Positions 1-64,000 of a stretch of DNA of 64,000 nucleotides are shown here, in pieces (the first letter of the stretch is position 1; the number at the start of each line of letters is the position of its first letter). The stretch is from Streptomyces liliiviolaceus (lineage in GTDB: Bacteria > Actinomycetota > Actinomycetes > Streptomycetales > Streptomycetaceae), in assembly GCF_018070025.1 (NCBI RefSeq), contig NZ_JAGPYQ010000001.1, forward strand, positions 3,410,001 through 3,474,000, read 5' to 3'. Position numbers and translations under genes: made by a program. The notes below the pieces were generated by a model. The model saw nothing but the letters and a program-made list of their open reading frames with translations. It did no database searches and was not told the DNA's origin.

Positions 1-467
1 AGCATGGCCTCGTGCGCGGTACGCGGGTGTAGCCGGGACTGGATCAGCGCGGACATGCCCGGGGTGAAGGGGATGTTGATCTCGGCCTCGGGCAGACACC
101 AGTAGCCGCGGTCGGCCCGCATCACGCGGAAGTCGTGGGCCAGGGAGAACATCGCGCCGGCCGCGAAGGTGTGCCCCTGCAGGGCGGCCACGGTGATCAC
201 GGGCAGGGACAGCGTCCGCGCGAACAGCTCCTGGACGCCGACGACATAGTCGTCCTGCTGATCGGCGTGCGCGAACAGCCAGTCCAGGTCGAGGCCGTTG
301 GAGTAGAACTTGCCGGTGGCGGCGGTCACCAGGGCGCGCGGCCCCTCCGCCTTCTCGACCTCGTCCAGTGCGGAGTTGACGGAGGCGAGCCAGTCGGGAT
401 GGAAACGGTTCTCGCCGTCTCCGAGGTCGAGAACGAAGACGTTGTCCTGGCGGTCGAGCGTCGGCAT
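1..467 (-). CDS. Enoyl-CoA hydratase/isomerase family protein (C-terminus off window)
   Basis: This is the first 155 residues of a crotonase-superfamily protein; the rest lies to the left of the window. The ATG at 467-465 follows a strong GAGGAG five bases upstream. Crotonase features are visible: an oxyanion-hole strand around residues 51-62 (TGKFYSNGLDLD) and a second loop around 98-107 (GHTFAAGAMF) that would stabilise a thioester enolate. The segment around 125-140 (LPEAEINIPFTPGM) resembles peroxisomal-type delta3,delta2-enoyl-CoA isomerases more than classical hydratases, which would place it in unsaturated fatty-acid beta-oxidation. The isomerase-versus-hydratase choice is inference because the C-terminal half is not seen. 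It is divergent from the secreted esterase gene at 757. Confidence 0.85.
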   Translation of the reverse strand, partial: MPTLDRQDNVFVLDLGDGENRFHPDWLASVNSALDEVEKAEGPRALVTAATGKFYSNGLDLDWLFAHADQQDDYVVGVQELFARTLSLPVITVAALQGHTFAAGAMFSLAHDFRVMRADRGYWCLPEAEINIPFTPGMSALIQSRLHPRTAHEAM

Positions 468-611
468 GGTGACTCCTCGCGGTAGCTACTTGTGAGTAAC
501 TTAATGCGTCAACCTAATGCGCGACGTACGGCTCGTGCAATGGATACGGCCGAGCGCCCCGTCGAAATCATTCGTCCCCGCTGGCCGGTTTCGGTCTCCA
601 CCCCGTCCCCG

Positions 612-625
612 TGGGAGCGCTTCCA
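612..625. promoter_or_regulatory. CebR-type operator upstream of the CBM2 esterase gene
   Basis: TGGGAGCGCTTCCA is a 14-bp palindrome with one mismatched pair. It differs at one base from TGGGAGCGCTCCCA, the established CebR (cellobiose/cellotriose-responsive LacI-family repressor) site of Streptomyces. It lies about 130 bp before the ATG at 757. The rest of the 289-bp gap 468-756 holds no gene I can support. The downstream product carries a cellulose-binding-type module, which fits control by cello-oligosaccharides. Confidence 0.6.
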
Positions 626-756
626 TGGCAGGCGACAGCGCAGTCATGCGCATGCCATGCGGCTGGCCCCGTCGCGTGGCACCGCTCCACCGCGCCATGC
701 CCGCGTTTCCCGCCCGCCTCCCGCATTCCCCCAGCCGTGATCCGGAAGGGACGGAC

Positions 757-2196
757 ATGTCCGCCACTGGACGCACCACCGTGCACAGCAGCGCCGTACG
801 CACCAGCGCCGTACGCACCAGCGCCCTGCACGGCGACACCGCGCGCGGACGCCCGCGTTCGGGGCCCGCAGTGCTTTTCGCGGCACTGGTGTCCCTGCTC
901 GCGACGACGCTCCTCGGCGCACCCGGCGCCGCCGCCCGCGAGCCGGTGGAGAAGTCACCCGTCGAGAAGGCGTCCGTCACGACGACGTCCGTCACGACGA
1001 GGGCCGCCGCCGCACCCACCGCCGCCCTCACCGAGGTCACCGGCTTCGGCAGCAACCCCAGCAACCTGCAGATGTACCTCTACGTACCGGACAGCGTCAC
1101 CGCGAACCCCGCCGTGGTGGTGGCCGTCCACTACTGCACGGGCTCCGGCCCGGCGATGTACTCCGGCACCGAGTACGCCTCGCTGGCCGACCAGTACGGG
1201 TTCATCGTCGTGTACCCGTCCGTCACCCGCGCCAGCAAGTGCTTCGACGTCTCCTCGCCCCAGGCGCTGACCCGCGGCGGGGGCAGCGACCCGGTCGGCA
1301 TCAAGTCGATGGTCGACTGGGTGACGCGCACCTACTCCGCCGACACCGACCGCGTCTTCGCCACCGGCATCTCCTCCGGCGCGATGATGACGAACGTCCT
1401 GCTCGGCGACTACCCGGACGTGTTCGCCGCGGGCGCCGCGTTCTCGGGCGTACCGTTCGGCTGCTTCGCCACCACGGACGGCTCCGAGTGGAACAGCGCC
1501 TGCTCCGGCGGCACCGTGCTCCACACCCCGCAGGAGTGGGGCGACCTGGTCCGTAACGCCTACCCCGGCTACACCGGCCCGAGGCCGCGTATGCAGGTGT
1601 GGCACGGCACCGAGGACGACGTGCTGCGCTACCCCAACTTCGGGGAGGAGATCGAGCAGTGGACGAACGTGCAGGGCGTCAGCCAGACCCCGGCGGCCAC
1701 CGACTCGCCCCAGTCCGGCTGGACCCGTACCCGCTACGGAGCCACCGGTGACCAGGCCCCCGTCGAGGCCGTCAGCCTCCAGGGCGTCGGCCACAACCTG
1801 TACGCCTGGGGCATGGCGGCCCGTGTCCTCACCTTCTTCGGCCTGGACAGCTCGGGCCCCGGGCCCCAGCCCCAGCCGGGCGCCTGCAAGGTGACCGCCA
1901 CGACCAGCGCCTGGAACACGGGGCTGACCGGCTCCGTGACGATCACCAACACCGGCACCTCCCGTATCGAGGGCTGGCAGTTGGGCTTCACCCTGCCGTC
2001 CGGGCAGGCCATCACCAATGGGTGGGGCGCCACGTACGCCCCGGCGAGCGGCGCGGTGACGGCCACGAACGCCTCGTACAACGGCACGATCGCGGCGAAC
2101 GCGAGCGTCAGCATCGGCTATCAGGCGAGTCATACGGGGAACAGTTCGGCGCCGGCCGCCTTCACTCTCAACGGCACTGTGTGCAGCGGTAGTTGA
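757..2196 (+). CDS. Secreted PHB-depolymerase/feruloyl-esterase family hydrolase with C-terminal CBM2
   Basis: A predicted extracellular esterase of 479 residues that would remove ester groups from polymers such as acetylated or feruloylated xylan. The ATG at 757 follows GGAAGGGAC; the open frame continues upstream but without a ribosome site. Residues 1-60 form a long Sec-type signal: a basic repeat-rich n-region (TSAVR TSAVR) and a hydrophobic core at about 37-53. The alpha/beta hydrolase domain spans about 80-365, with nucleophile Ser206 in GISSG, a probable Asp near 287 (HGTEDD) and His near 345 (GVGHN). A short PQPQPG linker leads to a CBM2 module at about 377-479, bounded by cysteines near each end and containing the conserved Trp residues. 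The family assignment is firm. The substrate is inferred from the CBM2 and the CebR-like operator upstream. Confidence 0.9.
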   Translation: MSATGRTTVHSSAVRTSAVRTSALHGDTARGRPRSGPAVLFAALVSLLATTLLGAPGAAAREPVEKSPVEKASVTTTSVTTRAAAAPTAALTEVTGFGSNPSNLQMYLYVPDSVTANPAVVVAVHYCTGSGPAMYSGTEYASLADQYGFIVVYPSVTRASKCFDVSSPQALTRGGGSDPVGIKSMVDWVTRTYSADTDRVFATGISSGAMMTNVLLGDYPDVFAAGAAFSGVPFGCFATTDGSEWNSACSGGTVLHTPQEWGDLVRNAYPGYTGPRPRMQVWHGTEDDVLRYPNFGEEIEQWTNVQGVSQTPAATDSPQSGWTRTRYGATGDQAPVEAVSLQGVGHNLYAWGMAARVLTFFGLDSSGPGPQPQPGACKVTATTSAWNTGLTGSVTITNTGTSRIEGWQLGFTLPSGQAITNGWGATYAPASGAVTATNASYNGTIAANASVSIGYQASHTGNSSAPAAFTLNGTVCSGS

Positions 2197-2202
2197 GGGG
2201 AT

Positions 2203-3564
2203 ATGGGACCGGTTCGGCTCGTGCCGCCGTCGAGAGCGCACTCCTTCGTCCGTCTCGTCACCGTCTTCGTCCTCGTGCTGGCCCTCGCCGTGAGCGCGTC
2301 CGCCGTGGTGGCCCTGGTCGAGGGGGCGCGGAGTGCGGACCGTGGCGTCGCCGGGGCGGGGGCCCGGCACTGGGTCAACACCTGGACCGCGATGCCGCAG
2401 CTCACCGAGCCGGGCAACATGCCGCCCCCGCCGTTCACCGAGGAGCGGGCCGTCCTGGTCGACACGACCCTGCGGCAGACCGTGCGGGTCTCGACCGGCG
2501 GCGGGCGCCTCCGGCTGCGGTTCTCCAACGCGTTCGGTGGCACCGCGCTGCCCCTCACCGCCGTGAGCGTGGCCCTTCCGCTCGGCGGGCGGGCCGGGGT
2601 CAGCGCCGTCGAACCCGGCTCGCCGCGGCGCGTGACCTTCGCCGGACGCGCGTCGGCGACCGTGCCCGTCGGGGCCCAAGTCGTCTCCGACCCGCTGGAC
2701 TTCGCGCTGGAACCGGGCTCCGTGCTGACCGTGACCGCCTACCTCGCCGAGGGGCAGCCGTCGACCGCGCTCACCTCGCACCCCGGGTCGCGGACCACCT
2801 CGTACCTCCAGAAAGCAGGTCACGCCGACCGCACCCGGGATCTCGACCTCCCGGGGGCGACCGCCGTCGACCACTGGTACCTCCTCAGTGACGTTGAGGT
2901 GCTTTCCGGCCCCGGTACGGCGGCGGTCGCCGTCCTCGGCGACTCGCTGACCGACGGGCGCGGCTCCACCACCAACGGCAACGACCGCTGGACCGACCGT
3001 CTGCTGGACCGGCTCCGCGCGCACCCTCCGACCGGCGGGGTCGCGGTGCTCAACCAGGCCGCCGGCGGCAACCGCGTCCTCGCCGACGGCCTCGGCCCCA
3101 ACGTCCTCGCCCGTCTCGACCGGGACGTCCTGTCCCGCAGCGGAGTCTCCTGGCTGATCGTCTTCGAGGGGGTCAACGACCTCGGAACCGCCGCCGCCAC
3201 ACCCACCGCCCAGCGCAGCGTCACGACCGAACTGATCGCCGCGTACGAGCAGATCGTCGTCCGGGCGCACGCACAGGGCATCCGCGTGTACGGGGCCACG
3301 CTGACGCCGTTCGGCGGCAACACGATGTACGACGACCCCGACGGGCACCGTGAGGCGTCCCGGCAGGAGGTCAACTCCTGGATCCGTACGAGTGGACGGT
3401 TCGACGCGGTCGTCGACTTCGACCGGGCCGTCCGTGACCCGGAGGATCCGCGGCGCCTGCGGGCCGCGCTGCACGACGGGGACGGGCTGCATCTCAATCC
3501 TGAGGGGTACCGGACGCTGGCCGACGCGGTGCCGCTCCGGTTGTTCCGGACGCGAACCGGCTGA
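2203..3564 (+). CDS. Exported SGNH/GDSL-family hydrolase
   Basis: A 453-residue esterase/lipase-fold protein. An N-terminal hydrophobic segment at about 17-40 follows Arg residues and acts as signal peptide or membrane anchor. A beta-rich region at about 50-230 precedes the SGNH catalytic domain. Block I is LGDSLTDG near 247 (nucleophile Ser), block III is GVNDLG near 325 (Asn), and block V is DGLHLNPEGY near 429 with the catalytic His and Asp. The gene begins six bases after the stop of the CBM2 esterase and has a GAGGGG ribosome site, so the two are probably co-transcribed. Its role in polymer deacetylation alongside that esterase is inference. Confidence 0.9.
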   Translation: MGPVRLVPPSRAHSFVRLVTVFVLVLALAVSASAVVALVEGARSADRGVAGAGARHWVNTWTAMPQLTEPGNMPPPPFTEERAVLVDTTLRQTVRVSTGGGRLRLRFSNAFGGTALPLTAVSVALPLGGRAGVSAVEPGSPRRVTFAGRASATVPVGAQVVSDPLDFALEPGSVLTVTAYLAEGQPSTALTSHPGSRTTSYLQKAGHADRTRDLDLPGATAVDHWYLLSDVEVLSGPGTAAVAVLGDSLTDGRGSTTNGNDRWTDRLLDRLRAHPPTGGVAVLNQAAGGNRVLADGLGPNVLARLDRDVLSRSGVSWLIVFEGVNDLGTAAATPTAQRSVTTELIAAYEQIVVRAHAQGIRVYGATLTPFGGNTMYDDPDGHREASRQEVNSWIRTSGRFDAVVDFDRAVRDPEDPRRLRAALHDGDGLHLNPEGYRTLADAVPLRLFRTRTG

Positions 3565-3573
3565 CCGGCCGGG

Positions 3574-4119
3574 TCAGGCGGGCTTCTCCGCGGGGTCGGC
3601 GGGCAGGGGCAGGGGCGTCGGCGGGGGCAGGAGGTCGTGGAGCTGTGTGTACCGCTGGGCGCAGGCCGTCCGTGCGATGGCCTGCGAGACGGCGTCGGCC
3701 AGCGGGCCCGTCGACTCGCTCAGCAGGCGGCGGGCCTTGTCCGTGAGCGCCACCTCGATACCGCGCCGGTCGCCGCACGCGGAGTTCTTGGTGATCAGCC
3801 CCGCGTGCTGCAGACAGGCGACCTGGTACGTCAGCCGGGTCTTCGGGCGGCCCAGCAGTTCCGCGATGCGGGTCATCCGCAGGCTGGAGCCCGGCTGGTC
3901 GGCCAGCAGGCACAGCACCAGGAACTCGTCGTGCGAGACGCCCATGGCGTCCTTCACGCGCGAACGCAGCTGCTGCTCGATCGCGCCGGCCGCCGCCAGC
4001 AGGCGCATCCAGGAACGGAGTTCGGCGGGCAGCAGGCCGTTCTCCGTTGCGCCCTCGTCGATCTCGTCGTCCGGCGGGACGGATGCGGGCTGGTCGGCGG
4101 GGGTGGAGGAGGCGGCCAT
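3574..4119 (-). CDS. MarR-family transcriptional regulator
   Basis: A 181-residue winged-helix repressor. The region about 45-165 has the MarR fold. The recognition stretch LLGRPKTRLTYQVACLQHAGLI is followed by the wing SACGDRRGIEVALTDKARRLL, with the DRR-x-x-x-V-x-LT signature of the family. It is divergent from yceI, and the 101-bp gap between them holds two similar 18-bp operator-like palindromes. Autoregulation together with control of yceI is therefore the simplest model. The ligand cannot be told from sequence. It converges with the GDSL hydrolase at 3564, leaving only nine bases between stops. Confidence 0.9.
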   Translation of the reverse strand: MAASSTPADQPASVPPDDEIDEGATENGLLPAELRSWMRLLAAAGAIEQQLRSRVKDAMGVSHDEFLVLCLLADQPGSSLRMTRIAELLGRPKTRLTYQVACLQHAGLITKNSACGDRRGIEVALTDKARRLLSESTGPLADAVSQAIARTACAQRYTQLHDLLPPPTPLPLPADPAEKPA

Positions 4120-4137
4120 GGTGTCGCAGTCTACCGG

Positions 4138-4155
4138 TTGTCCATTTTTGGATGA
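4138..4155. promoter_or_regulatory. MarR operator candidate, site 1
   Basis: TTGTCCATTTTTGGATGA, an imperfect palindrome lying 19 bp upstream of the MarR start. It is the inverted counterpart of the site at 4171-4188; the two share the TCATCCA/TGGACAA elements and are offset by 33 bp, about three helical turns. Confidence 0.65.
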
Positions 4156-4170
4156 CCGGCTAGCGTGGGG

Positions 4171-4188
4171 TCATCCAAATTTGGACAA
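4171..4188. promoter_or_regulatory. MarR operator candidate, site 2
   Basis: TCATCCAAATTTGGACAA, a palindrome with 7 of 9 paired positions, placed 32 bp upstream of the yceI ATG. Its AT-rich centre stands out in this GC-rich sequence. It probably serves the yceI side of the divergent promoter. Confidence 0.65.
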
Positions 4189-4220
4189 CCGATGACAACC
4201 GATCAACCAGGAGAAGACCC

Positions 4221-4754
4221 ATGACCGTCGCTGTGGAAACCGGCCTGTGGCAGCTCGACGCCGTTCGCTCAGCCGTCGCCATCAAGCACAAGACGATGTG
4301 GGGGCTGGTCACGGTGAAGGGCGCCTTCGGCGGAGTCTCCGGTGAGGGCGAGGTCGAGGCTGGCGGCAGCGCGCACGGCGCGATCACGGTGGAGGCCGGG
4401 TCGCTCGACACGAAGAACGCGAAGCGTGACGCGCATCTGCGGGGTGCGGACTTCTTCGATGCCGAGCGGCATCCGACGCTCGTCTTCGCCGTTCGTGACG
4501 CGGTGGTCCGGCCGGACGACAGTGTCGGGATCGAGGGGGAGCTGACCGTTCGGGGGGTCAGTCGGCCGCAGTCCGTCACTGCGACGGTCACCGAGTCGAG
4601 CGGCGACGTGGTGACGCTTGCCGCTGAGTTCACCGTGGATCGGGAGCAGTTCAATCTGGGGTGGAATCAGATGGGGATGATTCGGGGGCTTACCACTGTG
4701 ACTGCGACGCTCCGGTTTACGCGGCGCGGGTCCGCCTCCGGCGAGGGGGTGTAG
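4221..4754 (+). CDS. YceI-family protein
   Basis: A 177-residue protein of the YceI lipocalin-like beta-barrel family, whose members bind polyisoprenoid or other amphipathic lipids. Start ATG follows AGGAGAAG. Family marks include the opening GLWQLDAVRSAVAIKHKTMWGLVTVKGAF, the central RDAHLRGADFFDAERHPTLVF motif at about 73-93, and GELTVRGVSRPQSV near 112. There is no signal peptide, so it should be cytosolic, unlike the periplasmic E. coli YceI. It is the only plausible regulatory target next to the divergent MarR gene. Stress- or solvent-related expression through MarR is inference. Confidence 0.9.
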   Translation: MTVAVETGLWQLDAVRSAVAIKHKTMWGLVTVKGAFGGVSGEGEVEAGGSAHGAITVEAGSLDTKNAKRDAHLRGADFFDAERHPTLVFAVRDAVVRPDDSVGIEGELTVRGVSRPQSVTATVTESSGDVVTLAAEFTVDREQFNLGWNQMGMIRGLTTVTATLRFTRRGSASGEGV

Positions 4755-4781
4755 TTCGGCTGCGGGTGGGTGGGGGCTTGT

Positions 4782-4912
4782 CGCGCAGTTCCCCGCGCCC
4801 CTAAAGGCAAAGGACTGCGCCGTTCCCCGCGCCCCTAAAGGCAAAAGACAAAAGATTGCGCCGTTCCCCGCGCCCCTAAGGGCAAAGGACTGCGCCGTTC
4901 CCCGCGCCCCTA
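4782..4912 (+). repeat. Dispersed GC repeat block A (four copies)
   Basis: Four copies of the core GCGCMGTTCCCCGCGCCCCT begin near 4784, 4820, 4858 and 4892, separated by AAAGGCAAAAGA-like spacers. They fill the gap between convergent yceI and the MazG-like gene. The last copy runs up to and supplies the stop codon region of the MazG-like gene. Confidence 0.85.
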
Positions 4913-5263
4913 AAGGGGCTTCCCAGGGGTGGCCGTGTCGGATTCCTGGGAGCGGGCTGTTACGCGTGCCAAGTGGGTGGTGAAGATCTGCTGGGCGTCC
5001 GGCGAGAGTGTTCGTAGTGCTACTGCCGCTGTGATGATCACGTCGCAGAGTTCCGCGCGCACGTCGTCCCACGTGTGCGACACGCCCTTGCGGGGGTTCT
5101 GGCCGGTGGCGCCGATGACCGCCTCGGCGACCTCGCCCACCTCCTCCGAGAGCTTCAGCATCCGCAGGAGGAGGGTCTCCTGGGGCGGGCGGTCCGGCTG
5201 GGTGCGGGCCAGCCAGTCCTGGAGGTGCTCGATGGACTGCCAGAGATCACCGTCGTCGCTCAT
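4910..5263 (-). CDS. MazG-like NTP pyrophosphohydrolase family protein
   Basis: A compact 117-residue all-alpha NTP-PPase-like protein. Metal-binding acidic residues are visible in KLSEEVGEVAEAVIG (about 37-51) and in the second helix ELCDVIITAAVAL (about 72-84), matching the EExxE...ExxD arrangement of MazG/dUTPase-like enzymes that hydrolyse (d)NTPs to monophosphates. It starts five bases after the DoxX stop, so the two probably form one transcript. Substrate unknown. The C-terminal few codons lie at the edge of the dispersed repeat block. Confidence 0.8.
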   Translation of the reverse strand: MSDDGDLWQSIEHLQDWLARTQPDRPPQETLLLRMLKLSEEVGEVAEAVIGATGQNPRKGVSHTWDDVRAELCDVIITAAVALRTLSPDAQQIFTTHLARVTARSQESDTATPGKPL

Positions 5264-5268
5264 GACGG

Positions 5269-5829
5269 TCAGACTGCCACGCCCTCCTCGTCGAACAACT
5301 CGCCCTGCCCGTCGTCCTCCTGGCCTCGCAGCCGCGCGTACCGCGCTCCGATCACCGCCACGGCCGCCGCGGTCGTCACCGCGAGCGCGACCGGCACCAT
5401 CCAGTTCCGGTCGACCGTGTGGCCCAGGGCGTGGTCCAGGGAGATCCGGCCGGGGCCCGCGACGGCCAGGCCCGCCGCCGTGAGGCCCAGGGAGGCCGCG
5501 TGCTCGTAGCCGCCGCTCTGCGCGAAGAAGCCGTTGGGCGCGTGCAGGGCGGCGGCTCCCGCCATCGCCCCGGCTGCGGCCGCTCCGGCCGCCGGGGTGG
5601 CGAGGCCCAGCGCGAGCAGCGTGCCGCCGCCCGTCTCCGCCAGGCCCGCCGCGGCGGCGCTGGCCCGGCCGGGCGCGTACCCCACGGACTCCATGAACTC
5701 GCCGGTCCCGGAGAGGCCGCCCCCGCCGAACCAGCCGAAGAGCTTCTGCGCCCCGTGCGCCGCCAGCACTCCGCCCGTACCGAGGCGGAGCAGCAGCAGT
5801 CCCAGATCGCGTCGGTCGAAACAGGTCAC
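5269..5829 (-). CDS. DoxX-family membrane protein
   Basis: A 186-residue integral membrane protein with four predicted helices. The DoxX pattern is clear: LLLLRLGTGGVLAAHGAQKLFGWFGG at the N-terminus, then a second helix rich in Ala/Gly (AGLAETGGGTLLALGL), and APNGFFAQSGGYEH. I chose GTG at 5829-5827 because the family homology begins at TCFDRRDLGLLLLRLG and GAGGAG lies about 11 bases before it; the open frame extends further upstream with no family similarity. Some DoxX proteins act in redox or sulfur stress at the membrane; the role here is not deducible. The C-terminal tail is acidic (EDDGQGELFDEEG) and cytosolic. Confidence 0.85.
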   Translation of the reverse strand: MTCFDRRDLGLLLLRLGTGGVLAAHGAQKLFGWFGGGGLSGTGEFMESVGYAPGRASAAAAGLAETGGGTLLALGLATPAAGAAAAGAMAGAAALHAPNGFFAQSGGYEHAASLGLTAAGLAVAGPGRISLDHALGHTVDRNWMVPVALAVTTAAAVAVIGARYARLRGQEDDGQGELFDEEGVAV

Positions 5830-5960
5830 GGTTCCCGTCACTCCTCGCAGGTCACAGCATGGATGCGTCTGCTCACCGTCGCACCGGACCGCCGTCCTGG
5901 CCCTGGCCCGCGCCGCCGTTCGAGTGACCGGTGCGACCGGCCGCGACCGCCTCGACCGCG

Positions 5961-5992
5961 AGAGGCCGCCCACCGGCGAGGGTGAGCGGCCT
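5961..5992 (-). terminator. Possible hairpin after the ABC exporter genes
   Basis: GAGGCCGC (5961-5968) pairs with GCGGCCTC (5985-5992) just past the stop of the ATPase gene, which is transcribed leftwards. There is no T tract, so it is a weak terminator call. Confidence 0.35.
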
Positions 5993-6024
5993 CCCGCAAC
6001 GCCGTACGGGGGCGGGCGGACCGG

Positions 6025-6717
6025 TCAGAGCGCGGGCTGCGGCTGCTGTTCGGTCAGCGCGATCCGGCCCTTCCTGATCGTCGCGAGCCGGGGTGCGCGC
6101 CGGGCGATCGACGAGTCGTGCGTGACCATGATGAACGTCAGCCCGTGCTCCCTCCACAGCCCTTCCAGCAGGGCCATGATGTCGTCGCGGGTGCCCTCGT
6201 CGAGGTTGCCCGTGGGTTCGTCGGCGAGCAGCACCTTCGGGTTCTTCACCAGCGCGCGGGCGATCGCGACGCGCTGCTGCTGACCGCCGGACAGCTCGCT
6301 CGGCGCATGGGTGAGGCGGTCACCGAGACCGACCGAACCCAGCGCCTCGGCGGCCTTCGCGCGCCGCTCCGACGGCTTGACCCCGAGCGGTACGAGCGCG
6401 GTCTCGACGTTCTCCTGCGCGGTGAGCGTGGGAATGAGGTTGAACGACTGGAAGATGATGCCGATCTTTTCGGCGCGCACCCGGGTCAGCCGGGCCTCGC
6501 TGATGGACGCGAGGTCCACGCCGTCCAGTTCGACGCTGCCGGAGGACGGGCGGTCCAGGCCGCCGATCATCTGCAGCAGGGTCGACTTGCCGCCGCCGGT
6601 GGGGCCCTGGATGACGAGCTGGTCGCCGTCCTCGATGGTGAGGTCGACGCCGCGCAGCGCCTCCACGGTCTCCTTGCCTCTCGTGTAGTTCTTGGTGACG
6701 CCGGTGAGCTTGTACAT
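6025..6717 (-). CDS. ABC transporter ATP-binding protein, MacB/LolD type
   Basis: A 230-residue cytosolic ATPase. Walker A is GPTGGGKST near 39-47, the Q-loop is FQSFNLIPTLTAQENV, the signature is LSGGQQQRVAIARAL near 142-156, Walker B is VLLADEPTGNLD near 162-173, and the H-loop is VTHD. The Q-loop and GNLD wording match the MacB/LolD/FtsE class, which powers mechanotransmission-type FtsX-like permeases. It lies 60 bp downstream of such a permease gene (6778-8268) and forms one system with it. The cargo is unknown; related pairs handle peptides, lipoproteins or antibiotics. Confidence 0.92.
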   Translation of the reverse strand: MYKLTGVTKNYTRGKETVEALRGVDLTIEDGDQLVIQGPTGGGKSTLLQMIGGLDRPSSGSVELDGVDLASISEARLTRVRAEKIGIIFQSFNLIPTLTAQENVETALVPLGVKPSERRAKAAEALGSVGLGDRLTHAPSELSGGQQQRVAIARALVKNPKVLLADEPTGNLDEGTRDDIMALLEGLWREHGLTFIMVTHDSSIARRAPRLATIRKGRIALTEQQPQPAL

Positions 6718-6777
6718 ACGTCTTCTCCGTAACGAACGTGACGTGACGTGCCGTGCCGTGGTGTTGGGGGGCGGGGG

Positions 6778-8268
6778 TTACGACACGCTGCGCAGCGCGT
6801 CGGCCGGGCGCATCCGGGAGGCGCGCCAGCCGCCCATCGCGCCGGCGATCAGACCGCCCGCGACCGCGAGGCCCACGGCGAGCGCGATGGTGGTGACGGA
6901 GACCGGGGCGGACAGCGCGATGTCGAGGGTGCTCGACGCGCTCTGCCCGCCGGGGCCGCCACCGCCGCCCGGACCGCCGCCACCGGGGCCGCCGCCCTGG
7001 CCGCCGCCCGTGGCACCGAGTTCGGCGGTGAGGGTGGGGCTGATGGCCGTGACCGCGTACGCCGCCGCCAGACCGAGGGCGATACCGAGCGCTCCGCCGA
7101 GCAGGCCGTTGACGACCGACTCGCCGACGACCTGCCGGGTGACCTTGCGGCTCGGCCAGCCGAGCGCCTTCAGCGTGCCGAACTCCCGCACGCGGCGGCT
7201 GACCGCCGAGGAGGTGAGCAGCGCGGCGACGAGGAACGCGGCCACCAGCACCGCGATGGAGAGCCACTTGCCCACGCTGGTCGCGAGGTCGGAGGCGGTC
7301 GACAGCGAGCCGGAGACGGTGTCGGCGAGATCGGCCGAGGTCGTGACCGTCGTACCGTCGATGTTCTTCTGGATGGCCGCCTTGACCGCGTCGATGCGCT
7401 GGGAGTCGGACGCCTTCACATAGATCGTGGAGATCTTGTTCTTGGAGTCACCGAGTGTCTGGGCCTGCTTGAGCGGCAGGTAGACGTCGGTCGTCGACTC
7501 GCTGCTGTCCGGGGTCGCGATCCCGATGACCTTGTACTTGGTGCCGGAGATCTTGATGCTCTCGCCGACCGTGTACTTGTTCTCCTTGGCGTAGGACTTG
7601 CTGAGTACGGCGACCTTCGCGTTCGTCTGCGAGGCCGTGAACGACGTGCCCTTGCTGATCTTCGTGGTGGCGAGCGGGCCCAGATCCTGGTTCGTGACGT
7701 CGACACCGGAGACCGAGTACGAGTTCACGTCGAAGGAGGCGCCGCCGCCCTGCACCTGGGGCTGGCCGGTCGAACCGCCGCCGCCCGCGCCGCCGGGGCC
7801 GCCGCCCTGGCCCTGGGAGCCCTGCGAGGAGGTGTCGGTCTTCGCCTTGCCCTGGGTGAAACTGCCGTCGACCTTGGTGACGTTCAGGGTCAGCGCGCCC
7901 ACCGCGCTCGCCACGTTCTTCTGCGCGGCGACCCTTTCGATGAGGGAGGACTTGAGCGTCTGACCGCCCTGAGTCGTCACGCGGTCCGAACTCTGTTCCT
8001 CGTCCTCGTCCGAGCCGGCGTCGAATTCGAAATTCGGCCTGCCCGTCTGCTTGCCGCCGGAGGAAGGGGCCTCCCTGGCCTTGGTCACCGTCATGTCGGT
8101 GCCGAGTCCGTACAGCGACTGAAGGACCTTGTCCTGTGCCTGTGACATGCCGGCCGACACCGAGTTGACGGTGATGACCAGCGCGATTCCGAGCGCCAGA
8201 CCCATGGCGATGACCAGAGCCGACTTCTTGCGCCGGCTCAGCTCACGCTTGAGATAGATGCCAAACAT
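6778..8268 (-). CDS. ABC transporter permease, FtsX/MacB type
   Basis: A 496-residue membrane protein. It has one N-terminal helix (about 17-40, after KRELSRRKKS), a large extracellular MacB-like core (about 45-325), and three C-terminal helices carrying the FtsX domain (VAAFLVAALLTSSAVSRRVREFGTLKALGWPSRKVTRQVVGE). I start at ATG 8268, preceded by an AGGGACAGGG stretch; the longer open frame adds 23 residues without homology. Two low-complexity inserts are notable: GQGGGPGGAGGGG in the core near residue 170 and a Gly/Pro/Gln run before the last helix. In MacB-type systems such loops face outside. Confidence 0.9.
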   Translation of the reverse strand: MFGIYLKRELSRRKKSALVIAMGLALGIALVITVNSVSAGMSQAQDKVLQSLYGLGTDMTVTKAREAPSSGGKQTGRPNFEFDAGSDEDEEQSSDRVTTQGGQTLKSSLIERVAAQKNVASAVGALTLNVTKVDGSFTQGKAKTDTSSQGSQGQGGGPGGAGGGGSTGQPQVQGGGASFDVNSYSVSGVDVTNQDLGPLATTKISKGTSFTASQTNAKVAVLSKSYAKENKYTVGESIKISGTKYKVIGIATPDSSESTTDVYLPLKQAQTLGDSKNKISTIYVKASDSQRIDAVKAAIQKNIDGTTVTTSADLADTVSGSLSTASDLATSVGKWLSIAVLVAAFLVAALLTSSAVSRRVREFGTLKALGWPSRKVTRQVVGESVVNGLLGGALGIALGLAAAYAVTAISPTLTAELGATGGGQGGGPGGGGPGGGGGPGGQSASSTLDIALSAPVSVTTIALAVGLAVAGGLIAGAMGGWRASRMRPADALRSVS

Positions 8269-8447
8269 CCCTGTCCCTAAGGTTCTTGGCGCCCGCTGTG
8301 GGCGCTGCCACAAGCTATGGACGAACCTTTGAGACACCCTGAGTAGGGAATGTGTAAGACCTGAGAATGCGCCCCAGGGAGTCAGAATCCCGTAAGACAG
8401 CTGATTCCGAGCCGATTGAGGGCCACTTCTCAGCTTCGCCCCCTACG

Positions 8448-8521
8448 GGCGCCCCTGAGGGCGCCCCAAAGGGGCGCGGGGAACTGCGCGCCCAGCCCCC
8501 ACGGACCCGCACGGGCAGTCG
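8448..8521 (-). repeat. Dispersed GC repeat block B (single copy)
   Basis: One GGGGCGCGGGGAACTGCGC core at about 8471-8489, preceded by GGGCGCCCC palindromic sequence and followed by CAGCCCCCACGGACCCGCA, the usual extension of this repeat. It ends at the SDR stop codon. The rest of 8269-8447 is the leader of the ABC permease gene and shows nothing I can name. Confidence 0.75.
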
Positions 8522-9343
8522 CTACCCCCGCCCCACATAAGGCATGCCGCTCGCGAGAACCGTCGCGAACTGCACGTTAGCCTCCAGCGGCAACTCCGCC
8601 ATATGGCGAACCGTCCGCGCCACATCCTCCACATCCATCACCGGCTCCGCGGCCACCTCCCCGTTCGCCTGCAGCGCCCCGGTCGTCATCCGCGAGGTCA
8701 TGTCCGTCGCCGCGTTCCCGATGTCGATCTGCCCGCAGACGATCCGGTACGGCCGCCCGTCCAGCGACAGCGACTTCGTGAGGCCGGTCAGCGCGTGCTT
8801 CGTGGCCGTGTACGCCGCCGACCGCGGCCGGGGCGTGTGCGCCGAGATCGAGCCATTGTTGATGATCCGCCCGCCCTGCGGATCCTGCTCCTTCATCTGC
8901 CGGTAGGCCGCCTGCGCGCACAGGAACGCCCCGTCGAGATTCGTACCGACCACATGCCGCCAGGCGTCGTACGGCAGTTCCTCGAACGGCACGCCGCCGG
9001 GTCCGAACGTGCCGGCGTTGTTGAAGAGCAGGTCCAAGCGGCCGAAGCGGTTCCGCGTGGCGTCGAAGAGCGCGGCCACCTCCTCGGGCCGTGAGACGTC
9101 GGTGCGTACGCACAACGACGTGCTCTCTTTCCCGGCCGGCTGCCCGGCCGGCTCCCCGGCGGCCCCGGGCGGCGCGTCCGCGAGGGCCGCCCGCGCGAGC
9201 GCCGCCGTCTCCTCCAGCCGTTCCGCACGGCGGCCGGCGAGCGTCACCGACCAGCCGGTGCGCAGCAGTTCGACGGCCACGGCACGGCCGATTCCCGAGC
9301 CTGCGCCTGTCACGATCGCGATCTTCGTCCGATGGGCGTTCAT
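8522..9343 (-). CDS. Short-chain dehydrogenase/reductase
   Basis: A 273-residue Rossmann-fold NAD(P)-dependent oxidoreductase of the classical SDR family. It shows the cofactor motif TGAGSGIG near 13-20, the structural motif NNAG near 100, catalytic Ser in [23 protein letters not shown], and YTATK (Tyr and Lys). The Arg residues of AGRR after beta-2 suggest NADP(H) preference. An Ala/Pro/Gly-rich insert ([20 protein letters not shown]) near 55-75 is unusual in length. Start is ATG 9343; the longer open frame has no homology. The substrate cannot be predicted. It is divergent from phoD across 145 bp. Confidence 0.9.
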
Positions 9344-9488
9344 GGCCCCGCAGCGTACGGGAGGCCGTGGTCGACGGTCCGCCATATGGAACTCATCCGT
9401 CCGACATCTGACTGTTGTGTACGTGACAGTCCGCCGTTGACTCTGACCACTCCAATTCCTCGTACAACAACCGTCAGGGGAGGGCCAG

Positions 9489-11135
9489 ATGACATCCACC
9501 GGCCACCAGCAACCGTCGCAGCACGCCCCCGAACTCCGCGCCGCCGCCCGTCACCTCGGGCGCCGCCGGCTCTTCACCGTCACCGGCGCGGCCGCCGTCC
9601 TGGCGTTCGCCACCAACCTGCCGACCGCGGGGGTGGCGGGCGCCGCAGAGTTCGACGCGGCGAAGATCACCGACAACCCCTTCACCCTCGGTGTCGCCTC
9701 GGGCGACCCGCAGGCCGCCTCCGTGCTGCTGTGGACCCGCCTCGCCCCCACCCCGTACCAGGCGGACTCCGGACTGCCCCCGGAACGCGTCACCGTGCAC
9801 TGGGAGCTGGCCCGCGACGAACGGTTCCGCCACGTCGTCAGACGCGGGGCGACCTTCGCCCACCCCGAGTTCCACCACTCCGTGCACGTCGAGGTCGGCC
9901 ACCTCGACTCCGACCGGGTCTTCTACTACCGCTTCAGGACGGGCAGCTGGATCAGCGAGACCGGCCGGACCCGCACCGCGCCCTCGTCCCGCGCGCGCGT
10001 CGACGAGCTGCGGCTGGCCGCGGTCTCCTGCCAGGCGTACCACGACGGGTACTTCACCGCGTACGGCCATCTCGCCGAGGACGACGTCGACGTGGTCTTC
10101 CACGTCGGCGACTACCTCTACGAGTACGCGGTCGACTCCGTGGGCGGCGCCCGCAACTACACCGACCGCGTACTGCCCGACCTCTTCAACCACGAGACGA
10201 TCACCCTGGAGGACTACCGCCTGCGGTACTCCCTCTACAAGACCGACCCCGATCTGCGGGCCGTGCACGCCGCCCACCCCTTCGTGGTCACCTGGGACGA
10301 CCACGAGGTCGAGAACAACTACGCGGACGACATCCCCGAGAACTCCGTACCGCCGGAGGAGTTCCTGCTGCGCCGCGCCGCCGGATACCGCGCCTACTGG
10401 GAGAACCTGCCGCTGCGCCGCCCGCAGCGGCCCGAGGGCCCCGACATGCAGATGTACCGGCGGCTGAACTGGGGCCGGCTCGCGCAGTTCGACATCCTCG
10501 ACACCCGTCAGTACCGCTCCGACCAGGCGTACGGGGACGGGGCGGACGTTCCCGGCCCCGAGTCGGACGATCCGGCGCGCACGATCACCGGGGCGGCGCA
10601 GGAGCGGTGGCTGCTGGACGGGTGGCAGGCCTCGCAGGCGCTGTGGAACGTCGTTCCGCAGCAGGTCATCTTCTCCCAGCGGAACTTCGACCTGACCGCG
10701 CCGTCCCGGGTGTCCATGGACGCGTGGGACGGCTACCGGGCCTCGCGGGGGCGGGTGCTGGCGGGGGCGAAGTCCGCCGGTGTCGACAACCTGATGGTGC
10801 TCACCGGGGACGTCCATGTCGGGTACGCCTTCGACATCAAGGACGACTTCGACGACCCCTCGTCCCGGACGCTCGGTACGGAGATCGTGACCACGTCGAT
10901 CACCAGTGGGCGGGACGGGGTGGAGAAGCCCGCCAACTGGGAGACGTACATGGCGGCGAATCCGCATCTGAAGTTCTACAACGGGCGGCGGGGTTATACG
11001 ACCGTGCGGTTGGGGCGGGAATCCGCTCGGGCCGACTTCAAGACCGTGCCGGCGGTCACTGTGCCGGGGGCTGCGATCAGTACGGCCGCGTCGTTCGTCA
11101 CGGAGGTCGGTGACCAGGGGCTGAAGCCGGTGTAG
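9489..11135 (+). CDS. phoD: Tat-exported alkaline phosphatase/phosphodiesterase, PhoD family
   Basis: A 548-residue secreted phosphoesterase. The twin-arginine signal [10 protein letters not shown] lies near 28-37, followed by a hydrophobic core, so it should be exported folded by Tat. After an N-terminal Fn3-like domain ([23 protein letters not shown]), the metallophosphatase domain shows [32 protein letters not shown] and TGDVHVGYA, the residues that bind the iron/calcium cofactor in PhoD. It would release phosphate from phosphodiesters including teichoic acid. Ribosome site GGGGAGGG. I could not recognise convincing PhoP direct repeats upstream, so phosphate control is not claimed from sequence. 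Confidence 0.92.
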
Positions 11136-11194
11136 CTCCGCTGGGGTGGGGCGGGGGACTGGCGGTCGTTCGTCGGCTGCGGGCCGGATGTGGC

Positions 11195-11262
11195 TGGTCG
11201 CGCAGTTCCCCGCGCCCCTTAAGGGCGAAAAGATTGCGCAGTTCCCCGCGCCCCTGATCGGG
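11195..11262 (+). repeat. Dispersed GC repeat block C (two copies)
   Basis: Two copies of GCGCAGTTCCCCGCGCCCC, at about 11201 and 11237, in the 138-bp gap between convergent phoD and the Gfo/Idh gene. Confidence 0.8.
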
Positions 11263-11273
11263 CCCGGCCCCTC

Positions 11274-12275
11274 CTAGAGGGATTCGCCGGGGTAGGTGAC
11301 TCCTACCTCCGCCCTTACCGCGTCCAGGGTGCGCATGACCGCCAGGGTGCCGTCGAGGGGGACCAGGGGGGACTCCTTCTCGTCGGCTCGGAGGGCGCGC
11401 ATGACCTCCGTCGCCTCGTGCTTGAGGCTGGCGCGGGTGCCGTCCGCCGCGTTCGCCGTGTACTCCTGCGGGTCGCGGCCGTCGCGGTGCAGGACGAAGC
11501 GGTCCGAGTGGAAGAAGCCGTGCGGGATGTCGATACGGCCCTCGGAGCCGGTGACCGACGCGGCCGTCGACGTGCCGCCGACCAGGGAGCAGTGCAGCGT
11601 GGCGAGCGCGCCGCTGTCGTACGAGAGGAGCATGCCCGTCTGGAGATCGACGTGTTCCTCCGAGAGCACCGCCTTCGCCGTCACACCGGAGGGCTCACCG
11701 AGCAGCAGATGCGCGAACGACACCGGATAGACGCCCAGGTCGAGCAGCGCGCCGCCGCCCTGCGCGGGATCGCGCAGCCGGTGGGTGGGAGGGAACGGGC
11801 CCGAGAGGCCGAAGTCGGCCTGCACCGTGCGGACCTCACCGATCGCCCCGTCGTCCACCAGCGCCTTGAGCTGGCGGATCAGCGGGTTGCAGTACATCCA
11901 CATGGCCTCCATCAGGAAGCTGTCGTGCTGCTTCGCCAGACCGACCAGTTCCTCGGCCTCGCGCGCGTTCAGCGTGAACGCCTTCTCGCACAGCACGTTG
12001 CGTCCCGCCTCCAGACAGAGCCCGGCCGCCGCCCGGTGCGCCGAGTGCGGAGTCGCCACGTACACGACGTCGACGTCCTCGTCCGCCGCGAGGGACTCCC
12101 AGTCGCCGTACGCCCGCGCGATCCCGAACCGCTCCGCGAACCCCTTCGCCGACTCCTCGGTGCGCGACGCCACCGCCACCACCTCGGCATCGGGCAGATC
12201 GATCAGATCCGCGGTGAACGCCGCAGCGATCCCACCGGTCGCCAGCACACCCCAGCGCACGCGTTCCTCAGTCAT
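11274..12275 (-). CDS. Gfo/Idh/MocA-family NAD(P)-dependent oxidoreductase
   Basis: A 333-residue sugar-dehydrogenase-like enzyme. N-terminal Rossmann domain: RWGVLATGGIAAAFTADL near 7-24, then VDVVYVATPHSAHRAAAGLCLEAGRNVLCEKAFTLN near 69-104, with the conserved EK (CEKAFT). C-terminal beta-sheet domain includes GGALLDLGVYPVSFAHLLLG with the family GxxxDxGxY/H pattern. Start ATG 12275 has GAGGGG upstream. A much longer open frame on this strand continues over the MFS gene and is not coding. The substrate is unknown. The start is 124 bp from the exporter's ATG, a divergent arrangement. Confidence 0.9.
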   Translation of the reverse strand: MTEERVRWGVLATGGIAAAFTADLIDLPDAEVVAVASRTEESAKGFAERFGIARAYGDWESLAADEDVDVVYVATPHSAHRAAAGLCLEAGRNVLCEKAFTLNAREAEELVGLAKQHDSFLMEAMWMYCNPLIRQLKALVDDGAIGEVRTVQADFGLSGPFPPTHRLRDPAQGGGALLDLGVYPVSFAHLLLGEPSGVTAKAVLSEEHVDLQTGMLLSYDSGALATLHCSLVGGTSTAASVTGSEGRIDIPHGFFHSDRFVLHRDGRDPQEYTANAADGTRASLKHEATEVMRALRADEKESPLVPLDGTLAVMRTLDAVRAEVGVTYPGESL

Positions 12276-12398
12276 GCCCGACCCCTCGCTCCGTGCCGTC
12301 GACGCCCGCGGCGCCCTCGACCGCTTCGACCATCTGTACGAGACCACCCGTACGAGCTGAGAGCATAGGTGGCGGATCACACGGAGAGGGAGGGGCGC

Positions 12399-13766
12399 AT
12401 GCCCGAGCGCGGCCGTACGACGAGGGACCCGGACGTCCCTCGGACCCGCATACCCGGCGCGGCGGTGACCGAGGAGAGCGTGATCGCCGCCTCGGCGCCA
12501 CCGGTACCGCCACCGGTCGCCCGCCGTTCCGTGGGGCTCCTGGTCACGCTCATCCTCGGCGGGCTCACGGCCGTACCGCCGCTGTCCATGGACATGTACC
12601 TCCCGGCCCTCCCGGACGTCACCGACGCGCTGCACGCCTCCGCCGCCACCGTGCAGCTGACGCTCACCGCGTGCCTCGCGGGGATGGCGCTCGGACAGCT
12701 GGTCGTCGGGCCGATGAGCGACAAGTGGGGCCGCAGACGGCCGCTGATCACCGGGCTCGTCGTCTACATCCTCGCCACCGCCGTCTGCGCGATCGCCCCC
12801 ACCATCGAACTCCTCATCGCCTTCCGGCTGCTCCAGGGCCTCGCGGGCGCCGCCGGGATCGTGATCGCGCGGGCCGTCGTACGCGACCTGTACGACGGCG
12901 TGGACATGGCGCGGTTCTTCTCCACGCTCATGCTGATCTCCGGCGTCGCGCCGATCATCGCGCCGCTCATCGGCGGCCAGGTGCTGCGGATCACCGACTG
13001 GCGGGGCGTCTTCTACATCCTGACCGTCATCGGGATCGGGCTCACCGTCGTCGTCTGGCGGCTGCTGCCCGAGACGCTGCCGCCCGCCGAGCGCCATGAC
13101 GGCGGCACCGTCGAGGCGCTGCGCACCATGCGCGGACTGCTCGCCGACCGCGTCTTCACCGGCTACATGCTCACCGGCGGCTTCGCGTTCGCGGCACTCT
13201 TCGCGTACATCTCCGCCTCGCCGTTCGTGGTCCAGGAGATCTACGGCGCCTCCCCGCAGACGTACAGCATCCTCTTCGGCGTCAACTCCGTCGGTCTGGT
13301 GATCGTCGGCCAGATCAACGGCAAGATCCTCGTCGGCCGGGTCAGCCTCGACAAGGTGCTCGCCGTCGGCCTCGCGATCATCACCGTCGCGTCGGCCGCG
13401 CTGCTCCTGATGTCCGTCGGGGCGTTCGGCGAGGTGGGCCTCGTCCCGATCGCCGTCGGCCTCTTCGTGCTCATGTCGGCGATGAGCCTGTGCATGCCCA
13501 ACACCAACGCGCTCGCCCTCATGCGCACCCGGCACTCCGCGGGCTCCGCGTCCGCGCTGCTCGGCACGTCCTCGTTCCTCGTCGGCGCGGTCGCCACCCC
13601 CCTGGTGGGCGTCGCCGGCGAGCACACGGCCGTTCCGATGGCCGTCGTCCAGCTCGCGTGTTCACTGGTCGCCGTCGGCTGCTTCATGGCACTGTGCCGA
13701 CCCTGGCGGAAACAACCGGACGCCATGGCGGGCAAGCGGGCGGGATCGAAGGGAGCGGGGAACTGA
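12399..13766 (+). CDS. Bcr/CflA-type MFS drug exporter
   Basis: A 455-residue, 12-helix proton antiporter. Helix 1 contains LTAVPPLSMDMYLPALPDVT, the Bcr/CflA family signature, and the loop 2-3 motif is GPMSDKWGRRRPLI. ATG 12399 has GGAGGGG five bases upstream; an in-frame GTG at 12369 would add ten residues. Known family members export bicyclomycin, chloramphenicol or sulfonamides; the substrate here is unknown. Its last codons overlap the start of the serine hydrolase gene by three bases (CTGA). Confidence 0.88.
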   Translation: MPERGRTTRDPDVPRTRIPGAAVTEESVIAASAPPVPPPVARRSVGLLVTLILGGLTAVPPLSMDMYLPALPDVTDALHASAATVQLTLTACLAGMALGQLVVGPMSDKWGRRRPLITGLVVYILATAVCAIAPTIELLIAFRLLQGLAGAAGIVIARAVVRDLYDGVDMARFFSTLMLISGVAPIIAPLIGGQVLRITDWRGVFYILTVIGIGLTVVVWRLLPETLPPAERHDGGTVEALRTMRGLLADRVFTGYMLTGGFAFAALFAYISASPFVVQEIYGASPQTYSILFGVNSVGLVIVGQINGKILVGRVSLDKVLAVGLAIITVASAALLLMSVGAFGEVGLVPIAVGLFVLMSAMSLCMPNTNALALMRTRHSAGSASALLGTSSFLVGAVATPLVGVAGEHTAVPMAVVQLACSLVAVGCFMALCRPWRKQPDAMAGKRAGSKGAGN

Positions 13767-14896
13767 GCGCACCGAGACTGCGCCCCGGCACGGCGGAACG
13801 TGCCGGGCTCGACCCCGGGGAACTCGACACTCTGGTACGGGAGTTCCGCGCGATCACCGCCGGGGACCGGCCCTGGGCCGCGGGCGCCGTACTGGTCGCC
13901 GGACGCGGGCCCGTGATCGCCGTCGAGGAGGCGGCGGGCTGGGCGGTGCGTTACCTCGCGTACGACGAGGACACGGACGCCGGTGTGGAACTGCCGCGCG
14001 GCGAACGCGTGCCGATGACCGTCCGCACGCCCTTCGACCTGGCCTCCCTCACGAAGCTCTTCACCAGCGTCGCGGCCGTCCAGCAACTGGAGCGCGGCAC
14101 GCTGGGCATCGACGCGCGCGTGGGGGCGTACCTGCCGGGCTTCGCCGCCGCCGCCGAGTACGGCATCACCGTGCGGCACCTGCTCACCCACACCTCCGGG
14201 CTGCGGCCCGAACTCCCGCTCTACGACTGCCGGGACGACCGGGCACGGTTCGCCCTGCTCCGCGCGGAGAAGCCGGTGACGGCACCCGGCGTCGCGTACG
14301 GCTACTCGGACCTCAACATGCTGCTGCTCCAGCAGGTCCTCGAACGGATCACCCGGCGCCCGCTCGACGCCCTCGTCCGGGACGGGATCACCCGGCCCCT
14401 CGGCATGACCGACACCGCCTTCGGCCCCTGCCCCGGCGCCGCCGCCACCGAGGACCAGCGGCGGCCCTGGGCCAAGGCCGACCGGGGCATGCTGCGGGGC
14501 ACCGTCCACGACGAGAACGCGTGGGCGCTCGGCGGGGTCGCGGGGCACGCCGGCCTCTTCTCGACCGCCGCCGACCTCGCCGTCCTGTGCCGCACCCTCC
14601 TCGCGGGCGGCTCCTACGGCACCGCCCGCATCCTCGGCCCCGACTACGTCGAACTGCTCCTGTCCCCGCCCGGCCTCGGCTTCGCCCTCGACCAGCCGTC
14701 GTTCATGGGCGCCCTCGCCGGCCACGGAGCCGCGGGCCACACGGGCTTCACGGGTACGTCGCTGGTGATGGACCCCTCGACGGACACGTTCCTGGTGCTC
14801 CTGGCGAACACGGTCCATCCGCGCCGCCGGCCCGCGGACCACGGACCGCGCGCGGCGGCGGCCACCCGGCTGGCCAGGGCGGTGCGGGGAGCCTGA
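13763..14896 (+). CDS. Serine hydrolase of the beta-lactamase/PBP family, likely CTG start
   Basis: A 377-residue class-C-like serine hydrolase. The SxxK motif is SLTK near 96, the second motif is YSD (GYGYSDLN) near 180, and an HTG box (HTGFTGTS) stands near 329 where the KTG triad would be. No signal peptide or membrane segment is visible, so it may be cytosolic. Homology reaches back to LSAPRLRPGTAERAGLDPGELD, yet there is no in-frame ATG, GTG or TTG near that point. CTG at 13763 overlaps the exporter's TGA as CTGA and has GGGAGCGGGG seven bases upstream, so I use it. An in-frame GTG about 100 bp upstream inside the exporter gene is the alternative. The substrate (D-amino peptide or ester) is unknown. 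Confidence 0.8.
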   Translation: MSAPRLRPGTAERAGLDPGELDTLVREFRAITAGDRPWAAGAVLVAGRGPVIAVEEAAGWAVRYLAYDEDTDAGVELPRGERVPMTVRTPFDLASLTKLFTSVAAVQQLERGTLGIDARVGAYLPGFAAAAEYGITVRHLLTHTSGLRPELPLYDCRDDRARFALLRAEKPVTAPGVAYGYSDLNMLLLQQVLERITRRPLDALVRDGITRPLGMTDTAFGPCPGAAATEDQRRPWAKADRGMLRGTVHDENAWALGGVAGHAGLFSTAADLAVLCRTLLAGGSYGTARILGPDYVELLLSPPGLGFALDQPSFMGALAGHGAAGHTGFTGTSLVMDPSTDTFLVLLANTVHPRRRPADHGPRAAAATRLARAVRGA

Positions 14897-14965
14897 GCGC
14901 GTCACGGCCGGGGAGCGGCCTGGGCGTGGCCGGGGTGCGTCGCGCGGTGCTCGTAGACTTCCCTC

Positions 14966-15958
14966 GTGACCGCCCCCGTTTCCCCAGCTGAGACCCTGCG
15001 CACGGCCCTCGCGGGCCTGCTCGACGGACTGCCGCCCAAGGTGGCCGCGCAGGCCGTCGACCGGCTGATCGCGAACTACCGGGGCACCACCCCGACCGAC
15101 GCCCCGATCCTGCGCGACCGCGCGGACGTCGCCGCGTACGCCGCGTACCGGATGCCCGCGACCTTCGAAGCCGTACGATCCGCGCTCGCCGCCTTCGCGG
15201 ACGTGGCGCCCGAGTGGACGCCGGGCAGCCATGTCGACGTCGGCGGCGGCACGGGCGCGGCGACCTGGGCCGTGCACGCCACCTGGCCCGGAGAGCGGCC
15301 GGTGACCGTGCTCGACTGGGCCGAGCCCGCGCTCGTCCTCGGCCGTGAACTCGCCTCCGCCAGCCCGCAGTTGCGGTCCGCCGAGTGGCGTCGCTCGCGG
15401 ATCGGCGCGGAACTCGCCCTGCCGGACGCCGACCTCGTCACCGTGTCGTACGTCCTCGGCGAACTGACCGAGGCGGGCCGCGGCGCCGTCGTCGACGCCG
15501 CGGTGGCCGCCGCGCGCGCCGTCGTGATCATCGAGCCGGGGACGCCGGACGGGTACGCGCGCGTCATCGCGGCGCGGGACCGGCTGATCGGCGCCGGGTT
15601 CTCCGTCGCGGCGCCCTGTCCGCACAGCGGTGCCTGTCCGATCGTGCCGGGGGAGGACTGGTGCCACTTCTCCGCCCGGGTGAGCCGGTCCTCGCTGCAC
15701 CGGCAGGTCAAGGGGGGTTCGCTGGCGTACGAGGACGAGAAGTTCAGCTATGTCGCCGCGACGCGGTTCCCGGTGGCTCCGGTCGCCGGGCGGGTGGTGC
15801 GGCGGCCGCAGATCCGTAAGGGGCAGGTGTTGCTGGATCTGTGCGAGGTGGGGGGTGGGCTGGGGCGGTCCACCGTGACGAAGCGGCACGGGTTCCTCTA
15901 CAAGGAGGCGCGGGACGCGGCGTGGGGGGACGGGTGGCCCCCGGCTGAGCCCCGGTAG
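14966..15958 (+). CDS. Rsm22-family small-ribosomal-subunit methyltransferase-like protein
   Basis: A 330-residue protein starting at GTG 14966. A SAM-binding-type motif HVDVGGGTGAATWAV lies near 87-101. The C-terminal half has the Cys cluster CPHSGACP...DWCHFSARV near 214-235 plus a later Cys in LLDLCE near 293. In mitochondrial relatives (METTL17/Rsm22) four such Cys bind a 4Fe-4S cluster and the protein acts in small-subunit assembly. No bacterial role can be read from this sequence; methyl transfer to rRNA is only the historic annotation. It is a single gene with its own promoter region. Confidence 0.82.
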   Translation: MTAPVSPAETLRTALAGLLDGLPPKVAAQAVDRLIANYRGTTPTDAPILRDRADVAAYAAYRMPATFEAVRSALAAFADVAPEWTPGSHVDVGGGTGAATWAVHATWPGERPVTVLDWAEPALVLGRELASASPQLRSAEWRRSRIGAELALPDADLVTVSYVLGELTEAGRGAVVDAAVAAARAVVIIEPGTPDGYARVIAARDRLIGAGFSVAAPCPHSGACPIVPGEDWCHFSARVSRSSLHRQVKGGSLAYEDEKFSYVAATRFPVAPVAGRVVRRPQIRKGQVLLDLCEVGGGLGRSTVTKRHGFLYKEARDAAWGDGWPPAEPR

Positions 15959-15963
15959 GGGCG

Positions 15964-16158
15964 TTTTTCCTCGCCCCCGCCGCCCCTACCCGTCCCGTCA
16001 CTGACTCGGGGGCCAGCCCCCGAACCCCCGGTCCTCAAACGCCGGACGGGCTGAAAGACATCTTTCAGCCCGTCCGGCGTTTGAGGACAAAGGGGGGAGA
16101 GGGGGCGCAGCCCCCATGTGTGGACGGGAACGGGTAGGGGCGGCGGGGGCGAGGAAAA
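15964..16158. repeat. Composite palindromic element with a perfect 28-bp stem
   Basis: The outer arms, TTTTTCCTCGCCCCCGCCGC... at 15964-16000 and its near-complement at 16121-16158, flank an inner perfect hairpin at 16031-16088. That hairpin has 28-bp arms around a two-base loop, with ACGCCGGACGGGCTGAAAGA inside each arm. Between them lie GGGGGCC/GGGGGC inverted motifs. The right arm reaches to 47 bp before the TetR ATG. A right-arm-only relative occurs at about 44057-44112. Confidence 0.8.
16031..16088. terminator. Strong hairpin downstream of the Rsm22-family gene
   Basis: The arms 16031-16058 and 16061-16088 are perfect reverse complements, separated by CA. With 28 base pairs it would fold very stably in RNA of either strand and could end transcription of the upstream gene. 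No T tract follows, so its role as a terminator is inferred from stability and position. Confidence 0.6.
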
Positions 16159-16204
16159 CCCGTGGCGAGACGGGGCGTCTTGTCGTGCTGGTAGGTTCGG
16201 GTGC

Positions 16205-16819
16205 ATGGCTCCCGACTCCAACCGGCGCAGCGAGAAATCCCGCCGCGCGATCTACGCCGCCGCCCTCACCCTCGTCGCAGAGGTCGGCTACCCCAAAACC
16301 ACCATCGAGGCCATCGCAGCCCGCGCGGGCGTCGGCAAGCAGACCATCTACCGGTGGTGGTCGTCGAAGGCCGAGGTCCTCATGGAGGCCTTCGTCGACC
16401 TGGGCGCCCAGGCGGCGGAGGCGGCCGGGGGCGGGGACTGGGCGGAAACGGACGGCATCCCCGACACCGGGGACCTGGAGGCCGACCTCAAGACCGTCCT
16501 GCGCGCCACCGTCGACGAGCTGAACGACCCGCGCTACGAGGCCCCGGCCCGCGCGCTCGCCGCGGAGGGCGTGGGCAACCCCGCCTTCGCGAAGGAGTTC
16601 GTCGCCACCCTGCTCCTGCCCTCGCTGGAACTGTACGTACGACGCCTGCGGGCGGCCCAGGACGCGGGCCAGGTGCGCGCGGACGTGGACCCGTACATCG
16701 CGCGCGACCTGGTCGTCTCGCCCCTTGCCCAGCGCTGGCTCCAGGGCACCGGACCGCTCGACCACGCCGTCGCGGACAAGCTGGTCGAGTACGCCCTCTA
16801 CGGCATCGCCCCTCGCTGA
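16205..16819 (+). CDS. TetR/AcrR-family transcriptional regulator
   Basis: A 204-residue repressor. The N-terminal helix-turn-helix is complete: EKSRRAIYAAALTLVAEVGYPKTTIEAIAARAGVGKQTIYRWWSSKAEVLMEAF at about 10-65. The C-terminal ligand-binding domain contains the TetR_C-like segment DPYIARDLVVSPLAQRWLQG. I take ATG 16205; an upstream in-frame ATG at 16118 lies inside the palindromic element and encodes low-complexity sequence. No obvious target sits beside it: upstream is an Rsm22 gene, downstream a convergent GDPD gene. Its 3' end overlaps that gene by 22 bp on opposite strands. Confidence 0.88.
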   Translation: MAPDSNRRSEKSRRAIYAAALTLVAEVGYPKTTIEAIAARAGVGKQTIYRWWSSKAEVLMEAFVDLGAQAAEAAGGGDWAETDGIPDTGDLEADLKTVLRATVDELNDPRYEAPARALAAEGVGNPAFAKEFVATLLLPSLELYVRRLRAAQDAGQVRADVDPYIARDLVVSPLAQRWLQGTGPLDHAVADKLVEYALYGIAPR

Positions 16820-17691
16820 CCCTGACCCTGACCGTGCTGACCCTGACGCCGGCCCCAGGGCCGGACCCGTACCCGGGCCAGCCGTCCCGGGGCGTCCGTG
16901 ATGATCCCGTCGCAGCCGAGCGCGAGGGCGCGGTCGCGCTGCGCCGGGGTCACCACCGTGTGCGCCCACACCCGGGGGATGCCGGACCGCACGGCCCGTA
17001 CGAGATCGCGGTCGCGGGCCTTGTGGTCGACGTCCAGGACGTCCACGAACGGCCGCCACCGCGCGGGCCGGTCGGTACGCATCTGGTGCGCCGAACGCCA
17101 CAGCTGCGAGAGCAGGCCCAGACGGTGGGAGCGCAGGGCCACGGCGGGATGGTTGGAGTTGACCAGCACCGAACGGGTCAGACCGCGTTCCCTGAGCATG
17201 GCCGCGATGGCCCGCAGACTCCGCGGGTCCTTCGCCTCCAGCATCAGCACCACCCGCCCGCCGAACCGGTCCAGCACCTCGGCGAGCGTCGGCGGCCGTT
17301 CCGAGCGCCAGCTCCCGGGGAGGGTGTCCTTGGGGCGCAGCCGTACCCCCTGCCAGTCCCGCCGGTCGAGCGCGTGCACCGGGCCGCCCATGTAGGTCGT
17401 GCGGTTCAGGGTGGCGTCGTGCATGACCACCATCGTCCCGTCGCGCAGTATCCGGGTGTCCAGGTCGAGCACCTGGGCCGTCCCGCGCTCGTACGCCGTC
17501 ATGAGGCCCGTCATGCTGTTCTCCGGCACTTCGCGGGCGCCGCCGCGGTGCGCCGTGTAGACGACGCGGGGCAGCGCCGACACCGTCAGGGGGCCGGGGC
17601 CCCATTCCAGCGGGGTGATCGCCCCGCTCTGTCCCACGAGAGCCAGTGACGTGAGACCGGCGATACCCGTCAGCGCAGTCCGTGTGACCAT
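16798..17691 (-). CDS. Glycerophosphodiester phosphodiesterase family protein
   Basis: A 297-residue GDPD-fold enzyme that would hydrolyse glycerophosphodiesters to glycerol-3-phosphate and an alcohol. Metal and catalytic residues are recognisable: AHRGG with PEN shortly after, DLDTRILRDGTMVVMHD, and the later EAKD. The first ~25 residues are hydrophobic (ALTGIAGLTSLALVGQSGAI), suggesting export or anchoring. ATG 17691 is used; an ATG at 17712 would add seven residues, and neither has a good ribosome site. The C-terminal tail RRQGQHGQGQGQRGAMP comes from a short repeat (CCCTGACC-type) and overlaps the TetR gene end. Confidence 0.85.
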   Translation of the reverse strand: MVTRTALTGIAGLTSLALVGQSGAITPLEWGPGPLTVSALPRVVYTAHRGGAREVPENSMTGLMTAYERGTAQVLDLDTRILRDGTMVVMHDATLNRTTYMGGPVHALDRRDWQGVRLRPKDTLPGSWRSERPPTLAEVLDRFGGRVVLMLEAKDPRSLRAIAAMLRERGLTRSVLVNSNHPAVALRSHRLGLLSQLWRSAHQMRTDRPARWRPFVDVLDVDHKARDRDLVRAVRSGIPRVWAHTVVTPAQRDRALALGCDGIITDAPGRLARVRVRPWGRRQGQHGQGQGQRGAMP

Positions 17692-17860
17692 GCCGACACC
17701 GTAGGCGGGCATATCGTGTCAAAGTACGCAATGACACTCGATCACTGCCCCGGGCGGGCATCACCCCACCTACCCCGGATGTGGGCTCCGGCCCCCCGGA
17801 GCGCAGGATGGTGGGAGCATGAGGCATGCTGTCCGCACAACAGCCAGGCGAGGGCAATAT

Positions 17861-18592
17861 ATGAGCGCAGAGATGGGCCGCCGCTCCGGCGGGCAGGGCA
17901 GGATCTCCCAGTGGTTGCGCGGTCGGCGCCCACGGACGGACGCCGCGGACGACTCCGCGAGCCGTGAGGAACTGCTGCTGGCCGCCGCCGGAGCCGGGCT
18001 GCCGCTCGCGCCCGCCGCCCATCCCTCCGCGTACCGATGTTCCTGTGACCGCGTCGGGTGTCCGACCCCCGCGCGCCACCCCGTTTCCTTCGCCTGGCAG
18101 ACGCAGTCGACGACCGACCGGGCGCAGATCGAGCGGTGGGCCCGGCATCAGCCGCTCGCCAACTTCATCACCGCGACCGGCATGGTGCACGACGTGCTGG
18201 ACGTGCCCGTGGAGGCCGGGCAGGAGGCGCTGGAGCGGCTGCTCGGCTCCGGGATCGAGGTCGGGCCGGTCGCGCTGTCCGGGGACGACCGGATGCTCTT
18301 CTTCACCGCGACGCGCGGTACGCCCGAGGACGAGGACGAGTGGTGGCCGTGCGAGCTGGACTGCCATCCCGAGACGATGGACGAGCATCCGGGGCTTCGG
18401 TGGCACTGCCGGGGGTCGTACGTGCTGGTGCCTCCGGCTCGGTTGCCGGGGGAGCTGGTGGTGCAGTGGGTGCGGGGGCCCGAGTATCCGTTGCCGGATC
18501 CGCTGTCCTTGCTGGAAGTGTTGACGGATGAATGTGCTCGGTATGCGGGGGTTGAGCGGGAGCAGGTTGCGGCGTGGCCTTTGCGGGGGTGA
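17861..18592 (+). CDS. Stand-alone prim-pol N-terminal domain protein
   Basis: A 243-residue protein resembling the N-terminal part of bifunctional DNA primase/polymerases of actinobacterial plasmids and integrative elements. Supporting marks are YRCSCDRVGCPTPARHP near 53-69 with three Cys, the WARHQPLANFITATG segment, and WHCRGSYVLVPPARLPG, which matches the prim-pol (S)GG-xY-ILxPPS region. The acidic DxD of active enzymes is not clear here (HDVLDVPVEAG), so activity is doubtful. Chromosomal Streptomyces genes of this type are widespread and of unknown role. Start ATG 17861 follows AGGG; GTG/ATG codons further upstream lack homology. Confidence 0.75.
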   Translation: MSAEMGRRSGGQGRISQWLRGRRPRTDAADDSASREELLLAAAGAGLPLAPAAHPSAYRCSCDRVGCPTPARHPVSFAWQTQSTTDRAQIERWARHQPLANFITATGMVHDVLDVPVEAGQEALERLLGSGIEVGPVALSGDDRMLFFTATRGTPEDEDEWWPCELDCHPETMDEHPGLRWHCRGSYVLVPPARLPGELVVQWVRGPEYPLPDPLSLLEVLTDECARYAGVEREQVAAWPLRG

Positions 18593-18634
18593 CTTCGGTG
18601 GGGGCCGGTTTTTGTCTGCGGGTGAGTGGGGGCT

Positions 18635-18748
18635 GGTCGCGCAGTTCCCCGCGCCCCTAAAAGACAAAAGACTGCGCCGTTCCCCGCGCCCCTTGGGGGC
18701 TGCGCCCCCGAAAGACAAAAGATTGCGCCGTTCCCCGCGCCCCTGACT
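18635..18748 (+). repeat. Dispersed GC repeat block D (three copies)
   Basis: Three copies of GCGCMGTTCCCCGCGCCCC, starting near 18639, 18675 and 18724, in the 174-bp gap between the convergent prim-pol and lipoprotein genes. GGGGGCTGCGCCCCC adds a small palindrome between copies 2 and 3. Confidence 0.8.
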
Positions 18749-18766
18749 GGGCGGACCCAGTAAGAG

Positions 18767-19789
18767 CTATTCGCCCTTTGCCGCCGTCAAGCCCTGGATT
18801 CGGCTCAGGAATTTCACCTTCTGGTCCGATGCCGACTTCGGGGGGTCCAGGACCGCCTGGTTGGAGATGGATTCCAGGGTCAGGGACTGTTTGGGGTCGC
18901 CGGTCATCAGGGCCTTCACATCGGCGTTGGTGACGTTGATCGGGACGCCCGGGGCCGCCGTCTGCTTCTGGTAGTGGCGGGTGGTGAAGAAGACGAGGGC
19001 GCCGCCGTCCGTCGTGCGCAGGCCGACCGGGGCGTAGTCGCCGGACGTCAGCGGCTCGTCGATGTACTGCTGGGCGAGCCCCGGACGCTCCGCGCTCTTC
19101 GCCCGGTCGGCGCGCCACTTCGTGGTGTGGGCACCGTCCGCGAAGGCGCTGCCGCCGTCCTTGAGGTACGACGCGTACTGCTGGGGGAGCTTCCCGGGGG
19201 CGACCGCCAGATCCGCCGCGTTCGCCGTGACCGGCTCGGCCCAGCCGTCCTCGTTCTTCTTGAACGTCGGTATCGCCTCGGCGGGGGAGATCGTCAGATA
19301 CGCGACCTGCCACACCTCGTTCGCGTCGCCGCGGGTGAACACCATCAGCCAACGGTCCTCGGCGCGGCCCTTGTTGGCCTTCGAGTCGGTGACGAACCAG
19401 CGCGGCCAGCCGGCCTTCTCCGGGATCGTGAACTCGGTGTCGGTCAGCTTGAGCGGCACATAGTTGGCGTTGCCGCCCGGCTGGTTCTTGCCGCCGGCCT
19501 TCAGCTTCGCCCCGTCGATGTCCCCGAGGGCGCCGGTGACCCGGTCCGCGTCCAGGGACGGGTCGTTGGCGCCGTTCGCCTTGTTGTAGGCGGTGGTGAA
19601 GTCCCGCAGCGCACGTGCGGCCTCGCTCTTCGTGGCCCCGGGAAGGATCTCCCGCTCCCCGTGCACGACCACGCACCCGCTCGCCGTCACCGACAGCACG
19701 GTCACGGAGGCCGCCGTCAGCGCGCCACGGCCGAGTCCGCGAGGCCTGCGCGGCCCAGGAGACCTACGAGGGCTGCGATCCCTGCTCAT
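18767..19789 (-). CDS. Putative lipoprotein of unknown function
   Basis: A 340-residue protein conserved, as I recall, in Streptomyces. An Arg-rich n-region (RDRSPRRSPGPRRPRGLGRG) and a hydrophobic stretch end in VTASGC near residue 39, a plausible lipobox, so the mature protein would sit on the outer face of the membrane. The remainder is a soluble alpha/beta-looking domain with a conserved-looking W-P-R-W-F-V-T segment and no catalytic motif I recognise. It has its own promoter region; the 152 bp upstream (19790-19941) hold several GATCCCG/CGGGATC imperfect palindromes. Confidence 0.8.
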   Translation of the reverse strand: MSRDRSPRRSPGPRRPRGLGRGALTAASVTVLSVTASGCVVVHGEREILPGATKSEAARALRDFTTAYNKANGANDPSLDADRVTGALGDIDGAKLKAGGKNQPGGNANYVPLKLTDTEFTIPEKAGWPRWFVTDSKANKGRAEDRWLMVFTRGDANEVWQVAYLTISPAEAIPTFKKNEDGWAEPVTANAADLAVAPGKLPQQYASYLKDGGSAFADGAHTTKWRADRAKSAERPGLAQQYIDEPLTSGDYAPVGLRTTDGGALVFFTTRHYQKQTAAPGVPINVTNADVKALMTGDPKQSLTLESISNQAVLDPPKSASDQKVKFLSRIQGLTAAKGE

Positions 19790-19941
19790 CGAGTCCCTTC
19801 ACCTTCCCCGTCCCGAATCCCGGTTCGGGATCGCGGTTCGCGATCCCGATTCCCGATCCCGGTTTCCCGGAGGCGAACCCTACCGGGGCCGGGAAGCGCC
19901 CGGGCGGCGGGATGACGTACCGCGCCCTCCGCGCGCCGGTC

Positions 19942-20790
19942 TCACGCCTCTTCGCGCACCGGTGCGGGCGATTCGGCCCCGCTTCTGCCGGACCGCGAGG
20001 GCGCCAGGAAGAACGCCAGCGTCGGCACCAGATAGAGGACCCATACGACGACCTGGACGACGGTCGGGTCGGGCTGGAAGTTGAACACGCCCTTCAGGAG
20101 GGTGCCGTACCAGCTGTCCGGGGGGATGGTCTCGCTGATGTCGAAGGCCTTGTTCGTCAGGCCCGGCAGGAAGTCGGCCTCCTGGAGGTCGTGCACGCCG
20201 TACGCGAGGACGCCCGCGGCCACGACGACCAGCATGCCGCCGGTCCAGGTGAAGAACTTGGCGAGGTTGATGCGGACCGTGCCCCGGTAGAAGAGGTAGC
20301 CGAGCACGACCGCGGTGAGGATGCCCAGCAGCACGCCGATCAGCGGGCCCTGGGTGCCGTCGTTGGAGGCGCGCACGGACGCCCACACGAACAGGGCCGT
20401 CTCCAGGCCTTCGCGGCCGACGGCCAGGAACGCGGTGGCGACCAGCGCGGCCGTGCCCATCTGCAGGGCCGTGTCGAGGCGGCCGTGCAGCTCGCTCTTC
20501 AGGTGGCGGGCGGTGCGGCGCATCCAGAAGACCATCCACGTCACCAGGCCGACCGCGATGATCGACAGGGAGCCGCCGAGTGCCTCCTGCGCCTCGAACG
20601 TCAGCTCCTGGGAGCCGAATTCGAGCGCGAACCCGAAGCCGAGGGCGAGGACGACGGCGACCGCGATGCCGGTCCAGATGGGCTTCAGGGCGTCCCGGCG
20701 GTCGGTCTTGACCAGGTAGGCGATGAGGATGCAGACGACGAGGCTGGCCTCAAGTCCTTCGCGCAGGCCGATCAGATAGTTGCCGAACAC
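19942..20790 (-). CDS. efeU: FTR1-family iron permease EfeU
   Basis: A 282-residue, seven-helix membrane permease for iron. The two REGLE motifs that bind iron in FTR1/EfeU are at 10-14 and 126-130. It begins three bases after the efeB stop and is the last gene of efeO-efeB-efeU. The periplasmic/extracellular partner EfeO delivers iron, and EfeB is a heme peroxidase. An iron box at 23374-23392 lies before efeO, so the operon is probably repressed when iron is plentiful. Confidence 0.93.
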   Translation of the reverse strand: MFGNYLIGLREGLEASLVVCILIAYLVKTDRRDALKPIWTGIAVAVVLALGFGFALEFGSQELTFEAQEALGGSLSIIAVGLVTWMVFWMRRTARHLKSELHGRLDTALQMGTAALVATAFLAVGREGLETALFVWASVRASNDGTQGPLIGVLLGILTAVVLGYLFYRGTVRINLAKFFTWTGGMLVVVAAGVLAYGVHDLQEADFLPGLTNKAFDISETIPPDSWYGTLLKGVFNFQPDPTVVQVVVWVLYLVPTLAFFLAPSRSGRSGAESPAPVREEA

Positions 20791-20793
20791 GGC

Positions 20794-22113
20794 CTACGCC
20801 TCCTTGGGATCGTTCGTACCGCCGGGGGTCCCGGCGAACAGGGTGCGGCCCCACCAGTCGTCCTTGTCGCGGACGCCCGGCGGGATCGCGAACACCGCCG
20901 AACCCACGTGCTGGATGTACTCGTTGAGCGCGTCGGCAGCCAGGCTGCGCTGCACCGGGATGAAGCCCTTGCGCACATCGCGCTGGTAGGCGAGGAAGAA
21001 CAGGCCCGCGTCCAGGCGGCCCAGCCCGTCCGTGCCGTCGGTGAAGGAGTAGCCGCGGCGCAGGAGCGTGGCCCCGGCGTTGGTGTCGGGGTGCGCGAGC
21101 CGCACATGCGCGTCGGGCAGCATGGCTTTGAGGAAGGGCTCGTCGCGTTCCTTCGCCTTGCCGACGGGGGCCCCTTCGCCCTTGTCGCGGCCGAAGATGT
21201 CCTCCTGCTCCTGGAGGGAGGTGCGGTCCCAGGTCTCGATGTTCATGCGGATGCGCCGGGCGACGAGGTAGGAACCCCCGGCCATCCAGGCCGCGTCCGC
21301 GTCCTTGGCGTCTTCCACCCACACGAACTTCTTCAGGCGGTCGGTCTCGGTGCCGGCGATGTTGCGGGTGCCGTCCTTGAACCCCATGAGGTTACGGGGG
21401 GTCTGGGCGTCCGGGGTCGTCGAGGAGGTCTTGCCGAAGCCGAGCTGCGACCAGCGGATGACGACCTTGCCGAAGCCGATCCTGGCCAGGTTGCGGATCG
21501 CGTGCACGGCGATCTGCGGGTCGTCCGCGCAGGCCTGGATGCACAGGTCGCCGCCGCTGCGGTTCCTGTCGAGGTTGTCGCCGGCGAACTTCGGCAGGTC
21601 GACGAGGGCTTCGGGCCGCAGGCCGGCGAGGTCGAACTTCTCGAAGAGGGAGGGGCCGAAGCCGATGGTGAGGGTCAGCCGTGACGGGGTGAGGCCCAGC
21701 GCCTCCCCGGTGTCGTCCGGTGGCGCCTCGGCGAGACCGCCGTACGCGCCCTCGCCGACCGCCCGCCCGGCGGTCATCCGCCGGGCCGCCTCGGTCCAGT
21801 CCTTCAGCAGCTGGACGAACGCGGCCCGGTCGGTCGTCTTCACGTCGAAGGCGGCGAAGTGCAGCCGGTCCTGCACCGGGGTGGCGATGCCTGCCTGGTG
21901 GATGCCGTGGAAGGCGATCGCGCCGCCCGCCCCGGAGGCGGCCGGTTCGGTGTCGTCGACCGAGCGGGCCACGGCCACCGCGCCGCCGGCCGCGGCGGCC
22001 CCCAGCGCGAGCCCGGCGCCGCCCCAGCCGATCAGCGCGCGCCGGGACGGGGCGGTCGCGGCGGTGGGTGCCGGGGACGCGGGCTGCCCGGAGTGGACAG
22101 GCGTGTCGGTCAT
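20794..22113 (-). CDS. efeB: Tat-exported deferrochelatase/DyP-type peroxidase EfeB
   Basis: A 439-residue dye-decolourising-type heme peroxidase. The Tat signal SRRALIGWGGAGLALGAAAAGGA lies near 23-45. DyP features include GFGPSLF, the GXXDG motif GFKDGTRN near 245, and the FFLAYQRDVRKGFIPVQRSLA segment near 380. EfeB works with EfeO and EfeU in ferrous/ferric uptake, and E. coli EfeB was proposed to free iron from heme while keeping the ring. That is relevant here because heme uptake and heme oxygenase genes are close by. Eleven bases separate it from efeO. Confidence 0.93.
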   Translation of the reverse strand: MTDTPVHSGQPASPAPTAATAPSRRALIGWGGAGLALGAAAAGGAVAVARSVDDTEPAASGAGGAIAFHGIHQAGIATPVQDRLHFAAFDVKTTDRAAFVQLLKDWTEAARRMTAGRAVGEGAYGGLAEAPPDDTGEALGLTPSRLTLTIGFGPSLFEKFDLAGLRPEALVDLPKFAGDNLDRNRSGGDLCIQACADDPQIAVHAIRNLARIGFGKVVIRWSQLGFGKTSSTTPDAQTPRNLMGFKDGTRNIAGTETDRLKKFVWVEDAKDADAAWMAGGSYLVARRIRMNIETWDRTSLQEQEDIFGRDKGEGAPVGKAKERDEPFLKAMLPDAHVRLAHPDTNAGATLLRRGYSFTDGTDGLGRLDAGLFFLAYQRDVRKGFIPVQRSLAADALNEYIQHVGSAVFAIPPGVRDKDDWWGRTLFAGTPGGTNDPKEA

Positions 22114-22124
22114 GGCCGGTCCTC

Positions 22125-23285
22125 CTACTTCTTCGCGACGACGGCGGCGGCGAGCTTGGACAGCGGCTCCGCGAGCGCGTTCACCGCGTCCGAGAGTTCC
22201 TTCTGGTCCGCCTCGGAGACCTTGTCGTAGGAGGTGAAGTCGTACGAGGTCGTGTCCTTGCGGTAGGTGTCCAGGAGGGTGTCGAGCGCGGCGAACTGCT
22301 TGTCCAGCTCGGTGACCAGTGCCGCGTCGTTCTCCTGGGCCACCGGCTTCAGGAGCTCGTAGGACTTCTCGGCGCCTTCGACGTTCGCCTTGAAGTCGAC
22401 CAGGTCGGTGTGCGAGTAGCGTTCCTCCTCGCCGGTGACCTTGCCGGTGGCGACCTCGTCAAGGAGTTCCTTGGCGCCGTTGGCCATCGAGGTCGGGGTG
22501 ATCTCCGCCTTGCCGACGCGGTTCTGCCAGTCGGTGAGGTCCTCGATCAGCCGGCCGGCCAGCTCGGAGTCCCGGTCGGTGAGCTTCTTGTCCTTCCACA
22601 GGGAGCGCTCCAGGCGGTGCCAGCCCGTCCAGTCCTTCTCCGGGTCCTGGCCCTCCTCCAGGCCGTCCTCGCGCACGTCGACCTTCGGGTCGATGTCCCC
22701 GAACGACTCGGCGACCGGCTCGGTGCGCTCCCAGCCGATCCGCGAGGTGGCGTACGCCTTCTTCGCGGCCTCGATGTCGCCGGCCTTGACGGCGTCCGCG
22801 AACACCTTGGCCTTGGGCAGGGTCTCGTCGGCCTGCTCCTGCGCGTACTGCCGGTAGGAGGCGACGGCAGCGTCCAGGCGCGGGTCGCGCTTGGTCGCCT
22901 TGCCGCCGCCTGTGACGGTGACGTCCTGCCGGATGCCCCTGCCCTTCATGCCGGGCTTGCAGGCGATGCGGTAGTCGCCCGCCTTCACCTCGGCGGTGAC
23001 CTTCTGCCGGGTGCCGGGGCCGATGTTCTCGCGCTCGGTGACGATCCGGTCGTCGGGGAACAGCAGATACACCTCGGTGACCTTGGAGCCCTTGTTGGTC
23101 ACGTCGAGCTGGACGTGCCCGGCCGGGAACTCCTTCTTCGACACCTCGCACTTGCTGTCCGTGGCCGTCACCTCGACGACGTGGTCGTCGCTCGACGCAT
23201 CGCTCTTCTCGGTGCAGCCCGTGACAGCGGCCAGCGCCGCCGCGGTCGCGGCAGCGGTGACGACGGAGAGTCGGACGGCTCGCAT
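22125..23285 (-). CDS. efeO: Iron-uptake lipoprotein EfeO
   Basis: A 386-residue lipoprotein. The signal ends in AAVTGC with lipidated Cys near 24. A cupredoxin-like domain occupies about 35-130. An imelysin (peptidase M75-like) domain follows, with HRLERSLW (HxxE motif) near 224, which coordinates the metal in EfeO/EfeM. ATG 23285 is used; the longer frame gives 21 non-homologous residues. It heads efeO-efeB-efeU. The iron box lies 89 bp upstream of the ATG, and the gap 23286-23494 carries no gene. Confidence 0.93.
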   Translation of the reverse strand: MRAVRLSVVTAAATAAALAAVTGCTEKSDASSDDHVVEVTATDSKCEVSKKEFPAGHVQLDVTNKGSKVTEVYLLFPDDRIVTERENIGPGTRQKVTAEVKAGDYRIACKPGMKGRGIRQDVTVTGGGKATKRDPRLDAAVASYRQYAQEQADETLPKAKVFADAVKAGDIEAAKKAYATSRIGWERTEPVAESFGDIDPKVDVREDGLEEGQDPEKDWTGWHRLERSLWKDKKLTDRDSELAGRLIEDLTDWQNRVGKAEITPTSMANGAKELLDEVATGKVTGEEERYSHTDLVDFKANVEGAEKSYELLKPVAQENDAALVTELDKQFAALDTLLDTYRKDTTSYDFTSYDKVSEADQKELSDAVNALAEPLSKLAAAVVAKK

Positions 23286-23373
23286 ACAGGCTCCAAGAGG
23301 GTCACGGACCGGGGGAAACGGATCACAGGAAAAGCACAGCGGCCCCACAGCGGCTCAGTGAGGCTGCCCTAAC

Positions 23374-23392
23374 TTATCTGAGGCTTACCTGA
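23374..23392. promoter_or_regulatory. Iron box (DtxR/DmdR1-type) upstream of efeO
   Basis: TTATCTGAGGCTTACCTGA matches 14 of 19 positions of the actinobacterial iron-box consensus TTAGGTTAGGCTAACCTAA. It lies in the efeO promoter region. Confidence 0.6.
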
Positions 23393-23494
23393 CTGAAAGC
23401 CGCCCGTCCAGTGATTCAGCTCTCATGGACGGCGTACGAGCACGGCGCGGTCACGGAGGCGCTATCCACCCCCCACGAAACGGTCAAAGACGGG

Positions 23495-24331
23495 TCAAGA
23501 ACCCCTGACAGGAGCCACCATGACCCCGCCCGTGCGCGGGTGGGGGAACACCTCCACCGGCTGTTTGTAGACGTCCGAAAGCAGTCGGTCGGTGAAGACC
23601 TCCGAGGGCGCCCCGTCGGCCACCGCGCGCCCGGCGCACAGGATCACCACCCGGTGCGCGTACGCGGCGGCGAGACCCAGATCGTGCAACACCACGACCA
23701 CCGCGTCCCCTTCGTGCGCCCTTTCGCGGCAGATCCGCAGCACCAGCTCCTGGTGTCTGAGGTCCAGTGCGGCCGTCGGCTCGTCGAGCAGCAGCAGCCG
23801 GGCCCGCTGGGCGAGCACCCGGGCGAGCGCGACCCTGGCCCGCTCGCCGCCGCTGAGCGCGGAGAAGGGCCGGCCCGCGAACGCGGTGACCTCGGTCGCC
23901 CGCATGGCCGACGCCACCGCCGCGTCGTCCTCGGCCTCCTCGGGCCGGCCCGCCCAGGGTGCCCGCCCCATCCGTACGACCTCCTCGACGGGGAAGGGGA
24001 AGGAGAGCGAGGCGGACTGGGGGAGCACCGCCCGGCGCAGGGCCAGTTCGTGCGCCGACCACTCGGACACCGGGCGCCCGTGGACCCGTACGAGGCCCTC
24101 GGCCGCCGGGAGGTCGGCGGCCAGCGCGCCCAACAGAGTCGATTTACCTGCCCCGTTGGGGCCGACGAGCGCCAGCACCTCACCGGCGCGGGCCTCTACG
24201 TCCACGCCGGACAGCACCTCGCGGGCGCCGAGCCGGACATGCAGGGCCTCGGCCCCGGCGAGCACGTCACCGGCGGCCACGGGTCCGGGCGCCGCGATCC
24301 CCGTACGGAGCCATCCTCCGCGCCTCCTCAT
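23495..24331 (-). CDS. hmuV: Heme ABC transporter ATP-binding protein HmuV
   Basis: A 278-residue ATPase of the FecE/BtuD/HmuV class. Walker A is VGPNGAGKST, the signature LSGGERARVALARVL, Walker B LLLLDEPTAALD, and the H-loop LHDLG. The tail VFTDRLLSDVYKQPVEVFPHPRTGGVMVAPVR is typical of HmuV/heme importers. The start ATG overlaps the hmuU stop as ATGA, so translation is coupled. Order on this strand is hmuT-hmuU-hmuV, as in corynebacterial heme loci. Confidence 0.9.
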   Translation of the reverse strand: MRRRGGWLRTGIAAPGPVAAGDVLAGAEALHVRLGAREVLSGVDVEARAGEVLALVGPNGAGKSTLLGALAADLPAAEGLVRVHGRPVSEWSAHELALRRAVLPQSASLSFPFPVEEVVRMGRAPWAGRPEEAEDDAAVASAMRATEVTAFAGRPFSALSGGERARVALARVLAQRARLLLLDEPTAALDLRHQELVLRICRERAHEGDAVVVVLHDLGLAAAYAHRVVILCAGRAVADGAPSEVFTDRLLSDVYKQPVEVFPHPRTGGVMVAPVRGS

Positions 24332-25596
24332 GCCCAGCCTCCCTGCCTGCGACGGGTCCTGCGCAACAGCCAGAAGAAGAACGGGCTGCCGAAGAGAGCG
24401 GTCAGCACACCGAGCGGCAGCTCGGCGGGCTCGGCGACGGTACGCGCTGCCAGGTCGCCCGCGAGCAGCACGACCGCACCGCCCAGCGCGCTGCCGGGAA
24501 CGAGGAAGCGGTGGCCGGGACCCGCGACCATCCGCAGCAGATGCGGCACGACGAGGCCCACGAAGCCGATGACCCCGGAGACGCTGACGGCGGCGGCCGT
24601 CAGCAGCGCGACGACCAGGACCAGCACGATACGAAGCCGTTCGACGTCCACGCCCAGATGCCGGGCCGGGCGCTCGCCGAGCGCCAGCAGGTCCAGCTTG
24701 CGTGCGTACAACGGGGCGACGGCGAGTCCGGCCACCGCGCACGGCAGGACCGCCAGCACCTTCGGCCAGGTCGCCTGGGAGAGCGAGCCGAGCTGCCAGA
24801 AGGTGATCTGGTTCACCGCGGCGGTGTCGGCCAGGAAGATGAACAGGCCGATCAGCGCGCCCGCGAAGGCGTTCACCGCGATTCCGGTGAGGATCAGCGT
24901 CACGACCTCGGTACGGCCGCCCGAGCGGGACGTCGAGTACACGAGCAGCGCGGTGCCGAGACCCGCGACGAAGGCGAAGACCGGGATCGTCCAGGTGCCC
25001 AGGAAGCTCAGACCGAGCGAGATCGCGGCGACCGCGCCGACCGCCGCGCCCGACGAGACGCCGATGACGCTCGGTTCGGCGAGCGGATTGCCGAACACGC
25101 CCTGCATCAGCGCGCCCGCGCAGCCCAGCGAGGCGCCGACGAGGAGCGCGAGCACGATCCGCGGGAACCGCACGTTCCACAGCACGGACTCGGGGACACG
25201 GGCCAGTTCGCCACCGCCGAGACCCATGCGGTGCGCGACGGAGGACAGGACGTCCCCGGGCGGGATCTCGTACGCGCCGAGCCCGGCGGAGGCGAGGGTG
25301 AGAAGAAGGAGGAGGGCGGCCAGCCCGGCCGTGAGCAGCCAGGGCACGCTGCGGCGGGGACGCGTGACACCGCCGCGGGCGAAGGCGGCGGGGGTGTCGG
25401 GAGCCGGGGCTTCGAGAGCCGGAGCCTCGGCGGCCGGGCTTTCGGTGGCCGGAGCCTCGGGAGCCGGGCTTTCGGGGGCCGCAGGTCCGGGGGCCGGAGC
25501 TTCGGAGGAAGGAGTCTCGGAAGGGGAGGTCCCGGCAGGGGGAGCTTCGGCGGGGTTCTCGGGGGCCCGGGACGCGGCCTTGTCGGTCACGCTCAC
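24328..25596 (-). CDS. hmuU: Heme ABC transporter permease HmuU (FecCD family)
   Basis: A 422-residue permease with about ten helices starting near residue 85; the FecCD motif GASLGCAGALMQGVFGNPLAEPSVIGVSSGAA is intact, as is the cytosolic-loop region GVIGFVGLVVPHLLRM. The first ~70 residues are an unusual cytosolic extension of repeated A-P-E/S-P-A units. GTG start at 25596-25594 overlaps the hmuT stop (GTGA). A later start near residue 75 would remove the extension but breaks the coupling. Confidence 0.9.
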   Translation of the reverse strand: MSVTDKAASRAPENPAEAPPAGTSPSETPSSEAPAPGPAAPESPAPEAPATESPAAEAPALEAPAPDTPAAFARGGVTRPRRSVPWLLTAGLAALLLLLTLASAGLGAYEIPPGDVLSSVAHRMGLGGGELARVPESVLWNVRFPRIVLALLVGASLGCAGALMQGVFGNPLAEPSVIGVSSGAAVGAVAAISLGLSFLGTWTIPVFAFVAGLGTALLVYSTSRSGGRTEVVTLILTGIAVNAFAGALIGLFIFLADTAAVNQITFWQLGSLSQATWPKVLAVLPCAVAGLAVAPLYARKLDLLALGERPARHLGVDVERLRIVLVLVVALLTAAAVSVSGVIGFVGLVVPHLLRMVAGPGHRFLVPGSALGGAVVLLAGDLAARTVAEPAELPLGVLTALFGSPFFFWLLRRTRRRQGGWA

Positions 25597-26576
25597 TTCT
25601 CGTCCCCGTACAGCTGGGCGACGATGGACTTCAGTACGGCGTCCGTGCGGGGCCCGTAGTTGAGGAGTACGCCGTCCTCGATGGAGACGACCCGGCGGTC
25701 CATCCCGGCGGGGGTCTGCGCGACGCCGGGAATCTTGACCAGGCCGTCGATGCCGCCGACGGACTCAAGTCCCTTGGACATGACGAGGATCGCGTCGGGG
25801 GCCGCCTGGGCGAGGGCCTCCGTGGTGATCGCGGTGAAGTCCTTCTTCAGGCCCGACTCCGCGCCCGCGTCCACCGCGCCCGCCGCTTCGAGCAGCGAGG
25901 TGGCCCCCGAGCCCTTGCCCCCGATCAGATAGACGGACGCGGAGCCGCGGAGGTAGAGGAAGGCGACCCGCGGCGCGTCGGTCTTCTTCGGAACGTCCGC
26001 GCGCACGGCGGCGATCCGGTCCTCGGAGCGCTTCGTGAGCTCCTTGCCGGCGGCCGGTACGCCGAGGGCGCGGGCCACCGCCTCGATGCGCGGGCCCACG
26101 TCGTCGAGGCCCTGGGCCGGGTCGACGACGAGGACGGGTATGCCCGCGTCGCGGATCTGGCCCATCGCCTCGGCCGGCCCGGTGGTGGCCTCGGCGAGCA
26201 CCAGATCGGGCTTGAGGGACAGCACGCTCTCCGCGGAGACGTCGTGGTTGCGGGTGACCACCGGCAGCTTCTCCGCCTGAGCGAAGGTGGCGGTGATGTC
26301 ACGGGCGACGACCCGGTCGCCGAGGCCGAGGGTGAAGACGATCTCGCTGAGACTGCCGGAGAGCGGCACGATGCGTTCGGCGTCCTCGACCGTGACGTCG
26401 TGGCCGTCGGCCGACCGCACGGTGACCGGGAGCCTGGGCTCCGACGTGTCCGAGAGGGGCTCGACCCGATCGGCGGCGGCGCGGGCCTTCCCGCCCGGCT
26501 CGGGTGTCCCCTCGCTGGAGGCGCACCCCGCCACCACAAGCACCGCAAGCAGCGCACCCGCCACTCGTACACGCAT
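25593..26576 (-). CDS. hmuT: Heme-binding lipoprotein HmuT
   Basis: A 327-residue solute-binding protein of the cluster-A/TroA-like heme and siderophore class. The signal ends in VVAGC (Cys near 18). The binding fold is bilobed: DAERIVPLSGSLSEIVFTLGLGDRVVARD in the N-lobe and LYLRGSASVYLIGGKGSGATSLLEAAGAVDAG leading into the C-lobe. HmuT proteins bind heme through a His and a Tyr; NHDVSA in the N-lobe offers the His. ATG 26576 is used; an in-frame GTG nine bases upstream is closer to AAAGGA. Its 5' leader contains a dispersed GC repeat between the gene and the iron box. Confidence 0.9.
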   Translation of the reverse strand: MRVRVAGALLAVLVVAGCASSEGTPEPGGKARAAADRVEPLSDTSEPRLPVTVRSADGHDVTVEDAERIVPLSGSLSEIVFTLGLGDRVVARDITATFAQAEKLPVVTRNHDVSAESVLSLKPDLVLAEATTGPAEAMGQIRDAGIPVLVVDPAQGLDDVGPRIEAVARALGVPAAGKELTKRSEDRIAAVRADVPKKTDAPRVAFLYLRGSASVYLIGGKGSGATSLLEAAGAVDAGAESGLKKDFTAITTEALAQAAPDAILVMSKGLESVGGIDGLVKIPGVAQTPAGMDRRVVSIEDGVLLNYGPRTDAVLKSIVAQLYGDEK

Positions 26577-26623
26577 GCGTCCCACGGTCGTGTGGTTCCT
26601 TTCGATCGGCCGAATCGGCAACT

Positions 26624-26695
26624 GGGCCCTGCGCGGGCGGGGCTGCGCCCGTCAAGGGCGCGGGGAACTGCGCGACGAGCCACGACGAACCGTCA
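26624..26695 (-). repeat. Dispersed GC repeat block E, in the hmuT leader
   Basis: One GGGCGCGGGGAACTGCGCG core near 26657-26675, preceded by GCGGGCGGGGCTGCGCCCG and followed by ACGAGCCACGACGAACCG. It lies between the iron box (26761) and the hmuT start (26576), so it should be part of the hmuT transcript leader. Confidence 0.75.
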
Positions 26696-26760
26696 GTCGA
26701 AAAACAACCCGCGGTCCCCGTATGTCTCATCCCGTGCTTCCCGTCCCGGCAGGGCATAGC

Positions 26761-26779
26761 TTAGGTTAGCCTTACCTTT
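26761..26779. promoter_or_regulatory. Iron box between hmuT and the first HtaA gene
   Basis: TTAGGTTAGCCTTACCTTT matches 15 of 19 positions of the iron-box consensus. It lies 51 bp before the HtaA gene ATG and 185 bp from hmuT, and could control both divergent transcripts. Confidence 0.75.
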
Positions 26780-26829
26780 CCCGCCAGGACGCAGCCGTAT
26801 CCGGCCAGATCCCCCGCCCCGGAGGACAC

Positions 26830-28305
26830 ATGCCAGCCCGCCCGCCCCTACGCACCTACGTACCCCTGCTCTGCGCGGCAGTTGTCGCGGCGCTGCTCCC
26901 GGCCGGCCAGGCCCACGCGGCGAGCCGGACCGTGCAGGGCGGCCGACTGGACTGGGGCATCAAATCCTCCTTCCAGAGCTATGTCACCGGGCCGATAGCG
27001 AACGGCAGTTTCTCCCTCGCCGGGGGCGCGGCCACGGTCGGCGGCAGCCAGTTCCGCTTCCACTCGGCGACCGGCACGTACGACGGTTCCTCGGGTGCGT
27101 TCAACGCCGGCTTCTCCGGCGGTGTCCACTTCCTCGGGCACAAGGAGGACAACGGCACCTACCAGCTCGACCTGACGATCAGTCGCCCCACCGTCCGCCT
27201 CGCGGGCAACGGCGGCACCCTCTACGTCGACATCGTCAGCAAGGCGAAGGGCACCGGGGCGGTCACGTCGTCCTCGCAGGTGCCCTTCGCCTCCCTCTCC
27301 CTCGGCGGTATCGACATGAAGGGCGGCGGCAACGCCGTCCAGCTGAACAACCTGCCCGCCACGCTGACCGCCCAGGGCGCCAAGTCCTTCGCCGGCTACT
27401 ACACGGCGGGCACCGCCCTCGACCCGGTCAGCCTCTCCGCGGACGTACAGGCCGCGGCTGCCGAACCGACCCGTACGCCGACCCCCTCGCCGACCGCGTC
27501 CACCTCCAAGCCGAAGGCGAAGAAGGAGACTTCGGGCCGGATCGAGAACGGCGCCGTGGACTGGGGGGTGCGCAGGACCTTCCGCGAGTACGTCACCGGC
27601 GCCATCGCGCAGGGCGAGTGGAAGCTCAGCGACGGCGCCCAGGACGGCGGCGCGCTCTTCCGCTTCCCCGAGGGCTCGGGCACGTACGACGAGAAGAAGG
27701 GGACCCTCGACGCGGCCTTCACCGGAGCCGTCCGCTTCACCGGCGAGCAGGGCCTCGACCTGAAGCTCGGCGGGATCCGGGCCAAGGTCACGGACGACGG
27801 CAAGGGCACGCTGTACGCCGATGTCACGAGCGCTGACGTCACGAGCGGCGGCAAGACGGGGACGGACACGCGGAAGAAGGTGCCGCTGGTCACCTTCACC
27901 GCCAAGGACCTCAAGGCCGAGGACGGGCTCGCCCAGGTCACCGAGGCCCCCGCGAAGCTCACCGCCAAGGGCGCCGAGGCCTTCGGCGGGATGTACAAGG
28001 CGGGCACGGAGATGGACCCGGTGTCCCTCGCCGTCGCCCTGACCGCCCAGGCCGAACTGCCCGCCCTGCCCGACCTGGGCAGCGCGGAGTCGGCCACGCC
28101 CGAGGCCGCGGCGGCCGAACCGAAGAAGGCCGAGCCGAAGACCGAGGCCGCCGCGAGCGAATCGGACGTCCCCGTCCTGCCCATCGGCCTCGCGGTCGCC
28201 TCCCTGGCCGCGATCGCCGCGGCCTTCCTGATCATCCGCAGGCGCCGTACGCCGCAGACCGCCACCGCCACCGCCGCGACCCCGGACGCCCCCGACGAGA
28301 ACTGA
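26830..28305 (+). CDS. htaA: Two-domain HtaA heme-binding surface protein, membrane-anchored
   Basis: A 491-residue exported protein. Signal peptide about 1-30, HtaA domain 1 about 34-205, Pro/Ser/Thr/Lys linker about 207-235, HtaA domain 2 about 236-410, Ala/Glu/Lys linker, one helix near 455-475, and a basic RRRR tail that anchors it. HtaA domains of corynebacteria take heme from hemoglobin using two Tyr and one His. Domain 1 keeps Tyr (FQSYVTG), His (FLGHKEDNGTY) and Tyr (AGYYTAG). Domain 2 keeps both Tyr (FREYVTG, GGMYKAG) but has FTGEQG where the His should be. It is divergent from hmuTUV at an iron box, so it probably passes heme to HmuT. Confidence 0.9.
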   Translation: MPARPPLRTYVPLLCAAVVAALLPAGQAHAASRTVQGGRLDWGIKSSFQSYVTGPIANGSFSLAGGAATVGGSQFRFHSATGTYDGSSGAFNAGFSGGVHFLGHKEDNGTYQLDLTISRPTVRLAGNGGTLYVDIVSKAKGTGAVTSSSQVPFASLSLGGIDMKGGGNAVQLNNLPATLTAQGAKSFAGYYTAGTALDPVSLSADVQAAAAEPTRTPTPSPTASTSKPKAKKETSGRIENGAVDWGVRRTFREYVTGAIAQGEWKLSDGAQDGGALFRFPEGSGTYDEKKGTLDAAFTGAVRFTGEQGLDLKLGGIRAKVTDDGKGTLYADVTSADVTSGGKTGTDTRKKVPLVTFTAKDLKAEDGLAQVTEAPAKLTAKGAEAFGGMYKAGTEMDPVSLAVALTAQAELPALPDLGSAESATPEAAAAEPKKAEPKTEAAASESDVPVLPIGLAVASLAAIAAAFLIIRRRRTPQTATATAATPDAPDEN

Positions 28306-28380
28306 ACTTCTGCGCCCTGTCCGCGAGTTGCGCGGACTCCCACACACTGCACGCACCCTGAACCGAGGAGATCCACGACC

Positions 28381-29871
28381 ATGGCCGCCAACCGCCGCCG
28401 TCCCATAGCCCTTGCCGCAGCCTGCGCGACCGCCGTCACGCTCGGCGCCACCGCGCTCGCCGTCACGTCCGCCTCCGCCGCCGAAGTACCGCTCAAGGGT
28501 TACGAGTTGACCTGGGGCATCAAGGAGTCGTACCGCAACTACGTGACGGGCATGGCGGCCGGCACCTTCACGCCCGAGGCCGGTGCCACGCAGGCCAAGG
28601 ACAACGGCGTGTTCACCTTCGTCAACGGCACCGGGAGCTACGACTCCGAGGCCCACACCGTCGCACTCGGCTTCGAGGGCACCCTGAACATCGTCTCCAA
28701 GGCGCACGGCTTCGAACTGAAGCTGTCCGACGTGAAGTTCGACAGCAAGGACGCGAGAGTCACCGCCGATGTGACGAAGGCCGGTACGACCCAGCAGGAC
28801 GTGCCGCTCGCCGAGGTCACCGTCAACCGCACGATGACGGACATGACGACCAAGCTGACCAAGGAGGCGGGCGACGTCTTCGGCAGCTCCTCCTACACGG
28901 GTGCGGCCGGCGACCCCCTGACGGTGGTCGAGAAGAAGGCCGAGTCGCCGTCCCCGACGCCCACGGACACCACCACCCCGCCGGCCACCCCGACCGGCAC
29001 CCCCACGAGCACCCCGACCACCACCGCCACCCCCAAGCCGACGGGATCGGCGACCCCGAAGCCCTCGCCCACCGAGGCCGCCACCAAGGGGGACATCAGT
29101 TACGGCACGCTCGGCTGGGGCGTGAAGCAGTCCTTCCGTACGTACGTCGTCGACGGCGTCGCCAAGGGCAAGATCACGGTGTCGGGCGGGGCGGAGCAGG
29201 CCTCCGGCAACGGCGTCTTCACCTTCCCCGACGCCACAGGCACCTACGACACGGACGCCGACACCCTCAAGGCCTCCTTCAAGGGCTCGGTCAACTTCAA
29301 GGGCCATGAGGACAACGGCACCTACGGTCTCGACCTCACCCTCAGCGACCTGAAGGCGGAGATCGACGGCGGCTCCGGCAAGCTGACCGCCGACGTCGAG
29401 AGCCTCGGTGAGAAGTCCGAGGACGTGACCCTCGCCGAACTCAAGCCCAAGTCGGCCGACCTGACCGCGGAGAAGGACGTCATCACCCTCGACGACGTCA
29501 CCACCACCCTCACCAAGGCGGGCGCGGAGGCCTTCGGCGGCTTCTACCAGACCGGCGCCGAACTCGACCCGGTCGACATCGCGGTGGCCCTGACCGCGGA
29601 CGCCGAACTCCCGGACACCGACCCGACGTCGACGTCCGGAACGGGTGGCACGACCGGTGGCACCACGGGCGGCACGACCGGTGGGACCACCGGGGGCGGC
29701 GCGGGCACGACCGGGTCCACCACGGGTGGTGTGACCGGGAACCTCGCCTCCACCGGCTCCGACGTCCCCGTCGGCGCGCTCGGAGCGGCCGCCGCGGCCA
29801 CCGTCGCGGCTGGCGCGGGTGTGGTGTTCGCGGTACGCCGCCGCCGGCTGACGGACTCCACCCAGGCCTGA
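28381..29871 (+). CDS. Two-domain HtaA protein with LASTG sortase signal
   Basis: A 496-residue exported protein. Signal 1-34 (ending TSASAA), HtaA domain 1 about 38-190, Pro/Thr linker about 190-235, HtaA domain 2 about 241-415, Gly/Thr repeat (TGGTTGG units) about 420-450, then LASTG at 455-459, a hydrophobic helix and RRRR at the C-terminus. That is a complete LAXTG sorting signal, the type used by Streptomyces class E sortases, so it is predicted to be covalently linked to peptidoglycan. Domain 2 has all three heme-ligand positions (TYVVDG, FKGHEDNG, GGFYQTG). Ribosome site GAGGAG. Seventy-five bases after the first HtaA gene with no iron box of its own, so probably co-transcribed. Confidence 0.92.
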   Translation: MAANRRRPIALAAACATAVTLGATALAVTSASAAEVPLKGYELTWGIKESYRNYVTGMAAGTFTPEAGATQAKDNGVFTFVNGTGSYDSEAHTVALGFEGTLNIVSKAHGFELKLSDVKFDSKDARVTADVTKAGTTQQDVPLAEVTVNRTMTDMTTKLTKEAGDVFGSSSYTGAAGDPLTVVEKKAESPSPTPTDTTTPPATPTGTPTSTPTTTATPKPTGSATPKPSPTEAATKGDISYGTLGWGVKQSFRTYVVDGVAKGKITVSGGAEQASGNGVFTFPDATGTYDTDADTLKASFKGSVNFKGHEDNGTYGLDLTLSDLKAEIDGGSGKLTADVESLGEKSEDVTLAELKPKSADLTAEKDVITLDDVTTTLTKAGAEAFGGFYQTGAELDPVDIAVALTADAELPDTDPTSTSGTGGTTGGTTGGTTGGTTGGGAGTTGSTTGGVTGNLASTGSDVPVGALGAAAAATVAAGAGVVFAVRRRRLTDSTQA

Positions 29872-29939
29872 CCGGCCTGAACAGCCCGACCGGGAAGTGC
29901 CCGCACCACACGTCGTCGTCATGATGTTTGAATGCCGGA

Positions 29940-30584
29940 GTGACTGATTACGACGTGGTGCGGGTCTTCTGCGGGCCCCGCGGCGAGTACGGCAATGAAC
30001 TCGGGGTGGTACGGGAGGGTTCCGTCCTCCCCGAGCGGGACGAACGGCAGGCGTTCGCGGCGAAACTCGGCTTCAGCGAGACGGTGTTCGTCGACGACCC
30101 CGAGCGCGGGGTCATCGACATCTACACGCCCAGCGTGCGGCTGCCGTTCGCCGGATACCCCTGCGTGGGCGTGGCCTGGCTGCTGGACGTACCCGAACTC
30201 GTCACGCCCGCGGGCGTGGTGGGCACCCGGCTGGACGGCGAGTTCACCTGGATCGAGGCGCGCCCGGAGTGGCCGCGGCCGCGCACGCTGCGGCAGTTCG
30301 CCACCGCGGCCGAGGTCGAGGCGCTGGCCGTGCCGCCTGCGGGGGAGTGGCTGTACGCCTGGGCGTGGGAGGACGAGGCGGCGGGACGCGTCCGGGCGCG
30401 CGGCTTCCCTGGCCGGGGTGACGGCATCGACGAGGACGAGGCGACGGGTGCGGCGGCCCTCCAGCTGACAGCGCAGCTGGGGCGTGCCCTGAACATCGTC
30501 CAGGGCACGGGCTCCCAACTCCTCACGGCGCCGCAGCCGGAAGGCTGGATAGAACTGGGCGGCAGGGTCTTCCTGGAACGCTGA
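29940..30584 (+). CDS. Short PhzF-family isomerase-like protein
   Basis: A 214-residue relative of PhzF/diaminopimelate-epimerase-fold enzymes. Visible family blocks are VVRVFCGPRGEYGNELGVV at the start, LPFAGYPCVGVAWLL in the middle (the place of the usual FCGHAT block), and EDEATGAAALQLTAQLG near the end. The usual catalytic Glu of PhzF (family motif SPxxE before the barrel) is replaced by KLGFSETVFVDD, which keeps SET with a Glu. At 214 residues it is shorter than the usual ~260-300. GTG 29940 is used; TTG 29928 is possible. Its position between HtaA genes and heme oxygenase may be incidental: no iron box lies nearby. Confidence 0.75.
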   Translation: MTDYDVVRVFCGPRGEYGNELGVVREGSVLPERDERQAFAAKLGFSETVFVDDPERGVIDIYTPSVRLPFAGYPCVGVAWLLDVPELVTPAGVVGTRLDGEFTWIEARPEWPRPRTLRQFATAAEVEALAVPPAGEWLYAWAWEDEAAGRVRARGFPGRGDGIDEDEATGAAALQLTAQLGRALNIVQGTGSQLLTAPQPEGWIELGGRVFLER

Positions 30585-30629
30585 CACGTTTTGGTCGGGG
30601 CGGGTGGGGGATGTCCAGCGCGGGTCCGT

Positions 30630-31020
30630 TGTGGCTGGCCGCGCAGTTCCCCGCGCCCCTTAAAGGCGGGGCTGCGCCCCGGCCTGTGGTCCCGTGCGGG
30701 TCCGGTGGGGGTTGGCCGCGCAGTTCCCCGCGCCCCTTAAAGGACGGGGCTGCGCCCCGGCCTGTGGTCCCGTGCGGGTCCGGTGGGGGTTGGCCGCGCA
30801 GTTCCCCGCGCCCCTCAAAGGCGGGGCTGCGCCCCGGCCTTTGCCCCGGCCTTTGCCTTTGCCTCTGCGCCCTCAGGGGCGCGGTTGCGCTTCGGCCTTC
30901 GCCCACCCAGGGGCGCGGGGAACTGCGCAATCTTTTGCTTTTCGCCCTTAGGGGCGCGGGGAACGGCGCAGTCTTTTGTTTTTAGGGGCGCGGGGAACTG
31001 CGCGGCCAGCCACAACGGAC
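30630..31020. repeat. Dispersed GC repeat block F (six copies, tandem array)
   Basis: This block fills the 468-bp gap between convergent phzF-like and heme oxygenase genes; I see no gene in it. Three copies of GCGCAGTTCCCCGCGCCCCT begin at 30641, 30718 and 30796 as part of a 77-78-bp tandem unit that also contains GGGGCTGCGCCCCGGCC and GTGCGGGTCCGGTGGGGGTT. Three inverted copies (GGGGCGCGGGGAACTGCGC type) follow at 30910, 30951 and 30985. The two sets point towards each other. Confidence 0.85.
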
Positions 31021-31052
31021 CCGCACCCGAGAACGCGACCCCCAGTGGAACG

Positions 31053-31712
31053 TCACGCGCTGATGCGGAACTCTTCTCCCAGTGCCCGAAAAACCCCCGT
31101 GTTCAGCGCGAACGCCCGCCGGCACTCGGCAACAACCCGCTGCTTCTCCAGGTCGTCCACGGGAAGCGCGTCAAGCAACTCCCGATACCCCCGCTTGAAC
31201 GCGGCCGGATTCCCGATGTCCTCGAAGACATAGAACCGCACCCCGTCCCCCTTGCGCGCGAACCCCCACGTCTTCTCCGCCGTCCCGCGAATGATCTGCC
31301 CGCCGGAGAGATCCCCGAGATACCGCGTGTAGTGATGCGCCACGTACCCGCCGGTCCACGTACGCGCGCACTCGGCGACCCGCGCCGCGTACTCCAGCGT
31401 CGCCGGCAGCGCGGTGACGCCGTCCCGCCACCCCGGCCCCCGCAGATGGGCGAGGTCCCGCTCCAGCGAGGCGAGCCGCATCAGCTCGGGCTGGATGAAC
31501 GGCCCCGCCACCGGGTCGCCGGAAAGATCCCGCGCACCCGACTCCAGCGCCTCGTACACGAACCACAGCTGTTCCGTGTAGCGCGCGTACGCCTCCACGC
31601 CGAGCCTGCCGCCGAGCAGGTCGCTCATGAAGGTCGAGGTCTCCGCCTCCACGTGCTGCTCGTGGGACGCGGTGCGGATGAGCGTCGAGAACGGCGTACT
31701 CGACGATGTCAT
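31053..31712 (-). CDS. hmuO: Biliverdin-producing heme oxygenase
   Basis: A 219-residue alpha-helical heme oxygenase that would open heme to biliverdin, CO and iron. The proximal helix has THSHEQHVEAE-like sequence (ASHEQHVEAETSTFM near 15-29, axial His near 17-20). The distal helix has the flexible Gly motif YLGDLSGGQIIRG near 129-141. Length and motifs match corynebacterial HmuO. An excellent iron box stands 49 bp upstream of the ATG. With HmuTUV and two HtaA proteins 4-6 kb away, it completes an import-and-degrade route for heme iron. Confidence 0.95.
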   Translation of the reverse strand: MTSSSTPFSTLIRTASHEQHVEAETSTFMSDLLGGRLGVEAYARYTEQLWFVYEALESGARDLSGDPVAGPFIQPELMRLASLERDLAHLRGPGWRDGVTALPATLEYAARVAECARTWTGGYVAHHYTRYLGDLSGGQIIRGTAEKTWGFARKGDGVRFYVFEDIGNPAAFKRGYRELLDALPVDDLEKQRVVAECRRAFALNTGVFRALGEEFRISA

Positions 31713-31760
31713 GAGGACCTCCGGGGCTGAACGGGGGAGACGGGAGCCGAACCAATCTTC

Positions 31761-31779
31761 TATGGTTAGGCTTACCTAA
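31761..31779. promoter_or_regulatory. Iron box upstream of heme oxygenase
   Basis: TATGGTTAGGCTTACCTAA matches 16 of 19 positions of the DtxR/DmdR1 iron-box consensus and lies 49 bp before the heme oxygenase ATG. Confidence 0.8.
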
Positions 31780-31839
31780 GTCAATGGGTTCCCGACGCCC
31801 TGTCGGTAAAAACGTACCCCGAATTTCCGTCGCTTCCAC

Positions 31840-31881
31840 ATAAAAGAAAAGAACCGCCCGCTCTCGACGAGCGGGCGGTTC
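31840..31881 (-). terminator. Intrinsic terminator of map
   Basis: GAACCGCCCGCTC (31851-31863) pairs with GAGCGGGCGGTTC (31869-31881). Read on the minus strand, the hairpin is followed by TTTTCTTTTATG. It starts 14 bp after the map stop codon. Confidence 0.9.
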
Positions 31882-31894
31882 GATGGCAGGCTGG

Positions 31895-32752
31895 CTACGG
31901 GAGCGTGAGAACCTCGGCCCCGCTGTCCGTGACGACCAGCGTGTGCTCGAACTGCGCGGTCCGCAGCCGGTCCTTCGTGACGACCGTCCACCCGTCGTCC
32001 CACATGTCGTAGTCGTACGAGCCCAGCGTCAGCATCGGCTCGATCGTGAACGTCATCCCGGGCTGCATCACGGTCGTCGCGTGCGGGCTGTCGTAGTGCG
32101 GGACGATCAGCCCGGAGTGGAACGACGAGTTGATGCCGTGCCCGGTGAAGTCCCGGACGACCCCGTACCCGAACCGCTTCGCGTACGACTCGATGACCCG
32201 GCCGATGATGTTGATCTGGCGGCCGGGCCTGACCGCCTTGATGGCCCGCTCCAGCGACTCCCGGGTCCGCTCGACCAGCAGCCGCGACTCCTCGGCCACG
32301 TCGCCGACGAGATACGTGGCGTTGTTGTCGCCGTGCACGCCCCCGATGTACGCCGTCACGTCGAGGTTGATGATGTCGCCGTCCCGCAGGACCGTGGAGT
32401 CCGGGATGCCGTGGCAGATCACCTCGTTCACGGAGGTGCACAGGGACTTGGGGAAGCCGCGGTAACCGAGCGTGGACGGGTAGGCGCCGTGGTCGCACAT
32501 GTAGGCGTGCGCGACCCGGTCCAGTTCGTCCGTGGTGACGCCGGGCGCGATGAGCTTCGCGGCCTCGGCCATGGCTTGCGCGGCGATCCGGCCGGCGACA
32601 CGCATCGCCTCGATCGTCTCGGGGGTCTGCACCTCCGGCCCGGTGTACGGGGTCGGCGCGGGCTTGCCGACGTACTCCGGGCGGCGGATGTTTCCGGGCA
32701 CGGAACGGGTGGGGGACAGTTCCCCTGGGACGAGCAGCGACTGGCCAGACAT
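31895..32752 (-). CDS. map: Type I methionine aminopeptidase
   Basis: A 285-residue metallopeptidase that removes initiator methionine from new proteins. The five metal ligands are visible: Asp in [19 protein letters not shown] (two Asp), His in [14 protein letters not shown], Glu in FTIEPML, and Glu in AQFEHTLVV. The catalytic-pocket His is in CHGIPD. The N-terminal extension about 1-40 ([18 protein letters not shown]) is of the actinobacterial MAP1c type with an SH3-binding-like Pro motif. ATG 32752 is used over the upstream frame start. Streptomyces carry more than one map gene, so this may not be the only copy. Confidence 0.95.
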
Positions 32753-32810
32753 GCCAGCGAGTCTAACCAGCGGAGATGGGGGAACATGTCGGTGGCGAGA
32801 GGAGCTGGTC

Positions 32811-33041
32811 ATGGCCCTGTTCAAGAAGCGGACGGTCGGTAAACCGGGCGAGTGGTACTACTGCCTGGAACACAAGAAGGTGGAGGAGGGCCCGGAGTGC
32901 CCGGCGAAGGACCGCTTCGGTCCGTACGCGTCCCGCGAGGAGGCCCAGCGGGCGATGGACACGGCCCGTGAGCGCAACCTCGACTGGGAGACGGACCCCC
33001 GCTGGCACGACCCCGCCGCAGGAAGCGCAGACGAAAACTGA
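32811..33041 (+). CDS. Small conserved hypothetical protein (SPOR-like)
   Basis: A 76-residue protein with a GAGAGGAG ribosome site. The sequence [46 protein letters not shown] has two Cys and a F-G-P-Y-x-S-x-E-E-A-x-R-A-M pattern that resembles the strand-helix unit of SPOR domains, where FGPF/Y-type turns are common. It is divergent from map with 58 bp between starts. Function unknown; no signal peptide or membrane segment. Such proteins are frequent in Streptomyces genomes as I recall. Confidence 0.8.
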
Positions 33042-33099
33042 CCCTCTTTCCCCCACCCACCCGCCCACCAAGAGCACTGGACGAAGCCCCCGCGCCCAC

Positions 33100-33247
33100 C
33101 CCCCCCCAGGGGCGCGGGGAACGGCGCAATCTTTTGCCTTTCGCCCTCAGGGGCGCGGGGAACAGCGCAGTCTTTGGTCTTTGCTTTTAGGGGCGCGGGG
33201 AACTGCGCAGTCTTTTGGCTTTCAAGGGGGCGCGGGGAACCGCCCGC
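33100..33247 (-). repeat. Dispersed GC repeat block G (four copies)
   Basis: Four copies of GGGGCGCGGGGAAC-GCGC, near 33111, 33152, 33190 and 33229, all in one orientation and separated by CAATCTTTTGCCTTT-like spacers. They fill the 206-bp gap between the convergent small gene and the MFS gene. The last copy ends at the MFS stop. Confidence 0.8.
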
Positions 33248-34552
33248 TCACCCCCCACCGGCCCGCAGGGACTTCATCCGCACCGCATGCTCGTTCGTCC
33301 GCACGTCGTACGTCATCAGCTTCGGCAGGCACACCGCCAACGCCCCCACCGCGGCCACGCACAGCACACCCCCGGCCCACACGGACGCCCGCACGGAGAA
33401 CACCGCGGCCATCCCACCCGCCCGGACCTGCCCCAGCTGCGGCCCGGCCGAGTACGACAGCAGCTCGATCCCTGCGAGCCGCCCCCGCAGCTCGTCGGGG
33501 ATCGTCTGGTTCCACATCGCCGCCCGGAAGATCCCGCTGACCATGTCGAAGCAGCCGGCCAGCGTCAGGAACAGCAGCACCAGCCACACGTCGTGCACCG
33601 CCCCCGCGGCCACCATCGCGAGCCCCCAGCACGCCGCCGCGAACACCACCATCCGCCCGTGCCGATGGATCCGCGAGGCCCACCCGCTCGTCAGGCTCAC
33701 CAGCAGCGACCCCGCAGGCAGCGCCGCGTACATCAGCCCGAGCGACCACTCGGCGTCCAGCTCGTCCGCCAGGAAGGGCAGCACGGCGAGCGGGAAGGCG
33801 AAGAACATCGCGGCCAGGTCGATCGCGTACGTACCCAGCAGTTCCTTGCGGCTCCACGCGTACCGGGCGCCCTCCGCGATCGACCTCAGCGACGGCTTCG
33901 CCGCCTCGTGCGCGGCGGGCGACGCGGCGAGCCCCACGGCGAGGACGAGCGAGACGACGAACGTGCCGAGGTCCGCGGCATAGGCCCAGCCGAGCCCCGC
34001 GTAGGCCACGACGAGCCCCGCGACCGCGGGCCCGGCGACCCCGCCGACCGTCCAGCGCAGCGAGTTGAGCGCGGCGGCGGCCGGCAGGTGCTCGTGCCGG
34101 ACGATCCGCGGGGTGAGCGCGTCGAGCGCCGGCCGCTGCACCGCGACGAGCGCGGAGGACAGCGCGGCGACGACGTACAGCGGCCACACCAGCGGCTCCG
34201 GCAGCAGCGCGTTGACCAGCAGGACGGCAGACAGCACGCCCTGCCCCGCCTCCGTCCATATGATCAGCTGCCGCTTGTCCAGGGCGTCGGCGAGCGCCCC
34301 GCCGTACAGCCCGAACACGATCAGCGGTACGAGTTCCACGGCACCGATCGCGCCGACGGCGACCGCGGAACCGGTCAGCTCCTTCATCTGCACCGGCAGC
34401 GCGACGAACGTCAGGAAGCTGCCGAAGTTGGTGATGAGCCCGGCCACCCACAGCCGCCGGAAGTCGGCGGAGGTCCGCCACGGCGCGAGATCGGGCAACA
34501 GCGCCCGCCACCGCGAATCGGCCTTGGGCTCGGGCTTGCTCAGTTCCGTCAC
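33248..34552 (-). CDS. MFS transporter, EntS/MFS_3-like
   Basis: A 434-residue exporter with about 12 helices. The N-terminal stretch DFRRLWVAGLITNFGSFLTFVALPVQMKELTGSAVAVG and the loop 2-3 region LYGGALADALDKRQLIIWTE match the EntS-like/MFS_3 class, some members of which export siderophores. The C-terminus is cytosolic and basic. GTG start at 34552. Its closeness to the heme/iron region suggests but does not show a role in metal chelator export; no iron box was seen upstream. Confidence 0.85.
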   Translation of the reverse strand: MTELSKPEPKADSRWRALLPDLAPWRTSADFRRLWVAGLITNFGSFLTFVALPVQMKELTGSAVAVGAIGAVELVPLIVFGLYGGALADALDKRQLIIWTEAGQGVLSAVLLVNALLPEPLVWPLYVVAALSSALVAVQRPALDALTPRIVRHEHLPAAAALNSLRWTVGGVAGPAVAGLVVAYAGLGWAYAADLGTFVVSLVLAVGLAASPAAHEAAKPSLRSIAEGARYAWSRKELLGTYAIDLAAMFFAFPLAVLPFLADELDAEWSLGLMYAALPAGSLLVSLTSGWASRIHRHGRMVVFAAACWGLAMVAAGAVHDVWLVLLFLTLAGCFDMVSGIFRAAMWNQTIPDELRGRLAGIELLSYSAGPQLGQVRAGGMAAVFSVRASVWAGGVLCVAAVGALAVCLPKLMTYDVRTNEHAVRMKSLRAGGG

Positions 34553-34633
34553 GACGGGACATGCTGCGGTCGCGACCCCGCCGCGGACAAACGCTTTTTC
34601 GACCGGAGCGGCCCTGCCCGGGCGGCCCTCGGC

Positions 34634-35248
34634 TCACCACCGCGCGGGCGGCGGCGCCGTCAACCGGTCCGCCAGCCGCGCCAGCCGGTCGGTGAACCGC
34701 CGCCGGCTCCGGGGCGCGGGCAGCGAGTTCTCCCCGGTGGCCGCGCTGACCAGATGCTGAACGGTGTCCAGATCGAGCCCCGTGTCCGGGCCCTGTTCGC
34801 GCGGCACCGCCAGCGCCTCGTGCGCCATCGCGTGCAGTTCGCGGTCGCCCGAGTCCAGCGCGAGGACCGTCGCCCCGGCCCGCCGCGCGTCGTGCACCCG
34901 TTCCAGGAGCGGCGCCCCGGGCGCGCCCGGCGCCACGACGAGCAGCGTCTCGCCGCGCCGGGCCGCCTCGATCCGGCCGAGCCCCACCGCCAGATGGGCC
35001 GGGTCCCCGGGCCGCGCCCCGTGCCGTACCAGCGTCGGTGTCAGCTCCGGAGTGCCCGACCAGGCGGCCTCGTCCACCAGATGGGCGGCGAGGTGCCAGG
35101 GCTCGTACTCCGTCGTCCCCACCAGCAGCAGCCCGCCCCCGTACGGCAGCACGGACGACCGCAGCGCCCCCGCGAACCGCCGTGTGGCGCCCGGCCACTC
35201 GGTCCCGGCGAGCACTTCACGCAACAAGGCCACCCGTACGGCATCCAT
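34634..35248 (-). CDS. Conserved hypothetical protein
   Basis: A 204-residue soluble protein. The central region GGGLLLVGTTEYEPWHLAAHLVDEAAWSG and GETLLVVAPGAPGAPLLERVHDARRAGATVLALDSGDRELHAMAHEAL alternate strands and helices and read like a SIS/Rossmann-type alpha/beta fold, but no catalytic motif is clear. The tail PRSRRRFTDRLARLADRLTAPPPARW is basic. It lies 81 bp upstream of the MFS gene on the same strand. I do not recognise a named family. Confidence 0.75.
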   Translation of the reverse strand: MDAVRVALLREVLAGTEWPGATRRFAGALRSSVLPYGGGLLLVGTTEYEPWHLAAHLVDEAAWSGTPELTPTLVRHGARPGDPAHLAVGLGRIEAARRGETLLVVAPGAPGAPLLERVHDARRAGATVLALDSGDRELHAMAHEALAVPREQGPDTGLDLDTVQHLVSAATGENSLPAPRSRRRFTDRLARLADRLTAPPPARW

Positions 35249-35361
35249 GGGGCCGCATCCTGCCGCAGCCGACTGCCCGTCAGACGCCGTTCACGGCGAA
35301 TTCGCCCATCCTGGGCAGAGTGGCCCGTTCACCTTCACCCGGCCGGCAAGGAGAGGTATCC

Positions 35362-36501
35362 ATGACCAGCACCGAGCCAAGCCCAGAGCCGAGCCCCGGG
35401 CCGAGCAGTGAGGCCGACGCCGCCGCCGACAGCCAGGTGTCCGTGCCGTTCCGGGCCGGGCAGGAGGGCTACGCGAGCTTCCGTATCCCGGCCGTCGTCG
35501 CCACCGGCGAGGGAACCCTGCTCGCCTTCTGCGAGGGCAGGGTCGGCTCCCGGGACGACTTCGGCCACATCGACATCGTCCTGAAGCGGTCCACGGACGG
35601 CGGAGTGACCTGGGGGCCGCTCCAGGTGGCCGCCTCGAACGGCGAGGCGCTCGCCGGGAACCCCGCCCCCGTCGTCCTCGACACCGGCAGGATCCTGCTC
35701 GTCCACGTGTGCAACGCCGCCCTCGCCACCGAGGACGCCATCCGCCGGGGGAAGGTGGGCGCCGCCGACGGGCGCCGCGTCTGGGTCCGGCACAGCGACG
35801 ACGACGGCCGTACCTGGTCCGGCCCGCGCGAGATCACCGCGCAGGCGAAGAAGGCGCCCTGGCGCTGGTACGCCACCACTCCCGGCCACGCCCTGCAGCT
35901 CACCACCGGCCGGGTCGTCGTCCCCGCCAACCACTCCCTCCCGCCGACCGGCACGGACACCGGCACCGAGGGCAAATACAACGGCGGGCACTGTCTGCTC
36001 AGCGACGACCACGGGGCGACCTGGCGCATCGGATACGTCGACGACAACCCCGGCAACTACGTCAACGTCAACGAGACCACCGCCGCCGAACTCCCCGACG
36101 GCCGCGTCTACTTCAACACCCGCAACGACTCCACCGCCCCCGGCACCCGCGCCGACGCCTACTCGCGGGACGGCGGCCTGACCCTGGTCAAGCCCTTCCG
36201 CCCGCAGGCAGGACTCGTCGGCCCCGTCGTCGAGGGCAGCCTGCTCCAGCTTCGCGCACCCGACGTGCTCCTCTACTCGGGCCCCGCCGACCCCGGCTTC
36301 CGCGCCCTGATGACGGTCCGCGCCAGCACCGACGACGGCGTCACCTGGCGCACGGCACACACGGTCGACGGACTGCCCGCCGCCTACTCCGATCTCGTCC
36401 GCGTCGACGACGACACGGTCGGACTCCTCCACGAGACGGGCGACTTCGGCGCGTACGAGACGATCACCTTCCGGCGGATCCCCGTGACGGCCCTCACGTG
36501 A
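35362..36501 (+). CDS. Exo-alpha-sialidase (GH33-like), no signal peptide
   Basis: A 379-residue six-bladed beta-propeller. The FRIP motif (ASFRIPAVV) is near 38-46. Four Asp boxes are visible: STDGGVTW near 78, SDDDGRTW near 145, SDDHGATW near 213 and STDDGVTW near 325. Glu/Tyr residues for catalysis fit GSLLQLRAPD and the final AYSDLVRVDDDTVGLLHE. The N-terminus is Ser/Pro/Glu-rich but not hydrophobic, so it is likely cytosolic or non-classically released, unlike most bacterial sialidases. ATG 35362 follows AAGGAGAGG. Sialic acid as substrate is inferred from fold; the family also cleaves KDN-type sugars. Confidence 0.88.
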   Translation: MTSTEPSPEPSPGPSSEADAAADSQVSVPFRAGQEGYASFRIPAVVATGEGTLLAFCEGRVGSRDDFGHIDIVLKRSTDGGVTWGPLQVAASNGEALAGNPAPVVLDTGRILLVHVCNAALATEDAIRRGKVGAADGRRVWVRHSDDDGRTWSGPREITAQAKKAPWRWYATTPGHALQLTTGRVVVPANHSLPPTGTDTGTEGKYNGGHCLLSDDHGATWRIGYVDDNPGNYVNVNETTAAELPDGRVYFNTRNDSTAPGTRADAYSRDGGLTLVKPFRPQAGLVGPVVEGSLLQLRAPDVLLYSGPADPGFRALMTVRASTDDGVTWRTAHTVDGLPAAYSDLVRVDDDTVGLLHETGDFGAYETITFRRIPVTALT

Positions 36502-36538
36502 GCGGCGCCGACCGGAACCACGCACGTAAAGTCGGCCC

Positions 36539-37243
36539 ATGACCTCTACTGACAGTGCACAGAAGGCCCCCGCCAAGGACCCCTGGGACCTTCCCGACGT
36601 CTCCGGGCTCGTCGTCGGCGTACTCGGCGGCACCGGTCCGCAGGGCAAGGGTCTCGCCTACCGGCTGGCCCGCGCCGGGCAGAAGGTGATCATCGGTTCG
36701 CGGGCCGCGGAGCGCGCGCAGGCCGCCGCCGACGAGCTCGGACACGGCGTCGAGGGCGCCGACAACGCCGAGACCGCCCGCCGCAGCGACATCGTGATCG
36801 TCGCCGTGCCGTGGGACGGACACGGCAAGACCCTGGAGTCGCTGCGGGAGGAACTGGCCGGCAAGCTCGTCGTCGACTGCGTGAACCCGCTCGGCTTCGA
36901 CAAGAAGGGCGCGTACGCGCTGAAGCCCGAGGAGGGCAGCGCCGCCGAACAGGCCGCCGCGCTGCTGCCGGACTCCCGTGTCACCGCCGCCTTCCACCAC
37001 CTGTCGGCCGTGCTGCTCCAGGACCCGCAGATCGAGGAGATCGACACCGACGTGATGGTGCTCGGCGAGGAGCGCGCCGACGTCGAGATCGTCCAGGCGC
37101 TGGCCGGCCGCATCCCGGGTATGCGCGGCATCTTCTCCGGGCGGCTGCGCAACGCCCACCAGGTCGAGTCGCTGGTCGCGAACCTCATCTCGGTGAACCG
37201 CCGCTACAAGGCCCACGCGGGCCTGCGCCTCACCGACGTCTAG
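36539..37243 (+). CDS. npdG: F420H2:NADP oxidoreductase (NADPH-dependent F420 reductase)
   Basis: A 234-residue Rossmann enzyme that moves hydride between NADPH and coenzyme F420. The NADP motif GVLGGTGPQGKGLAYRLARAGQKVIIGSRAAERA near 26-60 includes SR after beta-2, which selects NADP. Further family blocks are DIVIVAVPWDGH, VVDCVNPLG and VTAAFHHLSA. It fits F420 use in streptomycete antibiotic and redox metabolism. It starts 37 bp after the sialidase stop but is probably independently transcribed; a small membrane-protein gene follows. Confidence 0.93.
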   Translation: MTSTDSAQKAPAKDPWDLPDVSGLVVGVLGGTGPQGKGLAYRLARAGQKVIIGSRAAERAQAAADELGHGVEGADNAETARRSDIVIVAVPWDGHGKTLESLREELAGKLVVDCVNPLGFDKKGAYALKPEEGSAAEQAAALLPDSRVTAAFHHLSAVLLQDPQIEEIDTDVMVLGEERADVEIVQALAGRIPGMRGIFSGRLRNAHQVESLVANLISVNRRYKAHAGLRLTDV

Positions 37244-37359
37244 GACCGCGTCAGGGGGCCCGGCGGACGTGGGGGACACTGGAGCCGAGCAGTGTCCCCC
37301 TCCGGAACCCGCGCGCCGCGGCGCCGGGCCCCCGGAGTTCCCCGACAGGAGCAGACCCC

Positions 37360-37554
37360 ATGTCCCGACTCGCCCTCTACGCCCTCGTCGTCTGCGTCCT
37401 CGCCACGGCGGCGGCCGTCGTCTCCTTCGTCCAGGGCAGCTGGCTGGGGATCGTGTGGGTGCTGCTCGCGGGCCTGTCGTCCAACATGACCTGGTACTAC
37501 GTGCGCCGGGACCGGATGCGCCGCAGGGCGTCGGCGCCCTCCGTCACCGGCTGA
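37360..37554 (+). CDS. Small two-helix membrane protein
   Basis: A 64-residue protein with two hydrophobic helices, about 3-22 and 28-46, and a basic cytosolic tail YYVRRDRMRRRASAP. ATG 37360 follows ACAGGAG. It resembles many small Streptomyces membrane proteins with no known role. It converges with the M50 protease gene, leaving two bases between stops. Confidence 0.75.
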   Translation: MSRLALYALVVCVLATAAAVVSFVQGSWLGIVWVLLAGLSSNMTWYYVRRDRMRRRASAPSVTG

Positions 37555-37556
37555 CG

Positions 37557-38357
37557 TCACCCGCCGATCGAGCAGTACTGGTCCGTCTCCGTCCAGAACC
37601 GGTAGAGGTTCTGCCCGCAGTACGTCCTGATCTCGTCGATGCCCAGCGTCCGCAGCAGCGCGTCGATCGCGTCGAAGAACTGGTTGTTCACCTCGGGGAT
37701 CCACAGGATCGCGAAGACGAAGAGCAGACCGAAGGGCGCGTACGGCTCCACCTGGCGGCGGATCTTGTACGACAGCCAGGGCTCGATGACGCCGTAGCCG
37801 TCCAGGCCCGGGATCGGCAGGAAGTTCAGCAGCGCGGCCGTGACCTGCAGCAGCGCCAGGAACGCGAGGGCGAACTGGAAGTCGGCCGGTACCCCGTCCA
37901 GCGCGTCCAGCCAGAACGGGGCGGTGCAGACCACCGCGAACAGCACGTTCGTCAGCGGGCCCGCCGCCGAGATCAGGCTGTGCTTCCAGCGGCCCCGGAT
38001 CCGGCTCCGCTCGATGAACACCGCGCCACCCGGCAGCCCGATGCCGCCCATGATGACGAACAGGACCGGCAGCACGATGCTGAGCAGCGCGTGCGTGTAC
38101 TTCAGCGGGTTCAGGGTCAGATAGCCCTTCGCGCCGATCGAGATGTCGCCGCTGTGCAGGGCCGTGCGCGCGTGCGCGTACTCGTGCAGACAGAGCGAGA
38201 CGATCCACGCCGCCGTCACGAACAGGAACACGGCGACGCCGGGCTGCTCGGCGAACCCGGTCCAGGTCGCCCAGCCGGTCACCGCCGCGACGGCCACGAT
38301 CCCGATGAACACGGGGCTGATCCGCCGGTCGCTGTGCCGGCCTGTGGCGGTGGTCAT
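37557..38357 (-). CDS. Site-2 protease family (M50) intramembrane metalloprotease
   Basis: A 266-residue membrane protease. The zinc motif HExxH is LHEYAHART near 73-81, and the second motif is NFLPIPGLDGYG near 184 (NxxPxxxLDG). About six helices. No PDZ or CBS domain, so it is the compact group. Substrates unknown. The ATG at 38357 is preceded by GGAGCCCCACCCC. It is divergent from the large AfsR-like regulator, with a 213-bp gap in which I see no clear operator. Confidence 0.92.
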   Translation of the reverse strand: MTTATGRHSDRRISPVFIGIVAVAAVTGWATWTGFAEQPGVAVFLFVTAAWIVSLCLHEYAHARTALHSGDISIGAKGYLTLNPLKYTHALLSIVLPVLFVIMGGIGLPGGAVFIERSRIRGRWKHSLISAAGPLTNVLFAVVCTAPFWLDALDGVPADFQFALAFLALLQVTAALLNFLPIPGLDGYGVIEPWLSYKIRRQVEPYAPFGLLFVFAILWIPEVNNQFFDAIDALLRTLGIDEIRTYCGQNLYRFWTETDQYCSIGG

Positions 38358-38570
38358 GGGGTGGGGCTCCCTGGAATGTTCGAACGGGCTGGGCGTGCCG
38401 GTTAGACCGTACCGGTGGTGTGGGGGGAACGTCCTCAGGAGGGTCGGAGGTTCCTGCGACCCTCCACCCGCGCCCCAGGGCCTGTCTGACAGGCCCTTGG
38501 CCCCTTCCCGGCCGTCCCCGGTTCACGCCGGTCCAAAATCCGGGGCGGGGCAGGGGCGCAGACAGGGACA

Positions 38571-41500
38571 ATGGTCTGCGTGCGCTATCGCATCCTCGGC
38601 ACCACCCAGGCACTCCGCCCCGACGGCACCCTCGTTCCGGTCGGCGGGGCGCGGCTGCGCGCCCTGCTGACGGTGCTCGCCCTGCGCCCCGGCCGGACCG
38701 TGTCCGTGACCGCGCTGGTCGACGAGGTCTGGGGCGCGGACCCCCCGGCCGACGCCCCGGGCGCGCTCCAGGCCCTGGTGGGCCGGTTGCGCAAGGCGCT
38801 GGGCGCCGACGCGATCGGCTCCGACGAGGGCGGCTACCGGCTGCGCGCGGCGGCCGACGACGTCGACCTGCACCGGTTCGAACGGCTCGCGGGCGAGGGT
38901 TCGCGCGCGCTGGCCGACGGCGACCCCGGCAAGGCGGCCGTCATCCTGGACGACGCCCTGGCCCTCTGGCAGGGCCCGGCCCTCGCCGATCTCCCGGACC
39001 GTACGGCGGAGTCGTCGCGCCGGGAGGCCCGCCGGCTCGACGCGCGGCGCGCCCGTCTCGGCGCCGCCCTGGCCCTCGGCCACGCCGAGCAGTCCCTGCC
39101 CGACCTCACCGCCCTCTGCGACACCCACCCGCTGGACGAACCGCTCCAGGCGCTGCGCCTGCGGGCCCTGCGCGACGCGGGCCGCGCGGCGGAGGCCCTG
39201 GCCGCCTACGAGTCCGTACGCCGCCTGCTGGCCGACCGCCTGGGCACGGACCCAGGTCCGGAACTGCGCGCCCTGCACACCGAGCTGCTGCGGGCCTCGT
39301 ACAGCGGCGGTCCCGAGGCCGCCCCGGGCGGAAGCGGCTCCGAGGCGGCGCAGGGGCGACGCGGTGGCGCCCCGCGCGAGCGGCCCGGGGCGCTCGGGAA
39401 TCTGCGGGCCCGGCTCACCTCATTCGTCGGGCGGGACGGCGATCTGGCCACCATCCGCGGGGACCTCGCCGGAGCGCGCCTCGTCACCCTGCTGGGGCCG
39501 GGCGGCGCCGGGAAGACCCGGCTGTCCCAGGAGGCGGCGGAGAGCGTCGCCCGGGACCTGCCCGACGGCGTGTGGCTGGCCGAACTCGCGCCCGTCGCCG
39601 ACCCGGACGCCGTCCCCGAGGCCGTCCTCACCGCGGTCGGCGCCCGGGAGACCGTGCTGCGCGGCGCCGGCGCCGAGGAGCTGCGGGCCGTCACCGACCG
39701 GCACGACGACCCGCTGGTCCGGCTCACCGAGCACTGCGCCAAACGCCGCATGCTGATCGTCCTCGACAACTGCGAACACGTCGTGGACGCCGCCGCCCGC
39801 CTCGTCGAGCAACTGCTCGAACGCTGCCCCGGACTGACCGTACTGGCCACGAGCCGCGAACCCCTCGGCGTACCGGGGGAGTTGCTGCGGCCCGTCGAGC
39901 CGCTGCCCGAGCCGTACGCGCTGAGGCTGCTCGCCGACCGGGGCGCCGCCGCCCGGCCCGGCTTCCGGATCGAGGACGACCCGGAGGCCGCCGCGGAGAT
40001 CTGCCGACGCCTGGACGGACTGCCGCTCGCCATCGAACTGGCCGCCGCCCGGCTGCGGATGCTCACCCTGCGCCAGATCGCCGACCGCCTCGACAACCGC
40101 TTCCGGCTGCTCACCTCCGGCAGCCGTACGGTCCTGCCGCGCCAGCAGACCCTGCGGGCCGTCGTCGACTGGTCCTGGGACCTGCTGGACGAGGACGAAC
40201 GCGACGTACTGCGGCGGCTGTCCGTCTTCGCCGGCGGCTGCGACCTCGCCGCCGCCGAGGCGGTCTGCGGACCCGCCGCGCTGGAGGCGCTCGGCTCGCT
40301 GGTCGACAAGTCCCTCGTGGTGGCCGCCCCTTCGGGCGAGCACGCGGGGGAGGGGGCGGACGAGAGCGCGGGCCCGGGCGACGGCGCCATGCGCTACCGG
40401 CTCCTGGAGACCGTCGCCGAGTACGCGGGACAGCGCCTCGACGCGTCCGGCGAGCGCACCGCGACCGAGCGCGCCCATCTCACCTACTACCGCGAACTCG
40501 CCCGCACCACCGACCCGTTGCTGCGCGGCCCCGGCCAGCGCGCGGCCATCGAACTGTTCCAGCTCGAAAGCGAGAACACCCGCGCCGCACTGCAACGCGC
40601 CGTCGCCGCGCAGGACGAACAGGAGGCGCTCTGCCTCGTCCTGTCCCTCGCCTGGTACTGGCAGATCCGCGACCTGCGCATGATCACCCGCAACTGGACG
40701 CGCGAGGTCATGGCGATGGGCCCCGACCCCTTCGCGCCACCCACCGAACGGGCCGTCCCGCTGTACGAGTCCTGCATCGCCGGGCCGCCGCCCATGAGCC
40801 AGGACGTCCTCGTGGAGGCCAGGCGCGGCATCCATCTCCTCCATCTCGCCTGTATGGACCTGGAGCTGGACACCTGGCAGACACCGGAGGCGGAGGCCAA
40901 GCTGCTCGCCGTCACCGAGGCCTACGAGCCCGGGCTCCCGCAGGTCTGCCGCAACCCCGGCTACCTCTGGTTCTTCGCCGTGCTGCTGACCGGCGACATG
41001 GACCGGCTGCGCCGGGTCATCGACGCGAGCGTGGAGACCTGCCGGCGGCTCGGCACCCGCTGGGAGCTGGCCGTCGCCCTGCAGATGCGGGCCAACATGC
41101 TCGCCAACCGCGCCGACTGGGCGGGGGACGCGACCCGGGACGCCGACGAGTCGCTGGAGCTCTTCGTGGGCCTCGAAGACGCCTGGGGCGCCGCCGAGGC
41201 GCTCTCCGCGCGGGGCGAGGCCCATGAACGCAAGGGCGACTACCGACTCGCCGCGACGGACTACGAGACGGCCATCACCCACGCCGAACGCCTGGGCGCC
41301 CGCGCCCAGATGGCCATCCTCAGCACCCGGCTGGGCAGCGTGCTCATCGACGCGGGCGAGACCGGGCGGGGCGAGCGGCTGCTGCGCGAGGTCCTGGAAC
41401 AGGGCGACGGCGCGCAGAACGAGGCCATGCCCGGGGCCCGGCTCTTCCTCGCGATGTGGCTCGGCCGCACCGGCCGCGTCGCCGAGGCGCGGGCGCAGAT

Positions 41501-41933
41501 GGAACGGCTGTGGGAGGACTTCGGCGCCGTCCGGTTCGTGGTCTTCGACGGGTTCGTCATGGGCGTGGAGGCCTGGCTGGACTCGCAGGAGGGCCTGTAC
41601 GACGAGGCGGTGGTGAAGGTGCGGGGAGCCCTGGAGCGGGCCAAGGACCCCCTGACCCAGATGATCGCGCCGCACATGTTCTCGGTGCATCTGGCGACCG
41701 CGTCCATCGCCCTCGCCGGGGCCGAGGGCGGCCGGCGCGCCGAGGACGCCGCCCGGTGCCTCGGCGCCGCCGATGAACTCCTGCCGCCCGGGCACTTCCG
41801 GGCCGTCGTGGAGCACGAGATCAGGGGACAGGCCGAGGCGGCGGCGCGCGAGATCCTCGACGACCGGGCGTACGACGCCGCGTACGCGCAGGGCGGCGGC
41901 CTCTCCTTCGAGGAGGCCGCCGCCCTGGTCTGA
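38571..41933 (+). CDS. AfsR/SARP-type BTAD regulator with NB-ARC ATPase and TPR-like tail
   Basis: A 1120-residue regulator. An OmpR-type winged helix occupies about 1-95 (VGGARLRALLTVLALRPGRTVSVTALVDEVWG...ALQALVGRLRKALG). A BTAD domain of helical repeats follows at about 100-245. The NB-ARC/STAND ATPase at about 280-560 has Walker A GPGGAGKTRL and Walker B MLIVLDNCEHVVD, then a DWSWDLLDEDERDVLRRLSVFAGGCDLAAAEAVC winged-helix region. Helical repeats fill the remainder to 1120. This is the architecture of AfsR-like activators of secondary metabolism. No biosynthetic cluster is near; it converges with a DrrAB-type exporter pair, nine bases apart. GTG 38580 is an alternative start. Confidence 0.92.
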   Translation: MVCVRYRILGTTQALRPDGTLVPVGGARLRALLTVLALRPGRTVSVTALVDEVWGADPPADAPGALQALVGRLRKALGADAIGSDEGGYRLRAAADDVDLHRFERLAGEGSRALADGDPGKAAVILDDALALWQGPALADLPDRTAESSRREARRLDARRARLGAALALGHAEQSLPDLTALCDTHPLDEPLQALRLRALRDAGRAAEALAAYESVRRLLADRLGTDPGPELRALHTELLRASYSGGPEAAPGGSGSEAAQGRRGGAPRERPGALGNLRARLTSFVGRDGDLATIRGDLAGARLVTLLGPGGAGKTRLSQEAAESVARDLPDGVWLAELAPVADPDAVPEAVLTAVGARETVLRGAGAEELRAVTDRHDDPLVRLTEHCAKRRMLIVLDNCEHVVDAAARLVEQLLERCPGLTVLATSREPLGVPGELLRPVEPLPEPYALRLLADRGAAARPGFRIEDDPEAAAEICRRLDGLPLAIELAAARLRMLTLRQIADRLDNRFRLLTSGSRTVLPRQQTLRAVVDWSWDLLDEDERDVLRRLSVFAGGCDLAAAEAVCGPAALEALGSLVDKSLVVAAPSGEHAGEGADESAGPGDGAMRYRLLETVAEYAGQRLDASGERTATERAHLTYYRELARTTDPLLRGPGQRAAIELFQLESENTRAALQRAVAAQDEQEALCLVLSLAWYWQIRDLRMITRNWTREVMAMGPDPFAPPTERAVPLYESCIAGPPPMSQDVLVEARRGIHLLHLACMDLELDTWQTPEAEAKLLAVTEAYEPGLPQVCRNPGYLWFFAVLLTGDMDRLRRVIDASVETCRRLGTRWELAVALQMRANMLANRADWAGDATRDADESLELFVGLEDAWGAAEALSARGEAHERKGDYRLAATDYETAITHAERLGARAQMAILSTRLGSVLIDAGETGRGERLLREVLEQGDGAQNEAMPGARLFLAMWLGRTGRVAEARAQMERLWEDFGAVRFVVFDGFVMGVEAWLDSQEGLYDEAVVKVRGALERAKDPLTQMIAPHMFSVHLATASIALAGAEGGRRAEDAARCLGAADELLPPGHFRAVVEHEIRGQAEAAAREILDDRAYDAAYAQGGGLSFEEAAALV

Positions 41934-41942
41934 CAGAGGTCG

Positions 41943-42773
41943 TCAGGTCTTGGTGCGGTACTTGTGGATGGCGACCGGGGCCATCACCACGGTGATGACG
42001 AGCGACCAGAGCAGCGTGATCATGACGTCGTGGGCGACCGGCTGGCCGCCGTTCATCAGACCCCGGGCCGCGTCCGCGAGGGACGACAGCGGGTTGTAGT
42101 CGGTGAACGTCTGGAGCCAGCCCGGCATGGTGGACGGCGGCGAGAAGATCGAAGAGCCGAACTGCAGGGGCATCAGCACGAGGAACCCCATTCCCTGGAT
42201 GGCCTGGGCGTTCTTCATCACCACGCCCATGGTCAGAAAGATCCACATGATGGAGGAGCCGAAGACCAGGGCCAGGCCGATGGCGGCGAACAGGCCGGGG
42301 ACGTTCGACACGGACAGGCCGAGCAGGAAGCCGACCCCGAGCAGGATCGCCGTGGCGAGCAGCAGCCGGCCGATCTCGACGGAGATCTTGGCGATCAGAA
42401 CCGAGGCACGGGAGATCGGCAGGGACCGGAAGCGGTCCATCACGCCCGTCTGGAAGTCCTGGTTGAAGCCGGTGCCCACGCCCATCGCGATGTTCATGCC
42501 CATCATCGCCATGAGGCCGGGGACGACGTAGTTGACGTACTCGTCCTGGTTGCCCTTGCCGGCGATCGCGCCGCCGAAGACGAACACGAAGAGCAGCGTG
42601 AAGACGATCGGCATCAGGATGACGTCGAACATCGACTCCGGGTCCTGGCGGATCCACAGCACGTTGCGGCGGACCAGGGCGCTGATGTGGCGCAGATGGG
42701 CGCGTATGCCGACGTGCGGATCGTCGTCGGTGCCGAGCGCCGCGGGCGCCTCGGTGACGGTGGCGGCGCTCAT
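41943..42773 (-). CDS. ABC-2 type exporter permease, DrrB-like
   Basis: A 276-residue permease with six helices. The ABC-2 family signature is in MDRFRSLPISRASVLIAKISVEIGRLL. The region FGSSIFSPPSTMPGWLQTFTDYNPLSSLADAARGLMNGG is typical of DrrB-type daunorubicin/drug exporters. ATG 42773 overlaps the stop of the ATPase gene (ATGA). It acts with that ATPase; the cargo is unknown. Confidence 0.92.
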   Translation of the reverse strand: MSAATVTEAPAALGTDDDPHVGIRAHLRHISALVRRNVLWIRQDPESMFDVILMPIVFTLLFVFVFGGAIAGKGNQDEYVNYVVPGLMAMMGMNIAMGVGTGFNQDFQTGVMDRFRSLPISRASVLIAKISVEIGRLLLATAILLGVGFLLGLSVSNVPGLFAAIGLALVFGSSIMWIFLTMGVVMKNAQAIQGMGFLVLMPLQFGSSIFSPPSTMPGWLQTFTDYNPLSSLADAARGLMNGGQPVAHDVMITLLWSLVITVVMAPVAIHKYRTKT

Positions 42774-43837
42774 ACGGCGGCCTCCTCGTAGGACTCGTGG
42801 GAGCGGTCGGCCGGGATGTCCCGCGGGTCGTCCGGATCGGTCGGTTCGCTGGCCCGGTGGCCGGTGAGGGAGAGGAACACCTCGTCCAGGCTGGGCAGTT
42901 CGGTGCTGAGGCCGGCGAGGGTGATGCCCCGGGCGGTGAGCGCGCCGACCACGGCGGTCAGCTGCTCGTCGCTGAGGATCGGGACGAGGACCGTGCCGGT
43001 GGTGATGTCCACCGTGGCGCTGCCCGGTCCCGTGAGGCCGAACTCGTCGAGCGCCGTGGCCGTGGGGCGCAGCTCCAGCGGGTCGGCCGGGCGGATGCGC
43101 AGGGTGCGGCCGCCGACCTTCGCCTTCAGCTCGTCGATGCCGCCGTTCGCGATGACCTTGCCGCGGTCGATGACCGTCAGCTCGTTCGCGAGCTGCTCGG
43201 CCTCCTCCATGTACTGGGTGGTGAGCAGCACGGTGACACCGTCCCCCACCATCCGCTTGACCTCGCCCCACACTTCTTGCCGCGTACGGGGGTCCAGGCC
43301 GGTCGTCGGCTCGTCCAGGAACAGGACGGTCGGACTGCCGATCATGGACGCGGCGAGGTCGAGGCGGCGCCGCATGCCGCCGGAGTACGTGCTCGCCGGG
43401 CGCTTGCCCGCGTCGGTGAGCGAGAAGCGCTCCAGCAGTTCGTCCGCGCGGGTGCGGGCGTCCTTGCGGGTCAGGTCGAGGAGCCGGCCGATCAGATAGA
43501 GGTTCTCGCGCCCGGAGAGCTTCTCGTCGACGGAGGCGTACTGGCCGGTGAGGCCGATCACGCGGCGCAGGCGGCGGGGCTGGCGCACGACGTCGAAGCC
43601 GGCGACCGTGGCGCGGCCCGCGTCGGGTATGAGGAGGGTGGAGAGGATGCGTACGAGGGTCGTCTTGCCGGCGCCGTTCGGGCCGAGCACGCCGCGGACG
43701 GTGCCCTCGCGTACGTCCAGGTCCACGCCGTCCAGTGCTTTGGTCTCGCCGTAGTGCTTGACCAGTCCCCGGACGCTGACGGCGTCGGGGCGGCCGGGGC
43801 CGCCGTCCTGCCGGGGCTCGTTGTCGATTCGCGTCAT
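42770..43837 (-). CDS. Daunorubicin-resistance-type ABC ATPase, DrrA-like
   Basis: A 355-residue ATPase. Walker A GPNGAGKTTL near 44-53; the Q-loop region IGLTGQYASVDEKLSGRENLYLIGRLLDL is diagnostic for the DrrA family; signature STYSGGMRRRLDLAASMIG; Walker B VLFLDEPTTGLD; H-loop TTQYMEEAE. The C-terminal domain PSLDEVFLSLTG is the DrrA-specific tail motif. The ATG at 43837 gives the usual family length. Operon with the downstream permease. It probably exports a hydrophobic compound. Confidence 0.93.
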   Translation of the reverse strand: MTRIDNEPRQDGGPGRPDAVSVRGLVKHYGETKALDGVDLDVREGTVRGVLGPNGAGKTTLVRILSTLLIPDAGRATVAGFDVVRQPRRLRRVIGLTGQYASVDEKLSGRENLYLIGRLLDLTRKDARTRADELLERFSLTDAGKRPASTYSGGMRRRLDLAASMIGSPTVLFLDEPTTGLDPRTRQEVWGEVKRMVGDGVTVLLTTQYMEEAEQLANELTVIDRGKVIANGGIDELKAKVGGRTLRIRPADPLELRPTATALDEFGLTGPGSATVDITTGTVLVPILSDEQLTAVVGALTARGITLAGLSTELPSLDEVFLSLTGHRASEPTDPDDPRDIPADRSHESYEEAAV

Positions 43838-43911
43838 GCCACCCAAACTCGCACCCCCCACCGACAAACCACCGACAGCTCACCGACAGGCTCCGCCTGG
43901 GGGGTGGGCCT

Positions 43912-44112
43912 AAAAGATTGCGCAGTTCCCCGCGCCCCTGAAAAACGAGGCCCAGCGTCGGCCGACGCCCGGTGGGGGCGGGCCTGAACGATTGCGCAGT
44001 TCCCCGCGCCCCCAGGTACCTGGGGGCGCGGGGAACTGCGCAAAAGGGGGACGAGGGGGCGGAGCCCCCATGCAGTGACGGGATGGGTAGGGGCGGCGGG
44101 GGCGGGAAAAAA
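43912..44112. repeat. Dispersed GC repeat block H with a perfect 52-bp palindrome
   Basis: The 335-bp gap 43838-44172 between drrA-like and panB has no gene. It holds a GCGCAGTTCCCCGCGCCCC copy near 43921. A perfect palindrome spans 43992-44043, made of one direct and one inverted repeat copy meeting at GGTACC. A GAGGGGGCGGAGCCCCCATG...GGGTAGGGGCGGCGGGGGCG segment (44054-44106) matches the right arm of the composite element at 16101-16158. The panB terminator follows. Confidence 0.85.
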
Positions 44113-44148
44113 CGGCAGCCCGCCGACGGGGGAAATCGGCGGGCTGCC
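44106..44148 (-). terminator. Intrinsic terminator of panB
   Basis: GGCAGCCCGCCGA (44114-44126) pairs with TCGGCGGGCTGCC (44136-44148). On the minus strand, the hairpin is followed by a six-T run at 44112-44107. It lies about 25 bp past the panB stop. Confidence 0.9.
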
Positions 44149-44172
44149 TTCTTGCCGCAGTGGACCAGTGCG

Positions 44173-45039
44173 TCAGTGGACGGAGTGCTCCTCCTGAGGG
44201 AACGTTCCGCCGATGACATCGTCGGCGAACGCCTTCGCCGCATCCCCCATGACCCGCCGCAGATCCGCATACTGCTTCACGAACCGCGGCATCTTCCCAC
44301 CCGTGAGCCCGAGCATGTCGGTCCACACGAGCACCTGCGCGTCCGTCTCGGCCCCCGCCCCGATCCCGACGGTCGGAATGTGCAGCACACGCGTGACCTC
44401 GGCGGCCAGCTCCGCCGGCACGAGCTCCAGCACGACGGCGAACGCCCCCGCGTCCTGCACGGCCTTGGCGTCACGCAGCAACTGCTGAGCCGCCTCCTCG
44501 CCGCGCCCCTGCACCCGGTATCCCATGGAGTTCACGGACTGCGGCGTGAGCCCGATGTGCGCCATCACCGGGATGCCCGACTCCACGAGCAGCTTGATCT
44601 GCTCGTGCGAGCGCTCACCGCCCTCCAGCTTCACGGCCCCGACCCCGGCCTCCTTCACCAGCCGCATGGCCGAGCGCAGCGCCTGCACCGGCCCCTCCTG
44701 GTACGACCCGAACGGCAGGTCGCCCACGATGAGGGCGCGCGAGGTGCCCCGGACGACCGCGGCCGACAGCATGGCCATCTCGTCGAGGGTGACGGGCACG
44801 GTGGTCTCGTAGCCCAGGTGACAGTTGCCCGCGGAGTCGCCGACGAGCATGACCGGGATGCCGGCCTCGTCGAAGACGGACGCGGTCATCGCGTCGTACG
44901 CGGTGAGCATCGGCCACTTCTCGCCGCGCTCCTTGGCCACCGTGATGTCGCGGACAGTGATACGGCGTGTGCCCTTGCCTCCGTACAGCGCCCTGTTGCT
45001 GCTGTCGGTGGTGTTCTGGGCAGCCGAAAACTGCGTCAT
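44173..45039 (-). CDS. panB: 3-methyl-2-oxobutanoate hydroxymethyltransferase
   Basis: A 288-residue enzyme for the first step of pantothenate synthesis: it adds a hydroxymethyl group from methylene-tetrahydrofolate to ketoisovalerate. Family blocks seen: MLTAYDAMTASVFDEAGIPVMLVGDSAGNCHLGYETTVPVTLDEM, VGDLPFGSY, GAVKLEGG, PVMAHIGLTPQSV, IPTVGIGAGAETDAQVLVWTDMLG. The metal/substrate residues Asp, Lys and Glu of PanB are present. ATG 45039 has AGAAGGAG eight bases upstream; an ATG at 45060 is less likely. The upstream gap contains a GTGGCAC-CTC-GTGCCAC inverted repeat at 45100-45116. Confidence 0.95.
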   Translation of the reverse strand: MTQFSAAQNTTDSSNRALYGGKGTRRITVRDITVAKERGEKWPMLTAYDAMTASVFDEAGIPVMLVGDSAGNCHLGYETTVPVTLDEMAMLSAAVVRGTSRALIVGDLPFGSYQEGPVQALRSAMRLVKEAGVGAVKLEGGERSHEQIKLLVESGIPVMAHIGLTPQSVNSMGYRVQGRGEEAAQQLLRDAKAVQDAGAFAVVLELVPAELAAEVTRVLHIPTVGIGAGAETDAQVLVWTDMLGLTGGKMPRFVKQYADLRRVMGDAAKAFADDVIGGTFPQEEHSVH

Positions 45040-45099
45040 TGCAACGGCTCCTTCTGTCATCTCGAAGCGCCCTGACGGCGTCCCCGGATCCCCTCCATG

Positions 45100-45116
45100 G
45101 TGGCACCTCGTGCCAC
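45100..45116. promoter_or_regulatory. Inverted repeat upstream of panB
   Basis: GTGGCAC-CTC-GTGCCAC, perfect 7-bp arms, 61 bp before the panB ATG. It is a possible operator for an unknown regulator; no matching site was noticed elsewhere in the window. Confidence 0.35.
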
Positions 45117-45213
45117 AGAACGGCTAGAGGGGTCACCGTGGCCCTCGTCTCCACCGCCGCGGCCCCGTCCCCAAGGCCGCCTCCAGGGCTCGTAAGATCT
45201 CGGTAAAGGATTC

Positions 45214-45236
45214 CGATACGAGACGGTCTCGTATCG
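45214..45236. promoter_or_regulatory. TetR-type operator of the DHA2 exporter
   Basis: The perfect arms CGATACGAGAC and GTCTCGTATCG are separated by one G. It ends 22 bp before the exporter ATG. TAGCCT seven bases before that ATG would suit a leaderless transcript, so a bound repressor would cover the promoter. The TetR gene downstream is the obvious candidate to bind here. Confidence 0.75.
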
Positions 45237-45258
45237 AATCTCCTCTAGCCTTTTCAGC

Positions 45259-46833
45259 ATGACAACTCCTGCCGACACCGCGCCCCGGATACCGGAGGCC
45301 GTGCACCGACGACGCTGGGCGATCCTCGGCGTGCTGATGCTGAGCCTGCTGATCGTCGTTCTCGACAACTCGATCCTGAACGTCGCGATCAAGACCATCT
45401 CGACGCCCGCCCCGACCGGCCTGGGAGCCACCCAGAGCGAGCTGGAATGGGCGATCAACTCGTACACCCTCGTCTTCGCGGGCCTGCTCTTCTCCGCGGG
45501 TCTCCTCGGTGACCGGCTCGGGCGCAAGAAGGTGCTGCTCGGCGGCCTCCTCGTCTTCGGGATCGGCTCGGCGCTCGCCGCGTCCTCCGGCTCCCCGGTC
45601 GAGCTGATCTCGTTCCGCGCGGTGATGGGCCTCGGCGCCGCCTTCGTGATGCCGGCCACCCTCGCCGTCCTGATGAACGTCTTCGAGCGCGACGAACAGC
45701 CGAAGGCCATCGGCATCTGGGCGGGCGGCGTCGGCCTCGCCATCGCCATCGGCCCGATCACCGGAGGGGTCCTGCTCGACCACTTCTGGTGGGGTTCCGT
45801 CTTCCTGATCAACGTACCGATCGTGATCGTGGCGCTCGGCCTGATGATCTGGCTCGTCCCCGACTCCCGCGACCCGAAGCCCGGCCGTATCGACCCGGTG
45901 GGCGTGGTGCTGTCCGTCATCGGCCTCGTCCTGCTGGTGTACGGCATCATCAAGGGCGGCCAGCTCGCCGACTTCACGGACGCCACGGTCCTCGCGACCA
46001 TCGGCGCCGGACTCGTCGTCCTCGTCGGCTTCGTCGTGCACGAGAAGCGCAGCGACCACCCGTCGATCGACATCGACTACTTCAAGAACAAGGTCTTCTC
46101 CGCGGCCATCGCCGCCATAGCGCTGGTGTTCTTCGCGCTGATGGGCGTCACCTTCTTCTCCGTCTTCTACACCCAGAGCGTGCGCGGTTACTCGCCCCTG
46201 CAGACCGGCCTGCTGATGCTGCCGCTGGCCGTCGCGCAGCTCGTCTTCGCGCCGCGCGCCCGGCTGGTCGTGGACCGTTTCGGCAACCGGGCCACCACGA
46301 CCGCGGGCATGCTCACCATCGCCGCCATGCTGGCCGCGTTCGCCGCGCTGGAGGCGGACACGCCGATCTGGATCCTGGAGGTCATCTTCTTCCTGATGGG
46401 CGCGGGCATGGCGCACATCATGACGCCGACCAGCGTCGTGATCATGCAGGCGCTGCCCCGTGAGAAGGCGGGCTCCGCCTCCGCGCTCAGCAACACCTTC
46501 CGCCAGGTCGGCGGCGCCCTGGGCATCGCCGTACTCGGCTCGGTCCTGTCCGCCGCGTACCGCTCGGGCATTGAGGACAAGCTGCCCGACGCCGCCCGGC
46601 ACGAGGCGGGCGAGTCCATCGAGGCGACCCTCGGCTTCGCCGCGAAGCTCGGCCCCAAGGGCGACGCGCTCATCGGCCCGGCCAACGACGCCTTCCTCCA
46701 TGCGATGCACGTGACGGCCCTGTGCGGCGCGGGAGTCGCCGTGGTCGGCGCACTGGTCGTCTACCTCTTCCTCCCGGGCCGCACCCCGACAAAGACAGAA
46801 AAGGAAACGGACCTGGTAAGCGCCGACCACTGA
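45259..46833 (+). CDS. DHA2-family (14-helix) MFS drug exporter
   Basis: A 524-residue EmrB/QacA-class proton antiporter. [14 protein letters not shown] (helix 1 motif with the acidic residue), the loop 2-3 motif [13 protein letters not shown], and helix 5 motif [29 protein letters not shown] are intact. There is no Shine-Dalgarno before the ATG, which fits leaderless translation. The adjacent TetR gene (47003) and the palindromic operator upstream make a local resistance module. Substrates unknown; relatives export dyes, quaternary amines and antibiotics. Confidence 0.92.
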
Positions 46834-46834
46834 A

Positions 46835-46886
46835 GCGCCCTGAAGGGGCGCGGGGAACTGCGCGGCCAGCCACAACGAACCCGCAC
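46835..46886 (-). repeat. Dispersed GC repeat block I (single copy)
   Basis: One GGGGCGCGGGGAACTGCGC core near 46847-46865 with the extension GGCCAGCCACAACGAACCCGC. It lies between the exporter and its TetR gene, starting two bases after the exporter stop. Confidence 0.75.
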
Positions 46887-47002
46887 CCATGTCACAACCC
46901 GCGGTCGCCCAGGGACAATCGTCGGCCAGGGACAATCGATCCAAGAGGCGACCGACGGCGCGGCGTCAGGACGGCAACACCCAACCAGAGCGGAGCGAAA
47001 AC

Positions 47003-47632
47003 GTGGGCGGCGCGGAGCAGTCGGCGGGCACGACAGGGCGCGGCGGCCCCGCCAGAGGCCGCCCCCGCAGCGAGGCGGTGGAGCGCTCGATCATCGAGGG
47101 CGTCATGCGCCTCCTGGAGGAAGGCGTCCCGCTCGCGGAGATCTCCATAGAGCGCGTCGCCCGCATCGCAGGCGTCGGCAAGGCCACCATCTACCGCCGC
47201 TGGAGCGGCCGCGAGGAACTCTTCTGCGATGTGATGCGCACCGCGGAACCGCCCGACCCGCAACTGCCCGGCACCTCCATGCGCGACGACCTGATCGTCA
47301 TACTCGAATCGCTGCGGCACCGCGGTCTGGCCTCGCGTTCGTCGGCGATCATGCACAACGTCTACGCGCAGATGAAGAGCAGCCCCAAGGTGTGGAAGGT
47401 CTACCACGCGGCCGTCATCGAACCGCGCCGCCTGATGACGCTCGACGTCCTGCGGCGCGGCCAGGCGAACGGCGAGTTCCGCGCGGACGTCGACGTCGAA
47501 CTGGCCAACGACCTCTTCGTGGGCCCCATGCTCGTCCGCGCGGTCATCCGTCCGGACGCGGGCCTTGAGGAGGGACTGTCCGAACGCATCGTCGACACGG
47601 TCCTGGCGGGACTGGGCCCCGCCGCTCGCTGA
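47003..47632 (+). CDS. TetR-family repressor of the adjacent DHA2 exporter
   Basis: A 209-residue regulator. The helix-turn-helix lies near 23-70: RSIIEGVMRLLEEGVPLAEISIERVARIAGVGKATIYRRWSGREELF. The C-terminal domain has the DVELANDLFVGPMLVRAVI segment of the TetR_C family. GTG 47003 is chosen with GAGCGGAGCGAAA upstream; an ATG at 46889 without a ribosome site would add 38 low-complexity residues. It follows the exporter on the same strand and probably represses it through the palindrome at 45214-45236. A 15-bp tandem repeat starts at its stop codon. Confidence 0.9.
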   Translation: MGGAEQSAGTTGRGGPARGRPRSEAVERSIIEGVMRLLEEGVPLAEISIERVARIAGVGKATIYRRWSGREELFCDVMRTAEPPDPQLPGTSMRDDLIVILESLRHRGLASRSSAIMHNVYAQMKSSPKVWKVYHAAVIEPRRLMTLDVLRRGQANGEFRADVDVELANDLFVGPMLVRAVIRPDAGLEEGLSERIVDTVLAGLGPAAR

Positions 47633-47701
47633 GACCGTGAGCGCCGAGACTGTGAGCGCCGAGACCGTGGGCGCCGGGACCGTGAGCGCCGAGACTGTGA
47701 G
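47631..47701. repeat. 15-bp tandem repeat at a TetR stop codon
   Basis: 4.7 units of GAGACCGTGAGCGCC (with C/T and A/G variants) begin at the TGA stop of the TetR gene. The rest of the 271-bp gap to 47903 has no gene I can support. Confidence 0.85.
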
Positions 47702-47903
47702 TTCCGCCCCCTGGACACCGGTCGGTCCAATGTGCGCGTTCCGTCACAGACCACCCCACCTGGACGGCCGCCGGAACTCGCCGCGCCCCCTCGGTCGTCC
47801 TTGTGCCCGTACGGCCGCCGTGCGGCGGCGGGAGCGATCGCGATCATCCCCTAGGGTCTTAGGGCGCGGGGATGTTGTGAACGGCAGTTGGTGAGGCGAC
47901 GGT

Positions 47904-48941
47904 ATGGCGCAGGCGTACATGACGGAGACGGGCAGCGGCGGCCAGGGACCCGACCGCAGAGGCCCCCGGCTCCGCCGCCTGCTGACCTCGCTCCGCACCG
48001 ACCGGGGCATCTGGCGGCGCGGGATCGTCCTGGCCGCGTTCGCCCTCGTGCTCGCCCTGGTGATGGCGCTGCACGCGCAGATCCCGAACAGGATTGGCAA
48101 CCTCGGCAGCCTCCTGGAGACCTTCCTGCCCTGGCTGGGCCTGGCGATCCCGGTGCTGCTCGTCCTCGCGCTGGTCCGCAGGTCCGCCACCGCGCTGATC
48201 GCCGTGCTGGTGCCCGCGATCATCTGGGTCAACCTCTTCGGCGGGCTCCTCGTCGACCGGACGGGCTCGGGCGGCGACCTCACCGTCGCCACGCACAACG
48301 TCAACGCGGACAACCCGGACCCTGAGGGCACGGCGCGTGACGTGGCCGCCTCCGGCGCGGACGTGGTGGCCCTGGAGGAGCTGACCACCTCGGCGGCCCC
48401 GGTCTACGAGAAGGCCCTCGCCTCGACGTACAAGTACCACTCCGTGCAGGGCACGGTCGGCCTGTGGAGCAAGTACCCGCTCAGCGGCGCCGCTCCCGTC
48501 GACATCAAGCTCGGCTGGACCCGCGCGATGCGGGCGACCGTCACCGCGCCCGAGGGACGGCTCGCGGTGTACGTGGCGCACCTGCCCTCCGTGCGGGTGA
48601 AGATGGAGGCCGGTTTCACCGCGCGGCAGCGCGACAAGAGCGCCGACGCGCTCGGCGAGGCCATCGCCGACGAGAAGCTGCCGGACATCGCCCTCCTCGG
48701 CGACCTGAACGGCACGATGAACGACCGCGCGCTGAACGGCGTCACCTCGCAGATGCGCTCCGCGCAGGGCGCGGCGGGCAGCGGCTTCGGGTTCAGCTGG
48801 CCGGCGTCGTTCCCGATGGCGCGGATCGACCAGATCATGGTCAAGGGTGTGGAGCCGGTCACCTCGTGGACCCTCCCGGAGACGGGCAGCGACCACCTTC
48901 CGATCGCCGCCCGCGTGAAGCTGTCGGCAGCCGGCTCGTAA
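47904..48941 (+). CDS. Membrane-anchored endonuclease/exonuclease/phosphatase-fold protein, VanJ-like
   Basis: A 345-residue protein. Three helices at about 35-115 precede an extracytoplasmic EEP domain at about 125-345. EEP residues: THNVNADN (Asn), VVALEEL (metal Glu), LLGDLNGTMND (Asp, Asn), and SDHLPIAARV (Asp-His). The order helices-then-EEP matches VanJ of S. coelicolor, a membrane protein giving teicoplanin resistance by acting on undecaprenyl-linked wall precursors. Whether this one acts on lipid pyrophosphates is inference. ATG 47904 follows GAGG. Confidence 0.85.
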   Translation: MAQAYMTETGSGGQGPDRRGPRLRRLLTSLRTDRGIWRRGIVLAAFALVLALVMALHAQIPNRIGNLGSLLETFLPWLGLAIPVLLVLALVRRSATALIAVLVPAIIWVNLFGGLLVDRTGSGGDLTVATHNVNADNPDPEGTARDVAASGADVVALEELTTSAAPVYEKALASTYKYHSVQGTVGLWSKYPLSGAAPVDIKLGWTRAMRATVTAPEGRLAVYVAHLPSVRVKMEAGFTARQRDKSADALGEAIADEKLPDIALLGDLNGTMNDRALNGVTSQMRSAQGAAGSGFGFSWPASFPMARIDQIMVKGVEPVTSWTLPETGSDHLPIAARVKLSAAGS

Positions 48942-49062
48942 GAGCTTGTGTCACGGGCTCTAACCTCTGGGAAACCTCTGGGAATACTGGGGCTGGAAGG
49001 CTTTGTTCCGCAGGTGAACATAAACTGCACGGAACACCGCTCTCCCCTGTGAAAGGTCCCTC

Positions 49063-50283
49063 ATGCCCCTGGCCCTGCTCGCCCTCGCCGTGGGCGCCTT
49101 CGGCATCGGCACCACCGAGTTCGTGATGATGGGGCTGCTGCCCGACGTCGCGGACGACCTGGGCATCTCGATCCCCACCGCGGGCCACCTCGTCTCGGCG
49201 TACGCGATCGGCGTCGTCGTCGGCGCCCCGCTGCTCGCGGCGGTCACCGCGCGCATGGCCCGCCGCAAGGTCCTCATCGGGCTGATGGTGCTGTTCGTCG
49301 TGGGCAACACGCTCTCGGCGTTCGCCCCCGACAACACCTCACTGCTCGCGGCCCGCTTCCTGAGCGGCCTGCCGCACGGCGCCTTCTTCGGTGTGGGCGC
49401 CGTCGTCGCCACCGGCATGGTCTCCGCCGAGCGCAAGGCCCGCGCGGTCTCCCTCATGTTCCTCGGCCTGACCGTCGCGAACATCGTCGGCGTCCCCGCC
49501 GCGACCTTCGTGGGCCAGCAGTTCGGCTGGCGCGCCACCTTCCTCGGCGTCAGCGTGATCGGCCTGGCCGCCATCGGCTCCCTGGCGCTGCTCCTGCCCC
49601 GGAACACCGAGCACGACTCCGCACCCACCGGGCTGCGCGGCGAACTCCGGGCGCTCAAGTCGATCCCGGTCTGGCTGGCGCTCGGCACGACCGTCGCGGG
49701 CTTCGGCGCGCTCTTCTCGGCGTACAGCTACATCACGCCGATGCTGACGGACTCCGCCGGGTACGCCGACTCCAGCGTGACCCTGCTGCTCGCGCTGTTC
49801 GGTGTGGGCGCGACGGTGGGCAACCTGCTCGGCGGCCGCCTGGCCGACCGCTCGATGCGCGGCACCCTGTTCGGCGGGCTCGTCTGGCTGGCGGCGGTCC
49901 TGGCCCTGTTCCCGCTCATGATGAACACGGCGTGGAGCGCGCCCCTCGCGGTCGTCCTGCTCGGCGCGGCGGCGTTCATGACCAGCTCCCCGCTCCTGCT
50001 CATGGTCATGGAGAAGGCGTCCTCGGCCCCGTCCCTGGCCTCCTCCGCCAACCAGGCGGCCTTCAACCTCGCGAACGCCGGCGGCGCCTGGATCGGCGGC
50101 CTGGCCCTCGCGGCGGGCTACGGCGTCACGTCCCCGGCCCTCGCGGGCGCGGCCCTGGCGATCCTGGGCCTGGGCGTCGCGGCCGTCGCGTACGTCGTGG
50201 ACCGCAACCGCGGCACGACGAACGCGGGCCGCATAGTGGCGACCCACTCCCCGCAGCAGGCGGAGGTCCCGGCCCACCACTGA
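49063..50283 (+). CDS. DHA1-family MFS exporter, AraJ/Cmx-like
   Basis: A 406-residue, 12-helix transporter. The helix 1 motif FGIGTTEFVMMGLLPDVADDLGISIPTAGHLVSAYAIGVVVGAP is the signature of the CmlR/Cmx/AraJ class, which includes chloramphenicol exporters of Streptomyces and relatives. Loop 2-3 motif TARMARRKVLIG. ATG follows GAAAGG. Upstream lies a short direct repeat (AACCTCTGGGA twice, near 48962). A 19-bp tandem repeat begins at the stop codon. Confidence 0.9.
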   Translation: MPLALLALAVGAFGIGTTEFVMMGLLPDVADDLGISIPTAGHLVSAYAIGVVVGAPLLAAVTARMARRKVLIGLMVLFVVGNTLSAFAPDNTSLLAARFLSGLPHGAFFGVGAVVATGMVSAERKARAVSLMFLGLTVANIVGVPAATFVGQQFGWRATFLGVSVIGLAAIGSLALLLPRNTEHDSAPTGLRGELRALKSIPVWLALGTTVAGFGALFSAYSYITPMLTDSAGYADSSVTLLLALFGVGATVGNLLGGRLADRSMRGTLFGGLVWLAAVLALFPLMMNTAWSAPLAVVLLGAAAFMTSSPLLLMVMEKASSAPSLASSANQAAFNLANAGGAWIGGLALAAGYGVTSPALAGAALAILGLGVAAVAYVVDRNRGTTNAGRIVATHSPQQAEVPAHH

Positions 50284-50337
50284 CACCGGCCGCCTCCGAC
50301 GACACCGGCCGCTTCCGACGACACCGGCCGCCTCCGA
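50282..50337. repeat. 19-bp tandem repeat at an MFS stop codon
   Basis: Three units of GACACCGGCCGCCTCCGAC (one with TTCC) starting within the TGA stop codon of the DHA1 exporter. Confidence 0.85.
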
Positions 50338-50440
50338 GAGGAGTGCCGCCGGCGGGATAAGCAGTTGAGGGGCACCGGCATCCCTGTTACAAACGTGGGC
50401 CGGCCAGCGGGTGGCCGGCGGAACGAGCGGGGTGCATCGC

Positions 50441-51796
50441 GTGGCAGGGGCGAGGACGGGCGGCGTTACGGGCCGGAGCGGCTTACGGCGCGGACGCCGG
50501 CCGCTGCTGGCGGCGGTGGCGGTCGACTCGCTGGGCACGGGCCTGTACCTCCCGCTGTCCATGCTGTACTTCCTGCGGGTCACCGATCTGGACCTGGTGG
50601 CGATCGGCGTGCTCACCAGTGTGAGCACCGCCCTGACCCTGCCGCTGCCGCTGGTCGTCGGAAAGCTGGTCGACCGGTTCGGGCCCCGGCTGGTGGTCGC
50701 CGCCGGGCAGGCGCTGCAAGGGACCGGGTTCCTGCTCTACCTGCTCGTCTCGGGAACGGGTTCGCTGGTGGCCGCGATGCTGGTGACCACGGCGGGCCTG
50801 CGCGTCTACTGGTCCTCGGTCTTCACCCTCATCGCGGACCTGGCGGACGCCGAGAGCGCGGACGCGGCGGGCACCGACGCGGTGGGGGCGGCCGTGGTGG
50901 GGGCGGACGGCAAGGACCACTGGTTCGCCCGTGCCGGGATGATCCGGGAAGCGGGCGCGGGCGGCGGTGCCCTGCTCGCGGGCGCGGTGCTCGCCGTCGA
51001 CTCGGCACGCGTCTACGACGGACTGATCCTCGCCTCCGGGCTGGCGTTCCTGGCCGCCGCGCTGGTGGTCGCCCTCGCAGTACCCGCCGTACCGCACGCC
51101 GCCCCACCGGCCGAGGGCCGCTCCGGCTACGGCGCGCTGCTGCGGGACCGCCCCTACCTCGCGCTGATCGCGATCTCCACGATCTTCGCCACGTGCAGCA
51201 CGTTCCTGTCCCTGTCGCTTCCCGTGTACGTCATCCAGGGCCTGTCCGGGCCGGACTGGGCGCCCGGCCCCCTGCTGGCCCTCAACACCCTGCTGCTCGC
51301 CACCTGCACGGCCGCCGTGACCCGCTTCGTGCGGCGCCGCTGCACCCGCGCCCGCGCCATGGCCTGGGCCGGCGGTCTGTGGGCGCTGTGGTGCGCCGCG
51401 TCCGCGTCGGCCGTCCTGCTGCCGTCCCGGGCGCTGGTGCCGTTCCTGGTGGCGGTGGTGGTCTGCTACACCCTCGCGGAGATGGTCTACGGACCCGCCT
51501 CCAACGCGCTCGCCGCGGACGCGGCGCCGACCGGGTCCCGGGGCACCTATCTGGCGGCGTTCCAGTACTCCTTCGCCGGGGCGAACGTCCTCGCGCCCAC
51601 CCTGTTCGGGGTGCTCTTCAGCCGCGACCGCCTGCTTCCCTGGCTCGCCGTCGGCCTGCTCGCCGCACTGGGCGCGGCACTGATGCTGCTCCTGGCCCCC
51701 CGCCTGCCGCGAGAACACGGCCCGCGACAGCGCGTGGCCGCCGCCCCGGCCGTGCCCCCGCAAAACAGAAGCCCGCGCCGTTCCCCGCGCCCCTGA
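50441..51796 (+). CDS. MFS transporter with C-terminus encoded in the dispersed repeat
   Basis: A 451-residue transporter with about 12 helices; VDSLGTGLYLPLSMLYFLRVTDLDLVAIGV and the loop motif LVDRFGPRLVV are recognisable MFS features. GTG 50441 is used because GAGCGGGG lies eight bases upstream; GTG 50411 and 50432 are alternatives. A hydrophilic Asp/Ala/Gly-rich loop (AESADAAGTDAVGAAVVGADGKD) near 140 is unusual. The last ten residues (NRSPRRSPRP) are read from a dispersed GC repeat copy that also supplies the TGA stop. Substrate unknown. Confidence 0.85.
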   Translation: MAGARTGGVTGRSGLRRGRRPLLAAVAVDSLGTGLYLPLSMLYFLRVTDLDLVAIGVLTSVSTALTLPLPLVVGKLVDRFGPRLVVAAGQALQGTGFLLYLLVSGTGSLVAAMLVTTAGLRVYWSSVFTLIADLADAESADAAGTDAVGAAVVGADGKDHWFARAGMIREAGAGGGALLAGAVLAVDSARVYDGLILASGLAFLAAALVVALAVPAVPHAAPPAEGRSGYGALLRDRPYLALIAISTIFATCSTFLSLSLPVYVIQGLSGPDWAPGPLLALNTLLLATCTAAVTRFVRRRCTRARAMAWAGGLWALWCAASASAVLLPSRALVPFLVAVVVCYTLAEMVYGPASNALAADAAPTGSRGTYLAAFQYSFAGANVLAPTLFGVLFSRDRLLPWLAVGLLAALGAALMLLLAPRLPREHGPRQRVAAAPAVPPQNRSPRRSPRP

Positions 51797-52060
51797 GGGC
51801 CACGGGGAACGGCGCGACCGGGCGTGCTTTTCGGGGGCGCGGGGAACTGCGCGCTCAGCCCCCGCGGTCCGCGGTTGACGACGGAGGTGCCGTCGGGCGT
51901 GCCTTTTTGGGGGCGCGGGGAACGGCGCGCTCAGCCCCCGCGGCCTGCGGTTGACGACGGAGTTGTCGTCAGGCGTGCCTTTTCGGGGGCGCGGGGAACG
52001 GCGCGCTCAGCCCCCGCCGGTCCGCAGTCGACGATGGAGGTGCCGTCGGGCGGGAAGAGG
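51770..52060. repeat. Dispersed GC repeat block J (tandem array, 76-bp period)
   Basis: One GCGCCGTTCCCCGCGCCCCT copy covers the end of the MFS gene. Three inverted copies start at 51834, 51910 and 51986, exactly 76 bp apart, in units that also contain GGCGTGCCTTTT and GCGGTTGACGACGGAG. A fourth partial unit follows near 52049. It lies between the convergent MFS and nadE genes. Confidence 0.85.
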
Positions 52061-52071
52061 GGCGCAGCCCG

Positions 52072-53826
52072 TCACAACCGCTCGCGCCACTGATTGGTGA
52101 TGGGCAGCCGCCGGTCCTTGCCGAAGCCCTTCGCCGAGATCTTCGTGCCCGGCGGATACTGCCGCCGCTTGTACTCGGCCGTGTCGACCATCCGGAGCGT
52201 CTTGGTGACCATCTCCCGGTCGAACCCCGCGGCCACGATCGCGTCGGCCCCCGTGTCCCGGTCGACGTACAGCTCCAGAATCGCGTCCAGGACGGGATAG
52301 TCCGGCAGTGAGTCCGTGTCGACCTGCCCCGGCCGCAGTTCGGCGCTCGGCGGCTTGGAGATGGAGTTCTCCGGGATCGGCGGAGTCTGCCCCCGCTCGG
52401 CCGCGGCCCGGTTGCGCCACTCGGCGAGCCGGAAGATCGACGTCTTGTAGACGTCCTTGATCGGCCCGTACGCGCCCACGGAGTCCCCGTACAGCGTCGA
52501 GTACCCCACCGCCAGCTCGGACTTGTTGCCCGGCGCCAGCACGATGTGCCCCTCCTGGTTGGAGAGGGCCATCAGCATGGTGCCGCGCAGCCGCGACTGG
52601 AGGTTCTCCTCGGCGAGCCCGGTGAGGCCCAGCGACTCCATGTACGCGTCGAACATCGGCTCGATCGGTACGGTCCGGAAGTTGAGCCCGGTCCGCCGCG
52701 CCAGCTCGGCCGCGTCGCCCTTGGAGTGGTCCGAGGAGTACTTGGACGGCATCGACACGCAGTACACGTTCTGCGCGCCGAGCGCGTCGCAGGCGATCGC
52801 GGCGACGAGGGCGGAGTCGATACCGCCCGAGAGCCCGATCAGCACGGAGCTGAAACCGTTCTTCGCGGTGTACGCGCGCAGGCCCACCACGAGCGCCGAA
52901 TACACCTCCTCGTCGGGGTCGAGCCGTTCGGCGTACCCGCCGGAGAGCTCCGCCTCGTACGGCGGCAGCGGCTCGTCCGAGATGACCAGGTGATCGATGC
53001 GCAGCCCGTCGTCCACGATGCCCGAGGGCGGCTCGGGCGCGGCGGCGGGCAGGTCCAGGTCCAGGACGACACACCCCTCGGAGAACTGGGGCGCCCGCGC
53101 GACGACCTCGCCGTGCCGGTCCACGACGATCGAGTCGCCGTCGAAGACCAGCTCGTCCTGGCCGCCGATCATGGCCAGGTAGGCGGTCGTGCAGCCGGCC
53201 TCCTGCGCGCGCTTGCGCACGAGGTCGAGCCGGGTGTCGTCCTTGTCCCGCTCGTACGGGGAGGCGTTGATCGAGAGCAGCAGGCCCGCCCCGGCGGAAC
53301 GGGTCGCCGGGACCCGGCCGCCGTCCTGCCAGAGGTCCTCGCAGATGGCGAGCGCCACGTCGATGCCGTGCACCCGGACGACCGGGAGGGTGTCGCCGGG
53401 CACGAAGTAGCGGAACTCGTCGAAGACGCCGTAGTTCGGCAGGTGGTGCTTGGCGAAGGTGAGGACCACCTCGCCGCGGTGCAGCACCGCCGCGGCGTTG
53501 CGCGGGGCGCCGGCCGGCTGCCCGTACCTGGGCTGGGCCTTCTCGGAACGGTCCAGGTAGCCGACGACGACCGGCAGCTCCCCGAACCCCTCCTCGGCGA
53601 GCCGCGCGGCGAGGGCGTGCAGGGCCGCGCGGGACGCCTCCACGAAGGACGACCGCAGGGCCAGGTCTTCTACGGGGTACCCGGTCAGCACCATCTCGGG
53701 GAACGCCACGAGGTGCGCTCCCTGCTCGGCGGAGTGCCGGGTCCAGCGGACGACCGCCTCGGCGTTCCCGGCGAGATCGCCGACGGTCGAGTCGATCTGA
53801 TTCAGAGCGAGGCGTAGTTGAGGCAC
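52072..53826 (-). CDS. nadE: Glutamine-dependent NAD+ synthetase
   Basis: A 584-residue two-domain enzyme that makes NAD+ from nicotinate adenine dinucleotide, ATP and glutamine. The N-terminal nitrilase-type glutaminase (about 1-270) has Glu in VAFPEMVLTGYP, Lys in TFAKHHLPNYGVFDE and Cys in AICEDLW. The synthetase domain (about 300-584) has the PP-loop SGGIDSALVAAIA and LAPGNKSELAVGYSTLYGDSVG. GTG 53826 is used (VPQLRLALNQID is the usual N-terminus); TTG 53847 would add seven residues. It converges with the MFS gene across a repeat array. Confidence 0.94.
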   Translation of the reverse strand: MPQLRLALNQIDSTVGDLAGNAEAVVRWTRHSAEQGAHLVAFPEMVLTGYPVEDLALRSSFVEASRAALHALAARLAEEGFGELPVVVGYLDRSEKAQPRYGQPAGAPRNAAAVLHRGEVVLTFAKHHLPNYGVFDEFRYFVPGDTLPVVRVHGIDVALAICEDLWQDGGRVPATRSAGAGLLLSINASPYERDKDDTRLDLVRKRAQEAGCTTAYLAMIGGQDELVFDGDSIVVDRHGEVVARAPQFSEGCVVLDLDLPAAAPEPPSGIVDDGLRIDHLVISDEPLPPYEAELSGGYAERLDPDEEVYSALVVGLRAYTAKNGFSSVLIGLSGGIDSALVAAIACDALGAQNVYCVSMPSKYSSDHSKGDAAELARRTGLNFRTVPIEPMFDAYMESLGLTGLAEENLQSRLRGTMLMALSNQEGHIVLAPGNKSELAVGYSTLYGDSVGAYGPIKDVYKTSIFRLAEWRNRAAAERGQTPPIPENSISKPPSAELRPGQVDTDSLPDYPVLDAILELYVDRDTGADAIVAAGFDREMVTKTLRMVDTAEYKRRQYPPGTKISAKGFGKDRRLPITNQWRERL

Positions 53827-53919
53827 GATCCCCAGTGTAATCGTCAATCCGACACAATGGGCTGCGGCCCCTGCGCACGCCCTGCCGGGGGTTGCCTGCG
53901 CCCTGCCTCCGGCTGCGGG

Positions 53920-54340
53920 CCGGTGGGGGTTGCCCGCGCAGTTCCCCGCGCCCCTGGGGGTGCCCCCTCGGGCTCGTCGGTCGGCTGCGGGTCCGGTGGG
54001 GGTTGGCCGCGCAGTTCCCCGCGCCCCTTAAGGGCGACTCGGTGCGCGACGTCCCCCTCGGAGACACGCCCAGCCCCCACCGGCACGCTTTCAGGGGCAC
54101 AGGGATCGACACCCGCAACCCCCACCGGCCCGCTTTTAGGGGCGCGGGGAACTGCGCGCTCAGCCCCCACCGGGCCCGCACCCGAGAACGGCCCGTCTTT
54201 TCAGGGGCGCGGGGAACTGCGCAATCTTTGAGGGGCGCGAGGGGGCGCATGCCCAGCCCCACCGGGCCCGTCTTTAAGGGGCGCGGGGAACTGCGCGGCC
54301 AGCCTCCACCGGAGCCGCAGTCGAAAGCGACCCGCTCAGC
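53920..54340. repeat. Dispersed GC repeat block K, between divergent nadE and DUF998 genes
   Basis: The 575-bp gap 53827-54401 holds no gene. Two GCGCAGTTCCCCGCGCCCC copies start at 53937 and 54009 (72 bp apart), followed by three inverted copies at 54139, 54204 and 54279. GGTGGGGGTTG and CAGCCCCCACCGG extensions accompany them. This is the only block placed between divergent genes. Confidence 0.85.
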
Positions 54341-54401
54341 CCCGCCGGGCCCGCACCCGAGAACATGCGAAAACAACCCCCCGCCCCGATCATGGGCGTC
54401 A

Positions 54402-55127
54402 ATGATCACACCCCGCCCGGCCGCGACAGCCACCCTCCTGGCCCTGGCAGCCCTCACCTACTCCGCATGGACCCTGGAAACGTTCCTCGGAACAAGCCTC
54501 CCCCCACCCCACACCTACGTGAGTGAACTCGCCGCGACCAACCAGCCGTACAGCACCCTGTTCCGCACGGCGGACCTCCTCGCGGGCACGCTGGTGTGCG
54601 CCGCAGCCGCAACCGCAACCGCGACCCTGTCGGCCCGCCGCATCCCACGGACCGCCCGCGCCGCCCTCCTCCTCTTCGGCGCGGCCACAGCCGTCGACTC
54701 CCGACTGCCGCTGAGCTGCACCCCCACCACGGACCCGGCATGCGCCGCGCGAGAGACCGCGGCCCAGGTCCCGTGGACCCACTCCGCGCACACGGTGAGC
54801 AGCACGCTCGCCCTGTGCGGCATCCTCGTCGCCATGGCGACCCTCACCCGCACGGCCCGCGCGGGCCGCGCCCTCCTGGCGCTCGAACTGGCCGCCACCG
54901 CCTGGACCCTGGCCGCGATCGCCGCCCTGGAGACGGGCCACGACGGCTGGGGCGTCGGCATCGCCCAGCGCCTCCAGGTCGGCGTCATCGCCATCTGGCT
55001 GGGCGCACTGGCCGTCACCCTCCTCCACACCCGCGAACCCGCCGAACGCGTACCCGCCACCCACGAGCCCGCCACCCACGAGCCCGCCACCCGCGGGGCC
55101 CTCCGCCGAGCGGACGCCCGCCCATGA
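54402..55127 (+). CDS. DUF998 family membrane protein
   Basis: A 241-residue protein with six hydrophobic helices. Family marks are the opening LLALAALTYSAWTLETFLGTSLPPPHTYVSELAATNQPYSTLFRTADLLAG and the conserved HSAHTVSSTLALCG. Function of DUF998 is unknown. The tail has a THEPA triplet repeat (PATHEPATHEPATRG). The ATG at 54402 has no ribosome site. Its stop overlaps the alpha/beta hydrolase start (ATGA), so the two are translationally coupled. Confidence 0.82.
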   Translation: MITPRPAATATLLALAALTYSAWTLETFLGTSLPPPHTYVSELAATNQPYSTLFRTADLLAGTLVCAAAATATATLSARRIPRTARAALLLFGAATAVDSRLPLSCTPTTDPACAARETAAQVPWTHSAHTVSSTLALCGILVAMATLTRTARAGRALLALELAATAWTLAAIAALETGHDGWGVGIAQRLQVGVIAIWLGALAVTLLHTREPAERVPATHEPATHEPATRGALRRADARP

Positions 55128-56038
55128 CCTTCGTCCGCATCGACGGAATCCCGCACCACCTGCGCATCGACGGCGCAGGCCCCGTCTGCCTGCTCAGCGC
55201 CGGCCTGGGCATGTCCTGGTTCGACTGGGACCCCGTGGTCCCGCTCCTCGCCCCGTACCGCACAGTCGTCCGCTTCGACCGGCCGGGCCTCGGCCTCAGC
55301 GCCCCCGCGCCCGCGCGCGCGTGGCCCACGCTCACCGGCGAGGCGCACCGCATCGCGCGCGTGCTCGACGCGGCCGGGGTCCGCACGCCCGCCACCGTCG
55401 TCGGCCACTCGCTCGCCGGTTTCCACTGCGAGGCCTTCGCCCGGCTGTACCCGGGGCGGACGGCCGGGCTCGTCCTGGTCGACTCCAGCGTGGAGGAGGA
55501 ACCGCGCCCGAGCCGCGCCCCCGCCCTCCGGAACACCGCTACGCGCGCGTGCGGCACGCTGCTGGCGGGCGCGGGCCTCCCTCGCGCACTCGGCCCACTC
55601 CTGCGGCGTACCGCGGTCAGGGCCGCACGCCACCACGGCGGCGACCCCACCCCGTACGACCCTGCGCCCCACGACCTCGTGCGGCGCGCCTACTCCACCA
55701 GCCGCTCCCTGCGGGCCGCCCTCGCCGAGAACGCGACCTACCGGGACCAGGCGGTCGCGCTGGTGGGGCTACGGGAGCGGCCTCTGCCGGAGGACGTACC
55801 CGTCACCGTCCTGGCCGCCGGAGCCAACCCCGGCCGCGACGGCCCACGGCACTGGCTCGACCACCAGGAACGCCTCGCCGAGCGCCTCGGCGCCACCTTC
55901 CGCGTCTCCGCCCCCGCAGGTCACCTCGTCATGCTCGACCGCCCCCAGGACGTGGCGGCGGCCATCATGAACCCACCGAACGGACCGGTGCGCCCGTCCC
56001 CCGCCGGCCAGGAAGAGGAACGGACGCACCGGAGATGA
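55124..56038 (+). CDS. Alpha/beta hydrolase
   Basis: A 304-residue hydrolase with the fold's usual order: oxyanion-region LLSAGLGMSWFDW near 27, nucleophile elbow VGHSLAG near 97 (Ser), and probable His in PAGHLVMLDRPQ near 270. A cap domain lies at about 130-215. No signal peptide. Translation is coupled to the DUF998 membrane protein (ATGA). It ends 17 bp from the convergent sedolisin gene. Substrate unknown. Confidence 0.88.
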   Translation: MTFVRIDGIPHHLRIDGAGPVCLLSAGLGMSWFDWDPVVPLLAPYRTVVRFDRPGLGLSAPAPARAWPTLTGEAHRIARVLDAAGVRTPATVVGHSLAGFHCEAFARLYPGRTAGLVLVDSSVEEEPRPSRAPALRNTATRACGTLLAGAGLPRALGPLLRRTAVRAARHHGGDPTPYDPAPHDLVRRAYSTSRSLRAALAENATYRDQAVALVGLRERPLPEDVPVTVLAAGANPGRDGPRHWLDHQERLAERLGATFRVSAPAGHLVMLDRPQDVAAAIMNPPNGPVRPSPAGQEEERTHRR

Positions 56039-56055
56039 GGAGAAGCCTCAGCGGC

Positions 56056-57996
56056 TCAGTGGCGGTACGAGGTCACGTAACCCGGCGCGGGCGAACCCAC
56101 CCCCGTGACGTCGTCGTACCCCCGCACGGCCTTCAGGCTGCTGTCCTTGCCGAGGCTGCGGACCGAGGTCAGCAGGCCCTCCGAGGCGTCGAAGGCGTTG
56201 ACGAAGTCCACGCGTGCCACCGCGAGGTCGCGGCCCGTGGGGCGGTCCGTGACGTCGTGGTAGAGCTTCGTGCCGTAGCGGTCGTAGATCGCCGGGTTGG
56301 CGAACCCGATCGGGCGTCCGCCGCGCGCCTGCTGGGCGAGCGCCTGGACACCGGCGATGACGGGCGAGGCGAGCGAGGTGCCGCCGATGCGGTACTCGTC
56401 GTACCGCTGCGTCCCGTCCGGGAACGTCTGCGTCTGCCCGACCAGGAACCCGGTGTTCGGGTCGGCGATCGCCGCGATGTCGGGAACCGTGCGCATGGCC
56501 TGCCGGCCGTTCGCCTTCGCGAGCCGCGACGGCACGACACCCCGCTGGTAGAACGGCTGCTTCACCGTCGCGCTGGTCCCGCCGCCCGCACCCGAGGTGT
56601 ACGCGCCCGGGAAGTCCGTCCAGCTCTTCCCGTCGTCGGACAGCGTGGCCCTGAGCGTGCCCCAGCCGGTCTCCCACTTGTACGTGTCGCCCTTGCCGAC
56701 GGCGAGCGAGGTGCCCCCGACCGCCGTGACCCACGCCGAGTTGGCGGGGGTGTCGACCTGCTTCGTACCGGTGTTGGCGACCTCGTCGCCGTTGTCGCCG
56801 GACGAGAAGTAGAAGCCGATGCCCTCGATCGCGCCGAGTTGGAAGACCTGGTCGTAGGCGGCGGCGAGGTCCGGCGTCTGGTTGGCCTCGATGTCGCCCC
56901 AGGAGTTGGAGACGATGTCGGCGAGGCGCCCGTCGACGATCTTGCCGAGCGAGTCGAGCAGGTCGTCGTCGTAGCAGGACGAGGCGCCCACGTAGACGAT
57001 GTCCGAGGCGGGCGCGACCGCGTGCACGGCCTCCACGTCGAGGGTCTCCTCGCCGTACCAGCCCGCCGCCCCGCACTCCTCGGTCCGCGTGTACTGACCG
57101 GGCAGCACCTGCGTCAACTGCCCGCCCTTGTACTTCGAATCCCCGTGCTTCGCCGCGTACGTGGCCGCGTCCGCCGCGATCGTCGGCGAGGCGTACGCGT
57201 CCGTGATCGCCACGGTCACACCCTTGCCGGTCGCCTTGCCCGCCCCGTAGGCGGCCCGCAGCTGCTTGCCGGTGTAGCCCTTCACGGCGTACGGGACCTT
57301 CGTGCCGTACGCGCCCGGCAGCGTCGTCGCGGTCTTCGAGCCGTAGTACGATGAGAACGGCCCGGCGTTGCGGAACACGGCGTCCGGCGGGGGCAGGGTG
57401 TCGGAGTGGTCCGCCTTGTGCGGGGCGTTGTCCAGGCCGGTCACGGTGAGGACGGCGCCGTTCAGCCCGGCGGGCGCGGAGGCTGCCTTCGAAGGGGCGC
57501 GGTAGGTCTTCTTGCCCTTCGCGTAGTTGTGCAGCTGCGTGCCGAACGCCTTCTCCGCGTCCGCCACTTCACCCGTCACCGACACGTAGTGCGTACTGGT
57601 GCCGGTGACGGTCAGCCCCGCGGACTTCAGCCAGGCCGTCACCGCGGCCACCTGCGCCCCGGTCGCGCCGAAGCGGGACCGGGCCTGCCGCGCGGTGAGG
57701 TACTTCCCGTACGAGGCCGACGACGGGTCGGAGACGGCCTTCGCGTAGGCGCTCAGGCCCGCCGCGTCCCGTCCGGCGAGGTAGACCCGGGCCGACACCC
57801 GGGAGCCGTCAGCCGTGGCCCCCTTGTCCGCCCCGGCCGTGGCCCACAGGGGCTTGGTGCCCTGGAGCGTGTCACGGCCGGCCGGACCGTCGGAGGCGTG
57901 GGCCGCGGGTATGCCCAGGGCCAGCGCGCCGGCGAGCAGCGGCAGGGTCGCCGCCATGCTCACTCCGGCGCGCACCGCGGCGCGATTGGATCTCAT
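56056..57996 (-). CDS. Secreted S53-family (sedolisin) serine-carboxyl peptidase
   Basis: A 646-residue pre-pro-protease. Signal about 1-35 (ending AHAS), activation propeptide about 40-200 (Pro-kumamolisin domain: RVYLAGRDAAGLSAYAKAVSDPSSASYGKYLTARQARSRFG), then the catalytic domain. Catalytic Glu and Asp are in YGEETLDVEAVHAVAP near 324-334; the oxyanion Asp is expected in SSGDNGD; the nucleophile is in GGTSLASPVIAG near 545. Calcium-site Asp residues fit the C-terminal YDDVTGVGSP. It should be active extracellularly. An 11-bp-phased repeat array lies 130-180 bp upstream of the start. Confidence 0.92.
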   Translation of the reverse strand: MRSNRAAVRAGVSMAATLPLLAGALALGIPAAHASDGPAGRDTLQGTKPLWATAGADKGATADGSRVSARVYLAGRDAAGLSAYAKAVSDPSSASYGKYLTARQARSRFGATGAQVAAVTAWLKSAGLTVTGTSTHYVSVTGEVADAEKAFGTQLHNYAKGKKTYRAPSKAASAPAGLNGAVLTVTGLDNAPHKADHSDTLPPPDAVFRNAGPFSSYYGSKTATTLPGAYGTKVPYAVKGYTGKQLRAAYGAGKATGKGVTVAITDAYASPTIAADAATYAAKHGDSKYKGGQLTQVLPGQYTRTEECGAAGWYGEETLDVEAVHAVAPASDIVYVGASSCYDDDLLDSLGKIVDGRLADIVSNSWGDIEANQTPDLAAAYDQVFQLGAIEGIGFYFSSGDNGDEVANTGTKQVDTPANSAWVTAVGGTSLAVGKGDTYKWETGWGTLRATLSDDGKSWTDFPGAYTSGAGGGTSATVKQPFYQRGVVPSRLAKANGRQAMRTVPDIAAIADPNTGFLVGQTQTFPDGTQRYDEYRIGGTSLASPVIAGVQALAQQARGGRPIGFANPAIYDRYGTKLYHDVTDRPTGRDLAVARVDFVNAFDASEGLLTSVRSLGKDSSLKAVRGYDDVTGVGSPAPGYVTSYRH

Positions 57997-58125
57997 GGAA
58001 CCCCCAAAGGATCACTGGATGGGGGTCACTCTTGCGATGAACCGTTCATGCCAGGGGAATGGCCGGGACATGGCTGGCCCAAAAACCACCCAAGGAACCG
58101 TATGGGAAGGGCATTTGGGGCGTTA

Positions 58126-58178
58126 TGGATCAGTTGCTGTCCGGTTGTGGATCGGTGGTGGATCGGTCGTGGATCAGT
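58126..58178. promoter_or_regulatory. 11-bp-phased direct-repeat array upstream of the sedolisin gene
   Basis: TGGATCRGT occurs at 58126, 58148, 58159 and 58170, spaced 22, 11 and 11 bp, with a degenerate copy in the missing register. It overlaps the stop of the DUF305 gene and lies 130-182 bp upstream of the sedolisin start. Such helical phasing is usual for binding arrays of OmpR-type response regulators; the binder here is unknown. Confidence 0.5.
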
Positions 58179-58797
58179 TCAGCGGCTTCGCGCCGCGCTG
58201 CTCCAGCAGATCCGAGATCAGCTTCATCTCCGACTCCTGGGCCTGCACCATGCCCTGCGCGAGCCGCCGCTCCACACCGACCTGGCAGCGCTCCACACAC
58301 CCCTTGGCCATGTGCACACCGCCCACGTGATGGGCGTACATGAGCTGCAGATAGCGGACCTCGGCCGCCTTGCCGCTCAGCTTGCGCAGCGCGTCCATCT
58401 CGGTGTTGGTCGCCATGCCCGGCATCAGCGCGCCGTCCTCACCGGACCCCATGCCGGCCATGCCCATCCACTCCATGGGCTCGTCGGCGGACACCTTGGG
58501 CAGCTCCCACAGGTCCAGCCAGCCGAGCATCATGCCGCGCTGGTTGGCCTGGGTCTGCGCGATGTCGTACGCGAGGCGGCGCACCTCCTCGTCGTCGGTG
58601 AGGTCGCGCACGATGTACGACATCTCGACGGCCTGCTGGTGGTGCACGGACATGTCACGGGCGAAACCCGCGTCCGCCGAGTCCGCCGCGGGTGGCCGCA
58701 TCCCGGAGTCGTCGCCGTCGGCGACCGCGTACGTGATCGCCCCGGCCGCCACGAGGACGGCCGCGGCTGCTCCGGTGATCCAGCCCGCGGACTTCAT
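58174..58797 (-). CDS. DUF305 exported metal-related protein
   Basis: A 207-residue protein. The N-terminus MKSAGWITGAAAAVLVAAGAITYAVA is a signal or anchor. The DUF305 (ferritin-like four-helix) domain shows the paired motif FARDMSVHHQQAVEMS near 44-59 and the later LMYAHHVGGVHMAKG near 158-172, His/Met-rich stretches expected to bind metal. A Met-rich loop (PMEWMGMAGMGSG...LMPGM) also suggests copper. ATG 58797 follows GAGGA, five bases after the DUF3105 stop, so the two are co-transcribed. Confidence 0.88.
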   Translation of the reverse strand: MKSAGWITGAAAAVLVAAGAITYAVADGDDSGMRPPAADSADAGFARDMSVHHQQAVEMSYIVRDLTDDEEVRRLAYDIAQTQANQRGMMLGWLDLWELPKVSADEPMEWMGMAGMGSGEDGALMPGMATNTEMDALRKLSGKAAEVRYLQLMYAHHVGGVHMAKGCVERCQVGVERRLAQGMVQAQESEMKLISDLLEQRGAKPLN

Positions 58798-58802
58798 CTT
58801 CC

Positions 58803-59471
58803 TCACTTCGACAGGCCGTTGGTGCAGGCGGCGCCGGGCTCCGGCGTCTGCTCGCCCTGGACGTACGTCTCGAAGAACGTGCCGACGTCCGGGTCGCTCG
58901 CGCTCTTCACCGTCCGCTGGTGACCCCACGCGGAGAGCATGATCGGGTCCTTCTGGTCCTCGACGGGGCTCATCAGCGAGTACGGCGTCTTCTTGACCTT
59001 CTCCGCGAGCGCCTTCACGTCGGCGTCGGACGCCTTGCTGTTGTACGTCACCCAGACCGCGCCGTGCTCCAGCGAGTGCACGGCGTTCTCGTTCTTGATC
59101 GCGTCCTCGTAGACGTCGCCGTTGCAGTTCATCCACACCTGGTTGTGGTCACCGCCGACCGGGGGCTCCATCGGGTACTTCACGTCCTTGGTGACGTGGT
59201 TCTGCGTGAGCTTGGTGCTCCACTTCTTCACGCCGTCCTTGCCCGTGACGAACTTCCCCGACGCCGCCTTCGAGTCGCTCGCCGCGCTGTCGCTGTCGTC
59301 GGACTGCGACTTGATCAGGAACGCGCCACCGGCGACGAGACCGGCGACGACGATCACGCTGGCGGTGATCGTGAGGATCCGGTTGCGCCGCTCGCGGGAC
59401 TGCTCGGCGCGCCGCATCTCCTCTATCCGCGCCTTGCGCGACGCGGACTCTGTCTTCTTGGCGGAACCCAT
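58803..59471 (-). CDS. DUF3105 membrane-anchored protein
   Basis: A 222-residue protein. A basic cytosolic start (GSAKKTESASRKARIEEMRRAEQSRERRNR) leads to one helix (about 32-54), then an extracytoplasmic domain with GGDHNQVWMNCNGDVYEDAIKNENAVHSLEHGAVWVTY (His/Cys-containing DUF3105 core) near 105-142. In Streptomyces it is commonly paired with DUF305, as here. A role in copper handling is inference from the partner's Met/His motifs. The ATG is chosen by GAAGGACCACCCC upstream and by family start. Confidence 0.88.
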   Translation of the reverse strand: MGSAKKTESASRKARIEEMRRAEQSRERRNRILTITASVIVVAGLVAGGAFLIKSQSDDSDSAASDSKAASGKFVTGKDGVKKWSTKLTQNHVTKDVKYPMEPPVGGDHNQVWMNCNGDVYEDAIKNENAVHSLEHGAVWVTYNSKASDADVKALAEKVKKTPYSLMSPVEDQKDPIMLSAWGHQRTVKSASDPDVGTFFETYVQGEQTPEPGAACTNGLSK

Positions 59472-59626
59472 GGGGTGGTCCTTCTGGGGGAAAGGGGCGG
59501 TGGAGTGGTCTGCTGATCGTAGTGGGGGAGGAGGGGTTCCAGGTGGGGAGCCCTGGGGATTGGCCAAATGGTCGGGGCCGCGACAGATAATTTGAAGCCG
59601 GGATGCGCATTATTTACGCTGCCGGT

Positions 59627-60061
59627 ATGCGGCTGTTGCGATCGACCGACCTGGCTCTGCGCGTCCTGATGCGGCTCGCTGTCGCGGAGGACGCCGCGAC
59701 GCCGACGACGCGGGACGTGGCGGCGGCGATGGAGGTGCCGTACACGCATGCGGCGAAGGTGGTCGCCGAGCTCCAGCACCTCGGGCTGCTCTCCGCGCGG
59801 CGGGGGCGCGGGGGTGGGCTCGCGCTCACGGAGGAGGGGCGGGGGGCGTCGGTGGGGGCGGTCGTGCGGGTCTTCGAGGGCGAGGGGGATGTCGTCGACT
59901 GCGAGGGGGCGTCGCCGTGTCCGTTGCACACGGGGTGCCGCCTGCGGGTCGCCTTGCGGCGGGCCCAGGAGGCGTTCTACGCGTCCCTGGACCCGCTGAC
60001 GATCAGGGACATGGTGGCTGCGCCGACGGGTCCGTTGCTGCTGGACATCACGATGAGATGA
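59627..60061 (+). CDS. nsrR: Rrf2-family nitric-oxide-sensing repressor NsrR
   Basis: A 144-residue winged-helix Fe-S regulator. DNA-binding region: MRLLRSTDLALRVLMRLAV at the start and the recognition segment VPYTHAAKVVAELQHLGLLSARRGRGGGLAL. Three Cys with spacing C-x5-C-x5-C (DCEGASPCPLHTGCRL near 92-107) hold the 4Fe-4S cluster, as in Streptomyces NsrR. NO destroys the cluster and releases DNA. It is convergent with hmp, whose promoter has a matching palindrome. ATG 59627 is used; the upstream ATG at 59603 adds eight residues. Confidence 0.93.
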   Translation: MRLLRSTDLALRVLMRLAVAEDAATPTTRDVAAAMEVPYTHAAKVVAELQHLGLLSARRGRGGGLALTEEGRGASVGAVVRVFEGEGDVVDCEGASPCPLHTGCRLRVALRRAQEAFYASLDPLTIRDMVAAPTGPLLLDITMR

Positions 60062-60069
60062 GCGGGCTT

Positions 60070-60510
60070 GTCGGTCGGCTGCGGCCCGGTGGGGGCCGTT
60101 CGCACAGTTCCCCGCGCCCCTTGGGGGGTGCCGCCTCGGGTTTGCCGGTCGGCTGCGGGCCGGTGGGGGTCGGCCGCGCAGTTCCCCGCGCCCCTTTGGG
60201 GCGGGCACAGGTGGCCGTCCGCGCCAGCCCCCACCGGACCCGCTTTTCAGGGGCGCGGGGAACGGCGCAATCGTTGAGGTGCACGAGGAGCGGCGGCCAG
60301 CCCCCACCGGACCCGCTTTCCAGGGGCGCGGGGAACGGCGCAATCCTTGAGGTGCACGAGGAGCGGCGGCCAACCCCCACCGGGCCCGTCTTTCAGGGGC
60401 GCGGGGAACGGCGCAATCTTTAACGAGCACGAGGAGCGGCGGCCAGCCCCCACCGGGCCCGCTTTTCAGGGGCGCGGGGAACGGCGCGGTCAGCCCCCAC
60501 CCACCCGCAG
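60070..60510. repeat. Dispersed GC repeat block L (six copies, exact 73-bp tandem array)
   Basis: The 490-bp gap between convergent nsrR and hmp holds no gene. Two GCRCAGTTCCCCGCGCCCC copies start at 60102 and 60177. Four inverted copies (GGGGCGCGGGGAACGGCGC) start at 60250, 60323, 60396 and 60469, exactly 73 bp apart; their units share TTGAGGTGCACGAGGAGCGG and CCAGCCCCCACCGG. The two sets face each other. Confidence 0.9.
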
Positions 60511-60551
60511 CCAAGGCGCAACCCCGCCCCCTCGGCGAGGCGGAGCCCCTG

Positions 60552-61772
60552 TCAGGCGTCGGCGTCCGCCAACCACAGGTCCGGCCCGAACACCTCGTAG
60601 TGGATGTCGGCAGCAGCGACCCCCTTCGCGAGAAGCTGCCCCCGCACCGCCCGCATGAACGGCAACGGCCCACACAGATACGCCCGCGTGCCCGACGCGA
60701 CCACCACTCCGGAGAGATCGACCAGCCCCACCCGCTCGACCGGATGCCCCGCCGCAACCCCCCGCTCGTACCAGAAGTGCGCCACCCCGTCGGCAAGCTT
60801 CGAGACGCACCCCGCGTGCTCCTCGCGCAGAGCGTGCTCCCCCGGGGACCGGTCCGCGTGCACCACGGTCACCGGCCCCCGATGCCCGGACGCCACGAGC
60901 TGCTCCAGCATGGCGATCATCGGCGTCACCCCGATACCCGCGGACGCGAGCAGCACCGGCGCCTCCGAGCCGGCGTCGAGGACGAGATCCCCGTACGGGG
61001 CGGACACGTCGAGCGTGCTGCCGACCTCCACGCGCGCGTGGAGGTGGTTGGAGACCTCCCCCTCGGGCGCACCCCCGCCGTGCACCCGCTTCACACCGAT
61101 CCGGCGTACGGACGAGCCGGCCGCGCCGATGAGGCTGTACTGCCGGGTCTGGAGCGCCCCGTCCGGCAGCTCGACGCGCACGGAGACGTACTGGCCGGGC
61201 CGGAAGGCGGGCGCGGGGGAGCCGTCGGCCGGGCGGATCAGGAAGGTGGCCACGTCCGCGGTCTCCTCGACGCGCTCGACGACCTCCCAGGCCCGCCGCC
61301 CACCCGGGCCGCCGTCCACGCCGTCCGCCTCGCTCGCCGCGTACAGCCGCTTCTCGATGGCGATGAGGGCGTTGGCCATCAGCCAGTACACCTCGGTCCA
61401 GGCGGCGGCGACCTGAGGGGTGACCGCCTCGCCGAGGACGTCGGCGATGGCGGCGAAGAGGTACTGGTGGACCACCGGGTACTGCTCGGGCGCGATGCCC
61501 AGGGACGCGTGCTTGTGCGCGATGCGGTTCAGCATCGCGTCGGGCCGTACGTCCGGCCGCTCGACGAGCTGGGTCGCGAACGCGGCGAACGCGCCCGCCA
61601 GGGCCTGGCGCTGGGTTCCCGAGGACTGGTTGCCGCGGTTGAAGAGGTCGCGCAGCAGCTCGGGGTGGGCGGCGAAGAGGCCCGCGTAGAAGCGGTCGCT
61701 GATCTCTCCCAGGGCCCCGCCGACGGCGGGAAGGGTGGCACGGACGGTGGCGGCGGACTGCTCGGACAGCAT
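60552..61772 (-). CDS. hmp: Flavohemoprotein nitric oxide dioxygenase
   Basis: A 406-residue NO-detoxifying enzyme that converts NO and O2 to nitrate using NAD(P)H. Globin domain about 1-140: proximal His in RIAHKHASLGIAPEQYPVVHQYLF near 84-107, and a distal Tyr near FYAGLF. FAD domain about 150-260 with RQYSLIGA near 214-221; NAD domain about 265-406 with SAGIGVTPMIAML and the C-terminal YEVFGPD. The NsrR-type palindrome lies 38 bp upstream of the ATG, so it should be induced by NO. Confidence 0.94.
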   Translation of the reverse strand: MLSEQSAATVRATLPAVGGALGEISDRFYAGLFAAHPELLRDLFNRGNQSSGTQRQALAGAFAAFATQLVERPDVRPDAMLNRIAHKHASLGIAPEQYPVVHQYLFAAIADVLGEAVTPQVAAAWTEVYWLMANALIAIEKRLYAASEADGVDGGPGGRRAWEVVERVEETADVATFLIRPADGSPAPAFRPGQYVSVRVELPDGALQTRQYSLIGAAGSSVRRIGVKRVHGGGAPEGEVSNHLHARVEVGSTLDVSAPYGDLVLDAGSEAPVLLASAGIGVTPMIAMLEQLVASGHRGPVTVVHADRSPGEHALREEHAGCVSKLADGVAHFWYERGVAAGHPVERVGLVDLSGVVVASGTRAYLCGPLPFMRAVRGQLLAKGVAAADIHYEVFGPDLWLADADA

Positions 61773-61809
61773 CGGGGCTCCTCAAGCTCGACTGCCCGCA
61801 CGGTATTAA

Positions 61810-61832
61810 AACTTGCATCTCAAATGCAAGTT
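61810..61832. promoter_or_regulatory. NsrR-type operator of hmp
   Basis: The arms AACTTGCATCT and AAATGCAAGTT around a single C form an 11-1-11 inverted repeat with 10 of 11 pairs. This is the layout known for Streptomyces NsrR sites at hmp genes. It sits 38 bp before the hmp ATG. The following 270 bp to 62102 (glnA2 upstream region) show no gene or site I can name. Confidence 0.8.
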
Positions 61833-62102
61833 ATAGGCGAGGGGTTGGCGGGTGTCCGTGCGTGTGGGGAAGGTGACGGAGAGACGCCAGTGGTCGGCCA
61901 TTTCCTGTGCGCCGCTCAGCGGGCAAGATGGGCGTCAGTGCAGTACACCTGCCGTGTGCGAGGCGTTCGGGCGGAGGTCGGCCGGACGATCGGGGCCCGC
62001 AACGCGCATGAAATGCTGATGTGGTGTGATGCGCAGGTGCCCGACCGCCTCCCTGGGACGGGAGCAGGCGGCCTGACCAGCAAGATTGGGTGGAAGCGGA
62101 AG

Positions 62103-63464
62103 ATGGACAAGCAGCAGGAGTTCGTGCTCCGTACTTTGGAAGAGCGCGACATCCGTTTCGTACGCCTGTGGTTCACGGACGTGCTGGGCTTCCTCAAATC
62201 GGTGGCCGTGGCCCCGGCGGAGCTGGAACAGGCCTTCGACGAGGGCATCGGCTTCGACGGATCCGCCATCGAGGGCTTCGCCCGCGTCTACGAGTCCGAC
62301 ATGATCGCCAAGCCGGACCCGTCGACCTTCCAGGTGCTGCCGTGGCGGGCCGAGGCCCCCGGCACCGCCCGGATGTTCTGCGACATCCTGATGCCGGACG
62401 GCTCGCCGTCCTTCGCGGACCCGCGGTACGTGCTGAAGCGGGCGCTGGCGAAGGCCTCCGACCAGGGCTTCACCTTCTACACCCACCCGGAGATCGAGTT
62501 CTTCCTGCTGAAGGACAAGCCGACGGACGGCTCGCGGCCGACCCCGGCCGACAACTCCGGCTACTTCGACCACACCCCGCACAACGTCGGCATGGACTTC
62601 CGCCGCCAGGCGATCACCATGCTGGAGTCGATGGGCATCTCGGTCGAGTTCTCGCACCACGAGGGCGCGCCGGGCCAGCAGGAGATCGACCTGCGGTACG
62701 CGGACGCGCTGTCCACGGCCGACAACATCATGACGTTCCGGCTGGTCATGAAGCAGGTGGCGCTGGAGCAGGGCGTGCAGGCGACGTTCATGCCGAAGCC
62801 GTTCAGCGAGCACCCGGGCTCGGGCATGCACACGCACCTCTCGCTCTTCGAGGGCGACCGCAACGCGTTCTACGAGTCGGGCTCCGAGTACCAGCTCTCC
62901 AAGGTCGGCCGTTCCTTCATCGCGGGCCTGCTGAAGCACTCGGCGGAGATCGCCGCGATCACCAACCAGTGGGTCAACTCGTACAAGCGCATCTGGGGCG
63001 GCTCCGAGCGCACCGCGGGCGCGGGCGGCGAGGCGCCCTCGTACATCTGCTGGGGCCACAACAACCGCTCGGCCCTGGTCCGTGTCCCGATGTACAAGCC
63101 CGGCAAGACGGGCTCGGCGCGGGTGGAGGTCCGCTCGATCGACTCGGGCGCGAACCCCTACCTGACGTACGCGGTCCTGCTGACCGCCGGCCTCAAGGGC
63201 ATCGAAGAGGGCTACGAGCTGCCGCCGGGCGCCGACGACGACGTGTGGGCCCTCTCCGACGCGGAGCGCCGGGCGATGGGCATCGAGCCGCTGCCCCAGA
63301 ACCTGGGCGAGTCCCTGTCCCTGATGGAACGCAGCGAACTGGTCGCCGAAACCCTCGGCGAACACGTCTTCGACTTCTTCCTGCGCAACAAGCGCCAGGA
63401 GTGGGAGGAGTACCGCTCCGAGGTGACGGCGTTCGAACTGCGGAAGAACCTGCCGGTGCTGTAA
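62103..63464 (+). CDS. glnA2: Glutamine synthetase-like enzyme of GlnA2 type
   Basis: A 453-residue member of the type I glutamine synthetase family. Blocks seen: FTDVLGFLKSVAV (beta-grasp), GFDGSAIEGFARVYESDM, the metal Glu in HPEIEFFLL, NVGMDFRRQ...EFSHHEGAPGQQEIDLRY, the ATP-binding KPFSEHPGSGMHTHLSLF, and NRSALVRVPMYKPG. Length and sequence fit S. coelicolor GlnA2, which joins glutamate to polyamines (gamma-glutamylpolyamine synthetase) instead of ammonia; that specificity is inference here. The adenylylation loop differs from GlnA (EGYELPPGADDD in place of LYDLPPEE). ATG 62103 follows GGAAGCGGAAG. Confidence 0.92.
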   Translation: MDKQQEFVLRTLEERDIRFVRLWFTDVLGFLKSVAVAPAELEQAFDEGIGFDGSAIEGFARVYESDMIAKPDPSTFQVLPWRAEAPGTARMFCDILMPDGSPSFADPRYVLKRALAKASDQGFTFYTHPEIEFFLLKDKPTDGSRPTPADNSGYFDHTPHNVGMDFRRQAITMLESMGISVEFSHHEGAPGQQEIDLRYADALSTADNIMTFRLVMKQVALEQGVQATFMPKPFSEHPGSGMHTHLSLFEGDRNAFYESGSEYQLSKVGRSFIAGLLKHSAEIAAITNQWVNSYKRIWGGSERTAGAGGEAPSYICWGHNNRSALVRVPMYKPGKTGSARVEVRSIDSGANPYLTYAVLLTAGLKGIEEGYELPPGADDDVWALSDAERRAMGIEPLPQNLGESLSLMERSELVAETLGEHVFDFFLRNKRQEWEEYRSEVTAFELRKNLPVL

Positions 63465-63503
63465 GGGCAGGTCAGAGCGGGTTTTCTCGCCGGTCAGACG
63501 AGT

Positions 63504-63530
63504 GGGCCGACGGTCGCGTACCGTCGGCCC
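63504..63530. terminator. Bidirectional hairpin between glnA2 and the integrase gene
   Basis: GGGCCGACGG (63504-63513) pairs perfectly with CCGTCGGCCC (63521-63530) around a seven-base loop. It lies in the 75-bp gap between convergent genes. No T tract on either strand. Confidence 0.7.
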
Positions 63531-63539
63531 AACCCTGTC

Positions 63540-64000
63540 TTACTGCCCCTGGGCCGTCTGTGGGCCGTCCGGTGCTGGATCGGGCCCCGCGTACAGGCTG
63601 TCCACGGCCATGCGAGCGCGCGCGTCGCTGTTCGGCATGAGGTGGGTGTAGACCCGGAGCGTGAACCCCGGGTCGTTGTGCCCGAGATAGCGGCTCAGCG
63701 CCTTGATGTTCTCCCCGGCGTTCAGCAAAACCGACGCGTAGAAGTGCCTCAGGGCGTGCATGCCGTGTTCGCGGGCCGCTTGGTGTCGCTCACCCGCCTC
63801 CGGCTCCGGCAGCACGCCGGCCGCTACGAGAGCGGGCTTCCAGGCGCGATCGTTGAAGTCGGTTCGGCGAACCGCGCCTGCACCATCAAGGCGGGTGAAC
63901 AGCAATTGCCGTGTCACCGGGCGGCCGTCCTGCCGGAGCCACGGCAGGGTGATTGAGACCGGCGGGAACGCCTTCATATGGCTTTTGAGGATGTCCGCCA
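63540..64000 (-). CDS. int: Tyrosine recombinase/integrase, C-terminal part (N-terminus off window)
   Basis: The C-terminal ~153 residues of a phage-type integrase; the frame continues off the right edge (residues ADILKSH precede the first in-window ATG at 63977). The catalytic H-x-L-R-H box is HALRHFYASVLLNAG, followed by LGHNDPGFTLRVYTHLM, with the GH pair and the nucleophile Tyr. The first catalytic Arg lies outside or at the edge. The upstream text FPPVSITLPW is common in integrases of actinobacterial integrative elements of pSAM2 type. The gene marks one end of a mobile element placed beside glnA2; no tRNA is present in the 75-bp gap. Confidence 0.9.
   Translation of the reverse strand, partial: ADILKSHMKAFPPVSITLPWLRQDGRPVTRQLLFTRLDGAGAVRRTDFNDRAWKPALVAAGVLPEPEAGERHQAAREHGMHALRHFYASVLLNAGENIKALSRYLGHNDPGFTLRVYTHLMPNSDARARMAVDSLYAGPDPAPDGPQTAQGQ

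Follow-up and report, generated by a model that had tools for sequence, protein, structure and literature searches.

A dispersed mirror-image repeat family enriched between convergent genes in Streptomyces

The closest described systems are the REP, REPIN and BIME elements, extragenic repeats found in hundreds of copies as inverted pairs and mosaics (PMC2817692), which lie mainly between convergent or codirectional genes near their 3' ends (PMC3733652) and are uneven among relatives. The family described here shares these traits. Within the accessible parts of PMC2817692 and PMC3733652, the words 'Streptomyces' and 'Actinobacter' occur in neither text, and the REP counts in the available part of PMC12306157 cover three Actinomycetota species, none of them Streptomyces. 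Overlapping 3' transcripts are reported to be common in Streptomyces convergent gaps (PMC3765725), and many of the 3' ends mapped by Term-seq in this genus are reported to lack U-tracts (PMC8269248, PMC8780764). Here we analyse the window, by which we mean the whole 64-kb stretch of DNA, in which an initial annotation had described about 40 copies of a short core, in 12 blocks, as filling every long gap between convergent genes.

An invariant core and its placement

The core (GCGCAGTTCCCCGCGCCCCT or its complement) is an invariant word of 19-20 nt. With up to 3 mismatches to GGGGCGCGGGGAACTGCGC allowed, the window has 42 matches where 0.31 were expected, and 41 with the variable base left free and up to 2 mismatches; the 12 blocks and the approximate copy number were thus borne out. 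Matches with 0, 1, 2 and 3 mismatches numbered 232, 18, 11 and 7, compared with 0, 1, 16 and 60 for a reversed control, and the 11.1-Mb genome holds 1,494 exact 16-mers of the core. Among 114 block-independent heads the core columns were near-invariant and no covarying pairs were found; neither the consensus of these heads nor that of 280 copies contains a GTAG or CGTC tag. The core is not palindromic, having 4-bp GCGC arms and a loop that is constant as well. Rfam gave no match at gathering score in the window, and none up to E=1 at 30550-31100.

According to the gene caller the window has seven well-supported convergent gaps longer than 100 bp, and all seven carry the 2-6 copies claimed for them. 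Writing '<' and '>' for cores on the minus and plus strands, these are four copies in gap 4754/4910 between YceI and MazG-like genes ('<<<<', 4783-4910), two in 11135/11274 between PhoD and Gfo-Idh-MocA ('<<', 11200-11254), three in 18592/18767 ('<<<', 18639-18743), six in 30584/31053 between PhzF-like and heme oxygenase genes ('<<<>>>', 30641-31003, with GGGGCTGCGCCCC hairpins inside), four in 33041/33248 ('>>>>', 33109-33245), five in 51796/52072 between MFS and NAD synthase genes ('<>>>>', 51775-52004) and six in 60061/60552 between Rrf2 (nsrR-like) and flavohaemoprotein genes ('<<>>>>', 60102-60487, an array of 73-bp period). A Pfam check of 10 of the 14 proteins beside these gaps agreed with the labels YceI, PhoD, Gfo/Idh/MocA, PhzF-like, heme oxygenase, MFS, NAD synthase, Rrf2 and globin/flavohaemoprotein, the MazG score falling slightly below the cut-off. 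An eighth convergent gap, 13766/13951, depends on a weak ORF of 72 aa (score 4.4) and is copy-free apart from a 3-mismatch match at 13750-13768 that overlies the end of its left gene. As had been stated, the remaining convergent pairs called in the window are at most 75 bp apart or overlap. Five blocks lie outside convergent gaps. Three are codirectional, namely a single '>' at 8471-8489 (minus-strand gap 8268/8522), '<<>' at 43920-44041 (minus-strand gap 43837/44173) and a single '>' at 46845-46863, which starts 12 bp past a stop in a plus-strand gap; two are divergent, a single '>' at 26655-26673 (gap 26534/26830) and '<<>>>' at 53936-54296, upstream of NAD synthase.

Genome-wide placement was assessed in a systematic sample of 1.6 Mb from the 11.1-Mb genome. 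This sample holds the 280 copies, 261 of them in gaps and 12 well inside genes, at densities per kb of 3.87 in convergent, 0.95 in codirectional and 0.26 in divergent gaps. Stratified by gap length, convergent compared with codirectional gaps gave an odds ratio of 8.6 (chi2 59.6), and of 7.1 (chi2 44.9) when the window was excluded; the enrichment therefore holds after correction for gap length. That every long convergent gap is filled holds for the window but not for the genome, in which copies occupied 35 of 86 sampled gaps of at least 100 bp and 31 of 52 of at least 150 bp. In codirectional gaps the first copy lies a median of ~52 nt past the stop and the last a median of 130 nt ahead of the next start (p=5e-10). 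In Streptomyces uncialis the convergent-over-codirectional excess was not significant (odds ratio 2.9, chi2 1.3).

With regard to plasmids as carriers, 0 copies were found on C3 (all 92,882 bp) and C4 (80,000 of 91,482 bp). In PLSDB 13 records match the repeat head, of which 10 were inspected; one (H5) has no listed genes and two (H1 and H2) look orthologous. Eight cases are independent. Seven of these are in gaps, with five in the AGTTCCCC sense 9-109 nt past a stop and two (H9, H11) antisense, and one (H12) overlaps an annotated gene start beside an upstream stop. Phage sequences gave matches at E 0.9 only.

Block grammar, hairpins and a second family

Blocks are modular mirror images with heads outward and tails inward, and facing cores often enclose a symmetric hairpin. 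In the lineage of the window a block consists of a head (TGCGGGNCCGGTGGGGGCTGGTC), the core, sometimes tail copies (AAAAGAYT-core), a centre and then the inverse, with 31 successions from head to tail and five from tail to head. Core spacings peak at 34-36, 41 and 73-75. The single facing order described for mixed blocks was confirmed in the window, where AGTTCCCC comes first in 5/5; more widely, all '<' precede all '>' in 32 of 36 mixed blocks, and mirror order was seen in 16/16 in S. uncialis. That this order is a response to convergent genes is contradicted by its occurrence in codirectional and divergent gaps as well and by its reversal in relatives such as G597. It belongs to the grammar of the block itself, independent of gene convergence. 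Codirectional blocks of one orientation had a weak orientation bias (25/35, p=0.017), with 3/6 in S. uncialis.

Hairpins of the form GGGGC-n2-4-GCCCC accompany the family, 57 of 79 intergenic cases lying within 100 bp of a core, and the inner pair of the '<<>' block (43994-44041) is a perfect 48-bp palindrome. Support for termination is weak. Strong stems after the core were no commoner than at copy-free gene ends (49/280 vs 98/515). At convergent gaps, terminator-like ends numbered 14 of 76 where copies are present and 16 of 164 where they are absent, shuffled sequences giving 10 and 11. The RNA folds of five copies were near those of shuffles or just mildly beyond, and neither these folds nor head covariation supports a head hairpin.

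A substitute-word search of 64 copy-free loci helped to bring out family B, a second mirror-image repeat unrelated to the core family (16032-16087, codirectional gap 15958/16205). Halves are swapped with family B in four blocks, and modules A, B and C occur combined.

Distribution and lineage-specific units

Core counts per genome range from 0 to 1,563. A limitation to Streptomyces is ruled out, since, among 16 further genera of the family, 7 include at least one genome in which the count exceeds 5 (maximum 542); outside the family, 354 genomes of the class have at most 2 copies each. The units built from core pairs differ among lineages. Pairs '><' with 70-100 bp between them occur at 81 places in G597, 66 in G570 and 14 in G000, and '<>' pairs with the same distance at 78 in G000, 90 in Streptomyces dioscori, 61 in G103 and 1 in G597, while '<>' pairs with 10-40 between number 114 in G000, 51 in G595 and 0 in G597. 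The '><' units of G597 have one common centre in 8/8 read, their likeness seems to run past the cores, and their orientation relative to the gene is reversed; in G569 and G573 the centres look alike among the places listed. In many cases unit centres are hairpins between A- and T-tracts.

Thirty-two window copies could be aligned gap-free with S. dioscori, of which 21 match exactly and 5 carry a single difference, and the inner pair at 43994-44041 has one paired change there. Copy number changes in place: the site of the single copy at 46845-46863 holds three copies in S. dioscori. At the site of the block between the MFS and NAD synthase genes S. dioscori has an extra gene and no copies. Three gaps are occupied in all four of the window, G109, S. 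dioscori and G152. Among shared gaps there was no presence/absence difference, no empty site and no target duplication in S. dioscori (52 gaps), G109 (15) or G152 (11); in Streptomyces flaveus one of five shared gaps was discordant, in a genome too diverged for junction reading.

Two candidate drivers were rejected. Presence of the Y1 transposase (PF01797) goes with higher core counts (median 37 vs 1, p=0.0009); of the seven genomes with at least 300 copies, however, four lack it, so that it does not account for them, and the single PF01797 gene of this genome has no core within the surrounding 4 kb. Cas7e (PF09344) is lacking in 6 of 7 high-copy genomes, and the median number of copies is 1 in genomes with it and 9 in those without.

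Possible origins and comparison with known systems

The best explanation, in which we place about even confidence, is an undescribed REPIN/MITE-like family with the core as its recognition word, kept at gene ends and often accompanied by a terminator-like hairpin. A putative amplifying machinery would recognise the invariant core, and the element would be two inverted cores flanking a lineage-specific centre, in many cases a palindromic hairpin resembling a terminator. Copies would survive past stop codons and away from promoters, chiefly between convergent genes, where they would probably supply a two-sided transcript end, tolerated or useful; arrays may afterwards expand and contract in place. 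A transposon-like family had been suggested from the start. The lineage-specific core-pair units speak for this and the 52 concordant S. dioscori gaps against it. We can only tentatively, as a rather unlikely elaboration, suggest that an undescribed mobilisation system recognises the core and spreads any hairpin between two cores, so that many genes of each lineage came to be followed by a two-sided transcript-end hairpin peculiar to that lineage, with the unrelated families A and B competing and being spliced together in the same gaps.

Alternatively, the blocks may be dedicated transcript-end elements, each half-block serving the transcript of its side and a host factor reading the core, with selection for separating convergent transcripts and with mobility secondary or absent. 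We regard this as possible, although the spread to other genera and the lineage-specific units moved our judgement from it to a spreading element. The same gaps filled across species, a near-invariant core largely identical in S. dioscori and the mirror order all fit such a role, and REPs are reported to help Rho-dependent termination (PMC2817692). Some species carry no copies, however, the bias of one-orientation codirectional blocks is weak, and the reversed orientation in G597 argues against a strand-specific RNA signal. We think it doubtful that the core is a chromosome-topology site, which by analogy with BIME-2 of Escherichia coli would be bound by gyrase, or by a nucleoid protein, at the points between convergent genes where positive supercoiling builds up. 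Gyrase binding by BIME-2 has been reported (PMC2817692), and the density order convergent > codirectional > divergent, a sequence constant without conserved pairing and the existence of both mirror orders are compatible with this; copy-free species and lineage-specific centres are left unexplained. Gyrase is not known to require an exact 19-mer at its sites. A DNA uptake signal maintained by biased uptake would be a taxon-limited exact word in up to ~1,500 copies with inverted pairs at gene ends, and the core does resemble the signals of Neisseria and Haemophilus. Those signals differ from the core, with its few intragenic copies (merely 12/280), and we know of no natural DNA uptake in Streptomyces, making this very improbable. 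Least credible of all is a link to type I-E CRISPR, whether as relics of such a system or as its targets: the 13 letters of AGTTCCCCGCGCC are common to the core and the E. coli repeat, but the spacing peaks are not a regular repeat-spacer period and Cas7e goes with low copy number.

In large genomes of Streptomyces, the family would account for the content of many gaps between convergent genes. It offers hundreds of natural test sites. Sister species vary in how many copies a given site holds, and further comparison comes from relatives in which the centre and the order of the units are different. If it is spread by an enzyme, that enzyme would be new to knowledge and act on an exact word; if it is useful at transcript ends, it may supply building blocks with which gene clusters could be insulated on both sides.

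Among known systems, the cutoRNAs of Streptomyces share its location, lying where the 3' UTRs of convergent genes overlap (PMC3765725), but they are a transcript class, and the word 'repeat' is missing from the accessible part of that paper. Intrinsic terminators of Streptomyces share the hairpins between A- and T-tracts seen in many unit centres, whereas the core, heads and tails have no place in a standard terminator. Like REPs and BIMEs, the family has more than 100 short extragenic copies, as well as inverted pairs and mosaics (32/36 mirror-ordered; modules A, B and C). Unlike them, it has neither end tag nor a palindromic stem kept by paired changes, just one such change having been seen in one facing pair. 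Nor is it tied to a Y1/RAYT gene in high-copy genomes, although CGTC REPs are likewise described without a RAYT/Y1 transposase (PMC3733652). In contrast to MITEs, the core family has so far yielded neither a parent element nor empty sites or target duplications; with REPINs and MITEs it shares inverted pairs, a set spacing, dispersal in one genome and, where units were read, a common centre.

Abundance and placement of the core

The core GGGGCGCGGGGAACTGCGC matched the window (C1:3410001-3474000 of an 11.13 Mb genome) 42 times at up to three mismatches, against 0.31 matches expected. Across the whole genome, exact matches to GCGCGGGGAACKGCGC numbered 738 forward and 756 reverse, compared with none for its reversed control. 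The window's 12 blocks, or clusters of copies, lie in seven convergent, three codirectional and two divergent gaps. We assessed placement in a sample of 1,599,489 bp, made up of the window and 77 systematic stretches, with genes from a self-trained gene caller and copies defined by up to two mismatches with the variable base free. This sample held 280 core copies versus 20 for the reversed pattern; 261 of the 280 lie in gaps and 12 well within called genes. Density was 3.87 copies per kb in convergent gaps (111 copies, 204 gaps), 0.95 in codirectional gaps (135 copies, 810 gaps) and 0.26 in divergent gaps (15 copies, 192 gaps). The bias towards convergent gaps proposed in the initial annotation holds in this sample after length correction: the stratified odds ratio is 8.6 relative to codirectional gaps and 35 relative to divergent ones (7.1 and 40.7 with the window left out). 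The claim that the repeat fills every long convergent gap is true of the window and not of the sampled genome: of gaps of at least 150 bp, 31/52 convergent, 49/313 codirectional and 8/152 divergent ones hold a copy.

In 480 kb of S. uncialis, the corresponding counts were 8/22, 16/96 and 0/46; the difference between convergent and divergent gaps was clear (chi2 8.3), and the excess over codirectional gaps was not significant (odds ratio 2.9). Copies lie a median of 52 nt behind the stop codon in convergent and codirectional gaps, whereas the next start follows the last copy at a median of 130 nt in codirectional gaps. In S. uncialis the copies sit farther off (90 and 131 nt; p=0.068 for the codirectional contrast between the two distances). 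No core copies were found on the small contigs C3 (92,882 bp) and C4 (80,000 of 91,482 bp); at the density sampled on the chromosome, these two should carry about 30.

Block anatomy and constancy of the core

Read in the AGTTCCCC sense, outer copies carry a head, TGCGGGNCCGGTGGGGGCTGGTC, ahead of the core, and inner copies carry AAAAGAYT in its place. We classed 164 copies as heads, 61 as tails and 55 as others, the free core position being A in 127/164 heads and C in 44/61 tails. Neighbours in sense order were head-head 41 times, head-tail 31, tail-tail 22 and tail-head 5, and same-direction spacing peaked at 34-36, 41 and 73-75 bp. The facing order, complement then forward core, had been described as invariable in the window; in the wider sample it predominates, in 32/36 mixed blocks here and 16/16 in S. 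uncialis. It occurs in codirectional and divergent gaps too, and is thus a property of the block itself.

Gap cores with 0, 1, 2 and 3 mismatches numbered 232, 18, 11 and 7 (reversed control 0, 1, 16 and 60). In a set of 114 heads, each taken from a different block, the core was near-invariant and the head columns variable, with no column pairs covarying. Relative to S. dioscori and two further relatives, G109 and G152, the window differed at aligned core sites by 0.087, 0.083 and 0.056, compared with 0.203, 0.293 and 0.340 in the rest of the copy-holding gaps and 0.089, 0.103 and 0.193 in copy-free gaps. By these raw counts the core changes more slowly than its own gaps, yet in two of three comparisons hardly more slowly than ordinary gaps. 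The gaps that S. dioscori shares contain 36 of the window's copies: 21 were identical, seven had 1-3 differences, four had 6-13 and look like array misalignments, and four gave no gap-free alignment. Core constancy can be explained equally by homogenisation between copies, recent spread or selection.

Distribution and modularity in relatives

The 80 NadE relatives kept were all from Streptomyces, and S. dioscori was nearest; a NadE tree grouped it with the window and G109 with support, leaving S. uncialis outside. S. dioscori shares 52 gaps with the window; 11 were occupied in both species, 41 were empty in both and none was occupied in one alone. The pattern differed in nine of the 11 and the total in eight. 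The block at 51775-52004 (block 10) falls outside this set, its place in S. dioscori being taken by another gene. At window 51796-52071 S. dioscori thus has an extra gene and about 20 bp before nadE, which marks a repeat block where a gene was gained or lost. Shared gaps were occupied in both or neither in 4 and 11 cases for G109 and in 3 and 8 for G152; for S. flaveus, four were empty in both and one was occupied in the window alone.

In a 150-genome genus sample, own genome included, exact matches numbered 0 in 44 genomes, 1-4 in 34, 5-49 in 36, 50-299 in 29 and at least 300 in seven, counts in which draft assemblies may understate arrays. S. dioscori had 1,563 copies, S. uncialis 1,171 and S. 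beigongshangae 136; S. cyaneofuscatus, S. atratus and S. lavendulae had none. In a family sample (200 genomes), seven of 16 other genera included a genome with more than five copies (maximum 542, G573) and nine stayed at three or fewer; in a class sample (394 genomes), the 354 outside the family held at most two each.

An unrelated mirror-image repeat, family B (TCCTCAAACGCCGGACGGGCTG plus inverse; window copy 16032-16087), occupies the same kinds of places. Across 64 core-free nadE loci we counted 25 copies of it; 16 lay in gaps, of which 13 were in convergent, 3 in codirectional and none in divergent ones. In our placement sample it had 5 copies in convergent, 14 in codirectional and none in divergent gaps. 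It is patchy, being present in 93/150 genomes with up to 186 exact copies; G002 has 4 core copies and 184 of B, and G051 has 2 and 173. Halves of the two families are joined in four blocks, and a further motif, C, is outermost in 17/22 blocks shared with either (hand count).

Exact core pairs, counted forward in 21 chosen genomes, differed between lineages. Pairs of forward then complement core 70-100 bp apart ('><') numbered 81 in G597, 66 in G570, 40 in G573, 28 in G606, 24 each in G651 and G671, 14 here and 0 in S. uncialis. The opposite pairs ('<>') at that distance numbered 78 here, 90 in S. dioscori, 61 in G103, 53 in G573 and 1 in G597, and at 10-40 bp 114 here, 123 in S. dioscori, 51 in G595, 32 in G569 and 0 in G597. 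Of 12 '><' units read, all eight from G597 share a centre with GCCCCGCTGGGG (one variant), in either direction, flanked by A- and T-tracts; likeness between the G597 units seems to extend past the cores. All three from S. aurantiacus share a different centre. Units listed from G573 and G569 have other palindromic centres. In G569 and G595 (another genus), the palindrome between '<>' pairs is a different one, TGCAACTGGCTCAGTTGCA with its variants, and seems to lack A/T-tracts.

Hairpins, candidate drivers and overall reading

A symmetric hairpin often lies between facing copies, e.g. TGAAAAGCAGGGGCGCAGCCCCGCTTTTCA. GGGGC-n2-4-GCCCC occurred directly after the core in 65/280 stretches and before it in 27/280, versus 7/515 control gene ends, and 57/79 intergenic cases lay within 100 bp of a core. 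We find it doubtful that the repeat is a dedicated transcript-end element. Strong stems in general were not enriched after the core (49/280 versus 98/515 control gene ends). The '><' units with genes on both sides (11/12) lie in four convergent, seven codirectional and no divergent gaps and turn the CCCCT side of the core toward the gene, the opposite of the window's blocks, so the core is unlikely to act as a strand-specific RNA signal. As a reading of the repeat, a topology site is more improbable than a transcript-end element. Separately, what looks like a canonical intrinsic terminator (GGCAGCCCGCCGA...TCGGCGGGCTGCC, T-tract on the minus strand) lies at about 44109-44148, between the minus-strand gene at 44173 and block 8, placing block 8 beyond this putative terminator.

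We consider a spreading element, putatively mobile and retained at gene ends, a reading with about even weight for and against it. The Y1 transposase PF01797 occurs in 47/150 genomes, and carriers are richer in copies (median 37 versus 1, p=0.0009). It was not found in four of the seven genomes with at least 300 copies, and the 4 kb around its gene here contain no core. Carriers of the Cas7e family PF09344 (65/150) are poorer in copies (median 1 versus 9, p=0.045). The window's genome has three Cas7e genes (C1:3382486, C1:4419661 and C2:2327667), perhaps representing three type I-E loci.

The 16-mer GCGCGGGGAACKGCGC had no match in open literature text; four shorter strings matched 45 papers, and none of the 40 titles listed is about Streptomyces. 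Among the matches listed for repeats in Streptomyces, for REP in Actinobacteria and for bidirectional terminators, no description of the repeat appeared. REPs are described as lying mainly close to 3' ends, where the neighbouring genes are convergent or codirectional (PMC3733652). The present repeat differs from a REP in the palindrome, tag and transposase tests alike, and resembles REPINs and MITEs in its organisation and its lineage-specific units.
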